Source: Rhodovulum sp. P5
Lineage (GTDB): Bacteria; Pseudomonadota; Alphaproteobacteria; Rhodobacterales; Rhodobacteraceae
DNA: 64,000 bases
Assembly: GCF_002079305.1 (NCBI RefSeq)
Contig: NZ_CP015039.1
Coordinates: forward strand, 1,137,501 to 1,201,500
Direction of reading: 5' to 3'
Shown here: in pieces, positions 1-64,000 of the stretch
Layout of the letters: every line of letters starts with the position of its first letter
Numbering within the stretch: position 1 is the first letter of the stretch
Program-made: the position numbers and the translations under genes
Notes under the pieces: model-generated
What the model was told of the DNA's origin: nothing
Seen by the model: the letters and a program-made list of their open reading frames with translations, nothing else
Database searches by the model: none

Positions 1-1011
1 GCGACCGTCGCGCTCCAGCACCAGATCGGCCATCACCTGCCCCACCTTCGGGGCCAGGCCGATGCCGATCTTGAAGCCGCCATTGGCGATGAAATGCCCC
101 GGCTGGCCGGGCCACGGCCCCAGCATCGGCGCGATGGTCTTCGCCCGCGGCCGCACCCCGGCCCAGCGTTCGATCACAGGCGCATCCGCCAGCGCCGGGC
201 AGGCGGCGCGGGCGCGGGCGATCACGTCGTCAAGCTGGGTGTCGGTCGACCACGGATTGTCGAACTCGCGTTCCGAGGTGGAGCCGACCGCGACCGTACC
301 GTCATCATGGGGCACGATCAGGATGTTGCCTGCAAAGATCTGCGGTGCCCCGCCAGCGTCGTATTCCAGTATCGCCGCCTGTCCCTTGACCCCGCTGCCG
401 ACCTGTCGGCCCAGATCGGCCGACAACGCCGCCAACCCCGGGTAGCCGGTGGCCCAGATGACCTGCCCCTCGATCGGCCCTTCGGCCTCACAGGCGACTT
501 CGCCCCCCATTGCACGGGTCGCCGCGGCCAGTGCGGCGCAGGCCCGGCGCGGGGCGATGCGGGCGCTGAGCGTGTCGTGGATCAGAAAGCCCGTTTCGGA
601 TCGCGGGGCAAAGCGGCCCGCCTGATCGACCCGGATCACCTGCCACACCGCCCGCCCCTGCCAGAGCGTCTGCGCCTCCTCCGCCCGTTCATGGGCACGC
701 GCCAAAGCGGCGGCATCGGGGATCGGCTGATAGCGCCCCACGCGGGCATAGCCCGTCGACAGGTCAGAGACCTCCTCCACACCCCGCCAGAAGGCCTCCC
801 CCATCACAAGGCTTTCGAACTGGAACGCCTTCTTGTCGTTCCAGCGTTCGGGCACATGCGGCGACAGCGCCCCCACCGGCGTGCCGCTGGCCCCGGCGCC
901 CGGATGGGACCATTCGACCACGCGCACCCTTGCACCGCGACGGGCGCAGACATAGGCACAGGACAGCCCGAACACCCCCGCCCCCATCACCGTGACATCG
1001 ACCGTTGCCAT
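1..1011 (-). CDS. FAD-dependent oxidoreductase (DadA/MnmC2-like), 3' end off the window
   Basis: A flavoprotein of the D-amino-acid-oxidase fold that probably oxidises a C-N bond. The start is ATG at 1011; 337 codons are present and the C-terminus lies beyond the window edge. The N-terminus has a dinucleotide-binding GAGVFG motif at residues 10-15. Near the visible end the conserved NGGFKIGIGLAP stretch is typical of the family. It is divergent from the tRNA methyltransferase mnmD, with 58 bases between the two starts. In enteric bacteria those two activities are fused in MnmC, so this could be a free-standing MnmC oxidase-like partner. A D-amino-acid dehydrogenase or glycine oxidase is equally possible. 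The family is secure; the substrate is inference. Confidence 0.75.
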   Translation of the reverse strand, partial: MATVDVTVMGAGVFGLSCAYVCARRGARVRVVEWSHPGAGASGTPVGALSPHVPERWNDKKAFQFESLVMGEAFWRGVEEVSDLSTGYARVGRYQPIPDAAALARAHERAEEAQTLWQGRAVWQVIRVDQAGRFAPRSETGFLIHDTLSARIAPRRACAALAAATRAMGGEVACEAEGPIEGQVIWATGYPGLAALSADLGRQVGSGVKGQAAILEYDAGGAPQIFAGNILIVPHDDGTVAVGSTSEREFDNPWSTDTQLDDVIARARAACPALADAPVIERWAGVRPRAKTIAPMLGPWPGQPGHFIANGGFKIGIGLAPKVGQVMADLVLERDGR

Positions 1012-1069
1012 TGCCGCCGCCCTCTCTCATCCTCGGGCGTCATCGCCCCAGCGCCGTCTAGGATACCCA

Positions 1070-1747
1070 ATGGAAAAGCACCAGCAGGCAGAGATCGTCT
1101 GGAAAGACGACCGCTTGCCCGTCTCCTCCCGGTTCGACGACCCGTATTTCTCGCTGGCCGACGGGTTGGCCGAGACGCGGCATGTGTTTCTGGCGGGCAA
1201 TGACCTGCCCGGGCGGTTCCGCCCCGGCTTTCACATCGCGGAACTGGGCTTCGGCACCGGGCTGAACATGCTGGCCGCGCTGATCGCATGGCGCAGCGCA
1301 GGGTGCGAAGGGCCGCTGCATTTCACCAGTTTCGAGGCCTTTCCGATGGCCCCAGGCGACATGGAACGGGCGCTCGCCGCCTTCCCCGAGGCCGGAGCCG
1401 TCGCCGCCCCCCTGCTGGCGGCCTGGCGTGCGGGCCAGCGCCGGATCGAGACCACCAATCTGTGCGCAGAGGTCATCACGGGCGATGCCCGCGCAACCCT
1501 GCCCGGCTGGACCGACCGGGCGGATGCATGGTTCCTTGACGGATTTTCCCCCGCCAAGAACCCCGAACTGTGGTCAGACACGCTGATGGCCGAGGTCGCG
1601 GCACATACCGCACCCGGCGGGACGGCGGCGACCTATACCGCCGCGGGGTTCGTGCGGCGGGGGCTTGCCGCGGCAGGCTTTGCCGTGGAACGTCGCGCGG
1701 GGTTTGGCCACAAGCGGCACATGACGGCAGCAAGGCTGCCGGGATGA
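1070..1747 (+). CDS. mnmD: tRNA (5-methylaminomethyl-2-thiouridine)(34)-methyltransferase MnmD
   Basis: An SAM-dependent methyltransferase for the last step of mnm5s2U34 formation in the tRNA wobble position. The protein has 225 residues, the usual size of stand-alone MnmD. The SAM-binding motif ELGFGTGLNML sits near residues 46-56. The family signature WFLDGFSPAKNPELW lies in the C-terminal half. I chose ATG 1070 because the product then begins directly with the conserved MEKHQQAEIVWKDDRLPVSS block; an earlier start at 992 would run into the divergent gene. The stop overlaps the next start (ATGA at 1744), so translation is probably coupled. The E. coli counterpart is the N-terminal half of MnmC; here the oxidase half is absent from the protein. 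Confidence 0.88.
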   Translation: MEKHQQAEIVWKDDRLPVSSRFDDPYFSLADGLAETRHVFLAGNDLPGRFRPGFHIAELGFGTGLNMLAALIAWRSAGCEGPLHFTSFEAFPMAPGDMERALAAFPEAGAVAAPLLAAWRAGQRRIETTNLCAEVITGDARATLPGWTDRADAWFLDGFSPAKNPELWSDTLMAEVAAHTAPGGTAATYTAAGFVRRGLAAAGFAVERRAGFGHKRHMTAARLPG

Positions 1748-2610
1748 GCGAGGGCGACACCCGGTTGGGCATCCTGCTGATGGTCGCCACGACCTTCGTC
1801 TTCGCGTTGCAGGACGGGTTGTCGCGCTATCTGGGCGGCGAATACAGCATCCTGATGGTGGTGATGATCCGCTACTGGTTCTTCGCCGCTTTCGTGATCG
1901 CCATCGCCGCCCGCAAGGCCGGCGGGCTCCGCGCCGCGGCCCGCACACGGATGCCCGTGATACAGGCCTTTCGGGGGCTTTTGCTGGCGGCCGAGATCTG
2001 CGTCATGGTCTCGGGCTTCGTGATCCTGGGGCTGGTGGAAAGCCACGCGGTCTTTACCTGCTATCCGCTGCTGATCGCGGCCCTGTCCGGCCCGGTGCTG
2101 GGGGAGCGGGTCGGTTGGCGGCGCTGGGCGGCCATCGGCGTGGGGTTTCTGGGCGTACTGATCATCCTTCAGCCGGGGGTAAAGGTGTTTGCCCCCGCCG
2201 CACTGATCCCGCTGGCGGCGGCCTTCATGTTCGCGCTTTACGGTTTGCTCACGCGCTACGTAGCGCGGGCCGACAGCGCGGCCACCAGTTTCTTCTGGAC
2301 GGGCACCACGGGCGCGGTGGCCATGACCGCCGTCGGCCTTTGGGCGTGGGAGCCGATGCGCCTGACCGACTGGGGCTGGATGGGCTGCCTGTGCGTGACC
2401 GGGGCACTGGGGCATTTCCTGCTGATCAAGACCTACGAGGCGGCCGAGGCCAGCGCGGTGCAGCCCTTCGCCTATCTGCAACTGGTCTTCGCCTCGGCCC
2501 TTGGGTTGACGGTGTTCGGCGAAAGTCTCAGCCCGAATGTCGTCGCCGGGGCCGGGCTGGTGGTGGTCGCGGGGCTCTTCACCCTTTGGCGGGAGCGGAA
2601 GGCCGGCTAG
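1744..2610 (+). CDS. EamA/DMT-family membrane transporter
   Basis: A drug/metabolite transporter superfamily protein of 288 residues, a typical length for two fused EamA repeats with about ten membrane helices. Hydrophobic segments alternate with short basic loops throughout. The second EamA repeat shows PLAAAFMFALYGLLTRYV near the middle and ends with AGAGLVVVAGLFTLWRER. The start overlaps the mnmD stop by four bases, so the two form a small operon. Its stop shares a CTAG with the convergent cpdB, leaving no room for a terminator between them. The substrate cannot be told from sequence; family members export amino acids, nucleobases or drugs. Confidence 0.85.
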   Translation: MSEGDTRLGILLMVATTFVFALQDGLSRYLGGEYSILMVVMIRYWFFAAFVIAIAARKAGGLRAAARTRMPVIQAFRGLLLAAEICVMVSGFVILGLVESHAVFTCYPLLIAALSGPVLGERVGWRRWAAIGVGFLGVLIILQPGVKVFAPAALIPLAAAFMFALYGLLTRYVARADSAATSFFWTGTTGAVAMTAVGLWAWEPMRLTDWGWMGCLCVTGALGHFLLIKTYEAAEASAVQPFAYLQLVFASALGLTVFGESLSPNVVAGAGLVVVAGLFTLWRERKAG

Positions 2611-4580
2611 AAACTGATCCGGAACTGGGCGAAGCCGTTCGCCGCCTGACCAAGGGTCCGGATGTCGAACTGGACCAGATCGCCCAGAAAGGCACTGGCC
2701 CTTGGTGCCGTCTCGAACAAGACGGAGGTTCCGGGCAAGGGCGCGAGTCGCCAGTTATAGTCCGCCGCGGGGTCGACGGTTCCCTGTTCAGCGATATAGC
2801 GCACGATGACATCGCGGTTCGTGTCCGGCCCTTCGAAGACGATGGTGTTGCCGGAGGCCCCGGGGAAACCGCCACCGCCGCCCGCGCGAAAGTTGTTGGT
2901 GGCCACGATGAACTCCATCTCATCATGCACCGGTTCGCCCATGTAGCAGAGGTTCCGGATCCGGCTCGCACCGGGATTGACCAGCCGCCCCTTGGGACAG
3001 AAGCGGGAGGGCTGGCTTGCGTCGATCTGGTAGTCGACCCCGTCGATCACGTCGAAATTGTAGCTTGGGAAGGCCAGATCGATCAGCGGCTGATCCTTCG
3101 CACCCGGCTCGATCCGGTTGAAGATGCCCGCGGCCCGTTCCAGCCAGCCCTTCAACTCCGCCCCCGTCACCCGGACAGCGCGGATGGTGTTGGGATAAAG
3201 GTAGAGATCCGCCACATGCTTGATCGCCAGATCGCCCGGCGGAATGTCTGTGAAATAGTCCGGCCCCGGCAGCCCCCCGGCCTTGAAGGGCGCCGCGGCC
3301 GACAGCACGGGCAGCGTCTCATACGCGCTGCCCTTCAGCATGTCGCGCATGTACCAAAGCTGTGCATTCGCCACCAGTTGCAGGGCCGGATTGTCCGCCA
3401 CCAGCGCGAAATAGCTGTGCAGCGGCCCCTTGGTCCGTCCCACGGCGCGGCGGATATAGGACAGTGTTCCCGCATGGTCCTCTGCCACGGCGTCCAGCAC
3501 CCGCTGATCGCTTTTCACCACGGCCGTGACCGTATGATCGGGGTTGCGGCGCGCGATCGGGCAGAGGGAACTTTCGTGATCGGAAATCGTCCATCCCTGA
3601 TCGGTCCGCTCCAGCAGCAGATCGATGACCCCCAGATGCGACCCCCAGAACCCGCCCATGACCGCGGGCTTGCCGTTCAGGGTGCCCCTTGCGCTGTCCA
3701 CCCCCGGGATCCCGTCGAACACCGGGCCGGGGAACAGCATATGCTGATGTCCGGCCAGCACGATATCGACACCCTCTATCGCGGCCAGCGGCAGGCTTGC
3801 GTTTTCCTGCCCGTCAACGTGGTCGGTCTCACCAATACCTGAATGGTTCAGGGCGATGACCAGATCGGCGCCTTCTGCCCTCATCCGCGGCACATAGGCG
3901 GCCGCGGCCTCCACGATATCGCGGGTGCAGACCCGACCTTCGAGATTCTTGCGGTCCCATGTCATCACCTGCGGCGGCAGGAACCCGATCAGCCCCACGC
4001 GGAAGGGGTGGCCCTTGCCGTCACCGTCGATCAGTTCACGGTCGAGGATGACATAAGGCGGCAGAACGGTTTCGTCCTGCAACGGCGTGTCGCCCAAGGT
4101 GCGGACCAGGTTGGCCGACAGGATCGGAAACGCCGCCCCCGCGACGGAACGCAAAACGAAATCCAGCCCGTAGTTGAACTCGTGATTGCCCAGCGTCGAC
4201 GCGTCAAAGCCGATCTGGTTCATCGCGCGGATGATCGGGTGGGGGTTGTCCTTGTCGACCCCGCGCTCGAACGCGACGTAGTCGCCCATCGGGTTGCCCT
4301 GCAGGAAATCGCCGTCATCCACCAGCATCGTGTTGACCGCCCCCGCCCGGATCGACGCGATATGGGTGGCCAGCCGGGCAAGGCCCACGGTGTCGGCCGG
4401 TTTGTCGGCGAAATAGTCGTAAGGGTAGACATGGGTGTGCAGGTCGGTGGTCGCCATCAACCGAAGATGCGCCTGACCGGCGCCGGCCTTGGATGAAAAC
4501 GGATGTTGCGCGTGCAACGAGACCACCGTGCAGTTGAAGACCGGAAATGCCCGCTGGACCGGTTCGGAATGCCAGCGCAA
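2607..4580 (-). CDS. cpdB: 2',3'-cyclic-nucleotide 2'-phosphodiesterase/3'-nucleotidase CpdB-like
   Basis: A metallophosphoesterase that hydrolyses 2',3'-cyclic nucleotides and 3'-nucleotides, normally in the periplasm. The metal-binding motifs are in order: TTDLHTHV, DDGDFLQGNP, GNHEFNYG, LNHSGIG and LAGHQHMLFPG. The C-terminal half is the 5'-nucleotidase-type domain with FRAGGGGGFPG. The length of 657 residues fits CpdB. The start is uncertain: the longest frame begins with TTG at 4580 and no good ribosome site is visible. No convincing signal peptide precedes the first motif, which is odd for a periplasmic enzyme; GTG or TTG codons further in are alternatives. It converges on the EamA gene. 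Confidence 0.87.
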   Translation of the reverse strand: MRWHSEPVQRAFPVFNCTVVSLHAQHPFSSKAGAGQAHLRLMATTDLHTHVYPYDYFADKPADTVGLARLATHIASIRAGAVNTMLVDDGDFLQGNPMGDYVAFERGVDKDNPHPIIRAMNQIGFDASTLGNHEFNYGLDFVLRSVAGAAFPILSANLVRTLGDTPLQDETVLPPYVILDRELIDGDGKGHPFRVGLIGFLPPQVMTWDRKNLEGRVCTRDIVEAAAAYVPRMRAEGADLVIALNHSGIGETDHVDGQENASLPLAAIEGVDIVLAGHQHMLFPGPVFDGIPGVDSARGTLNGKPAVMGGFWGSHLGVIDLLLERTDQGWTISDHESSLCPIARRNPDHTVTAVVKSDQRVLDAVAEDHAGTLSYIRRAVGRTKGPLHSYFALVADNPALQLVANAQLWYMRDMLKGSAYETLPVLSAAAPFKAGGLPGPDYFTDIPPGDLAIKHVADLYLYPNTIRAVRVTGAELKGWLERAAGIFNRIEPGAKDQPLIDLAFPSYNFDVIDGVDYQIDASQPSRFCPKGRLVNPGASRIRNLCYMGEPVHDEMEFIVATNNFRAGGGGGFPGASGNTIVFEGPDTNRDVIVRYIAEQGTVDPAADYNWRLAPLPGTSVLFETAPRASAFLGDLVQFDIRTLGQAANGFAQFRISF

Positions 4581-4775
4581 TACCTAGGGCACTCGCCAAA
4601 GGCCATGGACCACAAACGGCTCTACCATAACGTGTATACCATCCACATACAATCGCCCGCGGTCGCTGTGGGGCCAGGCGTGATCAACGGCCGCATTCTA
4701 CAGGACTGCAGGCGAGATTTCGATTGCCGAAACCATCCCGCCATGGCACCCACGACCGCGATGAACGGGGGCTGA

Positions 4776-5735
4776 ATGCGTCTGGCAGAACAGGTGACTT
4801 TCGGTGGCGGCGGGCTGGATCGCGCCGCTGCGCAGCGGGTGGATGATGCGGCCCTTGCCCGCCTGTGGCAGGCGCCCGGCACGGGTGTCCTGCTGTGCTG
4901 GCGCGGCAAGCCGCTGGTCGACGCTGAGGGGTTGGGCTGGCTTCCGGGCTCCCAGCCGGTCGTTGCGCCCTTGCAGAACCGGGCGATATTTCTGGGGCGA
5001 ACCGCCGCAGGGGACGCCCGCTTTGCCGCCGATCTGTCGCACTGGCAGCCCGAGGACGCGCCCGAAAATCCCGACAGTTTCCTCGACATCTCCGAACAGC
5101 ACCATCCCGGCCTGCCGGCGTCCCATGTCTTTGCGGAGTTGCGGCGCGAGATGACGCGCCTGACCCCGGTCGAGGCCGAATGCGCCGCCACCGCAAAGGC
5201 CCTGCTGGGATGGCATCGCAGCCACCGGTTCTGTGCCCGGTGCGGCGCCGAAAGCGTGATGGAACAGGCCGGCTGGCAACGGCGTTGCCCGGCCTGCGGC
5301 GCCCATCATTTCCCGCGCACCGACCCGGTGGTCATCATGCTGATCACACGGGGAAATTCGGTACTTCTGGGGCGTTCGCCCGGCTGGCCCGATGGGATGT
5401 ATTCGCTGCTGGCCGGATTCGTCGAACCCGGCGAGACGGTGGAGGCCGCCGTGCGCCGCGAGGTGGCGGAGGAAACCGGCGTGGCCGTCGGTGCGGTGTC
5501 GTATCTCTCCAGCCAGCCCTGGCCGTTTCCGGCATCGCTGATGATCGGCTGTCACGGAACCGCGCTGAGCCATGAGATCACCCCCGACCCGGCCGAGATC
5601 GAGGATGCCCTGTGGCTGACGAGGGAAGACGTCCTGGCCGTCTTCGCCGGGGAAAGCAGCATCATGAAACCGCCGCGCCAAGGGGCAATCGCGGGGTTCC
5701 TGTTGCGCATGTGGCTTGCGGACAAACTCGATTAA
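4776..5735 (+). CDS. nudC: NAD(H) pyrophosphatase NudC (NUDIX hydrolase)
   Basis: Cleaves the pyrophosphate of NAD(H), and in E. coli also removes NAD caps from RNA. The 319-residue protein has the three expected parts: a variable N-terminal domain, a zinc ribbon with two CxxC pairs (FCARCGAE and RCPACGAHH, about residues 149-175), and the NUDIX box (GFVEPGETVEAAVRREVAEETG) from about residue 213. The diagnostic SQPWPFPASLM motif follows the NUDIX box and separates NudC from other NUDIX proteins. The nearest upstream ATG, at 4761, is followed at once by a stop, which supports the start used. The 195 bases before the gene hold nothing I recognise. Confidence 0.93.
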   Translation: MRLAEQVTFGGGGLDRAAAQRVDDAALARLWQAPGTGVLLCWRGKPLVDAEGLGWLPGSQPVVAPLQNRAIFLGRTAAGDARFAADLSHWQPEDAPENPDSFLDISEQHHPGLPASHVFAELRREMTRLTPVEAECAATAKALLGWHRSHRFCARCGAESVMEQAGWQRRCPACGAHHFPRTDPVVIMLITRGNSVLLGRSPGWPDGMYSLLAGFVEPGETVEAAVRREVAEETGVAVGAVSYLSSQPWPFPASLMIGCHGTALSHEITPDPAEIEDALWLTREDVLAVFAGESSIMKPPRQGAIAGFLLRMWLADKLD

Positions 5736-5771
5736 CCCGAAGATAGGGCCTTCTTCGTGGAGGCGCGCCAC

Positions 5772-6260
5772 ATGAATATTCTGACGCAGGCCGAGATCGC
5801 GGCCCCGATTGACGAGGTCTTTGCCGCCCTTACCGATGTCGGCCGGTTCGAGGCCGCGGCGACCCGCCGGGGGGCGGAGGTCACGCGGCTGTGCACCCGG
5901 CCCGAACCCGGCAAGGGCAGCACATGGCAAATCCGGTTCGATTTTGCGGGCAAGCCATATCTGCTGGAGGCCCGGATCGCCGATTTCGCCCGACCGCAAG
6001 CGATCACCCTTCACGCCCATGCCAGCGGACTGGACGGTGTCGGAGCGATCACGCTTGAGGAGCGGGAGCCGTCCCGCACCGGTCTGGCGGTTTCGGTGAA
6101 CCTGCGCCCCCGGACACTGCCCGCCCGTCTGTTGCTGCAAACGATCAAGCTGGCCCGGGCACGTCTGACGGACCGTATGGAAGCCGCCATCGGCCGCATC
6201 GCGCAAGAGTTGGAAGAGGGCCGCCTGCCCGATACCGGCTGTTCCGAAGGGCCCGCATAG
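5772..6260 (+). CDS. SRPBCC-family (START-like) protein
   Basis: A 162-residue helix-grip protein of the SRPBCC/polyketide-cyclase type, which binds a hydrophobic ligand. The visible features are the opening beta strand MNILTQAEIAAPIDEVFAAL, the central beta-sheet region with STWQIRFDFAGKPYLLEA, and the long C-terminal helix beginning with RLTDRMEAAIGRIAQEL. I chose ATG 5772 because a GGAGG ribosome site at 5759-5763 lies eight bases before it; the GTG at 5757 would place that site inside the gene. It follows nudC by 36 bases on the same strand and may be co-transcribed. The ligand and role are unknown. Confidence 0.8.
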   Translation: MNILTQAEIAAPIDEVFAALTDVGRFEAAATRRGAEVTRLCTRPEPGKGSTWQIRFDFAGKPYLLEARIADFARPQAITLHAHASGLDGVGAITLEEREPSRTGLAVSVNLRPRTLPARLLLQTIKLARARLTDRMEAAIGRIAQELEEGRLPDTGCSEGPA

Positions 6261-6668
6261 GGCCCCACAGCGCCACGTCTCCCGCCACCGCGGTGCCGGT
6301 CTTGCATCCAGATGCGCGAACGCCGCGTGATGCAGGGCCGTTGCATCGCGCATAGGACGGGTCTCGCAGCAGAACCCCCGGGCGTCGGCAATATCCCGGT
6401 TTGGGTCGGACAAGCGCTGGAGGGACCGAGGTCGCTCGCAGCACAGATCAGGAGCCCCTCCTGTCGGCGGCCGCGAACGGCGATGCCGGGCGGAGGGGCC
6501 TGATTTGCCGAGCACTGGAAAAAGTTGCACACACAACCGGTCGAACACGTGCTCGGGATGTCCTGCCGGGAACCTGATACAGTCAGGGTGTTTGGGGTAG
6601 GACGCGCCCGAAGGCGCGCCCCTTTCTCACGGGTGGGAAAGAAAGAGTTTCGAACCGCGGGGCGCGGT
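6261..6668. other. Non-coding stretch between SRPBCC gene and VPLPA-CTERM gene
   Basis: No convincing gene is seen in these 408 bases. Two structures stand out: an 8-bp inverted repeat, CCGAGCAC at 6508-6515 and GTGCTCGG at 6549-6556, and a GC hairpin at 6600-6621. Neither can be assigned a role from sequence alone. Confidence 0.5.
6600..6621. terminator. Possible hairpin terminator with CGAA/TTCG loop
   Basis: The arms GGACGCGCC and GGCGCGCCC pair at eight of nine positions around a four-base loop, which reads TTCG on the minus strand, a stable tetraloop. It lies 47 bases past the stop of the minus-strand VPLPA-CTERM gene. There is only a weak T-run, and on the plus side, so it is a modest candidate. 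Confidence 0.4.
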
Positions 6669-7334
6669 TCAGCCCTTGCGGGCGCGAACGACACCGAACG
6701 CGCCGAGGCCAGCCAGCAGAAGCGGCAGACCGGCAGGCAGCGGAACGGCCGGGGCGTTCGGGGTGTAGTCGTAGCGGACGTAGATGTCGGCACCCGCCGA
6801 GGTGGCGAACTGCGTGATGATGTTGCCCGCACCCGAAGCCGTGGACATGCCGATAGCTTCGAGGATCAGGTCGATGGAGCCCATGCCGATGAACTCGTCC
6901 ATATCGGAGCCGGTCAGCGTCGCATCGTCCATGTCGTCGGCCATCTGGTCAAGCCACTCGGTGCCCGAGCCACCGGCGAAATCGATGGTACCATCGAACG
7001 CTTCGGCGTCGAACATTTCGCTCACGACCGGCAGGGTCACGAGGATGTCGGACAGAGCGGCGGTCGACATGGAGAGTTCGGCGCTCAGTTCGGCCGTGAT
7101 GGTGGACGGTGCGGCGTCAAGGCTTTCGACGCGCGACGAACCTTCGACATAACCCCGGAGTTCAAGATAAACGCTGTTCAGCGTACCAAGCGAGGAATCG
7201 AACTGAGCGATGGAGATCGTGCCGTCCCAGTTGGTCGTCGAAAGCGGGTAGATGTCCGCGTATTCGAGAATATCCGCGGAAGCGGCGGTGCCGAACGCTG
7301 CGGCAGCAGCGGTGGCAAGAAGTACCTTTTTCAT
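6669..7334 (-). CDS. Choice-of-anchor E-type protein with VPLPA-CTERM sorting signal
   Basis: A secreted 221-residue protein expected to be processed by an exosortase. The start at 7334 gives a clean signal peptide, MKKVLLATAAAAAFGTAASA, cut before DILEYA; a start ten codons earlier would add a charged tail before it. The mature part contains WDGTISIAQFDSSLGTLNSV, typical of the choice-of-anchor E domain. The C-terminus is VPLPAGLPLLLAGLGAFG followed by a basic tail, the tripartite VPLPA-CTERM signal (motif, membrane helix, Arg/Lys cluster). An acidic Asp/Met-rich stretch lies around residues 125-150. It stands alone, with no exosortase or polysaccharide gene adjacent. The function is unknown, perhaps in biofilm or surface matrix. 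Confidence 0.82.
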   Translation of the reverse strand: MKKVLLATAAAAAFGTAASADILEYADIYPLSTTNWDGTISIAQFDSSLGTLNSVYLELRGYVEGSSRVESLDAAPSTITAELSAELSMSTAALSDILVTLPVVSEMFDAEAFDGTIDFAGGSGTEWLDQMADDMDDATLTGSDMDEFIGMGSIDLILEAIGMSTASGAGNIITQFATSAGADIYVRYDYTPNAPAVPLPAGLPLLLAGLGAFGVVRARKG

Positions 7335-7602
7335 GGGTTCACCCTGATAGAAGAAACGTTTCACTCACGGGGCCGTGATTGTCCCCGCGATGATTTTTTA
7401 GAATTGATTAACGTTACCGCGAAGTAGGGAATACCTGACCCCCCGGAAAGCCTCTCCAACCTTTACAAGAGCGACCAAACGTTGCAGCCACACGCCATCG
7501 GCGAAAATTCGCGCAATCATGCCACCCACGGCATTGGCGATCAGAGCCTATCCACAGACCAAGGCCTTTCCGGCAGGCTCTTCGGCAGCGGCGGCCTCGG
7601 GG

Positions 7603-8436
7603 TCAGTGCCGTTTCCGGTCCGCCGGGTAGACGCCCAGAATCTCCAGATGCGAGGTGAAGTAGTCCAGCTCTTCCAGCGCGCGGGCGACCGGCGGGTCCT
7701 CGGGGTGGCCCTCGATATCGGCATAGAACCGCGTCGCGGTAAAACGCCCGTCGATCATGTAGCTTTCCAGCTTGGTCATGTTCACGCCGTTGGTGGCAAA
7801 GCCGCCCATCGCCTTGTAAAGCGCGGCGGGAATGTTGCGCACCTGAAACACGAAGGTCGTCATCATCCCCAACGCACCGCGGCGGGAATGGTCCGGCTCC
7901 CGCGCCATCAAAAGGAACCGGGTGGTGTTCTTGTCGTGATCCTCGATATGCCGGGCGAGGACATCCAGCCCGTAGATCTCTGCCGCCAGATCGCCCGCAA
8001 GCGCCGCAAGCGTCTTGTCCTGAACCTCTGCCACATGCTGGGCCGACCCGGCGGTATCGGCCGCCGTGATCCGGTGGATGCCATGCTGGCGCAGGAAGTC
8101 GCGACACTGGCCCAGAAGCACCGTATGGCTCATCGCGTGGGTGATGTCCGACAGCTTCGTGCCCGGCACGGCCAACAGGTTGATGTGCACCCGCACGAAT
8201 GCCTCGTCCACGATATGCAGGCCCGAATCGGGCAAAAGCTGGTGAATGTCGGCCACGCGCCCGTAGGTCGAGTTTTCCACCGGCAGCATCGCCAGATCGG
8301 CGGCCCCCGAACGCGCGGCCTCGATCACGTCCTCGAAGGTGCGGCAGGGGACGGCCTCCATCCCCGGGCGGGCATCGCGGCAGGCCTGATGGGAATAGGC
8401 GCCGGGCTCTCCCTGAAAGGCGATACGGTTTGTCAT
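7603..8436 (-). CDS. pheA: Prephenate dehydratase with ACT domain
   Basis: Converts prephenate to phenylpyruvate in phenylalanine biosynthesis. This is the monofunctional 277-residue alphaproteobacterial form, lacking chorismate mutase. The catalytic domain starts with IAFQGEPGAYSHQA and holds LPVENSTYGRV, and the essential TRF motif appears in NTTRFLLM. The C-terminal ACT domain (from about residue 190) contains MTTFVFQVRNIPAALYKAM and the feedback-binding region NMTKLESYMI. It is divergent from the anchored cytochrome c gene, with about 100 bases between starts. The first ATG at 8436 directly precedes the conserved block. Confidence 0.95.
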   Translation of the reverse strand: MTNRIAFQGEPGAYSHQACRDARPGMEAVPCRTFEDVIEAARSGAADLAMLPVENSTYGRVADIHQLLPDSGLHIVDEAFVRVHINLLAVPGTKLSDITHAMSHTVLLGQCRDFLRQHGIHRITAADTAGSAQHVAEVQDKTLAALAGDLAAEIYGLDVLARHIEDHDKNTTRFLLMAREPDHSRRGALGMMTTFVFQVRNIPAALYKAMGGFATNGVNMTKLESYMIDGRFTATRFYADIEGHPEDPPVARALEELDYFTSHLEILGVYPADRKRH

Positions 8437-8538
8437 GGAACCTCTCCTGGGCGAACTTCGGTCTGAACCGCGGTAATAAAACTTGAATCGTTCGAGGGGA
8501 AGCGCATAGGTACTTCCGGGAATATAAGGGAACCGGAC

Positions 8539-9042
8539 ATGTCAACGATCAAAGCCCTCGTCAAGGCGATCGGCGCCTTTGCCGCAGCACTCGCCGTCTT
8601 TCTCGTCCTGAGCATGGCCAGCGACGGCCTGTTCAGCAATCGCGGGCTGGAAGAACCGGCCTATGTGATCGCGGGCAAAGACGACGCACCGGCCGAACCG
8701 GAACAGAACCTGACCTTCGAGGAACGCCTGGCGATGGCCGATCCGGCCGCGGGCGAACGCGTGTTCAAGGAATGCAAGACCTGCCACCGGATCGAAGAAG
8801 GCGTGAACATGGTCGGCCCGTCGCTTTACAACGTCGTCGGGCGCCCTGTGGCCTCGATCAGCGGGTTCAAGTATTCCGGCGCGCTTGATGGCACGGCAGA
8901 GGTCTGGACGCCGGAGGCCATAGACGCGTTCATCACCGACCCGCGCGGCTATGCCCCCGGAACGGCGATGAGCTTTCAGGGCCTGCGCAAGGCGCAGGAC
9001 CGGGCCAATGTCATCGCGTATCTGAAGCAGGCGGGCTCCTGA
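8539..9042 (+). CDS. Membrane-anchored c-type cytochrome (CycM/cytochrome c-y-like)
   Basis: A class I cytochrome c of 167 residues held to the membrane by an uncleaved N-terminal helix (about residues 8-27). An acidic, Pro-containing linker (about residues 37-60) precedes the haem domain. The haem site is CKTCH at residues 79-83, and the sixth ligand is Met144 in GTAMSFQGLR. This layout matches the anchored electron carriers CycM and c-y, which pass electrons from the bc1 complex to terminal oxidases. The cbb3 oxidase genes elsewhere in the window are a plausible partner. Divergent from pheA. Function is by family; the specific partner is inference. Confidence 0.86.
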   Translation: MSTIKALVKAIGAFAAALAVFLVLSMASDGLFSNRGLEEPAYVIAGKDDAPAEPEQNLTFEERLAMADPAAGERVFKECKTCHRIEEGVNMVGPSLYNVVGRPVASISGFKYSGALDGTAEVWTPEAIDAFITDPRGYAPGTAMSFQGLRKAQDRANVIAYLKQAGS

Positions 9043-9074
9043 CGCCGCGCGATTACCGGAACCTCCGGCCCTTC

Positions 9075-9098
9075 GCCCGGTGCGCCACGGCACCGGGC
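9075..9098. terminator. Bidirectional hairpin between cytochrome c and TRAP genes
   Basis: A perfect 9-bp stem, GCCCGGTGC paired with GCACCGGGC around a six-base loop, lies between the convergent cytochrome c stop (9042) and the dctM stop (9118). T-runs are weak, as is common in high-GC alphaproteobacteria. Its place and perfection support use as a terminator for both genes. Confidence 0.65.
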
Positions 9099-9117
9099 CA
9101 AACCGGTCCGGCGCGCC

Positions 9118-10476
9118 CTATCCACCCATAAGGCGTGGCAGCCACAGGGTCAGCGCCGGGAAGGCAAGGATCAGCGCCACGCGCAGCAGTTCCGCGCCGA
9201 AGAACGGGGCGACGCCCTTGAAGGTGTCGATCATGGGCGTGTCCTTCGCCATCGCCGAGATGACGAAGACATTCATCCCCACCGGCGGCGTGATCAGGCC
9301 CAGTTCGACCACGATCAGCGCGAGGATCCCGAACCATATCTTCAGATCCTCGGTGCTCATCCCGAAGCCCGCGCCCTCGGCCATCTGGTAGAGCCCCCCG
9401 TTCAGGTCGACCAGCACGGGCCAGAAGAACGTAATGACCAGCAGGATCATCGACAGGCTGTCCATCAGGCAGCCCAGCAGGATCAGGGCCAGCAGCAGCA
9501 GAACCAGCACCGTCATCGGGTCGAGGCCCGAGGCCACGGCCCATCCGGCGGCCGCCTGCGGCAGGCCAACGCGCGCCAGAAAGATGCTCATCAGTTCCGC
9601 GCCCAGCAGGATGAGATAGATCATGCCGGTGGTGGTGGCCGTCTCCAAAGCCGCGTCGCGCATGCCGCGCAGACCAAGCCCGCGCCGCAGGATACCGTAA
9701 AGCCAGACCAGCGCCACGCCGACCGCCGCACCGGGCGTGGGATTGTATAGCCCCGCATAGATGCCCCCCAGGACAACCGCGAAGATCCCCAGGACCGGCA
9801 GCGCGCCCAACGTGGCGGCCCGGAACTCCGCCCGGTCCACGCCTCCCGCGGCGGGCCCGGCCCCGGGGCGCAGCGCGACGTAAAGCGCAACGGTCAGCAG
9901 GAACAGCAGCACCGCAAGCACACCGGGCACCAGAGCGGCCATGAACATGGTCACCACATTGGCCTCGACCAGGATCGCATAGACGATCAGCACAACCGAT
10001 GGCGGGATCAGGATGCCCAGCACCCCGCCCGCGGCCAGCGTCCCGGTGGCAAGGGCGCCTGAATAGCGCTGGCGTCGCAGTTCCGGCAGCGCGACCTTTC
10101 CCATGGTCGAGGCCGTGGCCAGCGACGACCCGCAGACCGCGCCGAAGCCCGCGCAGGCGGCAATTGCGGCCATCGCCGTGCCACCGCGCATCCAGCCCAG
10201 CCACGCATTGCCCGCCCGGAACAGGGCGGCCGACATCCCCGCCCGCGCGGCAAGCGCCCCCATCAGAACGAACATCGGCACGACGCTGAGATCGTAGATC
10301 GAGAACTGGCCATAAGGCAGCGTCTTGAGCTGGTTCAGCAACAGCGCCGGCCCGTTGATAACGGCAATCCCACCGCCGCCCACAAGGATCATGGCATAGG
10401 CAATCGGCATCCGCAGCGCGATCAGCGCCACCAGCACGGCAAGCCCCGCCAGACCCAGCGCCATCGGATCACTCAT
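9118..10476 (-). CDS. dctM: TRAP transporter large permease DctM
   Basis: The large membrane subunit of a tripartite ATP-independent periplasmic transporter, driven by an ion gradient. It has 452 residues and about 12-13 hydrophobic helices. Family hallmarks include GGIAVINGPA near the N-terminus, PMFVLMGALA, the GFGAVCGSSLATASTMG block and the ITPPVGMNVFV block near the C-terminus. Its start overlaps the dctQ stop by eight bases, so dctPQM is one operon read towards lower coordinates. The substrate is not evident. Confidence 0.93.
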   Translation of the reverse strand: MSDPMALGLAGLAVLVALIALRMPIAYAMILVGGGGIAVINGPALLLNQLKTLPYGQFSIYDLSVVPMFVLMGALAARAGMSAALFRAGNAWLGWMRGGTAMAAIAACAGFGAVCGSSLATASTMGKVALPELRRQRYSGALATGTLAAGGVLGILIPPSVVLIVYAILVEANVVTMFMAALVPGVLAVLLFLLTVALYVALRPGAGPAAGGVDRAEFRAATLGALPVLGIFAVVLGGIYAGLYNPTPGAAVGVALVWLYGILRRGLGLRGMRDAALETATTTGMIYLILLGAELMSIFLARVGLPQAAAGWAVASGLDPMTVLVLLLLALILLGCLMDSLSMILLVITFFWPVLVDLNGGLYQMAEGAGFGMSTEDLKIWFGILALIVVELGLITPPVGMNVFVISAMAKDTPMIDTFKGVAPFFGAELLRVALILAFPALTLWLPRLMGG

Positions 10477-10984
10477 CGCCTGCCGCCGCCGTCGCGTCCT
10501 CTGCCAGCGTCACAAGACTGGCCAGCGCCAGCAAGGCCAGCGAGACGAGGATGGGTACAAAGGCCAGCCAGACCGGGAATTGCAGGATCGCGGTGGTGTA
10601 GCCGTAGTCTCGCTGGTCGGCCATGCCCTCCGACATCCGCCAGAGCACCAGCCCCGCAAAGGCCAGCGCCACGACCGAAGCCGCGAAGCGGAGCCGCGCC
10701 ACCCAGCGGGCCGAGGCGCCCATCGTAAAGATGTCGGCGCTGACATTGGCACGGGTGATCTGGCAATAGGGCAAGAAGGCAAAGGCCGCGACGGCCACAC
10801 CGACCTGCGTCATCTCGAAATCGCCGGGCACGGGCTGCGCGATCATGCCGCCAAGCACCGAGAGCACGTTCAACAGAACCACGCCCGCCAGAACCACGCC
10901 GCCCAGCAGCGCCCATCCGGTCACCAGCGCGGCCACCGCGCCCGGAAGGCCGCGGCGCCCCGGCCGGGCGGTGTCGGTCATCAC
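10469..10984 (-). CDS. dctQ: TRAP transporter small permease DctQ
   Basis: The small membrane subunit of the TRAP transporter, 171 residues with four predicted membrane helices. A conserved feature is AFAFLPYCQITRANVSADIF between helices two and three, matching the family pattern of Pro-Tyr-Cys-Gln followed by a basic turn. The C-terminal tail is acidic. It is placed between dctP (four-base ATGA overlap at its start) and dctM (eight-base overlap at its end), which strongly suggests translational coupling and a 1:1 complex with DctM. Confidence 0.9.
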   Translation of the reverse strand: MMTDTARPGRRGLPGAVAALVTGWALLGGVVLAGVVLLNVLSVLGGMIAQPVPGDFEMTQVGVAVAAFAFLPYCQITRANVSADIFTMGASARWVARLRFAASVVALAFAGLVLWRMSEGMADQRDYGYTTAILQFPVWLAFVPILVSLALLALASLVTLAEDATAAAGDE

Positions 10985-12021
10985 ATGGACCCGTTTTCGG
11001 AAATCAGCCTGCGCGCCTTGTCTACCAGCGCAGCCCCGTCAATGCCCTTGGCCCCGACCTCTTCGACCCAACGGTCGACCACCGGTTCCAGCACGGTGCG
11101 AAACGCCTCGGTCTCGTCCTCGGTCAGCATGACATGGGTGCTGCCGGCCGACGTGGCGATGTCGACGCCAAGGTCCTCGGTCGCGCGCCAGACATGACCA
11201 AGTTCGCTCAGCCATTCAGGGCCGGACGCGTCGCGGAAGGCCTGTTGAATATCCGCGGGCAGGCTGTCCCACCGGGCCTTGTTCATCGACAACTGGAACA
11301 CGATGGTCCCAAGGCGCGTCCGGTCGGCCAGTTCGATCAAATCCTCGGTCTGGTTTTGCAGTTTCAGCGACGGAATGATCTCGAACGGGATCAGCGCGCC
11401 GTCGACCACACCCTTGGACAGCGCCTGCGGCAGGTCGGGTACGGGCATCGCCACGGGCACCGCGCCCAGCGCCTCCAGCGTCCAGGCACCGGTGCGGGTG
11501 GGGATGCGCATCTTCTTGCCCTTCAGGTCGTCGGGGCTGTGCACGGCCGTATCGCGCATGACGATACCGTTGCCCGAATGGACATGCAGGAACATCACCT
11601 CAACGCCCTTGTAGTCGTCCTTCAGGTCGCTTTCGAACATCTGGTGCAGGGCCAGATTGGCCGCACCGGGATCGTTGCGATAGACGAAGGGCAGTTCCAT
11701 CACCTCCGAGCGGGGGAACAGCCCCGGGGTATAACCGTTCACCGTCCAAACCATGTCGACCACGCCGTCGCGCACCTGGTTGATCAGTTCCGGCGGGCGG
11801 CCGCCCAAGGTCATGGCGGGAAAGATCTCGATCTCCACCCGGCCGCCGGAGGCTTCTTCGACCGCCGCGGCCCAGGGCACCAGCATCTCGGTATGGGAGG
11901 GGGTCTGGGCGCCCAGGAAATGGTGCAGCTTGAAGCTGTAATCCTGCGCCCAAGCCGCCCCGGCCCCCAGCGCAATCGCTGCGGACGCCAGCAGTGCCCG
12001 AGTAAATTTCCGTGCCGTCAC
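10981..12021 (-). CDS. dctP: TRAP transporter substrate-binding protein DctP
   Basis: The periplasmic solute receptor of the TRAP system, 346 residues. I chose GTG 12021 because a GGGGGAGG ribosome site lies just upstream and the product then begins with a normal signal peptide, VTARKFTRALLASAAIALG, cut after AWA. DctP landmarks are FKLHHFLGAQTPSHTEM, FPAMTLGGRPPELINQVRDG, and MRIPTRTGAWTLEALGAVPV, whose Arg usually binds the carboxylate of the ligand. The acid KGVVDGALIPFE motif is also present. First gene of the dctPQM operon. The ligand is probably an organic acid, but cannot be named. Confidence 0.92.
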   Translation of the reverse strand: MTARKFTRALLASAAIALGAGAAWAQDYSFKLHHFLGAQTPSHTEMLVPWAAAVEEASGGRVEIEIFPAMTLGGRPPELINQVRDGVVDMVWTVNGYTPGLFPRSEVMELPFVYRNDPGAANLALHQMFESDLKDDYKGVEVMFLHVHSGNGIVMRDTAVHSPDDLKGKKMRIPTRTGAWTLEALGAVPVAMPVPDLPQALSKGVVDGALIPFEIIPSLKLQNQTEDLIELADRTRLGTIVFQLSMNKARWDSLPADIQQAFRDASGPEWLSELGHVWRATEDLGVDIATSAGSTHVMLTEDETEAFRTVLEPVVDRWVEEVGAKGIDGAALVDKARRLISENGSM

Positions 12022-12094
12022 AACGACCTCCCCCTGCGATGATGACCCGTTTTGACTACACCCCCCGCGAAAACGGGTCAACGTCAGGCCCCGC

Positions 12095-12874
12095 CTAGCC
12101 CGGCACCGGGCAAGTGATGTAGGAGTTGTCGACGAACCGCATCGAAAAGCGTTCCTCCCGCGTGGGCGTCGCGACGTTTTCAAGGATCGGGCGGACGAAT
12201 ACGTCGTATCTTTTGTCGGCGGCGGCCAGGTCATCCATCAGGCGCTTCAGCCGGGAACAGTCGAATTCCAGCGCCATCACCCCGAACGAGAACTGATAGC
12301 CGACCTCGGGCGCCAGCAGCACACCATCGCTGCCCAGCGTATTGAACTGCGCGTTCGTCCGCTCCAGCACCGCATGCGCGCGCATCTCCGGGGTGTCCGC
12401 GGTCCGGCTGAGCACTTCGGCCAAGGGGCGGGAATAACGATACTGGAAACCGATCAGCCGCCCGGAGGACGCGCCGTGAATGACCGCGTGGGCCGAGATC
12501 TGGATCTCTAGCCGATAGGCCCCCCCGGCCTGCCCAAGGGTCATCACGCCGGTCAGCGTATTGTCGGCCGACGCATAAGTGGGTCGCACCGAGGCGGAGT
12601 CCGGCGTGCTGCCGGAGATGATCCTCTCGATCCGCTCCTCGGTGTCGCGGACAAGGTCCTCCGTCCGCTCCTCGACATTGTGCAGGATCGAACTGGTCGA
12701 AACGGAGTTGTAGATCTGGATGCCGAAGAACAACGCCACGATCAGCGAGGTCGACCAGCCGGTGGCCTTGATATAGGAGGCCTCTTTCCGGTTCGCCTCC
12801 TCCCGCGCTTTCCGGTCGGCATCGAAGTCGGCCTGAAGGCGGTGAAGCTCTAGTTCGAAGTCGCGGTCGTCCAT
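12095..12874 (-). CDS. Unknown membrane-anchored protein with N-terminal coiled coil
   Basis: I do not recognise this 259-residue protein. It begins with a charged, probably coiled-coil segment rich in Asp, Arg, Glu and Lys (residues 1-35). A single membrane helix follows at about residues 40-57 (STSLIVALFFGIQIYNSV). A second charged segment (about residues 66-86) comes next, and then a globular part of about 170 residues that has only two cysteines and no catalytic motif I can name. The topology suggests a short cytoplasmic face and a periplasmic domain. It stands alone, upstream of and on the same strand as the TRAP operon but with its own start; it is divergent from the HAD phosphatase gene. 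Confidence 0.65.
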   Translation of the reverse strand: MDDRDFELELHRLQADFDADRKAREEANRKEASYIKATGWSTSLIVALFFGIQIYNSVSTSSILHNVEERTEDLVRDTEERIERIISGSTPDSASVRPTYASADNTLTGVMTLGQAGGAYRLEIQISAHAVIHGASSGRLIGFQYRYSRPLAEVLSRTADTPEMRAHAVLERTNAQFNTLGSDGVLLAPEVGYQFSFGVMALEFDCSRLKRLMDDLAAADKRYDVFVRPILENVATPTREERFSMRFVDNSYITCPVPG

Positions 12875-12993
12875 GCGCGCCAGACCCGGTCAGATGACGC
12901 CCTTACCCTACGGAGAACCGGCCTTTCCCGCCTATGCGACCATGTGCCCGCGCGACGGTTGACCCATCCCGGCAGGGCGATCACACTCCGCCC

Positions 12994-13806
12994 ATGGTCC
13001 GCGGCGTCCTGATCGATCTGTCCGGCGTGCTTTATGTCGGAGAGGCTGTTCTTCCCGGCGCCGTCGCGGCGCTGGACCAGCTGTCATCGGCGGGCGTGCC
13101 GGTGCGGTTCCTGACCAACACCACCCGCAAGACGCGGGCCATGATCCTGACTCAGTTGAGGGATTTCGGCATCGCCGTCGCCGAAGACCAGATCTTCACC
13201 CCGGCCCAGGCGGCCTGCGCCCGGCTGGCGGCAGAGGGGCATGCCGCCCATCTCTTGATCCATCCCGACCTTGCACCGGATTTCGCGGCCTGTGCCAAGG
13301 ACGGGCCCGTGGCCGTGGTCATCGGCGATGCGGGCCCGTATTTCGACTATGCCGGTCTGAACGCCGCCTTTCGCGAGTTGATGAGGGGCGCGCCCTTTCT
13401 GGCGCTGGCCGCGAACCGCGTCTTCCGCGATGCCGATGGAGATCTCAGCATGGATGCGGGCGCCTTCGTTCATGCGCTGGAATATGCCAGCGGCCGTACC
13501 GCCACCGTTCTGGGCAAACCCTCCGCCGAATTCTTTGCCGCAGCGGCAGGCAGCATGGGCCTGCCGCTCTCCGATGTCGCGATGATCGGCGACGATGCAG
13601 AGGCAGACGTCGCCGGGGCACTTGCGGCGGGTGCCGGTGCGGCCATCCTGGTTCGCACGGGCAAATACCGCCCCGGGGACGAGACGCGTGTTTCACCCTC
13701 GCCCACGGTGGTGGCCGATGATATCGGGGGCGCCGTCGAATTCCTTCTGGCTCAGGCGGAGCCCGATCCTAGCACTGCGACGGAACGACCGTTCCCATTT
13801 CGCTGA
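12994..13806 (+). CDS. HAD-IIA hydrolase, LHPP-like phosphatase
   Basis: A haloacid-dehalogenase superfamily phosphatase of subclass IIA, 270 residues. Motif I is IDLSGVLY at residues 7-14: the second acidic residue of the usual DxD is replaced by Ser, exactly as in LHPP (phospholysine phosphohistidine inorganic pyrophosphate phosphatase). Motif II is FLTNTTRKT. Motif III is the Lys in LGKPSAEFF, and motif IV is MIGDDAEADVAGAL. The start at ATG 12994 places motif I at the N-terminus; an earlier start would add about 20 unconserved residues. Its 3' end overlaps the convergent small lipoprotein gene by 38 bases. The family is clear; the substrate is not. Confidence 0.85.
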   Translation: MVRGVLIDLSGVLYVGEAVLPGAVAALDQLSSAGVPVRFLTNTTRKTRAMILTQLRDFGIAVAEDQIFTPAQAACARLAAEGHAAHLLIHPDLAPDFAACAKDGPVAVVIGDAGPYFDYAGLNAAFRELMRGAPFLALAANRVFRDADGDLSMDAGAFVHALEYASGRTATVLGKPSAEFFAAAAGSMGLPLSDVAMIGDDAEADVAGALAAGAGAAILVRTGKYRPGDETRVSPSPTVVADDIGGAVEFLLAQAEPDPSTATERPFPFR

Positions 13807-13945
13807 TCTCGCCCACACCGGGTTCGCATTCTTCCGGCAACTGGATCGGGGCGCCGTCGGGTTCAAGCGAGTCCCCGCAACCGCTCACCAAAGCCGCAAG
13901 AACCATCGCGGCTGCAAGTTTCACAAGATCTTCCGCACTGCGCAT
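13769..13945 (-). CDS. Small lipoprotein
   Basis: A 58-residue predicted lipoprotein. A GGGAGG ribosome site lies six bases before ATG 13945, which favours this start over one six codons earlier. The signal peptide MRSAEDLVKLAAAMVLAALV is followed by the lipobox VSGC, so the mature protein starts at Cys with about 35 residues. The mature part has two further cysteines and many acidic residues. The 3' end overlaps the end of the convergent HAD gene by 38 bases. The function is unknown; small lipoproteins of this kind are common and poorly conserved. Confidence 0.6.
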   Translation of the reverse strand: MRSAEDLVKLAAAMVLAALVSGCGDSLEPDGAPIQLPEECEPGVGEISEMGTVVPSQC

Positions 13946-14202
13946 GTCTGCCTCCCGTTTCACGGCGGGCCTGCCAGCCCGACGACATCTTCAGGCTTCT
14001 GCGTTCGATTCGATCTGTCCTTGATGCCGATCAATGTTTCGGGCGCAGCTCCCGGTTCCCGGGCCGAAACCGTCCCCGCCCGCGGAAACTGTTCGCGATT
14101 CGGCGCAAGGCGGATACACTCCTCCCTACCCGGAGGGAGCCGGGTGTCGGGCCACCGCCAAATCGGTGCCCCGATCAAGGGAACGGAACTGGGAGGAACC
14201 CC

Positions 14203-14565
14203 ATGGAAGGAATGAACAAGCTGCTGGTCGGCCTTGCCGTGCTGGCGGCCGCCGGAATCGCATTCGAGGCCGGCAATGGCGGATCGGACGACAAGGCAGA
14301 AACGTCCACGGCACCGGTCGCGGTGGCCACAACGGCGCCGGCAGGCGGCGTCGGGGCCGGGGAAACCGCACTGCTTGGTGACGGCGCGGCGCGTGTCTTC
14401 GTCTCTCGCGTGGCGGCCGATGCGGCGCGGGTTGCGGTGAACGGCTTTGACACGACGACGCTGACCGTGGGCGAAACGGCGGCGGTGGGCGACGGCGGGT
14501 GCAGCGTCACGCTCGACGCCGTCGGTGCCGGCAAGGCCAGCTTCAGCTACGCCTGCAGCAGTTAA
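14203..14565 (+). CDS. Small exported protein of unknown function
   Basis: I do not recognise this 120-residue protein. A GGGAGG ribosome site stands eight bases ahead of ATG 14203. The N-terminus MEGMNKLLVGLAVLAAAGIA is a signal peptide or membrane anchor. A low-complexity Ala/Thr/Gly linker (about residues 25-55) is followed by a compact beta-rich domain holding two cysteines about 20 residues apart, near the C-terminus (GGCSVTLDAVG and SYACSS), which could form a disulfide. A strong terminator hairpin follows directly. Confidence 0.65.
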   Translation: MEGMNKLLVGLAVLAAAGIAFEAGNGGSDDKAETSTAPVAVATTAPAGGVGAGETALLGDGAARVFVSRVAADAARVAVNGFDTTTLTVGETAAVGDGGCSVTLDAVGAGKASFSYACSS

Positions 14566-14571
14566 GCCAAA

Positions 14572-14596
14572 GGCGCCCGCCCGGCCGGCGGGCGCC
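14572..14596. terminator. Strong bidirectional hairpin terminator
   Basis: A perfect 10-bp GC stem, GGCGCCCGCC paired with GGCGGGCGCC around a five-base loop, sits between the stops of two convergent genes (14565 and 14603). There is no T-run of note, but position and stability support transcription termination in both directions. Confidence 0.75.
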
Positions 14597-14602
14597 CTAC
14601 CC

Positions 14603-15931
14603 TCAGTCGAGGCACTTCAGAACATCCGTCAGTTTCCCGAACAACTCGTCGATCTGCGTCTTGTCGATCATCAAGGGCGGGCTTAGCGCGATGATGTCGC
14701 CCGTGGTACGGATCAGAAGGTTGTTGTCATAGGCGTTCAGGAACGCGGTGAAGGCACGTTTCGTCGGCTCATCCGCGATGGGTTCCAGCTCAACGGCACC
14801 GATCAGCCCCATGTTTCGGATGTCGATGACGTGGGGCAGGTCCTTCAACGAATGCAGCGCGTCCTCCCAATAGGGGGCAAGCGTCGCGGCGTTTTCGAAC
14901 AGCCCCTCCTCCCGATAGGTTTCCAGCGTCGCCAGCCCGGCGGCAGAGGCAATCGGGTTGCCGGAATAGGTATAGCCGTGGAACAGCTCGATCATGTGTT
15001 CGGGACCGTTCATGAAGGCGTCGTGGATCGCCTCCGTGGTCAGCACCGCGCCCATCGGGATCACGCCGTTCGTCAGCCCCTTGGCCGTGGTCATCAGGTC
15101 GGGCAGCACGCCGAAATGTTCCGCCGCAAACGACGACCCCAGCCGCCCGAAACCGGTGATGACCTCGTCGAAGATCAGCAGGATGCCGTGCTTGCGGGTG
15201 ATCTCGCGCAACCGCTCCAGATACCCCTTGGGCGGCATCAGCACGCCGGTCGAGCCTGCCATCGGTTCCACGATCACCGCGGCAATCGTCTCTGCCCCGT
15301 GCAGGGCGACGATCCGTTCCAACTCGTCCGCCAGATAGGCCCCGTGTTCCGGCTGGCCGCGGGTAAAGGCGTTCTGGTCCGGCAAATGGGTATGCGGCAG
15401 GTGATCCACCCCGGTCAGGAGCGAGCCGAACATCTTGCGGTTGGCAACGATTCCACCGACCGAGATACCGCCGAAGTTCACCCCGTGATAGCCGCGCTCA
15501 CGCCCGATCAGACGCGTCCGCGCACCGTCGCCCCGGGCACGATGATAGGCCAGCGCGATCTTCAGCGCGGTCTCGACCGATTCCGAGCCTGAATTGGTGA
15601 AGAAGACATGCTCCATCCCCTCCGGCGCAAGGTCGCGGACCGCGCTGGCCAGTTCGAACGCCTTGGGATGGCCCATCTGGAAGGCCGGCGCATAGTCCAG
15701 CTCCGCCACCTGCGTCTGGATCGCCTCGGTGATCTTCGGCCGGCAATGGCCCGCATTGCAGCACCACAGACCCGCCGTGCCGTCCAGCACATCGCGCCCG
15801 TCCGAGGTCTTGTAATACATGCCGCTGGCGCCCACGAACATCCGCGGCGCCTTCTTGAACTGGCGGTTGGCCGTGAACGGCATCCAGAAGGCCGAAAGAT
15901 CGTTGGGTCCGGAATTGCGGTCGAGCGCCAT
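14603..15931 (-). CDS. Class III omega-amino acid:pyruvate aminotransferase
   Basis: A PLP-dependent class III transaminase of 442 residues. The N-terminal FWMPFTANRQF and the GLWCCNAGHC segment are typical of the beta-alanine (omega-amino acid):pyruvate group. The catalytic Lys is Lys284 in TTAKGLTNG, and the PLP-ring Asp lies in IFDEVITGFGR. The expected substrates are beta-alanine or other omega-amines with pyruvate as acceptor; hypotaurine or taurine use cannot be excluded. It is a single gene, facing the small exported protein gene across a shared terminator. The 456 bases upstream carry no neighbour that would sharpen the substrate call. Confidence 0.88.
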   Translation of the reverse strand: MALDRNSGPNDLSAFWMPFTANRQFKKAPRMFVGASGMYYKTSDGRDVLDGTAGLWCCNAGHCRPKITEAIQTQVAELDYAPAFQMGHPKAFELASAVRDLAPEGMEHVFFTNSGSESVETALKIALAYHRARGDGARTRLIGRERGYHGVNFGGISVGGIVANRKMFGSLLTGVDHLPHTHLPDQNAFTRGQPEHGAYLADELERIVALHGAETIAAVIVEPMAGSTGVLMPPKGYLERLREITRKHGILLIFDEVITGFGRLGSSFAAEHFGVLPDLMTTAKGLTNGVIPMGAVLTTEAIHDAFMNGPEHMIELFHGYTYSGNPIASAAGLATLETYREEGLFENAATLAPYWEDALHSLKDLPHVIDIRNMGLIGAVELEPIADEPTKRAFTAFLNAYDNNLLIRTTGDIIALSPPLMIDKTQIDELFGKLTDVLKCLD

Positions 15932-16387
15932 GTCACCCTCCTGAAGCTGGGCCGAACATCCGGAAAGAGAATCGGCCGGGTCGCGTGCGGGGATCGGCCC
16001 ACACCGCGCCTGCCGGGATCGGGGCGCAAATGTCGACCGTTGTCTTGCGGATCATCGTCTTTAATACCTCGAAAGCAACTCAAATCTGACCCTTCGGCAT
16101 CGGCGGCCCGACCCGCCGGTGGTCGATCGGGCCCGCAACCCGAGTGCGGGGTTCGACCTCCAGCCCACCGAAAGGCCTTGCCATTTCAAATCGATGGCGC
16201 GTCCGGCACCCCCGCAGGATGCGGCGCGTATCGCCGCCCGACCGCGTCGCCTGAGACACCGGCAACGGTGCCGCTTCGCCCCTGCGTTAACCTTTAGGCT
16301 GGAAAATGATCCCCGGTGGCTTCTCTGGGACGCGAAAAAAGGGCATATTAAGGGTCTGGTGGGGGCGTCAGATGGAGCTTGGGGAAC
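15932..16387. other. Non-coding stretch upstream of the aminotransferase
   Basis: Promoters for two divergent genes must lie here. I see no gene, clear promoter consensus or strong hairpin. The last 100 bases are less GC-rich (around 16330-16360) and probably hold the promoter for the gene at 16388. Confidence 0.4.
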
Positions 16388-16726
16388 ATGCAGATCCTTA
16401 GCCCGATTCCCGTGTCCGGCGTTCAGGACCACGTGACCGTAAGTGTTGCGGCCATTTCGCCTTCCGCCCCGGTTGCCGCGGCCTCGGCCGGCTCCGGCGC
16501 CGGTCAGACCCGTAGCGAAACCGGCCAGCGTGGCAACGCGCCGCCGCGGCCGGAATTCCCGCGTCCCGATCCAGAGCGTCCGACCGGCCCGCCGCCGGCC
16601 TTCGACACGACGCCGCTGGAGCTTGAAGCCGAACGGCGTATCAGCAACGCCACGCAGCTTTGGGGCAGCACCACCGCCGAGGCGGAACCCGAACCGGTAC
16701 AGCGCCAGGTCGACCTGGAGGTCTGA
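16388..16726 (+). CDS. Pro/Ala-rich small protein of unknown function
   Basis: A 112-residue protein I do not recognise. Ser, Ala, Pro and Gly dominate residues 20-75, with PPRPEFPRPDPERPTGPPPA in the middle, so most of it is probably disordered. The last 40 residues (FDTTPLELEAERRISNATQ and following) look helical and acidic. ATG 16388 is preceded by GGAG at 16375-16378, which favours it over a TTG three codons earlier. It has no signal peptide. It ends 192 bases before the stop of the convergent capsule gene. Confidence 0.55.
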   Translation: MQILSPIPVSGVQDHVTVSVAAISPSAPVAAASAGSGAGQTRSETGQRGNAPPRPEFPRPDPERPTGPPPAFDTTPLELEAERRISNATQLWGSTTAEAEPEPVQRQVDLEV

Positions 16727-16918
16727 GGCAACGGCGCGGTCTTGACGCGCCCGCCTTCCGATCTGCAATCGACCTATGCCCTGCCATGGTCCGCGTGGAA
16801 AGCCATGGGCCACCACGCGGCCGGGTCAGGTTCGCCTGCGCCGGATCACGGGCGCCGCCGCGGTCGCAGTGTCGGCCCCGTCACGCTGACTGCGTGGCCG
16901 GGGCAGCTTGGGTGTGGC

Positions 16919-18331
16919 TCACTCTCCCGGAACCCGGGCCGCGAAGGGCGGATGGGTCGTCAGGGACGGGTCTGCCTTTGCGCCCTTGCTTGTCGCGGCA
17001 GAACCGTGGGCTCCTCTGCCCCCTCCCGTCGCGCCCGCGACCGGAGCGGTTGGCCGCATCCGCGCACGGATCTGCGCAATGGCATCGTCGCGCCCGTCTG
17101 GCGCGAAGAAGGACCCCTTGACCTGAATGGTCGAAATCGCCCTCTCGAATGTCTCGAAGAACGCCCGGTCGACCGGCTCGGGCTGCGTCCAGAACCTGTC
17201 CAGCCCCCCCTGATGGGACAGGCCCGGCACGTCATAGATGGCCGTGCCAAGCACGCAAAGCGGCGTGCCCGCCCGCAGCGCATGGATCCCCACGGTCGAA
17301 TTGACAAGAACGACACCACAGGATCGTGTCACCATCCGGCCCAGATTGCCCCCCCGCAACACATGCACCCGGTCTGCCACGCCGTACCGCTCTGCGATGG
17401 CGGGAATGCGCGAAAACCAGCGCCCCAACCCGTTGTCGAGCGGATGCACCTTGAACACCACGTGCCGGTCAGCCGGCGCCGTGCGCGCCAGGGATGCGAT
17501 GACCTCCTCGATGAAATCGGTCAGTCGGCTGTAGGGGGAGGAGCCGCGGATCTGGTAGTCGACCTCCAACTGCAAAGGCACGAGATTATAGGCAATCCGC
17601 TCCCGGATCAGGCGGCGGGTCAGGGCCATGGCATCGCGCGCCCGTCGCCCCGTCAACACCAGTTCGGGCAGCCAGCTGAGGTAATCGATCACCGGCGGCA
17701 CCGGCCGGTCGGAAACATGGAGCGGATAAAGCACACGGCCAAAGCTTTGCAGCAAGCCGAAGCTGACCTCGTTGAACGCCTCTACCGCGAAGTCGTGCCG
17801 GTACAGCACCGTCATGTCCGGCGGGGAGACGCCTTCGGCCAAGGCTTCGATCTCGGCCCGGGTACGCGGAAACCGCGACAGGGCGCCCATGCCATCGGCC
17901 TCGATGGTCAGCCAGTCCGGGCGCAGATAGCCATGTTCGATCGCCCAGGCGCGCCGGTTCAGCACCCCCGCAACCTCTAACGCGACGGCATGATAGGGCA
18001 GCCGGTCGGCATAGTAGAAGATATCGGTCACGCCCTCGCGCTGCACCAACTCGGTCAGGAAGGCGCGCCAGCGGGAGAACCGCCCGCGATAGTGGATCGC
18101 CGAACGCCGCCCCCAGAAGACCGCGTCGGCCAGCCCGAAATGCACCTTCAGAACCCGGTGGCCATCCTCGGCCAAGCCATCGGCCAACTGGCGCCAGAAC
18201 CGGGAGGGATGCCCCTGCAGCATCAGGATCACCCGGCCCTTGCCCTCGGCCGGGGGGCGTGTCACAAAATCATCGTCGTCCTCGGGAATGGCGTTTTTCC
18301 TGTCGAGCTTCTGGACCTTCTGGCGTGTCAC
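16919..18331 (-). CDS. Capsule polysaccharide biosynthesis protein (KpsC/KpsS, PF05159 type), copy A
   Basis: A cytoplasmic protein of the KpsC/KpsS family, whose members add beta-Kdo residues to a lipid to prime group 2 capsule synthesis. Landmarks are RVILMLQGHPSRFWRQLA near the start, FKVHPLDNGLGRW in the C-terminal half, and VNSTVGIHALRAGTPLCVLG followed by IYDVPGLSHQG. It has 470 residues, of which the last 45 are low-complexity and probably disordered. The start is GTG 18331; no ATG exists before the first conserved block. It is head-to-head with a paralogue (copy B) whose likely start overlaps this one. Together with the PKS, oxoamine synthase and SDR downstream, it points to a capsule with an unusual lipid anchor. 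Confidence 0.85.
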   Translation of the reverse strand: MTRQKVQKLDRKNAIPEDDDDFVTRPPAEGKGRVILMLQGHPSRFWRQLADGLAEDGHRVLKVHFGLADAVFWGRRSAIHYRGRFSRWRAFLTELVQREGVTDIFYYADRLPYHAVALEVAGVLNRRAWAIEHGYLRPDWLTIEADGMGALSRFPRTRAEIEALAEGVSPPDMTVLYRHDFAVEAFNEVSFGLLQSFGRVLYPLHVSDRPVPPVIDYLSWLPELVLTGRRARDAMALTRRLIRERIAYNLVPLQLEVDYQIRGSSPYSRLTDFIEEVIASLARTAPADRHVVFKVHPLDNGLGRWFSRIPAIAERYGVADRVHVLRGGNLGRMVTRSCGVVLVNSTVGIHALRAGTPLCVLGTAIYDVPGLSHQGGLDRFWTQPEPVDRAFFETFERAISTIQVKGSFFAPDGRDDAIAQIRARMRPTAPVAGATGGGRGAHGSAATSKGAKADPSLTTHPPFAARVPGE

Positions 18332-19560
18332 TGCCTTGCTCCTCTGCCCGCCTCGACGGGCGCAAGATCATATTTCTTCAGGGGCCATCGTCCCGCTTTT
18401 TCGGACATCTGGCGAGGGCCTGCCTGCGGCGCGGCGCGCGAGTGATGCGCATTGGCCTCAACCCCGGCGACCGGCTTTTCTGGCCGGGACGGGCGGGACG
18501 GTATCTTGCCTATCGCGGCACACCCGCGGATTTCGGCGCCTATCTCGAACAGGTGCTGGCGGACAGCGGGGCCACCGATCTTGTCATGCTGGGCGATGGG
18601 CGCACGCATCACCGCGCCGCCATCGCCGCGATCCGCGCCTCGGGGCGCGCGATCACACCGTGGATCGTTGAACAGGGCTATCTGCGGCCGGGACTGATCC
18701 TTGTGGAAACATGGGGCACCGGGGGCCGGTCGCGCATTCCCGCCGCGTTCAAGGGGCAGGACACCGACGCCCTTCCCGACCCGGCACCGGCGCCGGGGTC
18801 GTTCCTGCGCTATGCCGCGTTCGATGTGGCGTATCACCTGGCCAATGTCACAATGGGACCGCTTTTCTACCCGCGCTACCGGCACTATGCGCTGGACAGC
18901 CCGGTGGCGGAGTGGCGGGGCTGGATCGGCAAGGCGCTGGCCGCCCGCGGGCGGCGGCGCGACACCGAAACGGGCCTTGCCCGGATCGCGGCCCATCGCG
19001 GCCCCGTGTTCCTGATGCCCCTGCAACTCGATACCGATTTCCAGTTGCGCGACCACGGCACCGGCCGGTCGCAGGCGGAGGAGTTGGAGGCCATCATCGC
19101 CTCCTTCAGGAACCATGCCCCCGAAAACGCCCTCTTGGTGGTCAAGGAACATCCGCTCGACAATGGGCTGCGCCGCTGGGGGCACCGGACGCGGACGCTG
19201 GCCCGGGGATACGGAACCGGCGGGCGGGTGGTCTTTCTGGCCGGTGGCCGGGTCGAGGATCTGTTCCCGCGCCTGTCGGGCGTTGTTACCATCAACAGCA
19301 CCGTGGGGCTGTCCGCAATTCTGGCCGGGATCCCCGTCAAGGTTCTGGGCCGTGCCATCTATGACCGGCCGGGGTTGACCCATCGCGGCACGCTCGACAC
19401 CTTGTGGCACCGGCCAGAGGCCCCGGACGCCGATCTTGCCGGGCGTTTTCGCCGCTATCTGAGATACCATTACCATGTGCCCGGCGCCTTCGACGGGCCC
19501 GACGCCCTGACCGGGGCGGAAAACGTGGCGCAATTCATTGCCGGAGAATGGCCAGAATGA
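18325..19560 (+). CDS. Capsule polysaccharide biosynthesis protein (KpsC/KpsS type), copy B
   Basis: A paralogue of copy A sharing its architecture: KIIFLQGPSSRFFGHLA, EQGYLRPGLI, LMPLQLDTDFQLRDHG, VKEHPLDNGLRRWG, and INSTVGLSAILAGIPVKVLG with IYDRPGLTHRGTLDTLW. The last three blocks align closely with copy A. I place the start at GTG 18325, giving 411 residues and a short lead into the first conserved block; GTG 18259 is possible but would add 22 Arg-rich residues. Its stop overlaps the SDR start by four bases, so the two genes are coupled. Role by family: sugar transfer onto a lipid acceptor during capsule initiation (rhizobial RkpJ is a relative). Start confidence is low, family confidence high. 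Confidence 0.83.
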   Translation: MSLPCSSARLDGRKIIFLQGPSSRFFGHLARACLRRGARVMRIGLNPGDRLFWPGRAGRYLAYRGTPADFGAYLEQVLADSGATDLVMLGDGRTHHRAAIAAIRASGRAITPWIVEQGYLRPGLILVETWGTGGRSRIPAAFKGQDTDALPDPAPAPGSFLRYAAFDVAYHLANVTMGPLFYPRYRHYALDSPVAEWRGWIGKALAARGRRRDTETGLARIAAHRGPVFLMPLQLDTDFQLRDHGTGRSQAEELEAIIASFRNHAPENALLVVKEHPLDNGLRRWGHRTRTLARGYGTGGRVVFLAGGRVEDLFPRLSGVVTINSTVGLSAILAGIPVKVLGRAIYDRPGLTHRGTLDTLWHRPEAPDADLAGRFRRYLRYHYHVPGAFDGPDALTGAENVAQFIAGEWPE

Positions 19561-20354
19561 AAAACCCCAAGAACATCGTTCTGACCGGCGCGAGCGGCGG
19601 GCTGGGGCAGGCATTGGCGGCGGAACTGGCCGCCCCGGGGCGGCACGTTCTGCTGCTGGGGCGGGACGGCAAACGACTGACAAAGGCCGCCGATGCCGTG
19701 CGCGAAAAGGGCGGAGAGCCCCATATCGCCCAAGCCTGCCACACCCGGCCCGACCAATTGGCCGAGGTGCTGCGGGACTTCGACGCCCACGCGCCCGTCG
19801 ACCTGATGATCGCGAATGCGGGCGTCAAGACCGGCAACCGCGGGGGCGTGGAACCGGCGGGGCAGACCGCGCGGGTGGTTCAGGTGAATCTTCTGGGCAC
19901 CATCCACGGGATCGAGGCGCTGATGCCGCGGATGCAGGCGCGCGGGCGCGGCACACTTGCCATCGTCGGCTCGCTCGCGGCCATCGCACCCCATGCCGAT
20001 CTGCTGAGCTACAGCGCGACCAAGGCGGGGCTGCACGCCTATGCCAAGGCGCTGCGCCGGTCGATTCACGGCACCGGTTTGCGCGTGGTCACCGTGATCC
20101 CCGGCTTCATGGACACGCCCATGACCGACCGCCAGCTTGGGCCGGCGCCTCTGTGCCTGCCCGCAGACCGGGCCGCGCAGATCATCGCACGCGGGCTGGC
20201 GCGTGGCCGCACGACCATCGCCTTTCCGAAATCGCTCATCGCGGCATCGTGGTTGGCCGAACGGCTGCCCGCCCCCCTCAGCGATGCGATCATGCGCCAG
20301 GTCCGGGCAGAGATCCTGCCCGACCCCGATGAGGAAAGCGCCCTCAGAAACTGA
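19557..20354 (+). CDS. Short-chain dehydrogenase/reductase (RkpH-like)
   Basis: A classical NAD(P)H-dependent SDR of 265 residues. It shows the TGASGGLG cofactor motif at residues 9-16, the NAG motif (IANAGV), Ser in VGSLAAIAP and the YSATK catalytic pair. I chose ATG 19557 because the GGAG at 19543 is ten bases upstream, whereas the ATG at 19548 is too close to it. It is translationally coupled to KpsC/S copy B and converges on the alpha-oxoamine synthase gene with an 11-base overlap. In that setting it is a good candidate for reducing a 3-keto group made by the oxoamine synthase, as 3-ketosphinganine reductase or rhizobial RkpH would. The substrate is inference. Confidence 0.82.
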   Translation: MKNPKNIVLTGASGGLGQALAAELAAPGRHVLLLGRDGKRLTKAADAVREKGGEPHIAQACHTRPDQLAEVLRDFDAHAPVDLMIANAGVKTGNRGGVEPAGQTARVVQVNLLGTIHGIEALMPRMQARGRGTLAIVGSLAAIAPHADLLSYSATKAGLHAYAKALRRSIHGTGLRVVTVIPGFMDTPMTDRQLGPAPLCLPADRAAQIIARGLARGRTTIAFPKSLIAASWLAERLPAPLSDAIMRQVRAEILPDPDEESALRN

Positions 20355-21657
20355 CATGGCCGCACTCTGCCAGATGCCGCGCGGTCTTTTCGATGGCCTC
20401 GGCGATGGCGGCATCGCTGTGACCCGCATTCAGGAAAAAGCGCAGCCGCGCCTGCTTGTCCGGCACGGCGGGCGCGATGATCGGCATGGCCAGCACACCG
20501 TCGGCGAACAGCCGGTTCGACACCAGCGTCGCCCGGATGGAATCCGCCACGATCACCGGGGCAACCGAATACCCCTGCCCCAGCCCCCGGTCGAGCCCCG
20601 CCTCACCCGCCAGCCGGTGAAACAGCGCGCCCCGGCTGCGCAATTGCGCCACCCGTTCGGGTTCGGCCTGAAGGATGCGCAGGGCGGTAAGTGCGGCGGC
20701 GGTGTTGGGCACCGACAGGCCCACCGAATAGACGAAACCGGGCGCCGCATGGCGGATGATATCGACCATGGTGGAAGAGCCCGCAACGAACCCGCCGCAG
20801 GAACAAAACGTCTTGGACAGCGTCCCCATCACGATATCGACGCGACCGGGCGCGACCCCGCATTCCTCGGCCAGCCCGGCGCCGCGCGCGCCCAGAACGC
20901 CGATGGAATGCGCCTCGTCCAGCATCAGCCACGCACCGTGCCGGTCCTTGATCTCGACAAGGGCGGGCAGGTCGGCCACGTCGCCGTCCATCGAATAGAG
21001 CCCCTCGACCACGATCAGCACGCGTTCATAGCGGTGACGGTTCTTCGACAGCCAATCGTCCAGCCACCCGGTATCGCCGTGGGGAACCGACATATGATCG
21101 GCCCCCGAGGCACGCAGCCCTTCATAGACGGAATTATGCGCCATGGAGTCGACGAGCACGACATCGTTGCGCCCCATCAGGGTGCGGATCACCGCCAGAT
21201 TGGTCGCGTGGCCCGACACGGTCGACACCGCATCCTCCGTCCCCAGAAACGCGGCCAGTTCGGTATCCAGTTGCCGGTGCAGGTCCAGTTCGCCGCCGAC
21301 AAAGCGCGACGCCCGGGCGGACACGCCATAGCGGGCGACCGCTTCGGCCACCGCCTCTGCCAGCCGCGGGTCGGCATTCAGGGACAGGTAGTCATAGCCC
21401 GAGAAACTCTCGACCCAGCGCCCGTCGATGGACACCCGCGTGCCGTCCACCGCGTCGGTCCGGCGGAAGAACGGGCTTTCGATGGACAGCATCTGCCCGG
21501 CCCCCTTGGCCACGGCGATCTTCTGATATTCCGGATGGGTGCGGAAATCGGTCAGGCGGGCATCTGCCTTCGGTGCGGGCGCGGCGCTGACATTACGCGG
21601 CATCCCGGCATGCAGCGCGCGCAGCCGGGCCATCGTGTCATCGGTCTTGCCGGTCAT
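20344..21657 (-). CDS. Alpha-oxoamine synthase (8-amino-7-oxononanoate synthase/serine palmitoyltransferase-like; RkpG-like)
   Basis: A PLP enzyme condensing an amino acid with an acyl thioester to give an alpha-amino ketone. It has 437 residues, longer than BioF, with an extra N-terminal segment of about 50 residues. Conserved sites are SMAHNSVYEG, DEAHSIGVLG and the PLP Lys282 in GTLSKTFCSCGG. The start is ATG 21657, one base after the PKS stop, so it is translated with the PKS. The extra N-terminus and the tight link to a PKS with its own carrier domain suggest that the acyl chain is taken directly from that PKS. BioF is unlikely here because no other biotin gene is near. Rhizobial RkpG sits in a similar set. 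Confidence 0.86.
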   Translation of the reverse strand: MTGKTDDTMARLRALHAGMPRNVSAAPAPKADARLTDFRTHPEYQKIAVAKGAGQMLSIESPFFRRTDAVDGTRVSIDGRWVESFSGYDYLSLNADPRLAEAVAEAVARYGVSARASRFVGGELDLHRQLDTELAAFLGTEDAVSTVSGHATNLAVIRTLMGRNDVVLVDSMAHNSVYEGLRASGADHMSVPHGDTGWLDDWLSKNRHRYERVLIVVEGLYSMDGDVADLPALVEIKDRHGAWLMLDEAHSIGVLGARGAGLAEECGVAPGRVDIVMGTLSKTFCSCGGFVAGSSTMVDIIRHAAPGFVYSVGLSVPNTAAALTALRILQAEPERVAQLRSRGALFHRLAGEAGLDRGLGQGYSVAPVIVADSIRATLVSNRLFADGVLAMPIIAPAVPDKQARLRFFLNAGHSDAAIAEAIEKTARHLAECGHVSF

Positions 21658-21658
21658 G

Positions 21659-24600
21659 TCAGCCGTCCTCCACCGTGGCGCCGGCCATCTCCTTGAGGGA
21701 CGCCGCCCGTTCCGCGCTGACCTCGCTGCCGGCAAGGTGACGCTCGGCCATTTCCGCCACGACACCGCCCTCTGGCGCTGTACCCGGTTCAGCCGAGGCA
21801 CCGTCGACAATCCGGTTGACCAGCACGGCCAGTGTCAGGCTGTCGTCGATGGACATGACCGGTACTGTGATATCCAGCCGTTCCTCGACCGCCAGTCGCA
21901 GGTTCATCGCCATCAGGCTGTCGAAACCCATCATCTGCAACGGCTGGCGCGGGTCGATATCGCCGGGCGCGGCGCGCATCAGCTGCGCCGCTTCCTCCAC
22001 CAGCATCTTGGTCAGGATCTTGCGCGCCTCTTTCGGCCCCTTGTCCCGCAAGAGCGCCGCAAGGTCAAACCCGCCTGCATCCGTCCGCTCCGGATCGATC
22101 TGCAGCAGATCGAAAAGCGGCCCTGCCATCACCGGCAGCGCCCCGGCCAGACGGCCCCAGTTGACGGGCGCGATTGTCACCGTGGGGGCAGCATAGCCCG
22201 CCTGCAAGACGTAACCCAGATACGCCAATGCGGCGTGGGCGGTCATCGGTGTCATCCGTTTGGCCAGCGCCTCGCGCAGCGCCTCGGACCGGGAAAGATA
22301 GCCGGCATCGCCCACCGGCCCCCAGGCGACGGCCAGCGCCGGAAGCCCACGCGCCGCGCGATCTTTCGCAATCCCCTCCAGCCCGCGGTTGGCGGCCACA
22401 TAGGGCGCCTGCGCGGGGTTGCCGAAGCGCGCCGCAACAGAGCTGAACATCCAGAAATGATCGAGCGGTATCTCCCGCGTCAGCCGGTCAAGAACCTGCG
22501 CCCCGCCCAGTTTCGGGGCCAGCACGGCGGCCATGCGGTCGCGGTCAAGATCGGCGAACATCGCGTCGTCGAATACGGCCGCGCCATGCACGACCCCGCG
22601 CAGGGGCACATCGCCCGCCTGCACCTGCGCCAGCACATCGGCCATCGCCGCGGCATCGGTCACATCGGCGGCCAGCGGCGTCACCGGCACGCCGATACCG
22701 TCAAGCGCCCCGTCCTCGACCCGGCCGCTGCGGCTGGTGAGCCACAGATGCTCCGCCCCCTGGTCGGCCAGCCAGCGCGCGGTTTCCAGCCCGAAGCCGG
22801 AGGTCCCCCCGGTGATCAGCCACGCCCCGCGGATCGGCGGCACGGGCGCCACCGGCGCGGGGGCCGCGTGATCGGGCGCCCGCAGGACGATCTTGCCGAT
22901 ATGGGCGGCACGCTGCATGGCCCGCATCGCCTCTGCCGCGTCCTGCGGGGCGAAGACCTCGGTCGGCAGGGGCACGTAGTCGCCGCTTTCCAAGGCTTCC
23001 GCCAAACGCGCCAGGCAGCGCGCGGCGGCCTCGGGCCGGTGGGTCATCAACTGGTCGACATCGACCACATGCAGGCTGATATTGCGGCGCATGGCGCGCA
23101 GGGCGACGGCGCTGTTCTCGTAAAGATCGCGCTTGCCCAGTTCCACGAACCGCCCGAAGGGTGCCAGACAGGCCAGGCTGCGCTCCAGCGCCTCGCCCGC
23201 CAGCGCGTTCAGCACCGCGTCAACACCCCGGCCATCGGTCGCAGCACGCACATCGTCATCGAAAGACAGCGACCTGCTGTCGAACACCGCCTCGGCCCCC
23301 AATGCACGGACGAAGAGCCGCTTGGCGGGATTGCCCGCCGTCGCGATCACCCGGGCGCCCGCGCGCCGCGCCACCTGCAACGCGGCCTGCCCCACGCCGC
23401 CCGCGGCCCCGTGGATCAGGACGGTTTCACCCGGGGCGATCCGCGCGACCTCATTCAGCGCATAATCGGCGGTCAGGAACACCACCGGCACACCGGCGGC
23501 CGTCACAGGATCGATCCCGTCGGGCAGCCGCAGCACTGCATCCGCGGGGGTCACCACGCGGTTCGACATCGCGTGCGAGGCCATCGCCAGAACGGCATCG
23601 CCCGGGGCAAAGCCCGCCTTAGGCCCCGCCCGGCGTACGGTTCCGGCGCATTCCATGCCAAGGCACGCACCGGCAAAGCCCTCTTCCAATGCCTCGGGCG
23701 GCAGCAAGCCCTGCGCCCACATCACGTCGCGGAAGTTCAGGCCCGCGGCCGCCACGTCGATTTCCACGGCATCCTCGGAGAGGTCGACATCCGGCACCGG
23801 CGTCCACCGCAACCCGGCCTGGGCGGCCCCACGCCGCGCCACGGTCAGCCGCCGCGCACCATCCGCCACCGCTGTCGGATCGACAGGGATCAGGCGCGGA
23901 CAGTGCGCACCCTCCGCCGTCAGCAGGATTTCCTGTTCTTCCGACGCCAGCAGGGGCGCGATCCGCTCCGCAGGGATATCCGCGTCATGGCACAGCAACC
24001 GGAGGTCCCGACCGGTTTCGTTCGCAAGCGTTCGCCGCCAGCCTGTCAGCGCCGCCCAGTGCTCTGCCCCTTCGACCAGCAGCCAGACCGGCCCGGCGCC
24101 GTCCGGCAGCGCGGCGATCAGGTCTGCCGGGGCCACAAGGTCATCGCCCAGCCGGCCGCAGACAACCACAACCGCCGCAGCGTCACCCTGACCGGACGCC
24201 GCCCGCAACCCATCGGCGATCGCGCCATCGCCCGTCACTTGAAGAACCGGAGTCGCCACCACGCCGGGCGCGCGACGGGCGGAAATCACCCGCAGGCTTT
24301 CCGATGCCACGGCCGTTCCGGCCTCGGCCGTCAGCCCTGCGCGGTCAAGCGCCGCCATCAGACGATCCACGGCACCGGGCCGCGTATGGCGGCCCGTCAT
24401 CAGGGCGAAGATGTCGGGGGCCTCTTCCACGGCCAAGACACCCCCACCCGGCGCGATGCAGGCGCAAAGCCGGTCCAGCGTCTCTTCGGCGGCGGGATCC
24501 TGCATCACCCCGGACAGCACCAGCAGATCGGCATCGCCTTGCGCCGCAGCGGCATCGACCGTGGCAAAGCGCAGGGCATCATGCCCCCCCAAGCGCGCAC

Positions 24601-27600
24601 GCTGACGGGCCAGTGCATCGCCGTCCCCGGCCAGCACCGTGACATGGTCGGCGCGCCGAAGCGCGGCATCGACCAGTTCGCGGTCCACCGCACCGCAAAG
24701 GGCGATACGCCCGACCCGCCCGGCGGCGGGCCCGTTCAGAAGCGCGACCGGCAAGCCGGACAGGTCTGCCAAGGGCTGCGGCTGCGCCGCCGCCCGGCCC
24801 GCCGCGGCCTCCAGCACCGATTTCAGGACCGCCGACGCCTGCGGCGCCACCTGCGGCAGGAGCGAAACAAGCGTGTCGATTTCGGGCCACGGGCAATCGC
24901 CCGAAGGGGTTACATTGCCGTCGGCATCCTCGGACGCATGCCCGGCCTCGACCAGCCAGCGCGCCGCGATTGCGTCACGCGGATCGTCGCCGCCACCCGC
25001 GGCCAGCCGATCCCAGGCCAGCCGTCCACCCAGCGCCGCGCGCAGCACATCGGCATCGTTCGCCGCGTCACCGTCTGCCCGCAAGAGCGGCTGAACAGCC
25101 GCCGGCAGCCACGCCGCACCGCCGCCCGGCAGGGGCACAAGGCGTTCGTCCCAGAAGGGATGGGCCGGTTCCTGCCCCGCCGGGAAGGGACGCAAGCGCA
25201 AGCCCTCCAACACCAGAACCGGCGCACCGTCGGCATCACACAGCAGACCATCCAGCGCGACGCTTTCCGCCCCACCACCCGCGCGCGTCAGCCGGGCCGC
25301 CACGATCTCTCCGCCATCGAACAGGCACACCCGATCGATCCGGGCTGGCACCCGCAGGCCGGTATCGTCCCCATCCAGCAACAGCGCCGCCCCGTGCAGC
25401 GCGGCATCGGCCGCGCGCGGGTCGAATACGAACCGCGGTTCCGGCAGCGCCGGGGCGATCCGGGCCAGAACGCTGGTGTCCTCGCGGGTCAGACCCGCCA
25501 CGCGAGCGAATTCGGGACCATAGTCCAACCCGCTCTCCGCCAGTCGCGAATATAGCGCCGCCGGGTCGCCGCCCGCATCGGGCACCGCAATCGGGCCGGG
25601 GGCCTCTGCCGAAGCGGTAAACAGGCGCGCAACCGCCGCCAGTTGCCAGCGCCCTGCCCCGCCCGTTTCCAGCCGCAGCCGCCGCGCCGCGCCTTCATGC
25701 ACCACGCGGACCGACAGGGGCTCCGTCTCCGACAGTTCAATGGGGGCCAGGAACTCGACATCGCGCAACTCCACCGACCGTGCCCCGGCAAGGTCGGCCC
25801 CGGCCGCCGCAAAGAGTTCGAGGATCCCCATCGCCGGCAACAGGATCCGCCCGGCGACCTTGTGATCGGCCAGCCAAGGCGCGCGCGACAGCAGGATCTC
25901 GCCCTGCCAGATCTCGGCATCCGGCTGTATCCGCCCCCCAAGCAGCGGATGCTGCGGACGCCGCGCAAAGATGTCTAGCGCCGTGGCGCTTTCCAGACGA
26001 TACGGGCTGCGGTCGAAGGGATAGTCGGGCAGTCCGTCGGTCACCGGTCGCGCGGGGCCCAGCACCGCCGTCCGGTCCACCGCGCCGCCCGCGGCCAACG
26101 CCGCCCGGGCGATCGTGGCGGCCGTGCGCCGTTCGGGCCGCGTGGAATCGAGGCTTTCCAGAACGCCGGTCTGTTGCGGGAAATCGGCCAGCGTATCGCG
26201 CAGATAGCTGCGCAGGACGGTGCGGGGCGAGATCTCGACAAACACGCGCAGGCCGTCCTCTGCCATCGCGGTGACGGCATTGCGAAACGAAACGGCAGAG
26301 CGGGCATTCTCCCACCAATAGGCGGCATCGAGCGGGCCGGAGAAGGCCGCGCCCTGACAACCCGAGTAAAACGCCAGCGTCCCCTTGCGCGGTGCCAGAT
26401 CGGCAAGGCCCGCGATCAGTTCCTCCCGCAGCGGTTCAACCGCGGCGCTGTGATAGGGATACGCGATGGGCAAGGCCCGACCGGCGATCCGGGCCCGCCG
26501 CGCATGGCCAAGCAGGTCCTTGATCACCTCTTCGGGGCCGCTGACGGTGACGCTTTCGGGCGCGTTTTCGGCAGATACCTCCACCGGCAGGCCGGTTTCG
26601 GCGATCAGCGCCTCGACCCGCGTGCGCGCGGCGGCCAGGGCCGCCATCGCACCGGTGCCGCGAAGGGGGGCGAAGGCACGGCAGCGTTGGGCGACGATCT
26701 GCACCCCATCGGCCCGCGGAATCCGCCCGGCAATGACCGCCGCGGCCACCTCTCCCAGCGAATGGCCCAGAACCGCCTTGGGGCGCAGGCCGGCCTCGAC
26801 CAGGCTGTCGGTCAGCGCGACCTGGACCGCGAAGGTCAAGGGCTGTGCGACCTCTGCGGCATCGGCCTTGTGGGCAAGCTCGGGGTCGTCGATCAGGTCG
26901 CGGATATCGGGCAAGCCACAGGCGGCGAACTCTTCGGCCAGGTCGACGAAGGCCCGGCGGAAGACCGGGTCTGTCTCGAACAGGTGCCGGCCGGCCCCGG
27001 TCCAGATCGCGCCGTTTCCGGAATAGACGAAGGCGACGGGGGCATCGCGCAGCGTGCTGTCTGCCGCCGCGCCAGGGGCCGCCCCGCCATCGCCCAGCCA
27101 ACCGTCAAGCTCTGCCACCAGAGCTTCGGCACTGTCGGCCGCGACGCAAAGGCGGTGCCGGTGACAGGCCCGGCGCCAGTTCGCGGTGGCCACCCGGTCG
27201 GCCAGATCGTCCGGGGCCGCAGCGGCCATGTCACGCCATGACCGGGCAAGGGCCTGCAAGGCATCGCCGCTGGCCGCAGACAGCAACAGCGACGAGCGCG
27301 CGCCTTGCGGACGACGGCCTGCGCGCTGCACACCCACCGACGCAAGATCAGGCTGGCGCAGCACCACATGGGCATTCGCGCCCCCGAACCCGAAGGAATT
27401 GACCGCCGCGCACAGCGGGCCGCCGATATCGGGCAGATCGCGCCCTTCCGAGGCAAGGTCGAGATTAAGGGCCGCGAAGTCGATATCGGGGTTCGGCTCC
27501 TCGCAATGGAGCGTGGCCGGAAGATGCCCGTGTTCCAGTGCAAGCTGCGCCTTCAACAGGCCCACCAGCCCGGCGGCCGGTTCCAGGTGGCCGAAATTCG

Positions 27601-28663
27601 ACTTCGACGACCCGACCGGCAGCGGGGACCGACGCCGCAGACCATAGCTTTGGCCGATGGCCTGTGCCTCTAGCGGGTCGCCAACGGCGGTGCCGGTTCC
27701 GTGCGCCTCGACAAAGGCCAGGCTGTCGGGGTCGATGCCGCCGGCCTCCATCGCGGTGACCATCAGGTCGGCCTGCCGCTCGGCCGAGGGCAGCGCGATG
27801 CCGGGGGTGCGCCCCGCGGTATTGACCGCGCTGGTCACGAGAACGGACCGCACCCGCCGCCCCGAGGGCAGCGCCGTGTCCAGCCGCTCCAGGATAAAGA
27901 CGACGGCGCCTTCGCTGCGGACATAGCCGTCGGCCCCGGCCGCGAAGGCCCGGCAGCGGCCGGTGGGCGACAACATCCCCGCCTGCGAGAACCCGATGAA
28001 GGGCATCGGGGACAAAAGCAGGTTGACCCCGCCAACGACCGCCATGTCCACGACGCCCGCGGCAATCGCCCGGCGGGCCTGATCCAGCGCGACCAGTGCC
28101 GAGGAACAGGCCGTGTCGACGGTAAAGCTGGGCCCCCGGAAATCCCAGTGGTGGGACAGTCGGTTGGCAAAGATCGATACGGTGTTGCCCAGCATGTACT
28201 GGGCGCCCACAAGCTTGGGGTCCTGCAAGGCGGTGGTGGAATGGTCGGCCGTGGCCGCGCCGATAAAGACACCGACACGGTCAGGTTGCAGGCGGTCGGG
28301 ATCGATCCCGGCATGGTCGAAAGCCCGGGCGGTCGTCTCCAGCAGCAGCCGCTGCTGGGGGTCCATCTGCTCCGCTTCGCGCGGCGTAATCCCGAAATAG
28401 CCCGCGTCGAAGCCGAAGGCTTCCTCCAGCACGCCGGCATGGCGGGTATAGCTGTGCCCTGCCAGCACCGCCTCGGGGGACAGAAAACGATGGCCGCTCC
28501 ACCGGTCCTCTGGGATTTCCGAGATGACGCACCGGCCTTCGGTCAGGACCCGCCAGACCTCGTCTGCCCCGCGCGCCCCGGGCAGAAGCGCGGAATATCC
28601 GGTCACGCAAACATCGTTGGCCTTCGGCTCCTGCGGCCGTACGGTCGGGGCACCACTATTCAT
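21659..28663 (-). CDS. Type I polyketide synthase, KS-AT-DH-ER-KR-ACP (RkpA-like)
   Basis: A 2334-residue single-module reducing PKS. The ketosynthase comes first, with active-site Cys186 in VDTACSSA and the HGTGTAVGDP and SNFGHLEPAAG blocks. The acyltransferase follows, with Ser635 in GHSLGE. The dehydratase has His934 in WLADHKVAG. A weakly conserved stretch lies at about 1250-1500. The enoyl reductase has its NADPH site IHGAAGGVGQA near 1750. The ketoreductase has ITGGTSGFG near 1947 and its Tyr near 2088. The carrier protein has GFDSLMAM near 2247. There is no thioesterase, which fits release by the oxoamine synthase encoded one base downstream. With a full reductive loop it could act repeatedly to make a saturated chain. 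The rhizobial RkpA multidomain synthase is the nearest known parallel. Confidence 0.92.
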   Translation of the reverse strand: MNSGAPTVRPQEPKANDVCVTGYSALLPGARGADEVWRVLTEGRCVISEIPEDRWSGHRFLSPEAVLAGHSYTRHAGVLEEAFGFDAGYFGITPREAEQMDPQQRLLLETTARAFDHAGIDPDRLQPDRVGVFIGAATADHSTTALQDPKLVGAQYMLGNTVSIFANRLSHHWDFRGPSFTVDTACSSALVALDQARRAIAAGVVDMAVVGGVNLLLSPMPFIGFSQAGMLSPTGRCRAFAAGADGYVRSEGAVVFILERLDTALPSGRRVRSVLVTSAVNTAGRTPGIALPSAERQADLMVTAMEAGGIDPDSLAFVEAHGTGTAVGDPLEAQAIGQSYGLRRRSPLPVGSSKSNFGHLEPAAGLVGLLKAQLALEHGHLPATLHCEEPNPDIDFAALNLDLASEGRDLPDIGGPLCAAVNSFGFGGANAHVVLRQPDLASVGVQRAGRRPQGARSSLLLSAASGDALQALARSWRDMAAAAPDDLADRVATANWRRACHRHRLCVAADSAEALVAELDGWLGDGGAAPGAAADSTLRDAPVAFVYSGNGAIWTGAGRHLFETDPVFRRAFVDLAEEFAACGLPDIRDLIDDPELAHKADAAEVAQPLTFAVQVALTDSLVEAGLRPKAVLGHSLGEVAAAVIAGRIPRADGVQIVAQRCRAFAPLRGTGAMAALAAARTRVEALIAETGLPVEVSAENAPESVTVSGPEEVIKDLLGHARRARIAGRALPIAYPYHSAAVEPLREELIAGLADLAPRKGTLAFYSGCQGAAFSGPLDAAYWWENARSAVSFRNAVTAMAEDGLRVFVEISPRTVLRSYLRDTLADFPQQTGVLESLDSTRPERRTAATIARAALAAGGAVDRTAVLGPARPVTDGLPDYPFDRSPYRLESATALDIFARRPQHPLLGGRIQPDAEIWQGEILLSRAPWLADHKVAGRILLPAMGILELFAAAGADLAGARSVELRDVEFLAPIELSETEPLSVRVVHEGAARRLRLETGGAGRWQLAAVARLFTASAEAPGPIAVPDAGGDPAALYSRLAESGLDYGPEFARVAGLTREDTSVLARIAPALPEPRFVFDPRAADAALHGAALLLDGDDTGLRVPARIDRVCLFDGGEIVAARLTRAGGGAESVALDGLLCDADGAPVLVLEGLRLRPFPAGQEPAHPFWDERLVPLPGGGAAWLPAAVQPLLRADGDAANDADVLRAALGGRLAWDRLAAGGGDDPRDAIAARWLVEAGHASEDADGNVTPSGDCPWPEIDTLVSLLPQVAPQASAVLKSVLEAAAGRAAAQPQPLADLSGLPVALLNGPAAGRVGRIALCGAVDRELVDAALRRADHVTVLAGDGDALARQRARLGGHDALRFATVDAAAAQGDADLLVLSGVMQDPAAEETLDRLCACIAPGGGVLAVEEAPDIFALMTGRHTRPGAVDRLMAALDRAGLTAEAGTAVASESLRVISARRAPGVVATPVLQVTGDGAIADGLRAASGQGDAAAVVVVCGRLGDDLVAPADLIAALPDGAGPVWLLVEGAEHWAALTGWRRTLANETGRDLRLLCHDADIPAERIAPLLASEEQEILLTAEGAHCPRLIPVDPTAVADGARRLTVARRGAAQAGLRWTPVPDVDLSEDAVEIDVAAAGLNFRDVMWAQGLLPPEALEEGFAGACLGMECAGTVRRAGPKAGFAPGDAVLAMASHAMSNRVVTPADAVLRLPDGIDPVTAAGVPVVFLTADYALNEVARIAPGETVLIHGAAGGVGQAALQVARRAGARVIATAGNPAKRLFVRALGAEAVFDSRSLSFDDDVRAATDGRGVDAVLNALAGEALERSLACLAPFGRFVELGKRDLYENSAVALRAMRRNISLHVVDVDQLMTHRPEAAARCLARLAEALESGDYVPLPTEVFAPQDAAEAMRAMQRAAHIGKIVLRAPDHAAPAPVAPVPPIRGAWLITGGTSGFGLETARWLADQGAEHLWLTSRSGRVEDGALDGIGVPVTPLAADVTDAAAMADVLAQVQAGDVPLRGVVHGAAVFDDAMFADLDRDRMAAVLAPKLGGAQVLDRLTREIPLDHFWMFSSVAARFGNPAQAPYVAANRGLEGIAKDRAARGLPALAVAWGPVGDAGYLSRSEALREALAKRMTPMTAHAALAYLGYVLQAGYAAPTVTIAPVNWGRLAGALPVMAGPLFDLLQIDPERTDAGGFDLAALLRDKGPKEARKILTKMLVEEAAQLMRAAPGDIDPRQPLQMMGFDSLMAMNLRLAVEERLDITVPVMSIDDSLTLAVLVNRIVDGASAEPGTAPEGGVVAEMAERHLAGSEVSAERAASLKEMAGATVEDG

Positions 28664-29017
28664 GTGTATTTTTTCGCAAGGATTGATTTTACCTTAATCA
28701 CTTCAATCCTCGATAGCGGGATCAACGTGCCATATCAAGGCCAGCGCCGGTACGGGCAGCTTCCCGCCGGTGCACCTTTGTTCCCGGTTACCGTTCCGCC
28801 GGTATGAGGGCAAGAGGCCAGTCAACCGGACGATTTCGAGGCAAAAAGTGTGTCCTAACGCGCCCCTGTCGGACCGGACACGGACCGCAAGACCGGCGCG
28901 GATCGCGGGCACTGGTTCTTGCCGCGGTCGCCGTTCCGCACCCCGGACCGTCATATGCAGAACGCCCGCGCAAGGCACGCGGGCGTTCGTCCATCAGGTC
29001 TGCGTCGCGCCCGGCGA
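28664..29017. other. Spacer between the tusA end and the PKS start
   Basis: It holds the tusA-side hairpin (28959-28987) and must hold the PKS promoter. The AT-richer 28660-28720 part, just ahead of the PKS ATG, is the likely promoter-leader region, though no clean -35/-10 pair is visible. No gene is seen. Confidence 0.5.
28959..28987 (-). terminator. Hairpin terminator at the end of the sHdr operon
   Basis: A perfect 11-bp stem, GAACGCCCGCG paired with CGCGGGCGTTC around a seven-base loop, lies 31 bases past the tusA stop on the minus strand. It marks the end of the long sulfur operon and insulates the PKS. There is no long T-run. Confidence 0.7.
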
Positions 29018-29245
29018 TCAGCCGGTGTGACGGATCAGGAACTTGTAGACGTCGCCGTCCTGTTCGCTTGTCACCAGTTCATTGCCGGTGGAATTGCAGA
29101 ACGCCTCAAAATCCTTCACCGAGCCCGGATCGGTGGCGATGATTTCCAGCGTACCGCCGGTCGGCACGTCCTTCAGTGCCTTTTTCGCCTTCAGAATGGG
29201 CATCGGGCAATTCATTCCCTTGGCGTCCAGAACCGCATCAGCCAT
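29018..29245 (-). CDS. tusA: TusA-family sulfur carrier protein
   Basis: A small sulfur-transfer protein that carries persulfide on a single Cys. The 75-residue product has the family motif KGMNCPMPILKAKKAL with active Cys13. The ribosome site GGGAG lies seven bases before ATG 29245. A second Cys at about residue 51 (EAFCNSTGNE) is outside the core motif. It is the last gene of the sHdr operon, directly after the dsrE-family gene. In other sHdr organisms TusA with DsrE proteins hands sulfane sulfur to the sHdr complex, and that is the likely role here rather than tRNA thiolation. Confidence 0.9.
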   Translation of the reverse strand: MADAVLDAKGMNCPMPILKAKKALKDVPTGGTLEIIATDPGSVKDFEAFCNSTGNELVTSEQDGDVYKFLIRHTG

Positions 29246-29259
29246 GTTTTTCTCCCAGA

Positions 29260-29754
29260 TCAGATGTAAAGGTTGATATCGCTCTTCGCGGCGACATCGA
29301 CCCAGGACGCCGCGCCGCCCAGTTCGGGGCCGTCGATCATGTCTTCGCGCTTGTACTCGAACAGATCCATGGTCATCTGGCAGGCGATCATCTTGACATC
29401 CGCGTCGATGGCAAGCTCGCGCAGCTCCTCGATGGAGGCGACGCCCTTCTTCTTGAGCATGTTCTTCATCATGTTTGTGGTCAGCGCGGTCATGCCCGGC
29501 ATCGCCGCCACGATGTTCGGCATCGCCATATGCATGCCGCCCATCGGCATTTCCATCGCCGAATTGCCCAACGGGTTGATCGTCGTCTTCAGGTCCTTCT
29601 TGAGCAGTTGCAGCCCGTAGAAGGTGAAGAACATCGTGGTCTCGATCCCCATCGCGGCGGCGGTGGTGGCAAGGATGAAGGGCGGATAGGCCCAGTCCAG
29701 CGTTCCCTTGGTGACGATGATGGTCATCGCCTTGGCATTGGTATCGTCGAGCAT
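29260..29754 (-). CDS. DsrE/DsrF/DrsH-family protein (DsrE2/DsrE3-like)
   Basis: A 164-residue member of the DsrE superfamily, used in persulfide transfer. The start at ATG 29754 follows a GGGAGGGAG ribosome site; the frame is open nine codons further up but without one. The N-terminus TIIVTKGTLDWAYPPFILAT is typical, as is ETTMFFTFYGLQLLKKD. There is one cysteine, Cys125 in KMIACQMTMDLF, the expected sulfur-binding residue. A striking Met-rich stretch (residues 67-88) holds eight methionines. It lies between lbpA and tusA. A sulfur relay with TusA is well founded by family; whether it is DsrE2 or DsrE3 needs a tree. Confidence 0.86.
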   Translation of the reverse strand: MLDDTNAKAMTIIVTKGTLDWAYPPFILATTAAAMGIETTMFFTFYGLQLLKKDLKTTINPLGNSAMEMPMGGMHMAMPNIVAAMPGMTALTTNMMKNMLKKKGVASIEELRELAIDADVKMIACQMTMDLFEYKREDMIDGPELGGAASWVDVAAKSDINLYI

Positions 29755-29825
29755 CTCTCCCTCCCTGGGCCAAAGCCCCAAAGTTGCCCGCGCGCGGCCG
29801 CACCGGCCCGCGCGGCGTCATCGCA

Positions 29826-30266
29826 TCAGGCGCAGCCCGCGAACTCGTCGGCGGCCATCTTGGCCTCGTAGGGTTCGGCAACCGCGCTGCCGGGTGTCAG
29901 CATTCCCATGGCTGCACCGGCGTCGGAGGGCTTGACCTTGACCATCCAGCCCGCGCCGTACGGGTCGGAATTGGCAAGCTTGGGGTCGGCGGTCAGGCCG
30001 TCGTTCACCTCGACGATCTCGGCCTCGAAGCCCACCTTGGCCGGGCCGACCCATTTGCCGGATTCAACCGTGGCAATGGACTTGCCTTCCTTGATCGTCT
30101 TGCCGACCTTCTTGGCGGTAAAGGCGACAAGCTGGCCGGCCATGCCGGTGGCGATCATCGTCATCCCGCAGGTCAGGGTGCCGTCGCCATTGTCGCGATA
30201 CCAGATATTGTTCGGGACATCGTACAAAAGGTCATCGGGAAGGGTACAACCGCGCACTTCAGGCAT
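29826..30266 (-). CDS. lbpA: Lipoate-binding protein LbpA (GcvH-like) of the sHdr system
   Basis: A GcvH-fold lipoyl protein of 146 residues, longer than normal GcvH. The lipoylation site is Lys71 in TVESGKWVG. The N-terminus MPEVRGCTLPDDLLYDV and WYRDNGDGTLTCGMT fit LbpA proteins rather than glycine cleavage H. No gcvT or gcvP is near; instead the gene sits at the end of the sHdr gene set, and dedicated lipoate-assembly genes lie upstream on the same strand. In the sHdr model LbpA shuttles sulfur-derived intermediates to the enzyme complex through its lipoyl arm. It starts one base after the preceding stop. Cysteines at 7, 33 and 145 are extra features. Confidence 0.92.
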   Translation of the reverse strand: MPEVRGCTLPDDLLYDVPNNIWYRDNGDGTLTCGMTMIATGMAGQLVAFTAKKVGKTIKEGKSIATVESGKWVGPAKVGFEAEIVEVNDGLTADPKLANSDPYGAGWMVKVKPSDAGAAMGMLTPGSAVAEPYEAKMAADEFAGCA

Positions 30267-30267
30267 C

Positions 30268-30738
30268 TTAACTCTCCATCGGTTCTCGCGCCGCGGGGTC
30301 GCCCTGACGGAGCGGACGCGACGAGCAGCAGAAATCGCCCAAACCGTCCACGACCAGCTTGCCGCCAACGAAAAGGGCCAGGTGCCGGACGACCATCGTG
30401 CCCATCCGCAGCCACTGCACGGATTCGGGCGCCGCGGGATCGTCCACAACCAGATTGCGATGATAAACAAGCTCTCGGCAAGTTTCTCGGCACGCGTTGA
30501 AGCTGGGTGTGCCCCGCGCGCCCTGCTTGTGAAGGGCGAGAAGTCGGAATCCCTCGCTCTGCTCTGCGGTGGGCGTGCCGCCCTTTGCCGTCACCCATGC
30601 CGCGACCACGTCTTCGCCCAAGGCAAGCAACTCGTCTGCATGGCGCGCGGGGTCGGCGGCCAGAACGTCGTCGGGCAGCCCGTCGAAGGCGTCGCAGGCG
30701 GCCTCGACCTCGGCGATGGAAAGCGGCGTGCGGGTCAT
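30268..30738 (-). CDS. Unknown Cys-containing protein between sHdrB2 and LbpA
   Basis: I do not recognise this 156-residue protein. Its start overlaps the sHdrB2 stop (ATGA) and its stop lies one base before lbpA, so it is an integral part of the operon. The first 70 residues look helical and acidic. Five cysteines are present: Cys15, a C83-x3-C87 pair in SFNACRETCRELVYH, and adjacent Cys137-Cys138 in GDFCCSSRP. That pattern could bind a metal or carry sulfur. There are no membrane helices or signal peptide. From position it should serve sHdr or LbpA, for example as a chaperone, a redox partner or a sulfur relay, but none of these can be shown. Confidence 0.75.
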   Translation of the reverse strand: MTRTPLSIAEVEAACDAFDGLPDDVLAADPARHADELLALGEDVVAAWVTAKGGTPTAEQSEGFRLLALHKQGARGTPSFNACRETCRELVYHRNLVVDDPAAPESVQWLRMGTMVVRHLALFVGGKLVVDGLGDFCCSSRPLRQGDPAAREPMES

Positions 30739-31670
30739 CCCAGTCCCTTTTCCTTCACGAAGCCGACGGAGTCCGAGAAGTTGTCGTTCACGCCCACCTT
30801 GCGCCAGGAAAGCCCCAACGCCAGCCCCAGAAGCTGGGTGAAGTGCATGATTTTAACGTTCGTTTTCCGCCCGTGGACCTTTTCGCCACGGATCTGGTGC
30901 ATCTCCAGTCCGGTGTGGCAGGTGGGGCATTCCGTGGCGATCACGTCGGCGCCGGCGGCCTCTGCCGCGGTCAGGATATTCAGGCACAGCTTGGTCGAGG
31001 TGTCGCTGTCGGACAGGGTATGCGCCCCCCCGCAGCACGCTGTCTTGAGCGGGAATTCCACGTTTTCCGCACCGGCCGCGGCCAGCAGGTCATCCATGAA
31101 ATGGGGCCGTGCGGTCGACTCCGTTCCCGGGCCCTTGTCCTTCTCGGGGAAGATGCGCCGCGGCCGGGTGTACATGCAGCCGTAGTAGTTGGCGATCTTG
31201 ATCCCCTTCAGCGACTTCTTGACGCGTTCGCGGATCCCGTCTTCGCCGACGGTGCGCATCAGCCAGTCAAGCGCGTGCACGGTCTCGACATTGCCGGCCT
31301 CATAGGTCTTGTGGCCGGCCTTTTGCGACAGCCGGTCGTTCACCGCGACCGAATGCTCGTCGTGGGACAGGTCGTACTCGGCCTTCTTGAGGTTGTGATA
31401 GCACCCGTTGCAGGGCGCCATCACCGTGTCGAAGCCCATCTTCTCGGTCTGCGACAGGACGCGGGCCGACAGATAGGTCTCGATCTCGGGGTCGATGTTC
31501 TTGACCTCCATCGCGCCGCAGCAGTTCCAGTTTTCCACCTCGACCAGCTTCAGCCCCAGTTCCTTGGCCAGAACCTTGACCGACTTGTTATAGGCATAGC
31601 CGGTGCCCTCAAGCGCGCAGCCGGGGTAGTAGGCGACCTCTTTCAGGTCCTTGTCCTTGTCGTCTTTCAT
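30735..31670 (-). CDS. shdrB2: sHdrB2, heterodisulfide reductase subunit B-like
   Basis: A HdrB-type subunit of 311 residues with two CCG domains that in HdrB bind non-cubane iron-sulfur clusters. The first has VAYYPGCALEG, NWNCCGAMEV and PCNGCYHNLKK; the second has NYYGCMYTRP, KTACCGGAHTL and ECPTCHTGLEM. All expected cysteines are present. The start is ATG 31670, one base after the shdrC2 stop; an upstream frame encodes only Arg-rich residues. The gene order C2-B2 after C1-B1-A-Hyp is the signature of the type I sHdr system for oxidising sulfane sulfur to sulfite in the cytoplasm. It overlaps the next gene by four bases. Confidence 0.92.
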   Translation of the reverse strand: MKDDKDKDLKEVAYYPGCALEGTGYAYNKSVKVLAKELGLKLVEVENWNCCGAMEVKNIDPEIETYLSARVLSQTEKMGFDTVMAPCNGCYHNLKKAEYDLSHDEHSVAVNDRLSQKAGHKTYEAGNVETVHALDWLMRTVGEDGIRERVKKSLKGIKIANYYGCMYTRPRRIFPEKDKGPGTESTARPHFMDDLLAAAGAENVEFPLKTACCGGAHTLSDSDTSTKLCLNILTAAEAAGADVIATECPTCHTGLEMHQIRGEKVHGRKTNVKIMHFTQLLGLALGLSWRKVGVNDNFSDSVGFVKEKGLG

Positions 31671-31671
31671 G

Positions 31672-32427
31672 TCAGTGCTTCCCCTCGGCCGGCAGCCCCA
31701 GCGCCTTGCGGTTGTTGGCCTCGACTTCCTCGATATATTCCATGATCCCGGCCTTCGCCGGACCCCAGCCCTTGGTCCTGGGGCGGAAGACGAGCAAGGT
31801 GAACATCTGCAAGAGGTACCCAAGCGGTGCGCGCTTGATGATGCCCTGGATCATGGCCACCAGGTAGGGTTCCTTGAACGGGGCCCAGCGGTTCTTCATC
31901 CGGGTGAAGAAGTCCCGCATGACTAGGCCGTCCTCGATCATGCCGGTGTCGATGACCTGCTGGCTGAAGCCCTCGTCGAAATGGGTCGACGGTTTCTTCT
32001 CGGTGTGGCCCTTGAGTTCCAGCCACTTCGCGGTGGCATGCATCACGGCCTCGGGCACCACGTCGCGCGGGCAGGCATCGGTGCACTTGTTGCAACTGAC
32101 GCACTGCCAGATGATGTCCTTGTCGCGGAGCAGTTCCTCCTCCATCCCCAGCCGGATCAGGTAGATCCAGTAGCGCGGGTTGAAGTCGGGGTTCACCGCA
32201 TTCACCGTGCAGGCATTGGTGCAGGAGCCGCATTGCCAGCAGCGATGGATGTTCTCGCCGCCCGGCAGGGCCGCGATTTCTTCCTGCATCTTCTCGTTGT
32301 AGTCGCTGACCGACCGCCCCTCGATGAACGTGGACCAGTGGCCGGAGACATCCATGCCGTCGATCACCAGCTCTTCATGCTCGCGCAGGTTCTCGGGCCG
32401 GATCAGGGATTTTTCGTGGATGGGCAT
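31672..32427 (-). CDS. shdrC2: sHdrC2, heterodisulfide reductase subunit C-like (two [4Fe-4S])
   Basis: An iron-sulfur electron-transfer subunit of 251 residues. Two [4Fe-4S] motifs are complete: CWQCGSCTNACTVN (about 63-76) and CVSCNKCTDACPRD (about 108-121). The rest is helical, with a hydrophobic patch in the C-terminal half (GYLLQMFTLLVF, about residues 202-213), perhaps an interaction surface. It directly abuts the stop of the Hyp gene and is followed by shdrB2 after one base. Pairs with sHdrB2 by analogy with HdrC-HdrB of methanogens. Confidence 0.92.
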   Translation of the reverse strand: MPIHEKSLIRPENLREHEELVIDGMDVSGHWSTFIEGRSVSDYNEKMQEEIAALPGGENIHRCWQCGSCTNACTVNAVNPDFNPRYWIYLIRLGMEEELLRDKDIIWQCVSCNKCTDACPRDVVPEAVMHATAKWLELKGHTEKKPSTHFDEGFSQQVIDTGMIEDGLVMRDFFTRMKNRWAPFKEPYLVAMIQGIIKRAPLGYLLQMFTLLVFRPRTKGWGPAKAGIMEYIEEVEANNRKALGLPAEGKH

Positions 32428-33297
32428 TTAGTTAGCCTCCTGCGCGTCTGTGACGCCGAGCGCACCCAGCGTGTGGGCCGTTCCGTCGACGAGCTTGAGC
32501 CGCGTGCGGCCGGTTTCAGTGTCCACGGCATCGAGGCCGAGCAGCCGGCGCGTGTGCAGCATAGGGTCGGCCGCCGTGGCGAATTCCGCGCGCATGAACT
32601 CTCCGCCGCGGTCGTTGATATAGGCGGCATAGACATGCGCCAGCAGCAGGTCGGTGAAGAACGGCAGGTCGCGATAGACACCCTCGCCCCGCAGGAAGCC
32701 TTCCAGTTCTCCGGCCAGCGTCGCGAAGGTCAGGTATCCGCCGGGCACCTCGATCTGCGCCTCGGCCACATCATCGGCGAACCAGACTTCCCGAAGCGCG
32801 CCGGTGCCGACACGGCCGTCCCAGACCCAGCGGGTCATCAGCGGATAGCGGTCGGGCGCGATGAAGTGCAGCACCTCGGCCCCCAGATCGGGCAGCCAGC
32901 GATGCGCCTTGTCATGGGGAAACCCGTCGCTGAACGCGGCCAGCCGCCGGTCGGTCGTGCCAAGATCGCACCAACCATCCAGCAGGGATACCAGGCGGTT
33001 GCGCATGTCCTCGAAGCCGATTTCGCCCAGAAGCGCACCGACACGACGACGCGCGGGCGTGACGAAGGCGCAGAGATCGTAGAACTCCGTCTCCGTCAAC
33101 TCGTGGACCTTGCCCTTGCCCAGCATCTCCTCGAACAGCGAGGCCTTCAGCCAGAGCGCGGTGATATACCGGTCCACGCCCCCCGTCGGCTCCGCGCTTT
33201 CGATCAGATGCTCGTAGGCACGGCGCAAACGCGGGCCTGACAGGTCGAGCACCGGCGCCTGCGCGACCTCGGTCTTTCGACTGAGGCCGAACATCAC
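32428..33297 (-). CDS. sHdr-associated conserved protein 'Hyp'
   Basis: A 289-residue soluble protein without a known catalytic motif. Its place between shdrA and shdrC2 is the fixed position of the gene called hyp in sHdr operons. It has a mostly helical N-terminal half (LRRAYEHLIESAEPTGG, FEEMLGKGKVHELTETEF), then a beta-containing part, and only one clear cysteine (GWCDLG). It starts within the shdrA stop (ATGA overlap) and ends at the base before the shdrC2 start, so it is strictly coupled. Function unknown; it may be structural or serve maturation of the complex. Confidence 0.85.
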   Translation of the reverse strand: MMFGLSRKTEVAQAPVLDLSGPRLRRAYEHLIESAEPTGGVDRYITALWLKASLFEEMLGKGKVHELTETEFYDLCAFVTPARRRVGALLGEIGFEDMRNRLVSLLDGWCDLGTTDRRLAAFSDGFPHDKAHRWLPDLGAEVLHFIAPDRYPLMTRWVWDGRVGTGALREVWFADDVAEAQIEVPGGYLTFATLAGELEGFLRGEGVYRDLPFFTDLLLAHVYAAYINDRGGEFMRAEFATAADPMLHTRRLLGLDAVDTETGRTRLKLVDGTAHTLGALGVTDAQEAN

Positions 33298-34346
33298 TCC
33301 GCCGCGTCCTTGACGCCGTTCATGGCAAAGCCCATCGCGGCCATCGCCGCGGCATGACCTTGCGCGATGGAGTCGTCGATGGTTTCCGGGCCCGATGCGG
33401 CGCCGGCCACGAACACGCCGGGGCGCGAGGTTTCGGCCAGCGTGGCATAGGCGTTCTGGCGACCCAGATAGCCCCAGCGGTTCAGATCCACGCCGAAGAT
33501 GGCCGACAGCGTCATGTTGTCGACGTTGGGGTCCATGCCGATGGCGTGCACCACCATGTCGAACGGGATCGAGATCGGGCGCTTGACCAGCGTGTCCTCA
33601 CCCTTCACCAGCAGGCGTTTGCCGTCCGACGTCACCTCGGCGATCCGCGCCTTGACGTACTTGACCTTGTATTCTTCCTGGCTGCCCCAGTAGAACTCGC
33701 CCTCGTAAAGGCCGAAGGTCCGGATATCCATGTAGTAGATATAGACGTTGGTGTCCGGCGACATCTCGCGGATTTCCATCGCCATGTTCGCCGACACGGT
33801 GCAGCAGATCTTGGAACACCACTCGCGCCCGATCTGCCGGTCACGGGAGCCGACGCACAGAAGGATCGCGACCCGGTCCGGCACGCGCCCGTCAGAGGGG
33901 CACTTGATCCCCTTCCCCGAGGAAATCATCTGCTCCACCTGGGTGGTTGTGACCACGTCCGGGTAGGTGCCGAAACCCCATTCGGGCTTGTTCACGCTGT
34001 CGAAATGGGTGAACCCGGTGGCAAGGATGGCCGAGCCGGCCTCGACCTTCGAGCCATCCGAAAGGGTCGCGACGAAGTTGCCGGGGCCGCCGTTGAATTC
34101 CTTCACCGTGGTGCCGGTGCGCACGTCGATATGGGGGTTTTCCTCGACACGGCTGACCATGCCACCGATGGCATCCTTGGCCCATTCATGGCTGGGCACC
34201 AGCTTGGCATAGCCGCACAGGATCGGCGCCCCGCCAAGGATGTCTTCCTTCTCGATCAGGATGCTTTTCTGGTTCACGGCGGCAAGCGCCTGGGCAGCGG
34301 ACAGACCGGCGGGACCGCCGCCGACGATAAGAACGGGCTGGCTCAC
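33294..34346 (-). CDS. shdrA: sHdrA, FAD-containing heterodisulfide reductase subunit A-like
   Basis: The flavin subunit of the sHdr complex, 350 residues and much shorter than methanogen HdrA because ferredoxin domains are missing. The FAD site is VLIVGGGPAGLSAAQAL at the N-terminus, and a second flavin motif is FVAGAASGPETIDDSIAQG near the end. Cysteines are arranged as in sHdrA: CGYAK, LLCVGSRD and EWCSKICCTVS, the last likely holding an iron-sulfur cluster. It overlaps both neighbours by four bases. It probably forms the core with B1, C1, B2 and C2 and passes electrons to an acceptor that is not identified here. Confidence 0.93.
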   Translation of the reverse strand: MSQPVLIVGGGPAGLSAAQALAAVNQKSILIEKEDILGGAPILCGYAKLVPSHEWAKDAIGGMVSRVEENPHIDVRTGTTVKEFNGGPGNFVATLSDGSKVEAGSAILATGFTHFDSVNKPEWGFGTYPDVVTTTQVEQMISSGKGIKCPSDGRVPDRVAILLCVGSRDRQIGREWCSKICCTVSANMAMEIREMSPDTNVYIYYMDIRTFGLYEGEFYWGSQEEYKVKYVKARIAEVTSDGKRLLVKGEDTLVKRPISIPFDMVVHAIGMDPNVDNMTLSAIFGVDLNRWGYLGRQNAYATLAETSRPGVFVAGAASGPETIDDSIAQGHAAAMAAMGFAMNGVKDAAE

Positions 34347-35713
34347 TTCTCAGCTCCTGCAAGTGCTTTGGGTTTCTCATAGCCGGGGCCCGACGTGATG
34401 GCCCGCTTCGGGTCGTAAAGGGTCTCGATCCGGCCCTGCTTGACCTCTTCAAGATAGGCTTCAAACTCGGCCTTCGCCTTTTCCCAGTCGATGCCCATCT
34501 TCTCCAGCAGCACCTCGAACGGCGAGGCATGCCAGTGAAGCTGCGCCAGCTTGTAGGGATGCGCACCCATGCTCAGCGCCGCGAACTGGCAGTCGGCCAT
34601 CACCGGCAGGGCATAGACCTTGTCCACCGCCTTGCCGATCCACTGGTTCTTGTCCAGCGTGGTGATGCAGCCGGTGTCATGGCCGATCATCACGTCCGAC
34701 TTGGCCTCTTCCACCGCGACCTTGATCTTGCGGTCGATCGCGAAGGAACGGGTGAATTCACGCTCGCCAATGATATGGCGGAAGCCGAAGCCGCAGCAGT
34801 CGTACCAGGTCGAATAGTCAATCACCTGCGTGCCCAGCGCCTGCATCAGGCCGGTGGTCACGGCCACCCGGTTCCCCTCCATGACGGTGTCGTCATAGAT
34901 CACGTCCTCGGGCACCATCTTGTAGACATGGCAGGCCGGGTGGACGGTGGAGCGGATGTTGCTGACGTCGATCGTCTGACGTTCTGCGATCCGGTGGCGC
35001 ATCACGTGCAGCCATTCGGAATAATGCACGACCTCTTCGGGGATCAGCAGCTTGCCATCGACAAGGCGCCCGAGCTTGCCGAGGATCTTCTTCACCTCGG
35101 CGCGCAACTCCGGCGACTCCATCAGGAAGATCCGCATCTCCTTGTAGTTGCCGAAGGAAGTGCCGCAATGGATCAACGGATAGAAATGACCCGGCGGCAG
35201 CCCCTGCGACTTGGCCGACATATAGGCCTGATGGAAGTTCCTCAGGAACACCGAGGCCAGCGAGACCACGTTACCGATGCCAGAGCCGTGATAGTTCCAC
35301 GCCGTGCACGAGGTCTGGTCGGTCTCGTCGATATAGGTCTGGCCCATCTGGTTCATGATCCACAGAACCGAGGACGGATAGCCGGGGATGTTGCCGCACT
35401 GGCCGCAGGACTTGTGGTGCCACAGGTTGTTGGTCGGGATCTTCTTGTCCCAGCCATACAGCGTCTTGGCCATCACCGGTTCGTGCTGGTCGGAGATGCG
35501 GTGGACGACGATTTCGCCCTCGCGCTCCAGTTCCCACATGCGGTCGCGGATGTCTTCCTTCCGCTCCTTGCTGGTCAGCAGGGCGCGCTTGTCGATCTTC
35601 TGTTCGACCCAGTCGGTGGCGCGGCGGGCCTCGTCAGCCGTCAGGTTGCTCGGCTTCCAGTCGGCCCCGAAGCCGCTATAGGCTCCGCCCTGGGTGTCCT
35701 TGTCGTTGGTCAT
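34343..35713 (-). CDS. shdrB1: sHdrB1, heterodisulfide reductase subunit B-like
   Basis: A 456-residue HdrB-like subunit, longer than B2 because of an N-terminal extension of about 110 residues that carries CGQCGN. Cysteine landmarks are HKSCGQCGNIPGYPSS, DQTSCTAWNYHG, HPACHVYKMVPED, WYDCCGFGFRH, GHDTGCITTLDKNQ and ADCQFAALSMG. The CCG motif thus survives once, in the C-terminal part. ATG 35713 is set by a GGGAGG ribosome site eight bases upstream. Its stop overlaps the shdrA start. In sHdr models B1 is thought to be the catalytic B subunit that handles the sulfur substrate; that is from published family work, not visible here. Confidence 0.92.
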   Translation of the reverse strand: MTNDKDTQGGAYSGFGADWKPSNLTADEARRATDWVEQKIDKRALLTSKERKEDIRDRMWELEREGEIVVHRISDQHEPVMAKTLYGWDKKIPTNNLWHHKSCGQCGNIPGYPSSVLWIMNQMGQTYIDETDQTSCTAWNYHGSGIGNVVSLASVFLRNFHQAYMSAKSQGLPPGHFYPLIHCGTSFGNYKEMRIFLMESPELRAEVKKILGKLGRLVDGKLLIPEEVVHYSEWLHVMRHRIAERQTIDVSNIRSTVHPACHVYKMVPEDVIYDDTVMEGNRVAVTTGLMQALGTQVIDYSTWYDCCGFGFRHIIGEREFTRSFAIDRKIKVAVEEAKSDVMIGHDTGCITTLDKNQWIGKAVDKVYALPVMADCQFAALSMGAHPYKLAQLHWHASPFEVLLEKMGIDWEKAKAEFEAYLEEVKQGRIETLYDPKRAITSGPGYEKPKALAGAEK

Positions 35714-35753
35714 CGCGGTTTCCTCCCTGAAGCGCGGCGCCCCTGCCGGGGGA

Positions 35754-36506
35754 TCAATCGTCGTCGTCTTCGTCTTCCTGCTCTTCGAGCCACTCTTCCC
35801 ACTCTTCGCGCTTCTCATCCATCACGTCCGAGACGACATCGAAGAGGTTCTCGTCGACGGCTTCCAACTGATCCAGAACGCCGGTCTCTTCCCAGATCGT
35901 GTAAAGCTCGACCGAGGCGCGCAGGTTGACCTCCCACGCGGTGTCCAGCGTATGCATGGTGGGCATCGGGATCGCCTTGCGCAGGATCATCAGCGGCGCG
36001 TCGATCTTGGCCACGTCCGGCCCCCAGTCGGGGAACGCTTCCTTGGTGATCATATTCGGCGCAAGCTGGTTGCCCGTCGACACGACCTTCAGCAGCACCC
36101 GGCTGAACGGGCGCAGCACCTCTTTCGCCGACTCCATCTGATGCTTGATCGCGACCTCGCGCATGATCATGACCAGACCGCCGGGCGAGTTTTCGAAAGG
36201 GCAACGCGCGGCACAGGTGTAGCACTGGGCACAGGCCCAGATCTTTTCCTGCATCGCGTCGTAGATACCTTCGAGGTTCTCGGTCCACAGAAGCTGCACG
36301 ATCTCGCGCGGCGAGTAGTCGTAGTAGTGGGCCGAGGGGCAGGTCGCCGTGCAGATGCCGCAATTCAGGCATCCGTGGATCTCGTGATTGTAAAGCTGGT
36401 GGCCGCGGATATCGTCGAAGATCTCTTCGAGAGTCTCGTAGGCAATCACAGGTTTCTCGGATACCGGATCGGAAATCGGTGCCGGTATCTGGCGTATTGC
36501 ACCCAT
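35754..36506 (-). CDS. shdrC1: sHdrC1, heterodisulfide reductase subunit C-like (two [4Fe-4S])
   Basis: An iron-sulfur subunit of 250 residues with CLNCGICTATCPSA and CAQCYTCAARCPFE, both complete [4Fe-4S] motifs. Hydrophobic residues are scattered and there is no membrane helix. The last 25 residues are almost all acidic (Glu and Asp), an unusual tail that could be a docking surface. ATG 36506 follows GGGAGG with five bases between; the GTG two codons earlier lies inside that site. First Hdr subunit of the operon, 40 bases after the dsrE-like gene. Confidence 0.92.
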   Translation of the reverse strand: MGAIRQIPAPISDPVSEKPVIAYETLEEIFDDIRGHQLYNHEIHGCLNCGICTATCPSAHYYDYSPREIVQLLWTENLEGIYDAMQEKIWACAQCYTCAARCPFENSPGGLVMIMREVAIKHQMESAKEVLRPFSRVLLKVVSTGNQLAPNMITKEAFPDWGPDVAKIDAPLMILRKAIPMPTMHTLDTAWEVNLRASVELYTIWEETGVLDQLEAVDENLFDVVSDVMDEKREEWEEWLEEQEDEDDDD

Positions 36507-36546
36507 CTTCACCTCCCTTGGAAGCTGGGACCCGTCTGGGCGTGTC

Positions 36547-36927
36547 TCAGTAGGTCAGCACCTTGCAGTCGTCGTCTTCCATGATGTCGCCAATGACCTT
36601 GGCGCCGCCGACGATGCCCTCGCATTCGGGGATCAGGTCGTCTTCGGTCATGTCGAACAGATCGAGGTTGGGCGAGCAGCAATAGAACTTTGCCCCGGCC
36701 TCATGCGCATCCTTGATGAAGTCGTAGACGGTCTTCGGCGAGCCCTCTTTGACCACCAGTTTCTCGGCCACGCCCTTTTTCATCAACTGGCCTGCGGTGG
36801 CGGTGCAGACGACATCCACCTCATAATCCATCGCGGCAGCGACGGTGGCCTGGAAGAACGGTGCGCCCAGTTCCTCGCCATTGCGCGGATCTGTATTGAC
36901 CATCACGATTATCAACTTGTCGGCCAA
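36547..36927 (-). CDS. DsrE-superfamily small protein, first gene of the sHdr operon
   Basis: A 126-residue DsrE/DsrF-like protein: the N-terminal strand KLIIVMVNTDPRNGEELGAPFFQATVAAAM and the Rossmann-like alternation fit the family. It differs from the other DsrE protein in this operon and carries five cysteines: Cys41, adjacent Cys83-Cys84 in KFYCCSPNLDLF, Cys102 and Cys121. The CC pair lies where DsrE-type proteins bind sulfur. The start at ATG 36927 is followed at once by the conserved strand. Upstream are 153 non-coding bases with a large inverted repeat. It probably takes part in the sulfur relay feeding sHdr, but the exact step is unknown. Confidence 0.85.
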   Translation of the reverse strand: MADKLIIVMVNTDPRNGEELGAPFFQATVAAAMDYEVDVVCTATAGQLMKKGVAEKLVVKEGSPKTVYDFIKDAHEAGAKFYCCSPNLDLFDMTEDDLIPECEGIVGGAKVIGDIMEDDDCKVLTY

Positions 36928-37010
36928 GGTCTCCTCCCTGAGATCGCGGCGTGCTGTCGTGGATACGATTCGAACCCGTATCGCTGAATTCGTCCATTAA
37001 CCGTAGGGTG

Positions 37011-37044
37011 ACACATTCATATATGCAAGAATATATTAATGTGT
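37011..37044. promoter_or_regulatory. 34-bp near-perfect inverted repeat ahead of the dsrE-shdr operon
   Basis: The arms ACACATTCATATAT and ATATATTAATGTGT match at 13 of 14 positions around a six-base centre. It is a strongly AT-rich island in a GC-rich genome, centred about 100 bases upstream of the first start codon. The core contains ATTC-N10-GAAT, close to the ATTC-N8-GAAT half-site pattern of persulfide-sensing ArsR regulators (SqrR, BigR). An sHdrR-type repressor is a reasonable guess. No such gene lies in the window. Confidence 0.7.
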
Positions 37045-37080
37045 ATCTAGCGGAAGTTGCGACTTCCCCGGCCGGGTCGC

Positions 37081-37770
37081 CTACATCAATTGGGCGTGGG
37101 TCACGATGCCGACCATCAGCGGCGTCAACGCTGCGGCAATGTCGGCCTGCGCCTCGCCCAGCGCCGCAAGGGCAGAGGCAGGATCCTCTGGCGTGTCCTC
37201 GAATTCCATGACCAGGTCTTCGACCATACCGCGCTTGAACCCCGGATGGCCCACCATCCCCAGACAGTTGCCGTTCAGCGAAAAGATCGCGGGCGCCCCG
37301 TCCTGATCCTCGGCCAGAACCTCCGCCCCCTTGGGCAGAACCGGCCGGTCGCGCAGGTAGTGGGCCAGCGGAAACCGCTCGGGCAGGTAGCCGCCCAGAT
37401 GGCCGGGGGCGGTCGCCTGCACCTCGTCCACGGCAAAGCGGAGCGGCGCTTCGGACGCGCCACCGCCCGCCGCAACCGACAGGATCATGGCCCCAAGCCC
37501 AAGGCCCACCACCGGCAACCCGGCCTCAAGAAACGCCTTGGTCAAACGGAACTCCGGCGCGGCAGAGGGCAGGATATGCCCGCTGACCAGACCGTAGGGA
37601 CCTCCGCCCAAGAGCCACAGCCCGTCAAATCCCTCTGGCCCGAAGGGTAGCGTGCCACCATGGGTGAAGGGGCGGAAATACCGGAACCGGATATTCCGAC
37701 CCTCCAGGTGATCCTCGATCAGACCCAGATATTCAGCCTCGGTATGCTGGACGACGGCAACGGTTTTCAT
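37081..37770 (-). CDS. Class I glutamine amidotransferase-like protein lacking the catalytic Cys
   Basis: A 229-residue protein with the class I GATase fold. The oxyanion segment LLGGGPYGL and the nucleophile elbow PVVGLGLGAMILS are recognisable, but the nucleophile position (normally GxCxG) is Gly91. The histidine motif reads MVGHPGF, so the usual acidic residue after HP is also gone. It therefore cannot hydrolyse glutamine in the normal way and is either a pseudo-enzyme or acts by other chemistry. It lies between the FadL gene and the dsrE-shdr operon on the same strand. Genes of this family have been noted near sHdr and lipoate-assembly clusters as I recall, but that needs checking. Confidence 0.8.
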   Translation of the reverse strand: MKTVAVVQHTEAEYLGLIEDHLEGRNIRFRYFRPFTHGGTLPFGPEGFDGLWLLGGGPYGLVSGHILPSAAPEFRLTKAFLEAGLPVVGLGLGAMILSVAAGGGASEAPLRFAVDEVQATAPGHLGGYLPERFPLAHYLRDRPVLPKGAEVLAEDQDGAPAIFSLNGNCLGMVGHPGFKRGMVEDLVMEFEDTPEDPASALAALGEAQADIAAALTPLMVGIVTHAQLM

Positions 37771-37977
37771 CTTCCGGGCTCCACGGCCGCGCGACGGGCC
37801 TTGGCAAGATCGGTCGGCGTGACATCAAGGGGTTCGGGGCAGAGACGCGCGCAAGCCGCGCTCACCCTATCCGCTCGTCCATGAGCGGCCCCTGACCGAG
37901 GACACGGGCCGACCACACATCGATACCCCTTATCCGCATGCCGCCCCCACCCGCGCTGCCCGAAACGGCAGGCGCGT

Positions 37978-38002
37978 TGAAAATACATATCTCATGCATA
38001 AC
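37978..38002. promoter_or_regulatory. AT-rich promoter-like patch upstream of the GATase-like gene
   Basis: A short AT-rich stretch containing CATATCTCATGCATAA follows the FadL terminator on the minus strand, about 210 bases ahead of the GATase-like start. It shares CATATCT with the patch ahead of the HDAC-like gene (45234-45255, read on the minus strand). A promoter or operator is plausible but unproven. Confidence 0.35.
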
Positions 38003-38011
38003 AAGAGAGAC

Positions 38012-38043
38012 GCGGCGTGGCGAGTGCGAACCCGCCGCGCCGC
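38012..38043 (-). terminator. Hairpin terminator after the FadL gene
   Basis: An 11-bp stem with one G-U type pair, GCGGCGTGGCG against CGCCGCGCCGC around a ten-base loop, starts seven bases past the FadL stop. On the minus strand it is followed by TCTCTCTTGTT, giving a usable T-rich tail. It separates FadL from the GATase-like gene. Confidence 0.7.
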
Positions 38044-38049
38044 CCGGCA

Positions 38050-39336
38050 TCACCACTTGTAGGTCATGCCGACAGAGAATTCGTTCTGGTCCATCCGCAA
38101 CTTGACCGGTTGACCCGCCGCGATCATGTTCGTGCCCGTCACGCTGCTCTCGAAGGCATGGGTATAGGCCGCGGTGATGCCCCAGTTCTCGTTCACCTTG
38201 TAGCTTGCCCCAAGCGAGGCATGCCAGCGCGGAGTCGCCGGGGCCAGCACGTTCAGCAGCGCTTCCCCGTTGTCGATGAACTGCGTCGCATAGCTGACAC
38301 CGCCGCGGAAGGTCCATTTCTCGTTGGCCTTCCAGATCCCGGCAACACGGATCACGTCCATGTCCTTCCAGCCGAAGCCCGGCCCGCTGTCGGTGCCCAG
38401 CAGCGCCGAACCGGTGTTCGGCAGCGTGACGTTCGAATTGGAGATCGAGTTGATGTCGCTGTAGAAGATCCGCTGATACTCCGCCGTCAGCGTCACGTCC
38501 GGGTTGGAGGGCAAAGTGTAGGCCGCCCCAAGCGTCGCTACCGCCGGGATATCGAAATCCCCCTGCTCGGCGAAGAGGCCGGAATACTTGTTGAACTTCT
38601 CCATGTAGATGCGCGAGCGGTAGGAAAAGCCGAACCGCCACTGTTCATTCGGCTCCCACACCATGCCGAGATTCAACCCCAGCCCCGAGGACCAGTCGTC
38701 ACCGTTGTTGGTCACGCTGCCCACGTCCGACGTGAAGAACGCGTTGTCGAACGCCTGCAACCCGGTGGCCGAAAAGCGCTGGATCGCGAGGATCGGCGCG
38801 ACACCGACGGTCAGTTGTTCGTTGACGTCGTAGGCATAGTTCACGGCGATGAACAGCTGTTCGAGATTCACGCCAAGCGGTGAGGTCGAGTTCACAGGGT
38901 CGAAGTTCTGGAAGACGTTCGTATTGTATTCGGTATTCATCCCGCCATTGCCGAAGGCGATGATCCCAAGGCTCGACCTTTCGCTCAGGCTGAAATTGAC
39001 GCCGCCGCAGGGGATGAAGAACACGTCGTTCTTGCTTTTCTGCGTGCCGGACACCAGCGGCCCGGCAGCGCTGTCGACCGAAAATCCCCGATCCGGTGCG
39101 AAGGTCGTCAGACAGAAACCGGCCGTGTTGCCGACCCGCGTTCCAAAGGCCGGGTTCTGCGCCAGACCCAAAAGGCCCGCAGACACCGCGACGCCGGCCC
39201 CGGCCATCCCCTTGGACGGGCCGCCATAGCCGTTCGCGATATAGCCGTTGGTGGCCAGTGCCGGCGCGGCAAACATCCCAAGTGCCAGCGCCATTGCCGA
39301 CGTCCGCAAAAGCGGCGGCATTCCCTTGTCACTCAT
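38050..39336 (-). CDS. OmpP1/FadL-family outer membrane porin
   Basis: A 428-residue outer-membrane beta-barrel of the FadL type, which lets hydrophobic compounds cross the outer membrane. A GGAGG ribosome site stands seven bases before ATG 39336. The signal peptide ends in AAPALA, and the mature protein begins TNGYIANGYGGPSKGMAGAGVA, the typical FadL N-terminal hatch. The barrel strands end with a C-terminal aromatic residue (MTYKW), the outer-membrane insertion signal. It lies inside the sulfur cluster with its own terminator and no fatty-acid genes near, so it may import a hydrophobic sulfur compound such as elemental sulfur, organic disulfides or a thiol. That is inference. Confidence 0.9.
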   Translation of the reverse strand: MSDKGMPPLLRTSAMALALGMFAAPALATNGYIANGYGGPSKGMAGAGVAVSAGLLGLAQNPAFGTRVGNTAGFCLTTFAPDRGFSVDSAAGPLVSGTQKSKNDVFFIPCGGVNFSLSERSSLGIIAFGNGGMNTEYNTNVFQNFDPVNSTSPLGVNLEQLFIAVNYAYDVNEQLTVGVAPILAIQRFSATGLQAFDNAFFTSDVGSVTNNGDDWSSGLGLNLGMVWEPNEQWRFGFSYRSRIYMEKFNKYSGLFAEQGDFDIPAVATLGAAYTLPSNPDVTLTAEYQRIFYSDINSISNSNVTLPNTGSALLGTDSGPGFGWKDMDVIRVAGIWKANEKWTFRGGVSYATQFIDNGEALLNVLAPATPRWHASLGASYKVNENWGITAAYTHAFESSVTGTNMIAAGQPVKLRMDQNEFSVGMTYKW

Positions 39337-39458
39337 TGTCGTCTCCTCCCTCGCGCAGGAACGGCTGCCCCGTTGTTCCTCCCCGGGGCTGCGGCCTTCC
39401 CAGGTTCGCATAGCCATGACGCTAGCGGGATGCCGGTTTGCGATCAACACAATCCTGA

Positions 39459-39553
39459 ACGGGCCCGGTCTGATCGGCCCGTGACGGGGATAACCGGGCA
39501 CACACGCAGCGCTGCCTGCGCCCAAGGCGCAGGTGCACAGGCCGGGTATCCCC
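39459..39553. other. Structured spacer RNA between the lipoate ligase and FadL genes
   Basis: Three nested or adjacent stem-loops fill this spacer. Arms 39486-39497 and 39542-39553 pair at 11 of 12 positions and enclose an 8-bp hairpin CCTGCGCC/GGCGCAGG with loop CAA (515-533). A third hairpin, ACGGGCC with GGCCCGT, lies at 39459-39482. On the minus strand they follow the ligase stop by about 33 bases, so terminator use is likely; a cis-regulatory RNA or repeat element is also possible. Confidence 0.5.
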
Positions 39554-39586
39554 GCCTCTAACCCGTTCTTTCCGTGGCGCTGACGG

Positions 39587-40663
39587 TCAGGCCCGGCCCG
39601 CGGCGGCGGCCTGCAAGGCTTGTGTGAAATCCGCAGGCGCGGCCGACATCAGCGAGGCCCCGGCCGCATCGAAGAACCCCTGAACCGCCCCCTCGACCTC
39701 GTCGAAGGGAACACCACGCAGCGCCGCCTCAAGGTCCGGGACGATCCGCGGCGGCGCGACGAAGAAATCGCCGGTAAACAGCACCTCGCGGATACGGTCC
39801 TGCCGCGCGCCTTCCAGCCGCAGATGCGCCGTGATGGTGCCGCCCTTGCCCATATGGCTGGCCGACAGGACATCGGCCGCCTTGCCCGGATCGTCGATCC
39901 CGTAGACGAACTCGTCCTGCCCGATTTCACTGTCGAAGATCTCCTGCGCGAGGCGTTCTTCGCCGTCCGTGATCTCACCCCATTCGGGCGCGATGCCCAG
40001 CCGGTGCGCAAAGGCCGCCAGAAGGGCCTCTTTCACCTCGGCCGCCGGGGGCGGTGCGCCGTCGAAAAGCTCCGTCAGGGTCACGATGCGCTTCGCGGCG
40101 TCGCTCGCCCCGTGTTTGGCCAGCTTCGCGGCGGGGATGTTCAAAAGGCCCGCCATCTTCGCCCCGTCCATCGCGACAAGGATCGTACCCTGGTAAAAGA
40201 TCGTGTCGCCGTCGAAGAACCCGCCGGTGCCAGAAATCTTCCGCCCATCGACCTCGATATCATTGCGCGGGCGATACCGCGCCGCGATTCCCAGCGACGA
40301 CAAGCCCTCCGCCGCAGCCTCACATATTTCACGCGCCAGATCGCCAAGGGACGTGATCCCCAGCGTGGCCTTGTGAAACACCAGCTCCCAACCGAATTGC
40401 CCTTCATCCAGATAGAGCGCCCCACCGCCGGTGACGCGCCGCCCGATGCCCACGCCCGCCGCCCGGCAGGCGGGCAGGTTCAGTTCCTGGCTGATCGCCT
40501 GATGGCGCCCGGCCAGAACCGAGGGCGGGAACGTCAGAAAGCGTACCGTGTCAGGCGTGGTGCCCGCCTTGTGCCCCTCGATCAGCGCCTGGTCGCAGGC
40601 GATCTGTTCGCGGCAGTCACGCACGCCCGTATCGATCACGCGGAAGGGTTTGGCCTCAGTCAA
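39587..40663 (-). CDS. Lipoate-protein ligase of the sHdr type (sLpl(AB)-like)
   Basis: Attaches lipoate or octanoate to a lysine via an adenylate. The 358-residue protein has a catalytic domain with GRRVTGGGALYLDEGQ and NDIEVDGRKISGTGGFFDG, whose Lys is the family's ligand-binding residue, plus a C-terminal accessory domain of about 110 residues (GGTITAHLRLEGARQDRIREV), so both LplA and LplB parts are in one chain. The start is most likely TTG 40663: a GGAGG precedes it by nine bases, and it overlaps the preceding LipS stop by eight bases; no ATG lies near. Last gene of the lip operon. The natural target is probably LbpA (Lys71). Confidence 0.87.
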   Translation of the reverse strand: MTEAKPFRVIDTGVRDCREQIACDQALIEGHKAGTTPDTVRFLTFPPSVLAGRHQAISQELNLPACRAAGVGIGRRVTGGGALYLDEGQFGWELVFHKATLGITSLGDLAREICEAAAEGLSSLGIAARYRPRNDIEVDGRKISGTGGFFDGDTIFYQGTILVAMDGAKMAGLLNIPAAKLAKHGASDAAKRIVTLTELFDGAPPPAAEVKEALLAAFAHRLGIAPEWGEITDGEERLAQEIFDSEIGQDEFVYGIDDPGKAADVLSASHMGKGGTITAHLRLEGARQDRIREVLFTGDFFVAPPRIVPDLEAALRGVPFDEVEGAVQGFFDAAGASLMSAAPADFTQALQAAAAGRA

Positions 40664-41933
40664 GGTCCAATTCCTCCCCCGGCACATAGGTCTCTCCGGG
40701 GCGTTCCATATCCAGTTGGTGGCGCACCCGCCGCAGATCGGCCGGGCGCAATTCGAACGGATAGGACGCGATGTCCGATGGCGGGCTGTCGCCATAGGGC
40801 CGGTCGCAGGCCGAGATGTCCTCGGCAAACTTGCCGGGGCAGCCCGAGGTGCGGAAGGCAATCCCCGCATCGACGATTGCGGCGAGTTCCGAGGCCGGAA
40901 GCCCGAAATCGGTAATCCGCCCATCGTCGCCGAATGTCATGTGCTCGACCCGCACCCCGCAATAGTCCACCAGATAACGGGCCAGTTGCACCCGCCGCCA
41001 CTGATCCCGGGGCGTGGCGGGCAGGTGGTCCATCAGGCTGCCCTTTTCGGGATAGAAGCAGAACATGTGGGAATGCCCGCCCAGATCGACGAGGCGCTGG
41101 ATCACCTCCATCATCTCGCGCTCTGTCTCGCCCATGCCGACGATCAGATGCGCGCCGAATTTCTGTGGCCCGAAGATGTCGCGCGCCATGTGGATCGCGT
41201 CCCAATAGGTGTCCCAGCTATGGGGCGACTGAACGCCCTTGCCACGGGTGCGATCGAACACCGCGGGGCTGGCCGCATCCAGGGCCACGGTAAAGATGTC
41301 AGAGCCCATGTCCTTCAACCGCACGATATCCTCGCGCGTCATTGTCGTCGGGTTGGACAGGATCGAGATCGGGATCGCGTCGGGGTCGATCCGGTCGGTC
41401 CATGTCTTCAGCACAGTCACCGTGTCTTCATCCGAGTTCGGGTGCGTGATCATCGAGATGCACATGCGGTGGAACGGGCTGTTGTCGACATCCGCAGCAA
41501 TGCGGTCCACGACCTCCGCCATCGGGGCGGCGGGCCAGTCCACGCGGATGAAGTTGCGGTCGGCATAGTTCCGCTCTGCCTCCCGGTGCCGTGCCAGCCC
41601 GCAATAGGCGCAATTGGCGCGGCAGCCCTCGGGGTAGGTCAAGAGCAGGTTGAGGCAGCGCGTGCAGGAACAGTTGTACATCTGCCCCTCCACCAGACCC
41701 AGGGTGATCGCCGCCGCGGTCGACATCTGCACGTACTCTGGCGACCGCATATGGGGCGTCATGACCCGGTAATCGGGGCGATAAAGCCCCTCGGGCGCGA
41801 TGCCTGCATCCTTCACGGCGCGGCCGTTCTTCATCGTGGGGGGCACCTGCCCCGGCGCGCGGGGTTGCATCCGTTCGGCGGTGTTGATGCCGGTTCCGGG
41901 GGCGGGCTGCTGGTTCTGGTTCAGGCAACTCAT
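40656..41933 (-). CDS. Radical SAM lipoyl synthase-type protein (LipS2-like)
   Basis: A radical SAM enzyme of 425 residues. The SAM cluster motif is C104-x3-C108-x2-C111 in CRANCAYCG. A second cysteine set (Cys88, Cys90, Cys93 in YNCSCTRCLN) lies just before it and could bind the auxiliary cluster that gives up sulfur. Later blocks include ALDAASPAVFDRTRGKGVQ and AHLIVGMGETEREMMEVIQ, typical of the biotin/lipoyl synthase group. ATG 41933 overlaps the LipT stop (ATGA). With the second radical SAM protein upstream it matches the LipS1/LipS2 pair that inserts one sulfur each into octanoyl-LbpA. Which of the two it is rests on gene order alone. Confidence 0.85.
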   Translation of the reverse strand: MSCLNQNQQPAPGTGINTAERMQPRAPGQVPPTMKNGRAVKDAGIAPEGLYRPDYRVMTPHMRSPEYVQMSTAAAITLGLVEGQMYNCSCTRCLNLLLTYPEGCRANCAYCGLARHREAERNYADRNFIRVDWPAAPMAEVVDRIAADVDNSPFHRMCISMITHPNSDEDTVTVLKTWTDRIDPDAIPISILSNPTTMTREDIVRLKDMGSDIFTVALDAASPAVFDRTRGKGVQSPHSWDTYWDAIHMARDIFGPQKFGAHLIVGMGETEREMMEVIQRLVDLGGHSHMFCFYPEKGSLMDHLPATPRDQWRRVQLARYLVDYCGVRVEHMTFGDDGRITDFGLPASELAAIVDAGIAFRTSGCPGKFAEDISACDRPYGDSPPSDIASYPFELRPADLRRVRHQLDMERPGETYVPGEELDLD

Positions 41934-43027
41934 GCGGGTTCCTTCGCCTCCGTGGCTGGGGTTTGTGTCTTGTCCTGTCGGTATTCCGGAAAGGCGATCC
42001 ACGCCCGGCGCAGATCGGCCTCGGTCGGCTGGCCGCCGTTGTCATAGGTGGCCATCAGCGCCTGCCGCTGTCGAACGGCCAGCCCAAGCGATGGGCCGTA
42101 TAGATCGTGCAGGTCCTCGGCATAGTCATCGGCGGCATCGGACCGGCCCGCGGCCATGTCCGCGGCCGCCTCGCCGGCCAACCGCCCGGACAGGACGGCG
42201 GCCGCAATCCCTGCGCCGGTGATCGGATGGGTCAAACCCGCCGCATCGCCCGCCAGCAGAACCTCCACCGGCCCGATCCGGCCCACCGGCCCGACCATAC
42301 CGCCCACGGGGATCTTGCCCCCGGTCAGGCGGGTTGCCGTCTCCCCAACCCGCCCCTGCCGGACAAGCCGGGCATGAAGGTCTTCCAAAAGCGGCTTCAA
42401 CCGGTCCCGCGCATGGGGCACCACGCCAAGGCCCAGATTGGCCTCCTCCCCCCGCGGGAAAAGCCAGCCATAGCCCCCCTCGATATCGGCGCTGAGGAAG
42501 ATATCCGTCGCGTCATGGGGCGCCAGCAGCGGCACCGTGATCTGCCGCGCCTCGGCCAGAGCCCGATTGGGCAATCCGGCCAACCGCCCAACGGTGGAGC
42601 GCGGACCATCCGCCCCGATGACCACACGTGGCCGCATCGTCCGGTCGGCGACAACGACCGTTCCGTCAGGGTCGATCCCGTGCAGCGCCACCCCGGTCAT
42701 TACCTCAGCCCCGGCGGCAAGCGCGTCCTCCACCAACGCCGCGTCGAACCGCGCGCGGTCGATCATCACGCCACGGAAATCCGGCGTCCGAACTGGGGCG
42801 CCGGTGCCCAGACAGGTTTCCATCGCCGCGATCTCCTGCACGGCGGAGCGGGCGACGGCCGATGTTTCGCCGGCCAGCGCGGCGGGCACGAACTCGGCGC
42901 ATTGGACGGGACAGCCCGGTTCGGCACGGCGGTCCACCGCCAGAACCCGCGCGCCCGCCCGGGCCGCCGCCGCCGCGGCAGAGGCCCCGGCGGGCCCCAG
43001 CCCCACGATCAGAACATCGACGCTCAC
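41930..43027 (-). CDS. FAD-dependent oxidoreductase LipT-like (geranylgeranyl-reductase family)
   Basis: A 365-residue flavoprotein of the geranylgeranyl reductase/PHBH fold. It starts VDVLIVGLGPAGASAAAAA (FAD-binding) and has GADGPRSTVGRLAG and the second FAD motif LLAGDAAGLTHPITGAGI. CPVQCAEFVP at about residues 40-49 is a characteristic Cys-containing loop. The start is GTG 43027, sharing GTGA with the stop of the upstream radical SAM gene; a longer frame adds low-complexity residues. Between two lipoyl-synthase-like genes and before a lipoate ligase it fits LipT, a flavin oxidoreductase found with sHdr lipoate assembly. Its reaction is not known to me. Confidence 0.83.
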   Translation of the reverse strand: MSVDVLIVGLGPAGASAAAAAARAGARVLAVDRRAEPGCPVQCAEFVPAALAGETSAVARSAVQEIAAMETCLGTGAPVRTPDFRGVMIDRARFDAALVEDALAAGAEVMTGVALHGIDPDGTVVVADRTMRPRVVIGADGPRSTVGRLAGLPNRALAEARQITVPLLAPHDATDIFLSADIEGGYGWLFPRGEEANLGLGVVPHARDRLKPLLEDLHARLVRQGRVGETATRLTGGKIPVGGMVGPVGRIGPVEVLLAGDAAGLTHPITGAGIAAAVLSGRLAGEAAADMAAGRSDAADDYAEDLHDLYGPSLGLAVRQRQALMATYDNGGQPTEADLRRAWIAFPEYRQDKTQTPATEAKEPA

Positions 43028-44055
43028 GCCGCGCACCCCGCCTTGGCCCGCGCCTCCCCCAGCTTGATGGAACAGCAGGCATGGGCCTGTTCCCATTGCC
43101 GTCCGGTCAGCGCCGCCACGCCCACCGCGCCCTCCGCCGGGAAGGCGATCCCGTCCAGCCCCGCCATCACCGCATAGGCATCGGTGATCCGCTTGTGCAT
43201 GCCCGCGGGCCGCGCACAGCCCAGCAGAACGTCACGGTCGGCCAGCACCGCGCGGGAGTCCATGAAGATGCGGCCCACCTGATGGGCATCGGGCGTCACG
43301 AAGGTCCCCGGTTCCGCATAGAAAGGCATGACCACCACCAGCACCAGCGCCTTGGTCGGATAGCGCGCGACCATGTCCAGCGCCCGCGCCTCTCCAACAA
43401 TGCGCCCATAATGCAGACCGATGACGATATGGGGCGAGATCTCCATATCCGTCGCGGACAGCGCGGCCAGCGTGGCCTCGAAATCCTCGACGGGCCGGTC
43501 GAGGTGATAGACCTCACGGATCGTGTCGTCCGATCCGATCACGTCCATCATGGCGGTGTCGACGCCCGCCGATGACATCCGCTGTGCCCCGGCCTCATCC
43601 GTCAGGGCGGTGTGGATCGCGACGCGCAGATCGGGGAAGTCACGCTTCAGCCCCTCGATCACCGGATAGAAGCGGTCATAGTTAATCTCGTTGCGCCGGT
43701 TCGACCCGCCCGACAACAGGAACCCCTGCAAGCCCTGAAGGGCGATCAGATCGCGCACCTTCTGGTCCAGCACCTCGGGCTTTGTGGCGGGGATCATCGG
43801 CTCCAGGATCTTGGCCTTGCAGTGGTCGCAATCGAGCGCGCAGGCCCCCCCGGTGATCGAGAAGGCCGGGAAGGAATTGCGCCCGCATCCCTTGATGTCG
43901 GGCGTGTCGTATTCCTTGAAGGTGGGCGTGGCAAACCGGATCGGGCGGGCCTCCACGCGGGGCGCGTGGCGCTCCATTTCAGCCACCAATTCCGCGTCGA
44001 AGTCGGCATCTTCCAGCGCCTCGATGCGTTCTATGCGGCTCAGCCAGTCGCCCAT
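43024..44055 (-). CDS. Radical SAM lipoyl synthase-type protein (LipS1-like)
   Basis: A 343-residue radical SAM protein with C72-x3-C76-x2-C79 in CALDCDHCK. Further cysteines lie at Cys57 (KGCGRNSFP) and near the C-terminus (HACCSIKLGEARAKAGC), candidates for an auxiliary cluster. GFLLSGGSNRRNEINYDRF and SPHIVIGLHYGRIVGE are core barrel blocks. It overlaps the HDAC-like gene by 16 bases upstream and LipT by four downstream. In the two-enzyme LipS1/LipS2 route each radical SAM protein inserts one sulfur atom. Assignment as LipS1 follows the order lipS1-lipT-lipS2-ligase, which I recall from published sHdr clusters and should be confirmed. Confidence 0.83.
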   Translation of the reverse strand: MGDWLSRIERIEALEDADFDAELVAEMERHAPRVEARPIRFATPTFKEYDTPDIKGCGRNSFPAFSITGGACALDCDHCKAKILEPMIPATKPEVLDQKVRDLIALQGLQGFLLSGGSNRRNEINYDRFYPVIEGLKRDFPDLRVAIHTALTDEAGAQRMSSAGVDTAMMDVIGSDDTIREVYHLDRPVEDFEATLAALSATDMEISPHIVIGLHYGRIVGEARALDMVARYPTKALVLVVVMPFYAEPGTFVTPDAHQVGRIFMDSRAVLADRDVLLGCARPAGMHKRITDAYAVMAGLDGIAFPAEGAVGVAALTGRQWEQAHACCSIKLGEARAKAGCAA

Positions 44056-45176
44056 GTCTTGTCCTCCTCCAGCGGGTCGGCAGCGCGGACCGCCGCAATC
44101 AACTCTTCCACCTCGGGCCGCACCGGCCCGTCATTGCGGCCGTCTGCAATCGTGGTGAACCATTCCGGCGCGCGATCCTCTTCCTCGACCAGTTCGCAGT
44201 CGAGCGCGGCAAGCACCGCCTCGGCCTCGGTCGGCAACCGCTCGGGGATCGCCTGTCCCGACAGCCGCGCCCAAAGCCCCGCCCAGGATCGCCCCAGCGT
44301 CCACGGATTATACCCGCCACCGCCCAGCACCACGGCCGCGGGCGCCAGCGCGACAAGACGCTCTACCGCATCCCACATGCCGGTATTCGACAGCGCAAGC
44401 GAGGACAGCGGATCGCCCTTCAGCGCGTCCGCCCCAACCGTGATGACCACCGCATCCGGCGCAAAGCCCCGCGCCAGCGGAAACACCGCCCCGGCCATCA
44501 CCCGCGCGAACTCTGCATCGTTCAGGCGCGGCGGCACGGGCAGGTTGCAGGCCTGCCCCACCCGATCCTCCAGCGTCCCGGTAAAAGGCCAGCGCCCGGC
44601 CTCGTGCACCGAAATCGTCATCACGCGCGGGTCGTCGGCAAAGGCGGCCTCCACCCCGTCGCCGTGATGGGCATCCAGGTCGACATACAGAACCCGCCGC
44701 CGGCCCAGATCGAGCAGTTCCAGAATCGCGAAGACCGGATCGTTGAAGAAGCAGAAGCCGCTGGCCCGGTCGCGCCGCCCGTGATGGGTGCCGCCGCCGG
44801 GATGAAACGCAACCGCGCCCGCATGGGCCAGATCGGCGGCCAGCAGCGCGCCGCCGACCGACACCGCGGCCCGGTGATAGAGCCCGCGGAAGATCGGGTT
44901 CTCCATCGTGCCGATATGGTGGCGTTCGCGATCCTCGGGGCTGGCCCGCCCCGCGGCCTCTGCACGGCGGATCGCCTCGATATAGGCCGGGTCGTGAAAG
45001 CGTTCGAGATCGGCGCGGCTGGCAGGCAAGGCTTCGACGACGTGACGGTCCGGGCCGATCCAGCCGAGCGCGGAGCACAGCCGCTCGACCGTTCCCACAC
45101 GCGCAATCGCCAGCGGATGATTGCCGCTATAGCCGGTCTCGCGAAAGATCCCGGCGGTGATGAAATGCGCCGTCAT
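44040..45176 (-). CDS. Histone-deacetylase-family zinc amidohydrolase (AcuC-like)
   Basis: A 378-residue arginase/deacetylase-fold enzyme that cleaves acyl-lysine amides or similar amides. All key sites are intact: HPGGGTHHGRRDRASGFCFF (His131-His132 charge relay), YVDLDAHHGDGVE with zinc ligands Asp168 and His170, VGADALKGDPL with the third ligand, and catalytic Tyr in GGGGYNPW. The start at ATG 45176 gives the normal N-terminus; a GGAGG lies 13 bases upstream, rather far. It heads the lip operon and overlaps the LipS1-like gene by 16 bases, so a role in acyl- or lipoyl-lysine turnover on LbpA is attractive. AcuC-type protein deacetylation is the conservative reading. Confidence 0.88.
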   Translation of the reverse strand: MTAHFITAGIFRETGYSGNHPLAIARVGTVERLCSALGWIGPDRHVVEALPASRADLERFHDPAYIEAIRRAEAAGRASPEDRERHHIGTMENPIFRGLYHRAAVSVGGALLAADLAHAGAVAFHPGGGTHHGRRDRASGFCFFNDPVFAILELLDLGRRRVLYVDLDAHHGDGVEAAFADDPRVMTISVHEAGRWPFTGTLEDRVGQACNLPVPPRLNDAEFARVMAGAVFPLARGFAPDAVVITVGADALKGDPLSSLALSNTGMWDAVERLVALAPAAVVLGGGGYNPWTLGRSWAGLWARLSGQAIPERLPTEAEAVLAALDCELVEEEDRAPEWFTTIADGRNDGPVRPEVEELIAAVRAADPLEEDKTWATG

Positions 45177-45233
45177 CGGCTGAAAGTGCCTCCCCCCTGA
45201 GCGCCCCGGTCCTCCCACCGGGGTTCGCACTAC

Positions 45234-45255
45234 GATATTCATGAAATAAGATATG
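45234..45255. promoter_or_regulatory. AT-rich patch ahead of the lip operon
   Basis: The 22-base stretch starts GATATTCATGAAAT and ends AAGATATG. It has a TTCATGAA palindrome flanked by two GATAT units, 58 bases upstream of the HDAC-like start. It shares ATTCAT with the large inverted repeat ahead of the dsrE-shdr operon, so a common regulator is conceivable. Confidence 0.4.
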
Positions 45256-45433
45256 ACAAGAACTTCCGTCGCCATGCCGCAGCGATGAAGCCCCCGCCCC
45301 GGCCGCAAAGGCCCGCTTGCAGGCGTATTTCCGACGCGCGAGCCCCGCCCGGGGCCGCCCTGATCTCCTCGCCAAAAGCGCTCAACGAGTCGCGACGATG
45401 ACCCGATTACGAGCCGGTCGGCCGGCGATTGCG

Positions 45434-45937
45434 TCAGTCGCGCTCCTCATTCGGGAACACACATCCGGCCGAACCACCCGCCAGCAGGGCCGCCAGAACA
45501 TCCGCCATGACCTTTGCCTGCGATGCAGAGGTCACGCCGCCCACGCCCACCCATGTGCCAAGCCGCCACCAGACACCCGGCGCCCAGCCGCGAGACAAGG
45601 GCTGCGTCAGCCGGATCGTGAATCCGTTGGAGGGTTTCAGCGCGAACATGCCCCGTTCGATCCCGGCGATCCGGTCAAGCGGCGCAATCGGCCGCCCGGT
45701 GCTGTCGAAAAGGCCGTCGGCACGCAGGATAAGGGCCTTCGCCGTGGCGCGACGCATTGCCTCGGTCAGCGCCAGCGTTGCGGCCCCAAGGACCAGCAGG
45801 AACATCCGCCAGCCCCATGCCTGCGGCGGCTCCAGAAGTGCGATGTAGAACAGCAAAGCGGCCAGAAAGGCCAGCGCCACAAGCCCGATCACGCGGCGCA
45901 GCGGCGAAACACCAAGAATCGCGAGTTCCTCCGACAT
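45434..45937 (-). CDS. Two-helix membrane protein of unknown function
   Basis: A 167-residue protein with two adjacent membrane helices (about residues 13-31 and 39-57) and then a cytoplasmic domain of about 100 residues. The domain begins ALILRADGLFDSTGRPIAPLDRIAGIERG, a pattern resembling bacterial PH-like membrane proteins. ATG 45937 follows a GGGGGAC-type ribosome site; the longer frame upstream encodes Arg-rich residues. It is separated from the lip operon by 257 bases and is probably independent. No catalytic motif is visible. Confidence 0.7.
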   Translation of the reverse strand: MSEELAILGVSPLRRVIGLVALAFLAALLFYIALLEPPQAWGWRMFLLVLGAATLALTEAMRRATAKALILRADGLFDSTGRPIAPLDRIAGIERGMFALKPSNGFTIRLTQPLSRGWAPGVWWRLGTWVGVGGVTSASQAKVMADVLAALLAGGSAGCVFPNEERD

Positions 45938-46155
45938 CTTTGTCCCCCATGCGAATCGAGCCCGTCTCTGGCGCCCAGTGCCGCAGGGCTCCCGGCGAGA
46001 GGGCGCAATGCTCGCGTGAATGTTAAGCGAAACCCGCTCCGTCAAGCTGTAAGATCAGGACGCGGCGAAAAATCACCTTGCCCGAAACGCCGAAGTTGCC
46101 ATGTTGGTTGGGAAGCCAAGCTCGTATTGGTGGACAGGACCTAAGAAGGTGGATC

Positions 46156-46497
46156 ATGACTAACAAACTTTCTGACGACAAGTACCCGCTCTCGAACATG
46201 CTCAACTTGCCGCTGCTCAGCAGCCGTAAGACCGACGTCCAGCTGAAGACGGACGATGCGACCCCGCTGTCCAGCCAGATGAACTGGCCGCTGCTCGACT
46301 ACACCCTGGGTGAAGGCCGCGTCGAACTGATGACCGACAGCCCCACCGTTTTCTCCAGCCGCATGGGCTGGCCGCTGCTCAGCGACAAGCCGACCATGTT
46401 CGACACCGAGCTTCCCGGCTCCGAATCCAAGTCGAGCGGCGAAAGCCCGTTCGGCAAGTTCATGCGCGGCATCATGTCGGGCGAAGTCCAGAAGTAA
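46156..46497 (+). CDS. Small protein with three degenerate internal repeats
   Basis: I do not recognise this 113-residue protein. A repeated core is visible three times: PLSNMLNLPLLS (11-22), PLSSQMNWPLLD (37-48) and VFSSRMGWPLLS (65-76), spaced by 26 and 28 residues. Two copies are preceded by matching segments, DVQLKTDDAT and RVELMTDSPT. The C-terminus is Ser/Gly/Lys-rich. There is no signal peptide, and no cysteine anywhere. A ribosome site AAGGTGG precedes ATG 46156, and a textbook terminator follows. It is a single-gene transcript, next to a TetR regulator on the other strand. Codon use is like its neighbours. Confidence 0.7.
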   Translation: MTNKLSDDKYPLSNMLNLPLLSSRKTDVQLKTDDATPLSSQMNWPLLDYTLGEGRVELMTDSPTVFSSRMGWPLLSDKPTMFDTELPGSESKSSGESPFGKFMRGIMSGEVQK

Positions 46498-46524
46498 TCT
46501 TCCGGCCTTTTGTCCAGTCAAGGA

Positions 46525-46558
46525 GCGCCTGCCGGTTTTGGCGGGCGTTTCTCTTTTT
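46525..46558 (+). terminator. Rho-independent terminator
   Basis: A 9-bp stem with two G-U type pairs, GCGCCTGCC against GGCGGGCGT, followed by TTCTCTTTTT. It lies 28 bases after the repeat-protein stop and is the clearest intrinsic terminator in the window. The T-run is well placed only for the plus strand. Confidence 0.88.
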
Positions 46559-46584
46559 GGGGCATAGGTGTCGGCGGCCTCGGA

Positions 46585-47172
46585 TCAGGCGCCGACCGAT
46601 TGGCGGACCATCGCCCAATAGACGTCGCCGACCCTTTCCCGGCTCAACCGTCCCTCGTCCCGATACCACGTGGTCACGCCCGTCAGCATTGCGATAAGGG
46701 CAAGCGTCGCAAGCTTGCTGTCCGGCAGCGCGAAGACCCCGGCCGCCTGCCCTGCGCGAAGGATGTCTTCCAGCACCTTTTCATAGCGTTTCCGCAAGGC
46801 CTCGACCTCTGCGAAGTTCCCCGGCTCCAGATTTCGTAACTCCATATAGGCGATGAAGACCGCGTCGGGACGTTCAAGGTGATAGCGGATGTGGAAGCGC
46901 GTGAAGCTTTCCAGTTGCGCAAGCGGCCCGGCGCCCTTGGGCTCATCCTCCCAAGCGGCCAGAAGACCCGTCAGATGCGCCGTCATCAGGTCGACAAGCA
47001 GCCCCTGCTTGTCGGGGATGTAGTTGTAAAGCGCGCCGGCCTGAACGCCCACCTCCGCCGCGATCTGCCGCATGGAAACCGCCGCATAGCCATGTTGCGC
47101 GAACAGCCTTTGGGCCACCGCGCGCAGCCGGGGGCCGGTGATTTCGGAGTGAGACCCGGATGTGCGTGCCAT
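46585..47172 (-). CDS. TetR/AcrR-family transcriptional regulator
   Basis: A 195-residue repressor-type regulator. The N-terminal helix-turn-helix reads LRAVAQRLFAQHGYAAVSMR followed by QIAAEVGVQAGALYNYIPDK, the normal TetR signature. The ligand-binding domain (from about residue 75) holds FHIRYHLERPDAVFIAYMELRNLEP, resembling the acyl-CoA-responsive group. A 14-base palindrome lies 16 bases ahead of its start, so autoregulation is likely. The adjacent genes do not reveal a target; the acylase gene downstream (152 bases) is on the same strand and could be under the same promoter. Confidence 0.9.
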   Translation of the reverse strand: MARTSGSHSEITGPRLRAVAQRLFAQHGYAAVSMRQIAAEVGVQAGALYNYIPDKQGLLVDLMTAHLTGLLAAWEDEPKGAGPLAQLESFTRFHIRYHLERPDAVFIAYMELRNLEPGNFAEVEALRKRYEKVLEDILRAGQAAGVFALPDSKLATLALIAMLTGVTTWYRDEGRLSRERVGDVYWAMVRQSVGA

Positions 47173-47188
47173 GATATCGGATCCTATG

Positions 47189-47202
47189 TGAACGCACGTT
47201 CA
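47189..47202. promoter_or_regulatory. Palindromic operator candidate for the TetR regulator
   Basis: TGAACGCACGTTCA is a perfect 6-2-6 palindrome located 17-30 bases upstream of the TetR start codon, within the expected promoter. The pattern resembles TGAACG-type boxes bound by many TetR regulators of lipid or acyl-CoA genes. Confidence 0.65.
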
Positions 47203-47324
47203 ATTCAATCAAATGCGGTCAGGGCATCGCAAATATCCGCATGCGCCGGACATCCAAGCCGTCGATTGCATCGTTCCTGTCCCAGGTTCGACTGTTCGTG
47301 CCGATGTGACCGGCAGGGGCTGCG

Positions 47325-49730
47325 CTATTGCCGTTTCGGCGTCAGCCGCAAGACGGTCGGAAAGGCTGCGTCACTTGCCGGGGTCAGGTCCATCGGAACA
47401 TACTCGCCCCGGTGCCAGATACGCCAGAGATCGCGATAGTGGCGCGACAGCGGGTGACCGGACTGTCCGGTTGAGATCACGAAAAGCGATCTGTCGGGAT
47501 CGCCCATGTCATAGATGGCGCGATAACCCGACCCGTGCACATCGCGAAACGGGGCTGCCGGCTTGCCGCTCGTGCGTCCGCGCTTCAGGGTATGGTCCCC
47601 GCCATCGGCAGCGTGCCGGATGTTGACCAACGGACCAAGCCCCGGCACCTGGCCCAAGACCGTATGGTCATGCGTGGCGATGTGGTCATCCCCCCAGCGC
47701 AACGCCTCGACCTGTGCCCCCGATGTAACGTCAAGCCCGTCAAGCACGGCCCTGAGCGCGCGCGTCGCCATATCGGCGCAGGTTTCCGCCACCGGCGTCG
47801 AGATGTCGTCACACCAGATGGCAGCCCCGTCGGTGTCCGAGAACACCCGCTGCAGGAAATCGATCCGCGGATGGGTGAAGCCCTCGATATCGGGCCCAAG
47901 TTCGTCTTGCGTCAGATCGATCTGCAACTGGCGCAACAGGGCGGCATAAATCAGGGGTTCGGGGCGGTCCGCCCGCATCCGGCCATCCCATTCCCGCAAC
48001 ATGCCTACAACGCGCTGAAGACGCGGATCGTCGGCTCTGATGGCCTTCAGCACAGCCGGCAGGACGGTGCGCACCGGAGGGCTGACCGTATCGCCCTGAA
48101 GCGCCTTCATGCTCTGGCGGTCATGCAGGTCGCGTGCCCCAAGCGCCTCGGCCAGACGGTGAATGCGCTGGGTGTCGCCCCAATCGAAGGACACATGCTG
48201 CGGAAACGGCCGATCGGCGGTCTTGTTGTTGGTGTTCCCGATGACCCCGGAGACGGGGTCGACCACCCGGGGGCTGTCGGCATAGGGCAGGTAACCGTCC
48301 CAACGGTTCGCGGCAATCCAGCCCCGGGACGGCATCCGGCCCAGCGTTTCGTGCCCCGGGCCGCGCCGCGGCATGCGGCCGACCACCTGAAGCGCGATAT
48401 GGTCAGGGTCCGCAAGGCTCAGGTTCATCGCGGGCGTCACGAAATCGCGCATGGCCTCAATGGCGCTCTCCACGGTCCCCGCCTGAAGCAGACGGTGAAC
48501 GGCGCTCATCGTCCGGTCTTCCCGGTCGAACAGCGTGCGGGCAATCGCAACGACATGGCCCGGCGGCGTGATGGTCGAGAAATCGTAGTAGCGATCAGGC
48601 AGAATCGGCCCGTTCTCCGACCAGTGCAGTTCGATATCGACCGGATCGCCACCGCGGACGTGCAGCCGTGCAGCCTCTACCCGCAGCGGCCTGTATCCCG
48701 AAGGGGTCAGAACCTCGGTCGCATCGTCCGGGTTCAGACGCTCCAGATACACGTCCTGATCATCCATGTTCGCAGCCGTGATGCCCCAGGCGAGCGTGGC
48801 CTTCCGCCCCGAGAGCACCGCGGGAAGCCCCGGAATCGTCGCGCCGATCACATCGCCGCCCGAAAGGCCAAGCCGCGCCAGATACCAGATGCTTGGCGCG
48901 GAATAATCCAGGTGCGGATCATTGGCGAGGAGCGAGGCACCAGTCACAGACCGCGATGGCCCCACGGCCCAAGCGTTGGACGACCAGTCCCGGCCAAGCC
49001 CCGGCAGCCAGAGGTCGCCGTGGGTCGCGACGCCATTCCCAAGCGTCTGATCGAGCCAGGCCAGATCCGGTATCGCGACGATGGCGCCGTGGGGATCATC
49101 GGGCAGGATGTCGGCCAGCCGCTCAGGGCCCACGCGACGGGCCACACGGGCACGCAAGACCTCCCGGTCGACATGGGAGGCAAGCTGGAGCGCGAGCAGC
49201 TTCATCAGGGCAAGGCTGTCGGCAGGTTCCCAAATTTCCAGTTCGGTCGGGAACAGCAGGAATTCCGGCGCTGCTGCACCAAACCCCCGGTGCGTTTCGA
49301 TATAGGCGTTCACCCCGGCCGCATAGGCATCCAGCCAGTCCAGCGTAAGGGGTTCCTGAACGGCCAAAGACGCCCGGGCGGCGCCATGCAGGTCCATGCG
49401 ACGCAGGAGTTCATCGGCCCGCAGCGCCTTTGCGCCGACAAGTTCGGACAAACGGCCCTGAGACAGCCTGCGCAAGACCTCCATCTGCCACATCCGGTCC
49501 TGGGCATGAGCATAGCCAAGGCCGTAGAAGACCGACGCATCGCGATCCGCATAGATGTGCGGGATGGCATTTTCGGTGCGGGCAATCGTGACCTCTGACG
49601 GCAGGCCCGAGACGGGAACCACGCCGTCATAATCGGGCAGCGAGCGTCCCACCAACAGGATCGCACCGATGGAAAACGCCACCGCGCTGACCGCGGCCCC
49701 GATTGCCACTGCCCTGATTTCCCGCCTCAC
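47325..49730 (-). CDS. Penicillin acylase-family N-terminal nucleophile hydrolase
   Basis: An Ntn hydrolase of 801 residues related to penicillin G acylase and N-acyl-homoserine-lactone acylases. I chose GTG 49730 because AAGGTGG lies six bases upstream and the product then opens with a membrane anchor or signal (AVAIGAAVSAVAFSIGAILLV, residues 7-27). The alpha chain contains GYAHAQDRMWQMEVLRRL. Self-cleavage exposes Ser251 in GRDWSSNAWAVGPSRS, the nucleophile, and later ANDPHLDYSAPSIWY and GITAANMDDQDVYLE are conserved. A periplasmic location is expected. Natural substrates could be acyl-homoserine lactones, acylated peptides or other amides; sequence does not decide. Confidence 0.9.
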   Translation of the reverse strand: MRREIRAVAIGAAVSAVAFSIGAILLVGRSLPDYDGVVPVSGLPSEVTIARTENAIPHIYADRDASVFYGLGYAHAQDRMWQMEVLRRLSQGRLSELVGAKALRADELLRRMDLHGAARASLAVQEPLTLDWLDAYAAGVNAYIETHRGFGAAAPEFLLFPTELEIWEPADSLALMKLLALQLASHVDREVLRARVARRVGPERLADILPDDPHGAIVAIPDLAWLDQTLGNGVATHGDLWLPGLGRDWSSNAWAVGPSRSVTGASLLANDPHLDYSAPSIWYLARLGLSGGDVIGATIPGLPAVLSGRKATLAWGITAANMDDQDVYLERLNPDDATEVLTPSGYRPLRVEAARLHVRGGDPVDIELHWSENGPILPDRYYDFSTITPPGHVVAIARTLFDREDRTMSAVHRLLQAGTVESAIEAMRDFVTPAMNLSLADPDHIALQVVGRMPRRGPGHETLGRMPSRGWIAANRWDGYLPYADSPRVVDPVSGVIGNTNNKTADRPFPQHVSFDWGDTQRIHRLAEALGARDLHDRQSMKALQGDTVSPPVRTVLPAVLKAIRADDPRLQRVVGMLREWDGRMRADRPEPLIYAALLRQLQIDLTQDELGPDIEGFTHPRIDFLQRVFSDTDGAAIWCDDISTPVAETCADMATRALRAVLDGLDVTSGAQVEALRWGDDHIATHDHTVLGQVPGLGPLVNIRHAADGGDHTLKRGRTSGKPAAPFRDVHGSGYRAIYDMGDPDRSLFVISTGQSGHPLSRHYRDLWRIWHRGEYVPMDLTPASDAAFPTVLRLTPKRQ

Positions 49731-50300
49731 CGCGATCCACCTTCCAAACGAAGCGCGTCGTTCCCCCCGGAAGCATGGGTCGATGGGGGACCCTCTTCCA
49801 TTGATGCAGATCAACGTCTCGCCTACAAAATCGGGTTGCCGGGCGCGCCTTCCGGAATTCCCGACCGGGACGGAACCACCCCATCTGCAAGGTCACAACC
49901 GGAACGGGACGTCGCCCCAACCGGCGTGGTCCGTGGCCCTCGGGCCGGGGCCGTCGGACAGACGGCGGGCAGGTCCCGATTCCCCAAAGCAGGGCAAGGC
50001 CGGTGCCCCGGCGGGCAGGCTCTGGGGCGCGGCACACCGCTGTGACAGAGCCGCGCCCGGTCAGGCGGCCTTTGCAGAATTGCAACAGACTGAAGATTCG
50101 GTGCGCCCGCCCCGGTGCCCGCAGTGACATCTTGTGGCGCGGGCGCAGCCCGCGACGACATCTAGAAACAGGTTAACAAATCCCTAAAGTGCCTTGGAAT
50201 AAATGTGTTTTCGCGAATTCACACTTGTGCTACCTTACCTTAACCAGATCGCCCACGAACAAAGAACCGGGCGGCAAGAGGCAGTGAAAAGGCTATCGAC
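49731..50300. other. Long non-coding stretch between acylase and carboxypeptidase genes
   Basis: 570 bases without a supported gene; it contains divergent promoters. The only structure I noticed is a small hairpin, CGCGGGC-GCA-GCCCGCG, at 50138-50154. The last 130 bases (50160-50290) are clearly AT-richer and likely hold the promoter and leader of the carboxypeptidase gene. Confidence 0.45.
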
Positions 50301-51716
50301 GTGAAACGCCCGGCACAGTGCGTTCAGCGCGCAATATTCGTGACTCTTCTGACGTTAACCATGATGGCGGCCCCCGTCGTCGCGATGGCCGCGCCCTATG
50401 CGGCGATGGTGATCGACGCCCGAAACGGCAAGGTCCTGCATTCGCGCAACGCCGACACAAGGCTGCACCCGGCCTCGCTGACCAAGATGATGACGCTCTA
50501 TATCGCCTTCGAGGCGGTGGAGAACGGAGAAATCGGTCTCGACCAGTATGTCACGATCTCCAAGAAGGCCGCGGCAGAGCCGCCCTCGAAACTCGGCCTG
50601 CGGGCGGGGCAGCGGATCAAGTTCCGCTATCTCATCCGGGGCGCGGCGGTGAAGTCGGCCAATGACGCCGCCACCGCCATCGGAGAGGCCATCGAAGGGT
50701 CGGAAGCCAAGTTCGCCCGGCGGATGAACCGCACGGCGAAGGCCTTGGGCATGTCGCGCACCACGTTCAAGAACGCCCACGGTCTGACCGAAGACGGGCA
50801 TCTGTCCACGGCACGGGACATGACCACGCTGGGCCAGCATCTGCTCTATGACTATCCCGAATACTACAACCTGTTCTCACGCCTGACCACGGATGCGGGC
50901 GTGCGGACCGTTCCGAACACGAACCGGCGCCTTCTGAACAGCTATCGCGGGGCGGACGGCATCAAGACCGGTTACACCCGCGCCGCGGGGTTCAACCTCG
51001 TCGCCTCGGCCGAACGCGGAGGGGAGCGCGTGATCGCCACCGTTTTCGGCGGACGCACATCGGTGGAACGCAATGCCCGGGTCGCCGAATTGCTGGACAT
51101 GGGGTTCAAACGCGCGCCCAGCCATGTTGCCGTGCGCAAGCCGAAAAAACCCGTCTACGGCGCACAGGCGACGCGTGTCTCGGCACTCAAGGCGTCCCTG
51201 CATCCAAAGCCGCGGCCGGCCGCCCAGGCGATCCAGACGGCGCAGGCCCCCGATGCCCTGCTGGAGACGATCACCAAGGGCGTGGAAACGGCCGTCAAGC
51301 TGGCGCAAGACGAGCTTCGGCCAACACCCGCCGCCGCCCCTGTCACACGGGCATCAAGCGATATCGCCCCCCCGCCTGCCCGCCCCGGACGCATGAAGTT
51401 GACCTCTGCCGCATTGGTCCAGACCGCCCCGGCCTCGCGCCAACAGGAGGTTGTGACGCGGATGTCCTCCTCCGGCGGGCGGCATTGGGGGATCAATGTC
51501 GGCCGCTATGGCTCGCGCTATCAGGCGGAGCGGGTCTTGCTGAAGACCGCGCTGCAGGAGCTTGGCATGCTGGACGATGCCTTGCGCAAGGTGGTTCAGA
51601 ACCCGCGCGGCTTCGATGCCAATTTCGTCGGCCTGACCGAGGATGAAGCCGCGATGGCCTGTCGTCGTCTTGCCGCCCACGGCACCGACTGCAAGCCCAT
51701 CGGGCCCACATCATGA
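50301..51716 (+). CDS. D-alanyl-D-alanine carboxypeptidase (S11, PBP5/6-like) with SPOR domain
   Basis: A periplasmic low-molecular-weight penicillin-binding protein that trims the terminal D-Ala from peptidoglycan stems. Motifs are Ser59-Leu-Thr-Lys62, Ser119-Ala-Asn121 and Lys222-Thr-Gly224. A signal peptide (residues 1-30, ending AMA) is present. After a Pro/Ala-rich linker the C-terminal 75 residues (HWGINVGRYGSRYQAERVLL onwards) form a SPOR-type domain, which binds denuded glycan at division sites. The start codon is GTG 50301. The C-terminus overlaps the FAH gene start by four bases. SPOR fused to PBP5-type enzymes is common in Rhodobacterales. Confidence 0.93.
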   Translation: MKRPAQCVQRAIFVTLLTLTMMAAPVVAMAAPYAAMVIDARNGKVLHSRNADTRLHPASLTKMMTLYIAFEAVENGEIGLDQYVTISKKAAAEPPSKLGLRAGQRIKFRYLIRGAAVKSANDAATAIGEAIEGSEAKFARRMNRTAKALGMSRTTFKNAHGLTEDGHLSTARDMTTLGQHLLYDYPEYYNLFSRLTTDAGVRTVPNTNRRLLNSYRGADGIKTGYTRAAGFNLVASAERGGERVIATVFGGRTSVERNARVAELLDMGFKRAPSHVAVRKPKKPVYGAQATRVSALKASLHPKPRPAAQAIQTAQAPDALLETITKGVETAVKLAQDELRPTPAAAPVTRASSDIAPPPARPGRMKLTSAALVQTAPASRQQEVVTRMSSSGGRHWGINVGRYGSRYQAERVLLKTALQELGMLDDALRKVVQNPRGFDANFVGLTEDEAAMACRRLAAHGTDCKPIGPTS

Positions 51717-52402
51717 GCGCGCGCTTCGCAATTCCGGAACCGTCCCGGCCATCCCTTGCCATCGTCGGGGCCGAGGCGCGCTTTCCGGTGCGGCGCATTT
51801 TTTGCGTCGGGCGCAACTATGCCGAACATGCCCGCGAGATGGGCGAGGATTCGCGGGAGCCGCCGTTCTTCTTCATGAAACCTGCCGATGCGCTGGTCGA
51901 AGACGGGGCGGATGTGCCCTACCCGCCCGCCACCGGCAACCTGCATCACGAAGGCGAACTGGTGGTCGCCATCGGCGTGGGCGGTGCGGATATACGGCCC
52001 GCCGATGCCCTGTCCCATGTCTGGGGCTATGGCGCCGGCAACGACCTGACCCGCCGCGACCTGCAGGCCCAGGCCAAGGCAGAACGGCGACCGTGGGACA
52101 TGGCCAAGGGGTTCGACCACGCCGCCGTCTGTGGGGCCCTGATCCCCGCCTCGGAACTCGGTCATCCGATCGAGGGGCGGCTGGTCTGCACCGTGAACGG
52201 AGAAACCCGGCAGGACGGCGACATCGCCGAAATGATCTGGAGCGTGCCGGAGATCGTGACACATCTGTCGGGTCTGGTAACGCTGGCACCAGGTGATCTG
52301 ATCTACACCGGAACGCCGGATGGCGTGGGGGTGCTGGAACGCGGCGACAACTGCACCGTTGCCATCCACGGCATCGGACGAGTCACGATCCGCATTCTTT
52401 AG
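51713..52402 (+). CDS. Fumarylacetoacetate hydrolase-family protein (fumarylpyruvate/acylpyruvate hydrolase type)
   Basis: A 229-residue metal-dependent hydrolase or decarboxylase of the FAH family. It starts with the conserved FCVGRNYAEHAREMG and has FFFMKPADALV, HHEGELVVAIG (acidic metal ligands in HEGELVV), AGNDLTRRDLQ, KGFDHAAVCGA and GDLIYTGTPDGVG. The length and motifs fit the FAHD1-like or fumarylpyruvate-hydrolase branch that cuts C-C bonds of acylpyruvates, or oxaloacetate decarboxylase. Coupled by ATGA overlap to the carboxypeptidase gene, a link without obvious metabolic logic. It converges on ccoS with six bases between them. Confidence 0.88.
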   Translation: MSARFAIPEPSRPSLAIVGAEARFPVRRIFCVGRNYAEHAREMGEDSREPPFFFMKPADALVEDGADVPYPPATGNLHHEGELVVAIGVGGADIRPADALSHVWGYGAGNDLTRRDLQAQAKAERRPWDMAKGFDHAAVCGALIPASELGHPIEGRLVCTVNGETRQDGDIAEMIWSVPEIVTHLSGLVTLAPGDLIYTGTPDGVGVLERGDNCTVAIHGIGRVTIRIL

Positions 52403-52408
52403 ACGGCA

Positions 52409-52567
52409 TCACGGCTTGGGCTTGTCGTCCCAGTCGGTGTTCAGGATGCGGCGCGCGTCGCCTTCGGGGTCGTCGAACTGGTTGGATTTCAAGGCCCAGA
52501 AGAACCCGATCAACCCGAAGGCCCCCAGCGTCAGCGACAGCGGGATCAGGACGGCAAGCATTTCCAT
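52409..52567 (-). CDS. ccoS: cbb3-type oxidase assembly protein CcoS
   Basis: A 52-residue single-pass membrane protein needed for metal insertion into cbb3 oxidase. The membrane segment (about residues 4-23) is followed by WALKSNQFDDPEGDARRIL, the hallmark of CcoS. It begins five bases after the ccoI stop, the usual end of ccoGHIS. The start ATG at 52567 is followed two codons later by a second ATG, which could also serve. Confidence 0.9.
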   Translation of the reverse strand: MEMLAVLIPLSLTLGAFGLIGFFWALKSNQFDDPEGDARRILNTDWDDKPKP

Positions 52568-52572
52568 GGGCG

Positions 52573-54771
52573 TTACCTCAGCCTCAGGGCGTTCAGCGAT
52601 ACTGTAATCGAGGACGCCGACATTGCCAATGCAGCGGCCAGCGGCGTGGCCAGCCCGACCAGCGCAATCGGCACGGCGATCAGGTTGTAAAGCGCCGAGA
52701 TCGCGAAATTCTCGTGAATGCGGCGGGTGGCCTTTCGCGCGGTCGTCACTGCCTCCCCCAGCGGCGCCAGATCGGTGCCCAGCAACACGATGTCAGAGGC
52801 AACGCGGGCCGCATCAAGCGCCGTGGCCGGCGAGATCGAGACATGCGCGGCGGCCAGGGCCGCAGTGTCGTTCAGCCCGTCACCCACCATCAGCACACGC
52901 GCACCGGACTCGCTGAGGGCCCGCACGGCCTCGGCCTTTTCCATCGGCAGCGCCTCTGCCGTCCAGTCGTCGATGCCAAGCCGTTCGGCCAGATCGGCCA
53001 CCGGGGCCGGCGCGTCGCCCGAGATCAGGCGCACGCCAAGGCCCCGGCGGCGCAGTTCCGCCACCGCCTGTTCGGCACCGGGACGCAGACGGTCGGCAAA
53101 GGTGAAGGCGCGCGGGGCCGATGGACCAACCTGCAGCCAAGCGGCCGTCTGTTCCGATGTCTCTGCCCCGACCCAGTTGGCCCGACCAAAGCGCAGCGGT
53201 TCTCCGCCAAGGGTCGCCTCGACACCGAAGCCCGGCACCTCGCGGATATCGGACAGCGACGCGGGGCGCACGCCTGCGCCGCGCGCGGCGTCGGTCAGCG
53301 CCCGGGCCAGCGGATGTTCCGAATGGGACGCCAGCGCCAGCGCGATTTCCAGATCGCGCCGCGGGTGATCGCCCAGATTGATGAGCTCGGGCGCACCCAG
53401 CGTCAGCGTGCCCGTCTTGTCGAAGACGACCGTATCGACCTCTGCCAGACGTTCCAGCGCGGTGCCGTCCTTGATCAGCATGCCCCGCTTGAACAGCCGT
53501 CCGGAGGCCGCGGTCGTAACGGCCGGCACGGCAAGGCCCAGCGCACAGGGGCAGGTGATGATCAGAACCGCCACGGCGATGTTGAGGGCCAGGCGGATGT
53601 CGCCGCCAGAGATCAACAGCCATCCGAGGAACGCGGTGAGCGACAGCAGATGCACACCGGGCGCATAGATCCGCGCCGCCCGGTCGGCGAGCGAGGTGTA
53701 ACGGTTTTTGGAACTTTCCGCGACGGCCACGAGATCGGCCATGCGGTGGAGCGAACTGTCCTCCCCCGCCGCGGTGACCGTGACGGCCAGCGGCCCGGTC
53801 AGGTTCACCTCCCCCGCACATAGCGCGTCACCCGGACCGGCGGCGGCGGGAAGGCTTTCCCCGGTCAGAAGGGAGCGGTCGATCTCCGACGTCCCCTCGG
53901 CCACCACGCCGTCCACAGGCACGCGGCCGCCGGGCTTTACCAGAACCGTGTCGCCCACCACGATGTCGGAAATGGGCACGGTTTCCTCGGCGCCGTCGGT
54001 GCCACGGCGCAGGGCGCGCGGAACCTCAAGCGCCGCCAGTTCCTCGGCCGCGGACCGGGCCACGGCACGGGTACGGTGGTCGAGGTAGCGACCGGCCAGC
54101 AGAAAGAACGTCAACGACAGCGCCGCGTCGAAATAGGCATGTTCCCCATGCTGCGCGGTTTCATACAGCGACATACCGGCGGCAAGGATGATGGCCAGAG
54201 AGATCGGGACATCCATGTTCAGCCGCGCATGTTTCAGCACCGACAGGGCATTGCGGAAAAAGGGCTGTGCGGCAAAGGCGATGGTCGGCAGCGCGATCAT
54301 TGCGGAGATCCAGTGGAACATGTCCCGCGTGGCGTCCGTTGCCCCCGACCAGACCGCCACGGACAAGAGCATCACGTTCATCATCGCAAAGCCGGACACG
54401 GCGATCCGCATCAGGATATCGCGCCCGGCCTTGTCGGTCGCCGTGGCAGAAATCACACCGGGGTCAAGCTCATGCGCCTCATACCCGATCCGTGCCAGCA
54501 CGCTCGTCAGGTCCGCCGCGGTGATGTCTGCGTCAGCCTCCACGGCGACGCGCTTCAGCGTCAGGTTCACCCGCGCCTCGTGCACGCCGGCGGTACCGTT
54601 CAGTTCCCGTTCGACCGCCGAGATGCAGGCCGCGCAATGGATGGTCGGCAACGACAGGAACAGCCGGGCGTCCTTGGGCACCCCGGCCTCTGCCAGGGCT
54701 TCGGCCGCCGGCGCAGCCGCGCAGGCGGGACAAGCCGAGGCCGTGGGCCGTGTGTCGAGCGCAGCTCCCAT
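52573..54771 (-). CDS. ccoI: Copper-translocating P1B-type ATPase CcoI
   Basis: Delivers copper for CcoN by pumping it across the membrane. The 732-residue ATPase has an N-terminal metal-binding domain (HCAACISAVERE) preceded by a second CPAC pair, the CPCALG membrane ion site, the phosphorylation motif DKTGTLT and the hinge motif MVGDGLNDTAAL. Eight membrane helices are expected. The start is ATG 54771, three bases after the ccoH stop. It forms the operon ccoGHIS with its neighbours, read on the minus strand. CopA is a distant alternative ruled out by the operon. Confidence 0.95.
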   Translation of the reverse strand: MGAALDTRPTASACPACAAAPAAEALAEAGVPKDARLFLSLPTIHCAACISAVERELNGTAGVHEARVNLTLKRVAVEADADITAADLTSVLARIGYEAHELDPGVISATATDKAGRDILMRIAVSGFAMMNVMLLSVAVWSGATDATRDMFHWISAMIALPTIAFAAQPFFRNALSVLKHARLNMDVPISLAIILAAGMSLYETAQHGEHAYFDAALSLTFFLLAGRYLDHRTRAVARSAAEELAALEVPRALRRGTDGAEETVPISDIVVGDTVLVKPGGRVPVDGVVAEGTSEIDRSLLTGESLPAAAGPGDALCAGEVNLTGPLAVTVTAAGEDSSLHRMADLVAVAESSKNRYTSLADRAARIYAPGVHLLSLTAFLGWLLISGGDIRLALNIAVAVLIITCPCALGLAVPAVTTAASGRLFKRGMLIKDGTALERLAEVDTVVFDKTGTLTLGAPELINLGDHPRRDLEIALALASHSEHPLARALTDAARGAGVRPASLSDIREVPGFGVEATLGGEPLRFGRANWVGAETSEQTAAWLQVGPSAPRAFTFADRLRPGAEQAVAELRRRGLGVRLISGDAPAPVADLAERLGIDDWTAEALPMEKAEAVRALSESGARVLMVGDGLNDTAALAAAHVSISPATALDAARVASDIVLLGTDLAPLGEAVTTARKATRRIHENFAISALYNLIAVPIALVGLATPLAAALAMSASSITVSLNALRLR

Positions 54772-54774
54772 GCT

Positions 54775-55239
54775 CTAGCCCCCTACGTACAGTTCCATGC
54801 GCTGGCGAAACGTGGTGCCGTCCTCCGCCCGTGCCTCCAGCCGGATCGTCCAGTAGCCGGGGTCAAGCTGCATCTTCGCCGAGTACTGGCCGTTGTAGTA
54901 GATCAGATCGGGCCGCTGGTCGTCACGGTTGCTGGTGGCCCGGCCGATGGTCAGATCGATACCCGGCACCTGAACGGGCCGACCCTCGGTATCGACGACC
55001 CCCATCACGAAACGGCCCTCCGCCACATCATAGTCGACATCGACGGACCAGCCCAAGGCCTCTTGCGCGTCGCGGGCCTCGTTGAACTCCTGGCTCGCGA
55101 CATAGGAGTTATCGACCTCCAGCCCCGGGAAGGTTCGGACCGCCTGAAAGGCAAGGGTCAGGTTGATCGCGATCACCACAGCAAAGGCCGATACCGTGAT
55201 GATCAGGACCTTGCGACCGGTCAGTTCCTTGCCACTCAT
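54775..55239 (-). CDS. ccoH: cbb3 oxidase assembly protein CcoH (FixH)
   Basis: A 154-residue membrane protein with one N-terminal helix (about residues 11-29) and a periplasmic beta-sandwich of about 120 residues. The segments EFNEARDAQEALGWSVDVDY and PGYWTIRLEARAEDG are characteristic of FixH. It stabilises the cbb3 subcomplexes in work on Rhodobacter. The start overlaps the ccoG stop by four bases. Nothing unusual is seen. Confidence 0.92.
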   Translation of the reverse strand: MSGKELTGRKVLIITVSAFAVVIAINLTLAFQAVRTFPGLEVDNSYVASQEFNEARDAQEALGWSVDVDYDVAEGRFVMGVVDTEGRPVQVPGIDLTIGRATSNRDDQRPDLIYYNGQYSAKMQLDPGYWTIRLEARAEDGTTFRQRMELYVGG

Positions 55240-56669
55240 TTTCCGTCCTTCCCGTTGAAGACGGTGTCGTTGTAGGTCCGCTCCTGCGCGACGATATCCT
55301 CCAGCCAGATGCGGACATCACTCGACAGGGTGTTGGCCGGGGCACTGTCCTTGGGCGCGACCACGTAGACCCGTTTCAGCATCGTGGCATCGGGCGGCAC
55401 GGTGAAGGTTCCGTCTTCGGCCCCCTCGACATTGATGCTGTAGGTCTCGGCCGGCGTGACGGTGATCTTGAAGACGCGATCCTCGCCATGCATGTTGCGC
55501 ACCCGCACGTCATAGGTGTTGCGGATCGACCCGTCCGACATGGTGACATAGATCGGGTTACGGACCGGGGCGACCGTCATATCGATGTCGGACCGCACGA
55601 AAAGCGCCACCATCAGGCCCACGCCGACCGCGGTCCAGAGCGTCGTGTAAAGAACCGTCCGCAGGCGGAAGACATGCTTCCAGATCGATTTGGGCGGATT
55701 GCCGGCGCGTTCGCGGGCCTCGTCCGACAGGGCCATGTAGTCGACCAGCCCGCGCGGTTTGCCGATCTTGTCCATCACCTCGTCACAGGCATCGATGCAC
55801 AGACCACAGGTGATGCAGGCCAGTTGCTGCCCGTCCCGGATGTCGATGCCCATCGGGCAAACGTTCACGCAGGCGTTGCAGTCGATGCAGTCGCCGAGGT
55901 TGTCGGCGCCCGCCGCCTTGCGATGTTTGCCGCGGGGTTCGCCGCGCCATTCGCGATAGCCGATGGTGATGGTGTCCTCATCCATCATCGCGGCCTGAAT
56001 GCGTGGCCACGGGCACATGTAGACACAGACCTGTTCGCGCATGAACCCGCCAAGGGTCAGCGTGGTGAAGGTCAGAACCGCGATGGTCGAATAGGCGGCC
56101 GGATGCGCGCTGAGGGTCAGCATGTTCCACAAGAGCGTCGGCGCATCGGCGAAATAGAACACCCATGCCCCGCCCGTGCCGATCGAGATGGCCAGCCAAA
56201 GCGCCCATTTGGTCAGGCGCAGGCGCACCTTCCGCGCGTCCCATTTCGCATTCCACAGCTTCACCCGCTTGTTGCGGTCCCCCTCGATCCAGCGTTCGGT
56301 CAGGATGAACAGGTCCGTCCAGACGGTCTGCGGACAGAAATAGCCGCACCAGACCCGGCCCAGCGCCGATGTGAAGAGGAACAGCCCCAGACCGGCCATG
56401 ATCAGCAGGCCCGCGACGAAGTAGAATTCGTGCGGCCAGATCTCGATCCAGAAGAAGAAGAAGCGGCGATTTGCCAGATCGACCAGAACGGCCTGATCGG
56501 GCAGGTTGGGGCCCCGGTCCCACCGGACCCAGGGAAGCAGGTAGTAGATGCCAAGGCAGATGGCCAGCAGCCACCATTTCAGGCGGCGGAATGGGCCGGA
56601 CACGCGGCGGGGGAAAATCGGCTCGCGCGCGGAATAAAGGCGTTCGGGATTCTGGTCTGTCGAGCTCAC
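55236..56669 (-). CDS. ccoG: Cytochrome c oxidase accessory protein CcoG (FixG/RdxA)
   Basis: A 477-residue membrane protein with several helices and cytoplasmic iron-sulfur motifs, thought to reduce Cu(II) for cbb3 assembly. Visible sites are WCGYFCPQTVW, VCVYMCPWPRIQA, and two ferredoxin-type clusters CIDCNACVNVCPMG and CITCGLCIDACDE. A C-terminal beta domain follows the last helix. First gene of the ccoGHIS operon. The region upstream holds tandem hairpins from the ccoNOQP end and a 9-bp inverted repeat; no FNR-type box could be recognised in front of it. Confidence 0.95.
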   Translation of the reverse strand: MSSTDQNPERLYSAREPIFPRRVSGPFRRLKWWLLAICLGIYYLLPWVRWDRGPNLPDQAVLVDLANRRFFFFWIEIWPHEFYFVAGLLIMAGLGLFLFTSALGRVWCGYFCPQTVWTDLFILTERWIEGDRNKRVKLWNAKWDARKVRLRLTKWALWLAISIGTGGAWVFYFADAPTLLWNMLTLSAHPAAYSTIAVLTFTTLTLGGFMREQVCVYMCPWPRIQAAMMDEDTITIGYREWRGEPRGKHRKAAGADNLGDCIDCNACVNVCPMGIDIRDGQQLACITCGLCIDACDEVMDKIGKPRGLVDYMALSDEARERAGNPPKSIWKHVFRLRTVLYTTLWTAVGVGLMVALFVRSDIDMTVAPVRNPIYVTMSDGSIRNTYDVRVRNMHGEDRVFKITVTPAETYSINVEGAEDGTFTVPPDATMLKRVYVVAPKDSAPANTLSSDVRIWLEDIVAQERTYNDTVFNGKDGK

Positions 56670-57025
56670 GAGGCTGACTCTCCGTTCAGGGCTGCGGGCC
56701 GGTCGGGCGTGGCAGATTGGCTGCGCGCGTCGCGATGCAGGCCCTCATGACACGTTGCTAGACGTTTGAGGCATCGATTGGAAGCGATCCACCCGTCTTA
56801 ATTCGCATCACAGGTTCACATTTTCCAATCGAATCGGAGGCATCGAGGCGCGAGAATTGGAAAAACTCTAATTCTGTGCGTGGGCGCACAGGGCTCTCTC
56901 AGATGGCGCGCTGGACGGGTTTGGGGACTTCGGCGATGATAGACACCGGCCCCCGTGGAAACGCGCGAACAGGATGGGGGCCGGTGCCATCAACCGGGGG
57001 CCATGGGCCCCCGGAAGTCGTTTTG
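56670..57025. other. Spacer between ccoP end and ccoG start
   Basis: 356 bases without a gene. It holds two tandem hairpins after ccoP (56944-57014), and an inverted repeat, TTTTCCAAT at 56821-56829 and ATTGGAAAA at 56856-56864, in the presumed ccoG promoter. A further ATTGGAA occurs at about 56777. Confidence 0.55.
56944..57014 (-). terminator. Tandem hairpins at the end of ccoNOQP
   Basis: The proximal hairpin pairs CCGGGGGCC (56994-57002) with GGCCCCCGG (57006-57014). The distal one pairs CACCGGCCCCC (56944-56954) with GGGGGCCGGTG (56976-56986) with no mismatch. They begin 12 bases past the ccoP stop. The stems share G/C blocks, so alternative pairings are possible. Confidence 0.65.
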
Positions 57026-57907
57026 TCACTCGCCGCCGCCCAACTGGTGGACATAGGTGGCAACGGCCCGCCGCTCCGCTTCACTCAACCGGTCGGCGTG
57101 AGTCGGCATCACACCAAACCTTGCATAGGTCACCGTTTCGGTCAGCGTTTCGACATCACCGCCATAAAGCCAGATCGCGTCCGTCAAGTTGGGCGCGCCC
57201 TGATAGCGGTCGCCGGTGCCTTCCTCCGTGTGGCAAGCAGCACAGTTGTCAAGAAACACCGTTTCGCCCTCGGTTGCCAATGCGGCATCATGTTCCTGCC
57301 CGGAGATTTTCCGGACGTACTGAACAACCGAGGCGATTTCCTCGTCCGAGAGGTAATCGTCGCCGAAGGCCGGCATCTGCGACCAGCGGGCATCGGGGTC
57401 ATCCTCGTTCCGAATGCCGTGGGTTACGGTCGTATAGATGTCTTCCAGCGTGCCGCCCCACAGCCAGTCGTCGTCGTTGAGGTTCGGATAGCCGAGATTC
57501 TGAACGCCCGCGGCCCCCGACCCGTGACACTGCGCGCAATAGGTTCGGAACACCGCCGCCCCGCCCTGCACCGCGTAGTTGTAAAGCGCCGGGTCGGCCT
57601 TGATCGCCTCGGGCGACAATTCCACCTCGGTCAGCTTGGCCACCAGGTCGGCATTCCGGGACTCGAACTTCTCGATATCCTTCTGGACATCGGCGCGGGT
57701 CGAATAGCCAAGAATACCCGGGGTCGCCCCATCCTTCATCGGCCAGGCCGGGTAGAAGACGGAATAGCCCAGTGCGAAAACGATGCAGGCGTAGAACGTC
57801 CACAACCACCAGCGCGGCAGGGGGGTGTTCAACTCCTCGATGCCGTCCCAGCTGTGACCGGTCGTGCCGACCACATCCTCGGGCAGCTTTTTCTTGTCAT
57901 CACTCAT
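57026..57907 (-). CDS. ccoP: cbb3-type cytochrome c oxidase diheme subunit CcoP
   Basis: Feeds electrons into the cbb3 oxidase. The 293-residue protein has an N-terminal membrane helix (about residues 31-52, [21 protein letters not shown]) and two cytochrome c domains with CAQCHGSG and CAACHTEEG. Axial Met ligands are in WSQMPAFGD and VMPTHADRL. Starts at ATG 57907 inside the ccoQ stop (ATGA). Last gene of ccoNOQP. Length and layout are normal for FixP/CcoP. Confidence 0.96.
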
Positions 57908-58110
57908 GATTGCGCCTCCCTATGGCGCTCTGCACCTTCATCGGTGCTTGCGGGTTCGTTTTCATGCCGGAACGGGATGTTGGCGCTGTCCTCGTAGGCC
58001 TTGGCGCTGCCTGGGCGAAACGCCCAGACAATCACACCGACGAAGAACAGCGTCAGAAACAGCAACATCCAGCTGTCCGCGAAATGACGCATTACGGAAT
58101 AGGTATCCAT
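57904..58110 (-). CDS. ccoQ: cbb3 oxidase small subunit CcoQ
   Basis: A 68-residue single-helix subunit. [18 protein letters not shown] starts the protein, the membrane helix continues to VIVWAFRPG, and a charged tail follows. Position between ccoO and ccoP and the WAFRPGS motif identify it. The ATG 58110 start was picked because the frame upstream encodes the end of ccoO's antisense-like Arg-rich residues. It overlaps ccoP by four bases. Confidence 0.92.
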
Positions 58111-58120
58111 GCCCTGTTCC

Positions 58121-58846
58121 CTAGCGGCTCGCGTCCGGCTCGAACGTCGAGAAGTCGACCAGCGTGCCAAGCATCTGCAGATAGGACAAAAGCGCGTCCA
58201 TCTCCGAGATACCCGGATTGCCATCGAAGTTGCGCACCTGCGCCCCCGGATACCGCTCTAGCAGACCGTCATAGTCCCCGTCGGGGTCGATCTGCACGAG
58301 GAAATCCGCCCGCGCGTTCTCGAACATCTCGTCGGTGTAGGGCACGCCAACGGCCTTGTGCACCCGCATCTTGTCCTCGATGTACTCGCCATCGAGCATC
58401 CGGTTTTCGAGGAAGGCGTATTTCGGCATGACCGATTCCGGCACCACGGACTGCGGATTGCGCAGGTGCTGCACGTGCCAGTCATCCGAGTAACGGCCGC
58501 CCAGGCGGGCAAGGTCGGGACCCGTCCGCTTGGAGCCCCACTGGAACGGATGGTCGTACATCGATTCCGCTGCAAGGCTGTAATGGCCGTAACGCTCCAC
58601 CTCGTCGCGCATCGGGCGCACCATCTGGCTGTGGCAGACATAGCACCCCTCGCGGACATAGATGTCCCGCCCCGTCAGCTCCATCGGGGAATAGGGACGC
58701 ACGCCGTCCACCTCCTCGATGGTGTTTTCAAGGTAGAAGAGCGGCGCGATCTCCACCAGCCCCCCGATGGTCACCACCAGGAAGCTGAAGGCCATGAGCA
58801 GCGAGGCGTTCTTTTCAAGTATCTTGTGCTTGTCGACAATGGACAT
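58121..58846 (-). CDS. ccoO: cbb3-type cytochrome c oxidase monoheme subunit CcoO
   Basis: A membrane-anchored monohaem cytochrome c, 241 residues. It has an N-terminal helix (about residues 14-37) and one haem site, CYVCH, in [17 protein letters not shown]. The typical [18 protein letters not shown] and [11 protein letters not shown] (axial Met) blocks follow. The start follows the ccoN stop by 11 bases; the ccoQ start follows its stop by ten. No anomaly. Confidence 0.96.
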
Positions 58847-58857
58847 GGCGAACCCCC

Positions 58858-60456
58858 TTACTCAGCCGGAGCCGCAACTGCCGCCGGCTGCTTGGCCGGT
58901 GCAGAGGTCGCGGTTTTCCAGATGTTGATGCACATGATGACGGCACCGGTGACATACATCGCCCCGCCCGTGGCGCGGACCACATACATCGGGAACTTGG
59001 CCTGAACCGTGTCGGCGAAGCTGTTGACCAGGAAGCCCTGGGCATCGACTTCACGCCACATCAGGCCTTCCATGATGCCGGTCACCCACATCGAGGCGGC
59101 GTAGAGCACGATCCCGATGGTCGCCAGCCAGAAGTGCCAGGAGACCATGGCGGTCGAGTACAGACGCTCCTTGTTCCACAGCCGCGGGGCGAGGAAGTAG
59201 AGCGCGCCGAAGGTGATCATGCCGTTCCAGCCCAGCGCACCGGAATGCACGTGGCCGATCGTCCAGTCCGTGTAGTGCGACAGCGAGTTGACGGCCTTGA
59301 TCGACATCATCGGCCCTTCGAAGGTCGACATGCCGTAAAAGCCGACGGCAACCACCATCATCCGGATGATCGGATCGGTGCGCAGCTTGTCCCACGCGCC
59401 CGACAGCGTCATCAGGCCGTTGATCATGCCACCCCAGGAGGGCATCCACAGCATGATCGAGAACACCATGCCCAGCGTCGAGGCCCAGTCGGGCAGCGCC
59501 GTATAATGCAGGTGGTGCGGACCGGCCCAGATATACAGGAAGATCAGCGCCCAGAAGTGGATGATCGACAGCTTGTAGCTGTAGACCGGGCGTTCAGCCT
59601 GTTTCGGCACGAAGTAGTACATCATGCCCAGGAAGCCTGCGGTCAGGAAGAAGCCCACCGCGTTGTGGCCATACCACCACTGCGTCATCGCGTCCTGCAC
59701 GCCCGAGAAGACCTGCACCGACTTGGAGCCGAAGAACGACACCGGGATCGACAGGTTGTTGACGATGTGCAGCATCGCGACGGTCACGATGAAGGACAGG
59801 TAGAACCAGTTGGCGACGTAGATATGAGGCTCTTTCCGCTTGAGGATCGTGCCCATGAAGATCGCAAGATAGGCGACCCAGATCACCGTCAGGAACCAGT
59901 CGGTATACCACTCCGGCTCGGCATATTCCTTGGACTGCGTCGCGCCCAGCACATAGCCCGTCGCGGCCAGCACGATGAACAGCTGATAGCCCCAGAACAC
60001 CCACCACGCGAGGTTCCCACCCCACAGCCGCGCGGCCGAGGTCCGCTGGACCACGTAGAACGACGTTGCGATCAAGGCGTTACCGCCAAAGGCAAAAATA
60101 ACTGCAGACGTGTGCAGCGGCCGCAGGCGGCCAAAGTTCAGATAGCCCTGTGCCCATTCGAAATTGAGCCAGGGAAAGGCCAGCTGGCTGGCGATGAACG
60201 TGCCCGCAGAGAAGCCGATCACGCCCCAGAAACAGGTCGCGATGACGCCCGCGCGGACGACATCGTCCATATAGCCCGTCGACGGCGCCGGTTTCGGCGC
60301 GCCGGTGCGGCGCAATGTCCAGAGCATCACACCCGCCGCAACGAGCATGATGATCACCGCATGCACCATATAGGCCATGTCGCGCGCGTAACTCGCCGCG
60401 ATTGCGGCAAGCACCGCAATCACGCCGAACACGGCGATCTTAACGTAGTCCCACAT
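58858..60456 (-). CDS. ccoN: cbb3-type cytochrome c oxidase catalytic subunit CcoN
   Basis: The catalytic haem-copper subunit of the high-affinity cbb3 terminal oxidase, 532 residues with about 12 membrane helices. The low-spin haem ligand region is [16 protein letters not shown], the copper-ligand region is [18 protein letters not shown], and [13 protein letters not shown] carries further copper His residues. [28 protein letters not shown] holds the other haem ligands. ATG 60456 is preceded by AAGGGAC with six bases between; an earlier start would add a charged tail. An FNR-type box lies about 92-105 bases upstream. It should be expressed under low oxygen. Confidence 0.96.
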
Positions 60457-60547
60457 AGATTGTCCCTTCGTCTTCAACCGTCCGGCGTTCCTCCGGACGA
60501 CTCCCTCACAGTACTGTGACAATTGTTATCGTATGCAATAAGCTGCA

Positions 60548-60561
60548 TTGATCCAAGTCAT
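60548..60561 (-). promoter_or_regulatory. FNR-type box, ccoN side
   Basis: TTGATCCAAGTCAT matches TTGAY-N4-RTCAA at nine of ten informative positions, its last base differing. It lies 92 bases upstream of the ccoN start and is the nearer of two boxes in the ccoN-uspA spacer. Confidence 0.6.
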
Positions 60562-60586
60562 GCTTTCTAACTTCTCGAATTCCAGA

Positions 60587-60600
60587 TTGATCAAGGTCAA
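60587..60600 (+). promoter_or_regulatory. FNR-type box, uspA side
   Basis: TTGATCAAGGTCAA is a full match to the Rhodobacter FnrL pattern TTGAY-N4-RTCAA. It lies 67 bases upstream of the uspA start, fitting activation at low oxygen. The box is symmetrical and may serve both genes. Confidence 0.8.
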
Positions 60601-60666
60601 AGCATTGGAAGTTCAGAATGTTTTAACCTCCCCTCGACGTCTCAACCGGCGCGAAGGAGCCCACAG

Positions 60667-61506
60667 GTGGCCTACAAGACCATTCTGACCATCATAACCA
60701 ACACCGATATCGCCGACTCAGCCATCGAACCGGCGATCACGCTTGCGACACGGGAGGAGGCGCATCTGGACGTGCTGTGCCTTGGCGTGGACCGCACCCA
60801 GACCGGATACTACTACGCTGGCACCAATGCCTTCATCCAGCAGGAGACCCTGCACAAGGCGCAGGAGGATGCCGGCAAGATCGAAACGGCCGTGAAAGAC
60901 CGGCTGGGCCGCGAAGGCATCGCATGGTCGGCCGAAGCTGCCGTCGCCCAGATCGCGGGTCTCAGCCATCTTGTCGCGCAGCGGGCGCGGTTTTCCGACC
61001 TCGTCGTCATGCCCCGCCCCTATGGCGAAGGCCGCGGGATCGAGGATGAAGCCGCGACCGAGGCGATCCTGTTCGACGGGCACGCCCCCCTGCTGATCGT
61101 GCCCGAAGGCGCCGACACGGCCAATATCGGCCAGCGGATCCTGATCGCCTGGAACCAGAGCGCCGAAGCCATGGCCGCGATCAAGCAGTCCATGCCGCTG
61201 ATGCAAGCCGCCGATATCGTGAACATCGCCGTGGTCGATCCGCCCAAACACGGCCCCGACCGCTCCGACCCGGGCGGCGCGCTGTCGCAGATGCTGTCGC
61301 GCCACGGCGTGAAGTCGGAAATCTCTGTGCTTGCGAAAACCATGCCGCGGGTGGCCGATGTCCTGCAGCGTCACGCCCAAGATATGGAGGCCGACCTGAT
61401 GATCATGGGCGCCTACGGTCATTCGCGCTTCCGCGAGGCGATCCTCGGCGGGGCAACGCGCAACATGCTGGAGAAGACCGACATACCGGTGTTGATGGCC
61501 CACTAG
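60667..61506 (+). CDS. uspA: Universal stress protein, two-domain
   Basis: A 279-residue protein made of two UspA domains. The first (1-145) starts YKTILTIITNTD; the second ends with DLMIMGAYGHSRFREAILGGATRNML, which has the G-x2-G-x9-G(S/T) ATP-binding signature of Usp. The start is GTG 60667, set by an AAGGAG ribosome site seven bases upstream. It is divergent from ccoN and located between ccoNOQP and fnrL, the same place as in other Rhodobacterales. The FNR box upstream suggests induction at low oxygen. Confidence 0.9.
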   Translation: MAYKTILTIITNTDIADSAIEPAITLATREEAHLDVLCLGVDRTQTGYYYAGTNAFIQQETLHKAQEDAGKIETAVKDRLGREGIAWSAEAAVAQIAGLSHLVAQRARFSDLVVMPRPYGEGRGIEDEAATEAILFDGHAPLLIVPEGADTANIGQRILIAWNQSAEAMAAIKQSMPLMQAADIVNIAVVDPPKHGPDRSDPGGALSQMLSRHGVKSEISVLAKTMPRVADVLQRHAQDMEADLMIMGAYGHSRFREAILGGATRNMLEKTDIPVLMAH

Positions 61507-61528
61507 GGGCCATCGCGGGGGGCAAGCC

Positions 61529-62274
61529 TCAGGCGGGCATGCCCCCATCATTGTCATCGCCCGTCTCACCCAGAAGTCGATCGAAATCGGGGATCGTCAC
61601 GTGACGCTTGCCTTCAAGAATGATCACGCCATCGCGCTTCAGCGCCGATATCTGCCGGCTGACCGTTTCCAGCGTCAGACCCAGATAGTCGGCCATCGCC
61701 TCGCGCGTCAGCGGCAGGTCGAAGACAATCTTGCCCCGTGCATTGACAAGCTTGAGCGAGGTGTCGCGGCGCGCGATGATCGCCAGAAGGCTCGCGATCT
61801 TCTCGCGCGCGGTCTTGCGGCCCAGAAGCAGCATCCATTCCCGCGCCGCATCCAGTTCATCCAGCGTCATTTCCAGAAGCCGCTGCCCGATATGGGGCGT
61901 CCGGGTCATCATCTCCTCGAACGGCTTCTTGCGGAAACAGCACATCGTCAACGTCGTCGTCGCGATGACGTCATAGGCCGCCGTGTCGCGCCCGGGCGCC
62001 CCACGAAATCGGACGGCAGCAACAGGCCCACCATCTGCGTGCGCCCGTCCTCCATCGTCTGGCTGAGCGTGGCGATCCCCTCGACCACGGAGCCGACGAA
62101 ATCCATACGGTCACCCGACCAGATCACCGTCTGCCCGGCGTCATAGGTCCGGTAGTATTTGATTGCCTCGAGGTTTTCGAGTTCATCGGCCTCGCAACGT
62201 GCGCACACGGCGCGATGCCGAATGGGGCAATCCGAGCAGTCACCCTGCACCAAAGGCGTGTCGGTCGCAGCCAT
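61529..62274 (-). pseudogene. fnrL: fnrL, anaerobic Crp/Fnr regulator, disrupted by a one-base frameshift
   Basis: The oxygen-sensing FNR homologue that activates cbb3 oxidase and haem genes. The N-terminal part has the cluster cysteines CSDCPIRHRAVCARCE, then DAGQTVIWSGDRMDF and LLLPSDFVGRPG. The rest continues in another frame: TAAYDVIATTTLTMCCFRKKPFEE and a helix-turn-helix LTREAMADYLGLTLETVSRQI. The two frames switch within the GC-rich run at about 61986-62002 (GGGCGCCCGGGCGCGAC on the minus strand), where one C appears missing. Restoring it yields about 248 codons, the normal FnrL length as I recall it. ATG 62274 is taken as start; ATG 62286 is possible. Either a sequencing error or a true loss of function. 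Confidence 0.88.
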
Positions 62275-62287
62275 TCCGTCTTCCATT

Positions 62288-62301
62288 TTGATGTCGATCA
62301 A
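62288..62301. promoter_or_regulatory. Perfect FNR box between fnrL and hemN
   Basis: TTGATGTCGATCAA is an exact match to the FNR consensus TTGAT-N4-ATCAA. Its centre lies about 42 bases ahead of the hemN start and about 20 ahead of the fnrL start. It can activate hemN and may repress or autoregulate fnrL. Confidence 0.9.
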
Positions 62302-62336
62302 GGAGAGTCCCCTTGGGTAAACCTAACGCTAGTGCA

Positions 62337-63692
62337 ATGAGCACAGAATCGCAACTCACGCGTCTCGGTCTGTTCGACGCCAAGGTGCCCCGGTACACCA
62401 GCTACCCCACGGCACCCCATTTCAATGCGTCGGTGGACGATGGAGACTTCACCGGGTGGATCGACCAGATCGCGCCCGGTTCGCAGATTTCCCTGTATAT
62501 TCACGTGCCTTTCTGCCGCCGGCTGTGCTGGTTCTGCGCCTGCCGGACGCAGGGCACACGGTCCGACGCGCCCGTGCAGGCCTATCTTGAGACGCTGAAG
62601 TCCGAGATCGCCATGCTGGGCCGGCACCTGCCCAAGGGCGTGACGCTGTCGCGCCTGCACTGGGGCGGGGGCACGCCGACCATCCTGACCGCCGAGATGA
62701 TGGGCGAATTGACCGAGGCGATCTTCGCGATCACCTCGATGCACGAAAAGGGCGAATTCTCGGTCGAGATCGATCCCAACGAGATCGACGATGCACGCCT
62801 TGACGTGCTCGCTCAGGCCGGGATGAACCGCGCCTCCATCGGCATTCAGGACTTCGACCCGCAGATCCAGTCGATCATCGGCCGAATCCAGAGCTATGAC
62901 GTCACCCGCGACGCCGTCGACATGATCCGCGGCAAGGGCATCGACAGCCTGAACGCCGACATCCTTTACGGCCTGCCGCATCAATCGAACGAACGGATCG
63001 CCGAATCGGTGCAAAAGCTGCTGTCGCTGTCGCCCGACCGCGTCGCGCTTTACGGCTATGCCCATGTGCCTTGGATGGCGCGGCGCCAGTCGATGATCCC
63101 CGCCGATGCCCTGCCGACCCCGGAAAAGCGGCTGAAGCTTTACGAAACGGCGAAAGAACTGTTCCTGTGGGACGGCTATCGCGAAATCGGCATCGACCAC
63201 TTCGCACGCCCCGAAGACGGGCTGGCCGTGGCGCTTGATGCCGGCAAGCTGCGCCGCAACTTCCAGGGCTACACCGACGATACCGCGCCCGCGCTCATCG
63301 GGCTTGGCGCCTCGTCCATCTCGAAGTTCCCGCAAGGCTACGCGCAGAACCTCTCTGGCACGTCGGATTATACCGCACGCATCCGCGACGGTCGGTTTGC
63401 GACGGGCCGCGGCCATGTCTTCACCCCCGAGGACAACATGCGCAGCCGCATGATCGAGCAGTTGATGTGCGAATTCCGCATCGACACCGCCGAGATCACG
63501 GAAACCTTCGGCATCTCCAAGACGGACCTGAACAAGATGTTCCAGGACGTCGCCGATCATTTCGCGGGCTTCGTGGACTTCACCAATGACGGTCTGGTCG
63601 TGCCCGAACACGGCAAGCCGCTGACCCGGATGATCGCCCGCGCCTTCGACGCCTACGACCTGTCGAAGGCCGGTCACAGCTCGGCCATCTGA
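62337..63692 (+). CDS. hemN: Oxygen-independent coproporphyrinogen III oxidase HemN
   Basis: A radical SAM enzyme that decarboxylates coproporphyrinogen III for haem and chlorophyll without oxygen. The 451-residue protein has the motif C60-x3-C64-x2-C67 with a following Cys69 in HVPFCRRLCWFCACR, as required in true HemN. It also has RASIGIQDFDPQIQSIIGR, LYGLPHQSN and LYGYAHVPWMARRQ. I chose ATG 62337; a TTG eight codons earlier is less likely. No ribosome site precedes the ATG, while an FNR box is centred 42 bases upstream, suggesting a leaderless transcript. Unlike HemW-type proteins it carries the HemN C-terminal domain. Confidence 0.95.
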   Translation: MSTESQLTRLGLFDAKVPRYTSYPTAPHFNASVDDGDFTGWIDQIAPGSQISLYIHVPFCRRLCWFCACRTQGTRSDAPVQAYLETLKSEIAMLGRHLPKGVTLSRLHWGGGTPTILTAEMMGELTEAIFAITSMHEKGEFSVEIDPNEIDDARLDVLAQAGMNRASIGIQDFDPQIQSIIGRIQSYDVTRDAVDMIRGKGIDSLNADILYGLPHQSNERIAESVQKLLSLSPDRVALYGYAHVPWMARRQSMIPADALPTPEKRLKLYETAKELFLWDGYREIGIDHFARPEDGLAVALDAGKLRRNFQGYTDDTAPALIGLGASSISKFPQGYAQNLSGTSDYTARIRDGRFATGRGHVFTPEDNMRSRMIEQLMCEFRIDTAEITETFGISKTDLNKMFQDVADHFAGFVDFTNDGLVVPEHGKPLTRMIARAFDAYDLSKAGHSSAI

Positions 63693-63715
63693 CAAGGCCC
63701 CGACCGGACGAAACG

Positions 63716-63751
63716 CGCCCGCCCCTGAACCGGGGCGGGCGTTTGTGTCTT
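63716..63751 (+). terminator. Rho-independent terminator after hemN
   Basis: A perfect 10-bp stem, CGCCCGCCCC with GGGGCGGGCG around a six-base loop, is followed by TTTGTGTCTT. It lies between hemN and the end of the minus-strand ABC transporter gene, so it may act in both directions. Confidence 0.85.
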
Positions 63752-63794
63752 ACCATATCGACCGTGAACAACGCGGCCCCGGGAACACCCGATC

Positions 63795-64000
63795 TCAGGC
63801 CGCCCCGGCCCCCACCGTTCCGAATGCGGCCTGCATCAACGTGCGCGTATAGTCCGTCTTCGGCGCATCGAAGATCTCCTGCACCCCGCCGGCCTCGACG
63901 ATATCGCCGGCCCGCATCACCACCACCTTGTGGGACAGCGCCCGCACCACGCGCAGGTCATGGCTGATGAACAGATAGGCTAGGTCGTACTTCTTCTGCA
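63795..64000 (-). CDS. ABC transporter ATP-binding protein, C-terminal end (YejF/peptide type)
   Basis: Only the last 68 codons lie in the window; the start is beyond the edge. The visible part has the H-loop in AYLFISHDLRVVRALSHKV and the typical tail VVVMRAGDIVEAGGVQEIF followed by PKTDYTRTLMQAAF, which is characteristic of the second ATPase domain of oligopeptide/nickel ABC transporters such as YejF, GsiA or DppF. The substrate is presumably a peptide. The stop faces the hemN terminator. No Walker motifs are in view, so activity cannot be judged. Confidence 0.85.
   Translation of the reverse strand, partial: QKKYDLAYLFISHDLRVVRALSHKVVVMRAGDIVEAGGVQEIFDAPKTDYTRTLMQAAFGTVGAGAA

Follow-up and report, generated by a model that had tools for sequence, protein, structure and literature searches.

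An AcuC-type deacylase, putative editor of LbpA acylation, encoded at the head of the lipoate-assembly operon in a group I sHdr-LbpA locus of Rhodovulum sp. P5

Described systems and the layout of the locus

The nearest described relative of the locus is the group I sHdr system of Hyphomicrobium denitrificans. In the available portions of its published descriptions, the genes comprise lipS1-lipT-lipS2-slpl(AB), lipX, dsrE3C, the shdr genes including those for sHdrH and sHdrI, lbpA2 and tusA, with shdrR placed before lipS1, and the Sox system is truncated. Lipoate assembly is assigned to the LipS1/LipS2-sLpl(AB) pathway (Tanabe et al. 2023, PMC10332631), in which, according to the sections at hand, the substrate of sLpl(AB) is free octanoate or lipoate; LipX has been put forward in print as a putative glutamine amidotransferase. 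The accessible parts of the sHdr-lip literature contain neither a step for editing or reversing the lipoylation of LbpA nor an HDAC-fold first gene of a lip operon, and the word "deacetylase" occurs 0 times in the main text of PMC10332631.

Among described deacylases, AcuC of B. subtilis, of classical deacylase cluster 2, has acetyl-AcsA as its physiological target. Among the peptides of a pre-screen, this enzyme was most efficient on octanoyl-lysine; its peptide activities were of low efficiency, and the octanoyl-peptide kinetics were not measurable by the authors (PMC11532494, excerpts).

The window analysed here is a 64,000-nt stretch of Rhodovulum sp. P5 (contig NZ_CP015039.1), and all coordinates are positions within it. 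At 29018-45176, 18 genes free of internal stops form one block on the minus strand, in keeping with the extent and strand given in a preliminary description. The sHdrC1-B1-A-Hyp-C2-B2 proteins, LbpA, TusA and two DsrE proteins that it named are all there, the last two being DsrE2 and a DsrE3-type protein. The genes are listed in the order in which they follow one another on that strand.

44040..45176, minus strand, HDAC/AcuC-fold deacylase, 378 aa; first gene of the lip operon; PF00850, 239 bits
43024..44055, minus strand, lipS1, radical SAM lipoyl synthase component; NF053742, 186 bits (cut-off 230); C72xxxC76xxC79
41930..43036, minus strand, lipT, FAD oxidoreductase of the geranylgeranyl-reductase superfamily; TIGR02032, 183.6 bits, above cut-off; LipT name from position
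40656..41933, minus strand, lipS2, radical SAM lipoyl synthase component; NF053743, 186 bits (cut-off 270); CRANCAYC motif
39587..40639, minus strand, slpl(AB), lipoate:protein ligase; PF21948, 145.9 bits; PF10437 C-terminal domain sub-threshold
38050..39336, minus strand, lipY, FadL/OmpP1-type outer-membrane transporter; PF03349, 94.7 bits
37081..37770, minus strand, lipX, in print a putative glutamine amidotransferase; unmatched in Pfam (E<=0.001) and in NCBIfam (E<=1e-15)
36547..36927, minus strand, dsrE3-type sulfurtransferase; PF13686 and PF02635 above cut-off; "E3" from position
35754..36449, minus strand, shdrC1; HdrC models; 8 conserved Cys
34343..35713, minus strand, shdrB1; HdrB model, 110 bits; 9 Cys, all but one invariant in 76 sequences
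33294..34346, minus strand, shdrA; PDB 6tjr match, 583 bits
32428..33297, minus strand, shdrH (the Hyp between A and C2); no family match; 78 aligned rows
31672..32427, minus strand, shdrC2; QmoC/HdrC-type match; 8 Cys in 76/76
30735..31670, minus strand, shdrB2; HdrB-type match; two CCG motifs
30268..30738, minus strand, shdrI, helical, four conserved Cys; C83 in 47/47, C87 in 46/47, C137 and C138 in 47/47
29826..30266, minus strand, lbpA, lipoate-binding protein, Lys71; GcvH models below cut-off; apart from GcvH on tree
29260..29754, minus strand, dsrE2; NF047629, 232.5 bits, above cut-off
29018..29245, minus strand, tusA; PRK00299, 64.2 bits (below cut-off 78); Cys13 in 57/57

In joining an sHdr-LbpA system to a LipS1/S2-sLpl(AB) operon, the block is of an already published kind. 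All four enzymes named for the pathway have counterparts here, together with LipX and LipY, and the comparison of gene order with Hyphomicrobium that had been proposed at the outset returned an order largely published there already. Two places differ from the described part of the H. denitrificans cluster, as the deacylase gene stands where shdrR does in that organism and lipY sits between slpl and lipX. From the HDAC-like gene to slpl, successive genes of the lip operon overlap by 16, 13 and 4 nt and the last pair lies 16 nt apart, the first overlap being shared by the HDAC-like gene and lipS1. Four genes inside 29018-45176, those for sHdrI, LipX, LipY and the HDAC-like protein, had gone unnamed before.

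sHdr, LbpA and lipoate-assembly proteins

The shdr genes keep the order C1-B1-A-H-C2-B2 on one strand, which places the system in group I, and the same order recurs in the collected loci long enough to show it. The signature cysteines of the Hdr subunits are intact, as originally read: sHdrC1 and sHdrC2 each carry both CxxCxxCxxxC motifs in all 74-76 aligned sequences, and CCG motifs number two in sHdrB2 and one in sHdrB1. Judged by score, sHdrA is of the sHdr type rather than the methanogen type, since it reaches 583 bits against PDB 6tjr, which we take to be the Hyphomicrobium sHdrA structure, and no more than 196 bits with HdrA chains. The AF2 model of sHdrI is all-helical (pLDDT 86.6) and has no PDB match at E<=0.001; the best one, a HEPN domain at E 0.56, was set aside as a clue to its fold.

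LbpA proteins have been defined by a lipoyl lysine together with N- and C-terminal cysteines that GcvH does not have (PMC6067878, excerpts). The protein encoded here has all three residues, as does its described H. denitrificans counterpart: the lipoyl Lys71 noted from the start is found in 68/68 aligned sequences, Cys7 in 68/68 and Cys145 in 67/67. It was also found to be distinct from glycine-cleavage GcvH, in a tree that splits 26 LbpA (24 of the 68 aligned rows plus two) from 5 annotated GcvH of plasmid records at support 100/99, with warnings for long branches in three rows and for a long-branch join. On their sequences, the block proteins are thus identified as sHdr and LbpA.

LipS1, LipS2 and sLpl(AB) are encoded together, as in the published pathway. 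The two radical SAM proteins, which had been called lipoyl-synthase-like, have the NCBIfam models LipS1 (NF053742) and LipS2 (NF053743) as their best matches and as their sole matches at E<=1e-15, at 186 bits each, below the curated cut-offs of 230 and 270 bits. The flavoprotein agrees with its LipT-like label through TIGR02032 (183.6 bits, above cut-off), the label itself coming from position. As for the two-domain lipoate ligase of the preliminary description, the LplA/B catalytic domain is strong and the C-terminal domain merely sub-threshold. A canonical LipA is encoded elsewhere in the genome.

A full sHdr set in a rhodobacterial genome, singled out earlier as worth attention, is not remarkable, as at least 21 of 80 loci come from Rhodobacter-type taxa by the taxon names of their records. 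Sox is not replaced by sHdr, as soxX, soxY, soxZ, soxA, soxB and soxC are present in the genome with a cytochrome at the SoxD position; SoxC is thus present here, in contrast to the truncated Sox described for H. denitrificans. A strong SoxC match was obtained in 13 of the 50 sHdr genomes searched, this one included. For dsrA, marking the rDsr route, the genome gave no match above the cut-off (best 44 bits against 392.85).

The deacylase and its linkage to lipS1

The AF2 model of the HDAC-like protein (pLDDT 94.2) has HDLP of Aquifex aeolicus (1c3r), the closest solved structure, as its best PDB match, with a TM of 0.92 and 33% identity. The catalytic His-His pair, Asp/His zinc ligands and Tyr of a classical zinc deacylase are all present (His131/His132, Asp166/168/173, His170, Asp250, Tyr289) and are invariant across 44 clade members, bar one Q at His131. 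Its named database relatives are mostly called AcuC, and it shares fold, catalytic residues and the GGGxHH and GGGY motifs with AcuC, the B. subtilis protein being compared through the accessible part of its published description. Longer acyl-chain capacity has been tied to the patterns GGGxHH and XGGY, with X a small residue (PMC11532494, excerpts), and the protein conforms to both, having GGGTHH at 127-132 and GGGY at 286-289. Since the motif is common to the generic AcuC clade and residue 127 is Ala or Ser, not Gly, in 37/44 clade members, octanoyl is permitted rather than singled out.

The HDACs of lip clusters form one clade, with SH-aLRT 100 (48 of 129 rows), 100 (44 of 69 rows) and 90 (45 of 70 rows) in three trees. 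It is set apart from AcuC relatives found in LipS1-negative genomes by its separate placement, its lip-gene neighbours and signatures of its own such as His125, Gly254 and an acidic tail [CS]-[DE]-L-[VI] at 327-334; no AcuC from LipS1-negative class-sample genomes falls inside it. HDLP, a long branch, was rejected as a member, lying outside in all three trees. In the first HDAC tree (68 rows) the lip label needed 3 changes; with HDLP added (69 rows) the lip-linked group is one side of a branch, and an AU test of the generic rows as one clade gave no rejection (p 0.53). Locus L137 (as L213) was placed outside the clade in the 129-row tree, and L076 inside it in the 70-row tree.

To follow this linkage, 50 sHdr genomes were chosen from the 80 loci kept, with long loci and loci with lipS1 favoured, and 40 of 49 were LipS1-positive. 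The HDAC gene lies directly upstream of lipS1 on the same strand, the aligned ends being no more than 164 nt apart, in 29 of these 40 (two of the 29 being fragments cut by contig ends), and by record taxon names the adjacency is found in both Alpha- and Gammaproteobacteria. Two samples drawn blind to HDAC held 16 LipS1-positive genomes, 8 with the genes adjacent, 3 with one ORF between and 5 without. A clade member occurs in 35/40 LipS1-positive against 1/9 LipS1-negative sHdr genomes. The corresponding counts in the class sample, whose 71 HDAC places at E<=1e-50 are all represented on the tree, are 6/10 and 0/375. Fisher values on these counts overstate independence because of shared ancestry and loci occurring twice (e.g. 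L060, L087).

This specificity belongs to the clade only, as an HDAC relative of any clade (E<=1e-50) is present in 60 of the 375 LipS1-negative class-sample genomes, which rules it out for the whole family. The complete genome G773 encodes HDAC-lipS1-lipT-lipS2-sLpl, LbpA, TusA and DsrE, and in this single genome neither sHdrA nor sHdrB1 was found at the limits used. Since deacylase, lip genes and lbpA are kept there without the two sHdr subunits, the deacylase goes with lipoate assembly. A general partnership with sHdr is ruled out by G773 and by the absence of the clade from 8/9 LipS1-negative sHdr genomes. The enzyme is also dispensable, because no clade member occurs in 5/40 LipS1-positive sHdr genomes and 4/10 LipS1-positive class-sample genomes. 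Apparent HDAC-LipS1 fusions were discarded: the 714-716 aa frames in G185, G279 and G357 proved to involve an upstream ORF, YeeE/SoxT-like by eye, that is separate and lies in a different frame, and a 741-aa stretch in L076 ran past the HDAC stop codon, with the two genes in different frames.

Possible role of the deacylase, and LipX

By analogy with published work on relatives, the sHdr subunits would carry out the cytoplasmic oxidation of sulfane sulfur with lipoylated LbpA, on sulfur brought in by TusA and the DsrE proteins. On the same footing, sLpl(AB) and LipS1/LipS2 would first octanoylate Lys71 of LbpA and then insert two sulfurs, with LipT as the likely electron donor. From the genes, active site, overlap, linkage, clade and LipS1 co-occurrence observed, we infer the substrate of the deacylase and the direction of its effect. 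It would hydrolyse an N-acyl-lysine on LbpA, most likely an octanoyl amide (or one of an incompletely thiolated or damaged lipoyl group), and would return the free acid and apo-LbpA to sLpl(AB), as a zinc-dependent proofreading or recycling enzyme of the LipS1/S2 route. We give about an even chance to the reading that the locus joins a group I sHdr-LbpA system to a lip operon headed by its own dedicated deacylase of AcuC type, a putative zinc-dependent octanoyl/lipoyl-lysine hydrolase editing LbpA. The corresponding statement about the clade is put forward more tentatively: its members, mostly named AcuC, could serve the LipS1/LipS2 route as a dedicated zinc-dependent eraser or proofreader that cleaves octanoyl- or lipoyl-lysine off LbpA, so feeding free acid back to sLpl(AB) and controlling cytoplasmic sulfur oxidation. 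An HDAC-like enzyme that recurs beside cofactor genes in many bacteria may be a cofactor remover or editor.

Alternatively, the protein could be an ordinary lysine deacetylase used as an activity switch, taking acetyl off sLpl(AB), a LipS protein or the acceptor lysine of LbpA, as AcuC does on AcsA. AcuC is the established AcsA deacetylase (PMC11532494, excerpts), sLpl(AB)-type ligases likewise form acyl-AMP (PMC10332631, excerpts), and the HDAC gene overlaps lipS1. We consider this unlikely, however, as the clade tracks LipS1 and not ligases generally, being absent from 8/9 sHdr genomes with another ligase and without LipS1. Inspection of the gene list by eye showed neither an acetyltransferase nor acsA in the cluster, and no acsA, acuA or acuB in the window.

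Free octanoate could also be supplied by hydrolysis of some small amide such as an N-acyl precursor, with proteins left untouched. Some HDAC-fold enzymes do hydrolyse small amides, octanoic acid occupies the RwDmhA tunnel (PMC11532494, excerpts), and free acid is what sLpl(AB) requires (PMC10332631, excerpts). AcuC and HDLP are nonetheless the closest proteins by sequence names and structure, AcuC targets proteins, and no gene for small-amide biosynthesis was noticed in the cluster, which makes this explanation improbable. The idea that the block is no more than the sHdr-lip cluster already in print, with the HDAC as a hitchhiking neighbour that has no role in it, draws on the published counterparts of nearly all other genes and on the described Hyphomicrobium order with shdrR before lipS1 (both from partial sources), but is very improbable given the adjacency in two proteobacterial classes, the 16-nt overlap and the single clade with no member in LipS1-negative class-sample genomes.

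The proposed editing of LbpA has a described parallel in the bacterial sirtuin lipoamidase, which also takes off lipoyl groups (PMC5596343, excerpts). The enzyme proposed here differs in having a zinc-type HDAC fold. The sirtuin is presumably the NAD-dependent CobB. Encoded first in the assembly operon, the deacylase is a testable candidate for editing or reversing LbpA lipoylation; if true, this would give an HDAC-fold enzyme a physiological role in cofactor maturation, assign a function to a group of proteins that currently go under the name AcuC, and provide a widespread sulfur-oxidation pathway with an added control point.

LipX also departs from the pathway as published. In class I glutamine amidotransferases the nucleophile motif is, we assume, GxCxG, and with its position matched by eye the expected glutaminase cysteine is found in 0/66 aligned sequences (this one and 65 relatives), nor does the alignment hold a conserved Cys anywhere. 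The lack of a nucleophile Cys questions the published functional guess for LipX. The residue at the expected position is Gly in 53/66 sequences and Glu in 13/66.

Organisation of the block and identity of its proteins

The assembly of Rhodovulum sp. P5 (genome G000; 4.47 Mb, five contigs) contains the window at G000:C1:1137501-1201500. A simple codon-based gene call with translation gave 18 minus-strand genes with 0/18 internal stops, bearing out the preliminary description of a single-strand sHdr and lipoate-assembly block.

Window 45176-29018, minus strand: in 5' to 3' order, HDAC-like gene, lipS1, lipT, lipS2, slpl(AB), lipY, lipX, dsrE3, shdrC1, B1, A, H, C2, B2, I, lbpA, dsrE2, tusA

The stretch from the HDAC gene to slpl is compact, with overlaps of 16, 13 and 4 nt and a last gap of 16 nt. 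It is followed by gaps of 250 nt (slpl-lipY), 279 nt (lipY-lipX) and 153 nt (lipX-dsrE3), and the genes from shdrB1 to lbpA are compact again.

Neither of two groupings raised beforehand as objections was found. By score, sHdrA is separated from methanogen-type HdrA, with 583 bits against PDB 6tjr versus at most 196 bits against HdrA chains. In the tree, LbpA stands apart from five annotated GcvH proteins, which came from plasmid records and not from the own genome, with support 100/99 and a long-branch warning from the tool. GcvH models match LbpA below cut-off only, and its lipoyl Lys71, already described as intact, is kept together with Cys7 and Cys145 across 67-68 aligned sequences. DsrE2 lies above the NCBIfam equivalog cut-off, and the two radical SAM proteins have LipS1 and LipS2 models as best matches, both below cut-off.

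The expected nucleophile position of LipX (window 37081-37770) was placed by eye, using the class I glutamine amidotransferase motif. Among 66 aligned sequences it holds Gly in 53 and Glu in 13, and a conserved cysteine is found nowhere. Lacking the nucleophile cysteine in 66/66, LipX, a putative glutamine amidotransferase in print (PMC10332631, in excerpt), should not function as a glutaminase. The sHdrI protein (window 30268-30738) has four conserved cysteines, C83, C87, C137 and C138 (CxxxC and CC), and an all-helical predicted model for which comparison with the PDB gave no convincing structural relative; this combination suggests a candidate metal or sulfur site.

Distribution of the deacylase and the lipoate ligases

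Among 90 loci, lipS1 was present in 44, of which 37 extend at least 1200 nt upstream, and a same-strand HDAC gene lies within 300 nt in 19 of these 37. In four more loci (L077, L088, L089 and L091) it lies about 1.1-1.2 kb upstream, and in two (L067 and L078) elsewhere in the cluster. In 49 whole sHdr genomes, obtained from 50 of 80 picked for long loci or lipS1, LipS1 was found in 40, with HDAC directly upstream in 29/40 (aligned ends no more than 164 nt apart). Genome samples drawn blind to HDAC (385 from the class, 398 from the phylum) held 10 and 8 LipS1-positive genomes, 16 of them distinct: HDAC was directly adjacent in eight, separated by one ORF in three and missing in five.

HDAC relatives of 42-55% identity also occur in LipS1-negative genomes, which rules out that the family as such is LipS1-specific. 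In a 129-row tree rooted on a far paralogue, all lip-cluster HDACs entered fall into one 48-row clade (SH-aLRT 100), and no AcuC of a LipS1-negative class-sample genome lies inside it. The HDAC of L076, earlier excluded for length, joins the same clade on a smaller tree (support 90). Outside the clade are 11 second HDAC copies of sHdr genomes, fetched on purpose for the tree, and the HDACs of L134 and L141, situated away from lipS1 in two LipS1-positive genomes.

With all 71 class-sample HDAC places at E<=1e-50 entered in trees, a clade member was found in 6/10 LipS1-positive versus 0/375 LipS1-negative genomes. Among sHdr genomes, in a count covering HDAC matches above 141 bits, it was found in 35/40 LipS1-positive genomes (all except G401, G410, G412, G420 and G423) and 1/9 LipS1-negative ones; the single case, G403, is a fragment of 777 bases lying at the end of a contig. 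Fisher tests, in which shared descent is ignored, gave 5e-11 and 2e-5. The clade is thus missing in 8/9 sHdr genomes without LipS1, and it occurs in G773, a genome rated 100% complete where sHdrA was not found at E<=1e-40, nor sHdrB1 at E<=1e-10. Here HDAC, lipS1, lipT, lipS2, sLpl(AB), LbpA, DsrE3, TusA, DsrE2 and a FadL-like gene lie together, several of the neighbours being named from translations. The HDAC clade follows the lipoate-assembly genes and not the sHdr complex.

L165 3060-13893 (G773): full lip operon with HDAC, plus LbpA, TusA, DsrE2 and DsrE3
L067 342-1997: lipoate-ligase catalytic domain fused to DUF116
L165 3060-4682: the same fusion
L167 14445-16091: the same fusion

By eye, a NiFe-hydrogenase-like operon follows the G773 cluster. 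Of 80 sHdr loci, 34 carry sLpl(AB) and 25 a divergent ligase, including two that carry both; in these two the second ligase is a long form, with DUF116 shown for L067. The divergent ligase is present in 9/9 LipS1-negative sHdr genomes. In many sHdr clusters that have no sLpl(AB), L005 and L010-L015 among them, the divergent ligase (27-34% identical) lies just 5' of lipX. In L019, lipX is flanked by two DsrE3-type genes.

Putative function of the deacylase

The HDAC (44040-45176) matches PF00850 with 239 bits, and its predicted structure (pLDDT 94.2) has HDLP as best solved match (TM 0.92). Across 44 clade sequences, 41 from lip or sHdr clusters and three from elsewhere in LipS1-positive genomes, the zinc ligands, second histidine, Phe141 and Tyr289 show no variation apart from a single exception, at His131. 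The window protein carries GGGTHH at 127-132 and GGGY at 286-289; longer-chain bacterial classical deacylases are described as having GGGxHH instead of RPPxHH and a small X in XGGY (PMC11532494, in excerpt). Since residue 127 is Ala or Ser in most clade members and the GGGxHH-type loop is common to the generic clade of other AcuC relatives too, the motif permits octanoyl specificity and does not prove it.

Excerpts of the same paper report that, in a pre-screen of B. subtilis AcuC, octanoyl-lysine was the most efficiently hydrolysed peptide; the efficiency was low, and kinetics on this peptide were not measurable. In the published pathway, free octanoate or lipoate is attached by sLpl(AB) and sulfur is inserted by LipS1/S2 (PMC10332631, in excerpt). 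The simplest reading is that the HDAC is a putative octanoyl/lipoyl-lysine hydrolase, which would act on LbpA and thereby edit or recycle it; we give this explanation as a whole slightly less than an even chance. A serious rival is that the HDAC removes acetyl groups from lysines of the ligase.

The HDAC at the head of the lip operon is the part of the block that looks new. Excerpts of earlier papers describe lipS1, lipT, lipS2, slpl(AB), lipX and lipY (PMC10332631), sHdrH and sHdrI in a figure legend (PMC11582611), gene positions and locus tags (PMC10451225), group I sHdr clusters (PMC6067878) and sHdr from sediment Alpha- and Gammaproteobacteria (PMC12345210). Among the literature matches listed, no report ties HDAC or AcuC to lipoylation, LipS1 or sHdr. 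The word 'deacetylase' is absent from the main texts of PMC10332631, PMC10451225, PMC11582611, PMC12423496 and PMC6067878, whose figures and supplements may hold the gene unnamed.

Occurrence of the cluster, Sox genes and surroundings

The genome collection contains 230 stretches with sHdrA relatives, and the analysis covered the best 80 of them; the closest sHdrA among these, 93% identical, is that of Rhodovulum robiginosum (L004). The order C1-B1-A-H-C2-B2-I-LbpA recurs wherever a locus is long enough for it to be seen. The cluster is not unusual for rhodobacterial genomes, as titles read by eye name Rhodobacter-type taxa in at least 21 of these 80 loci. Nor does it replace Sox, the better-known route: the own genome has soxX, Y, Z, A, B and C above NCBIfam cut-offs at about 3.41 Mb, followed by a cytochrome at the SoxD position. 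No dsrA above cut-off was found in it. SoxC matches of at least 540 bits occur in 13/50 sHdr genomes, the own genome included, and matches of 339-349 bits in four further ones. Two more SoxZ-domain matches (G000:C1:835590-835823 and 844298-844549, L085) are parts of larger open frames, each about 385 aa long.

The sHdr cluster is present in Rhodovulum robiginosum and Rhodobacter sp. SW2 (L004, L046), and R. iodosum and R. ferrooxidans (P0005, P0012) have deacylases 72-76% identical to the HDAC; these are iron-oxidising phototrophs. Locus L033, titled Exiguobacterium profundum, carries a rhodobacterial-type sHdr cluster with a 71% identical HDAC, which makes a mistaken taxon label likely. An AcuC relative that has no lip genes beside it (L168 7001-8131) is found on a plasmid of Roseobacter litoralis, a few kb from the photosynthesis genes pufM and pufC. 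Next to the block, window 16919-28663 encodes a 2334-aa type I polyketide/fatty-acid synthase with KS-AT-DH-ER-KR-ACP domains, a class I/II aminotransferase-type gene, a capsule synthesis gene and, by eye, an SDR-like gene, an arrangement that resembles the Sinorhizobium rkp-1 region.
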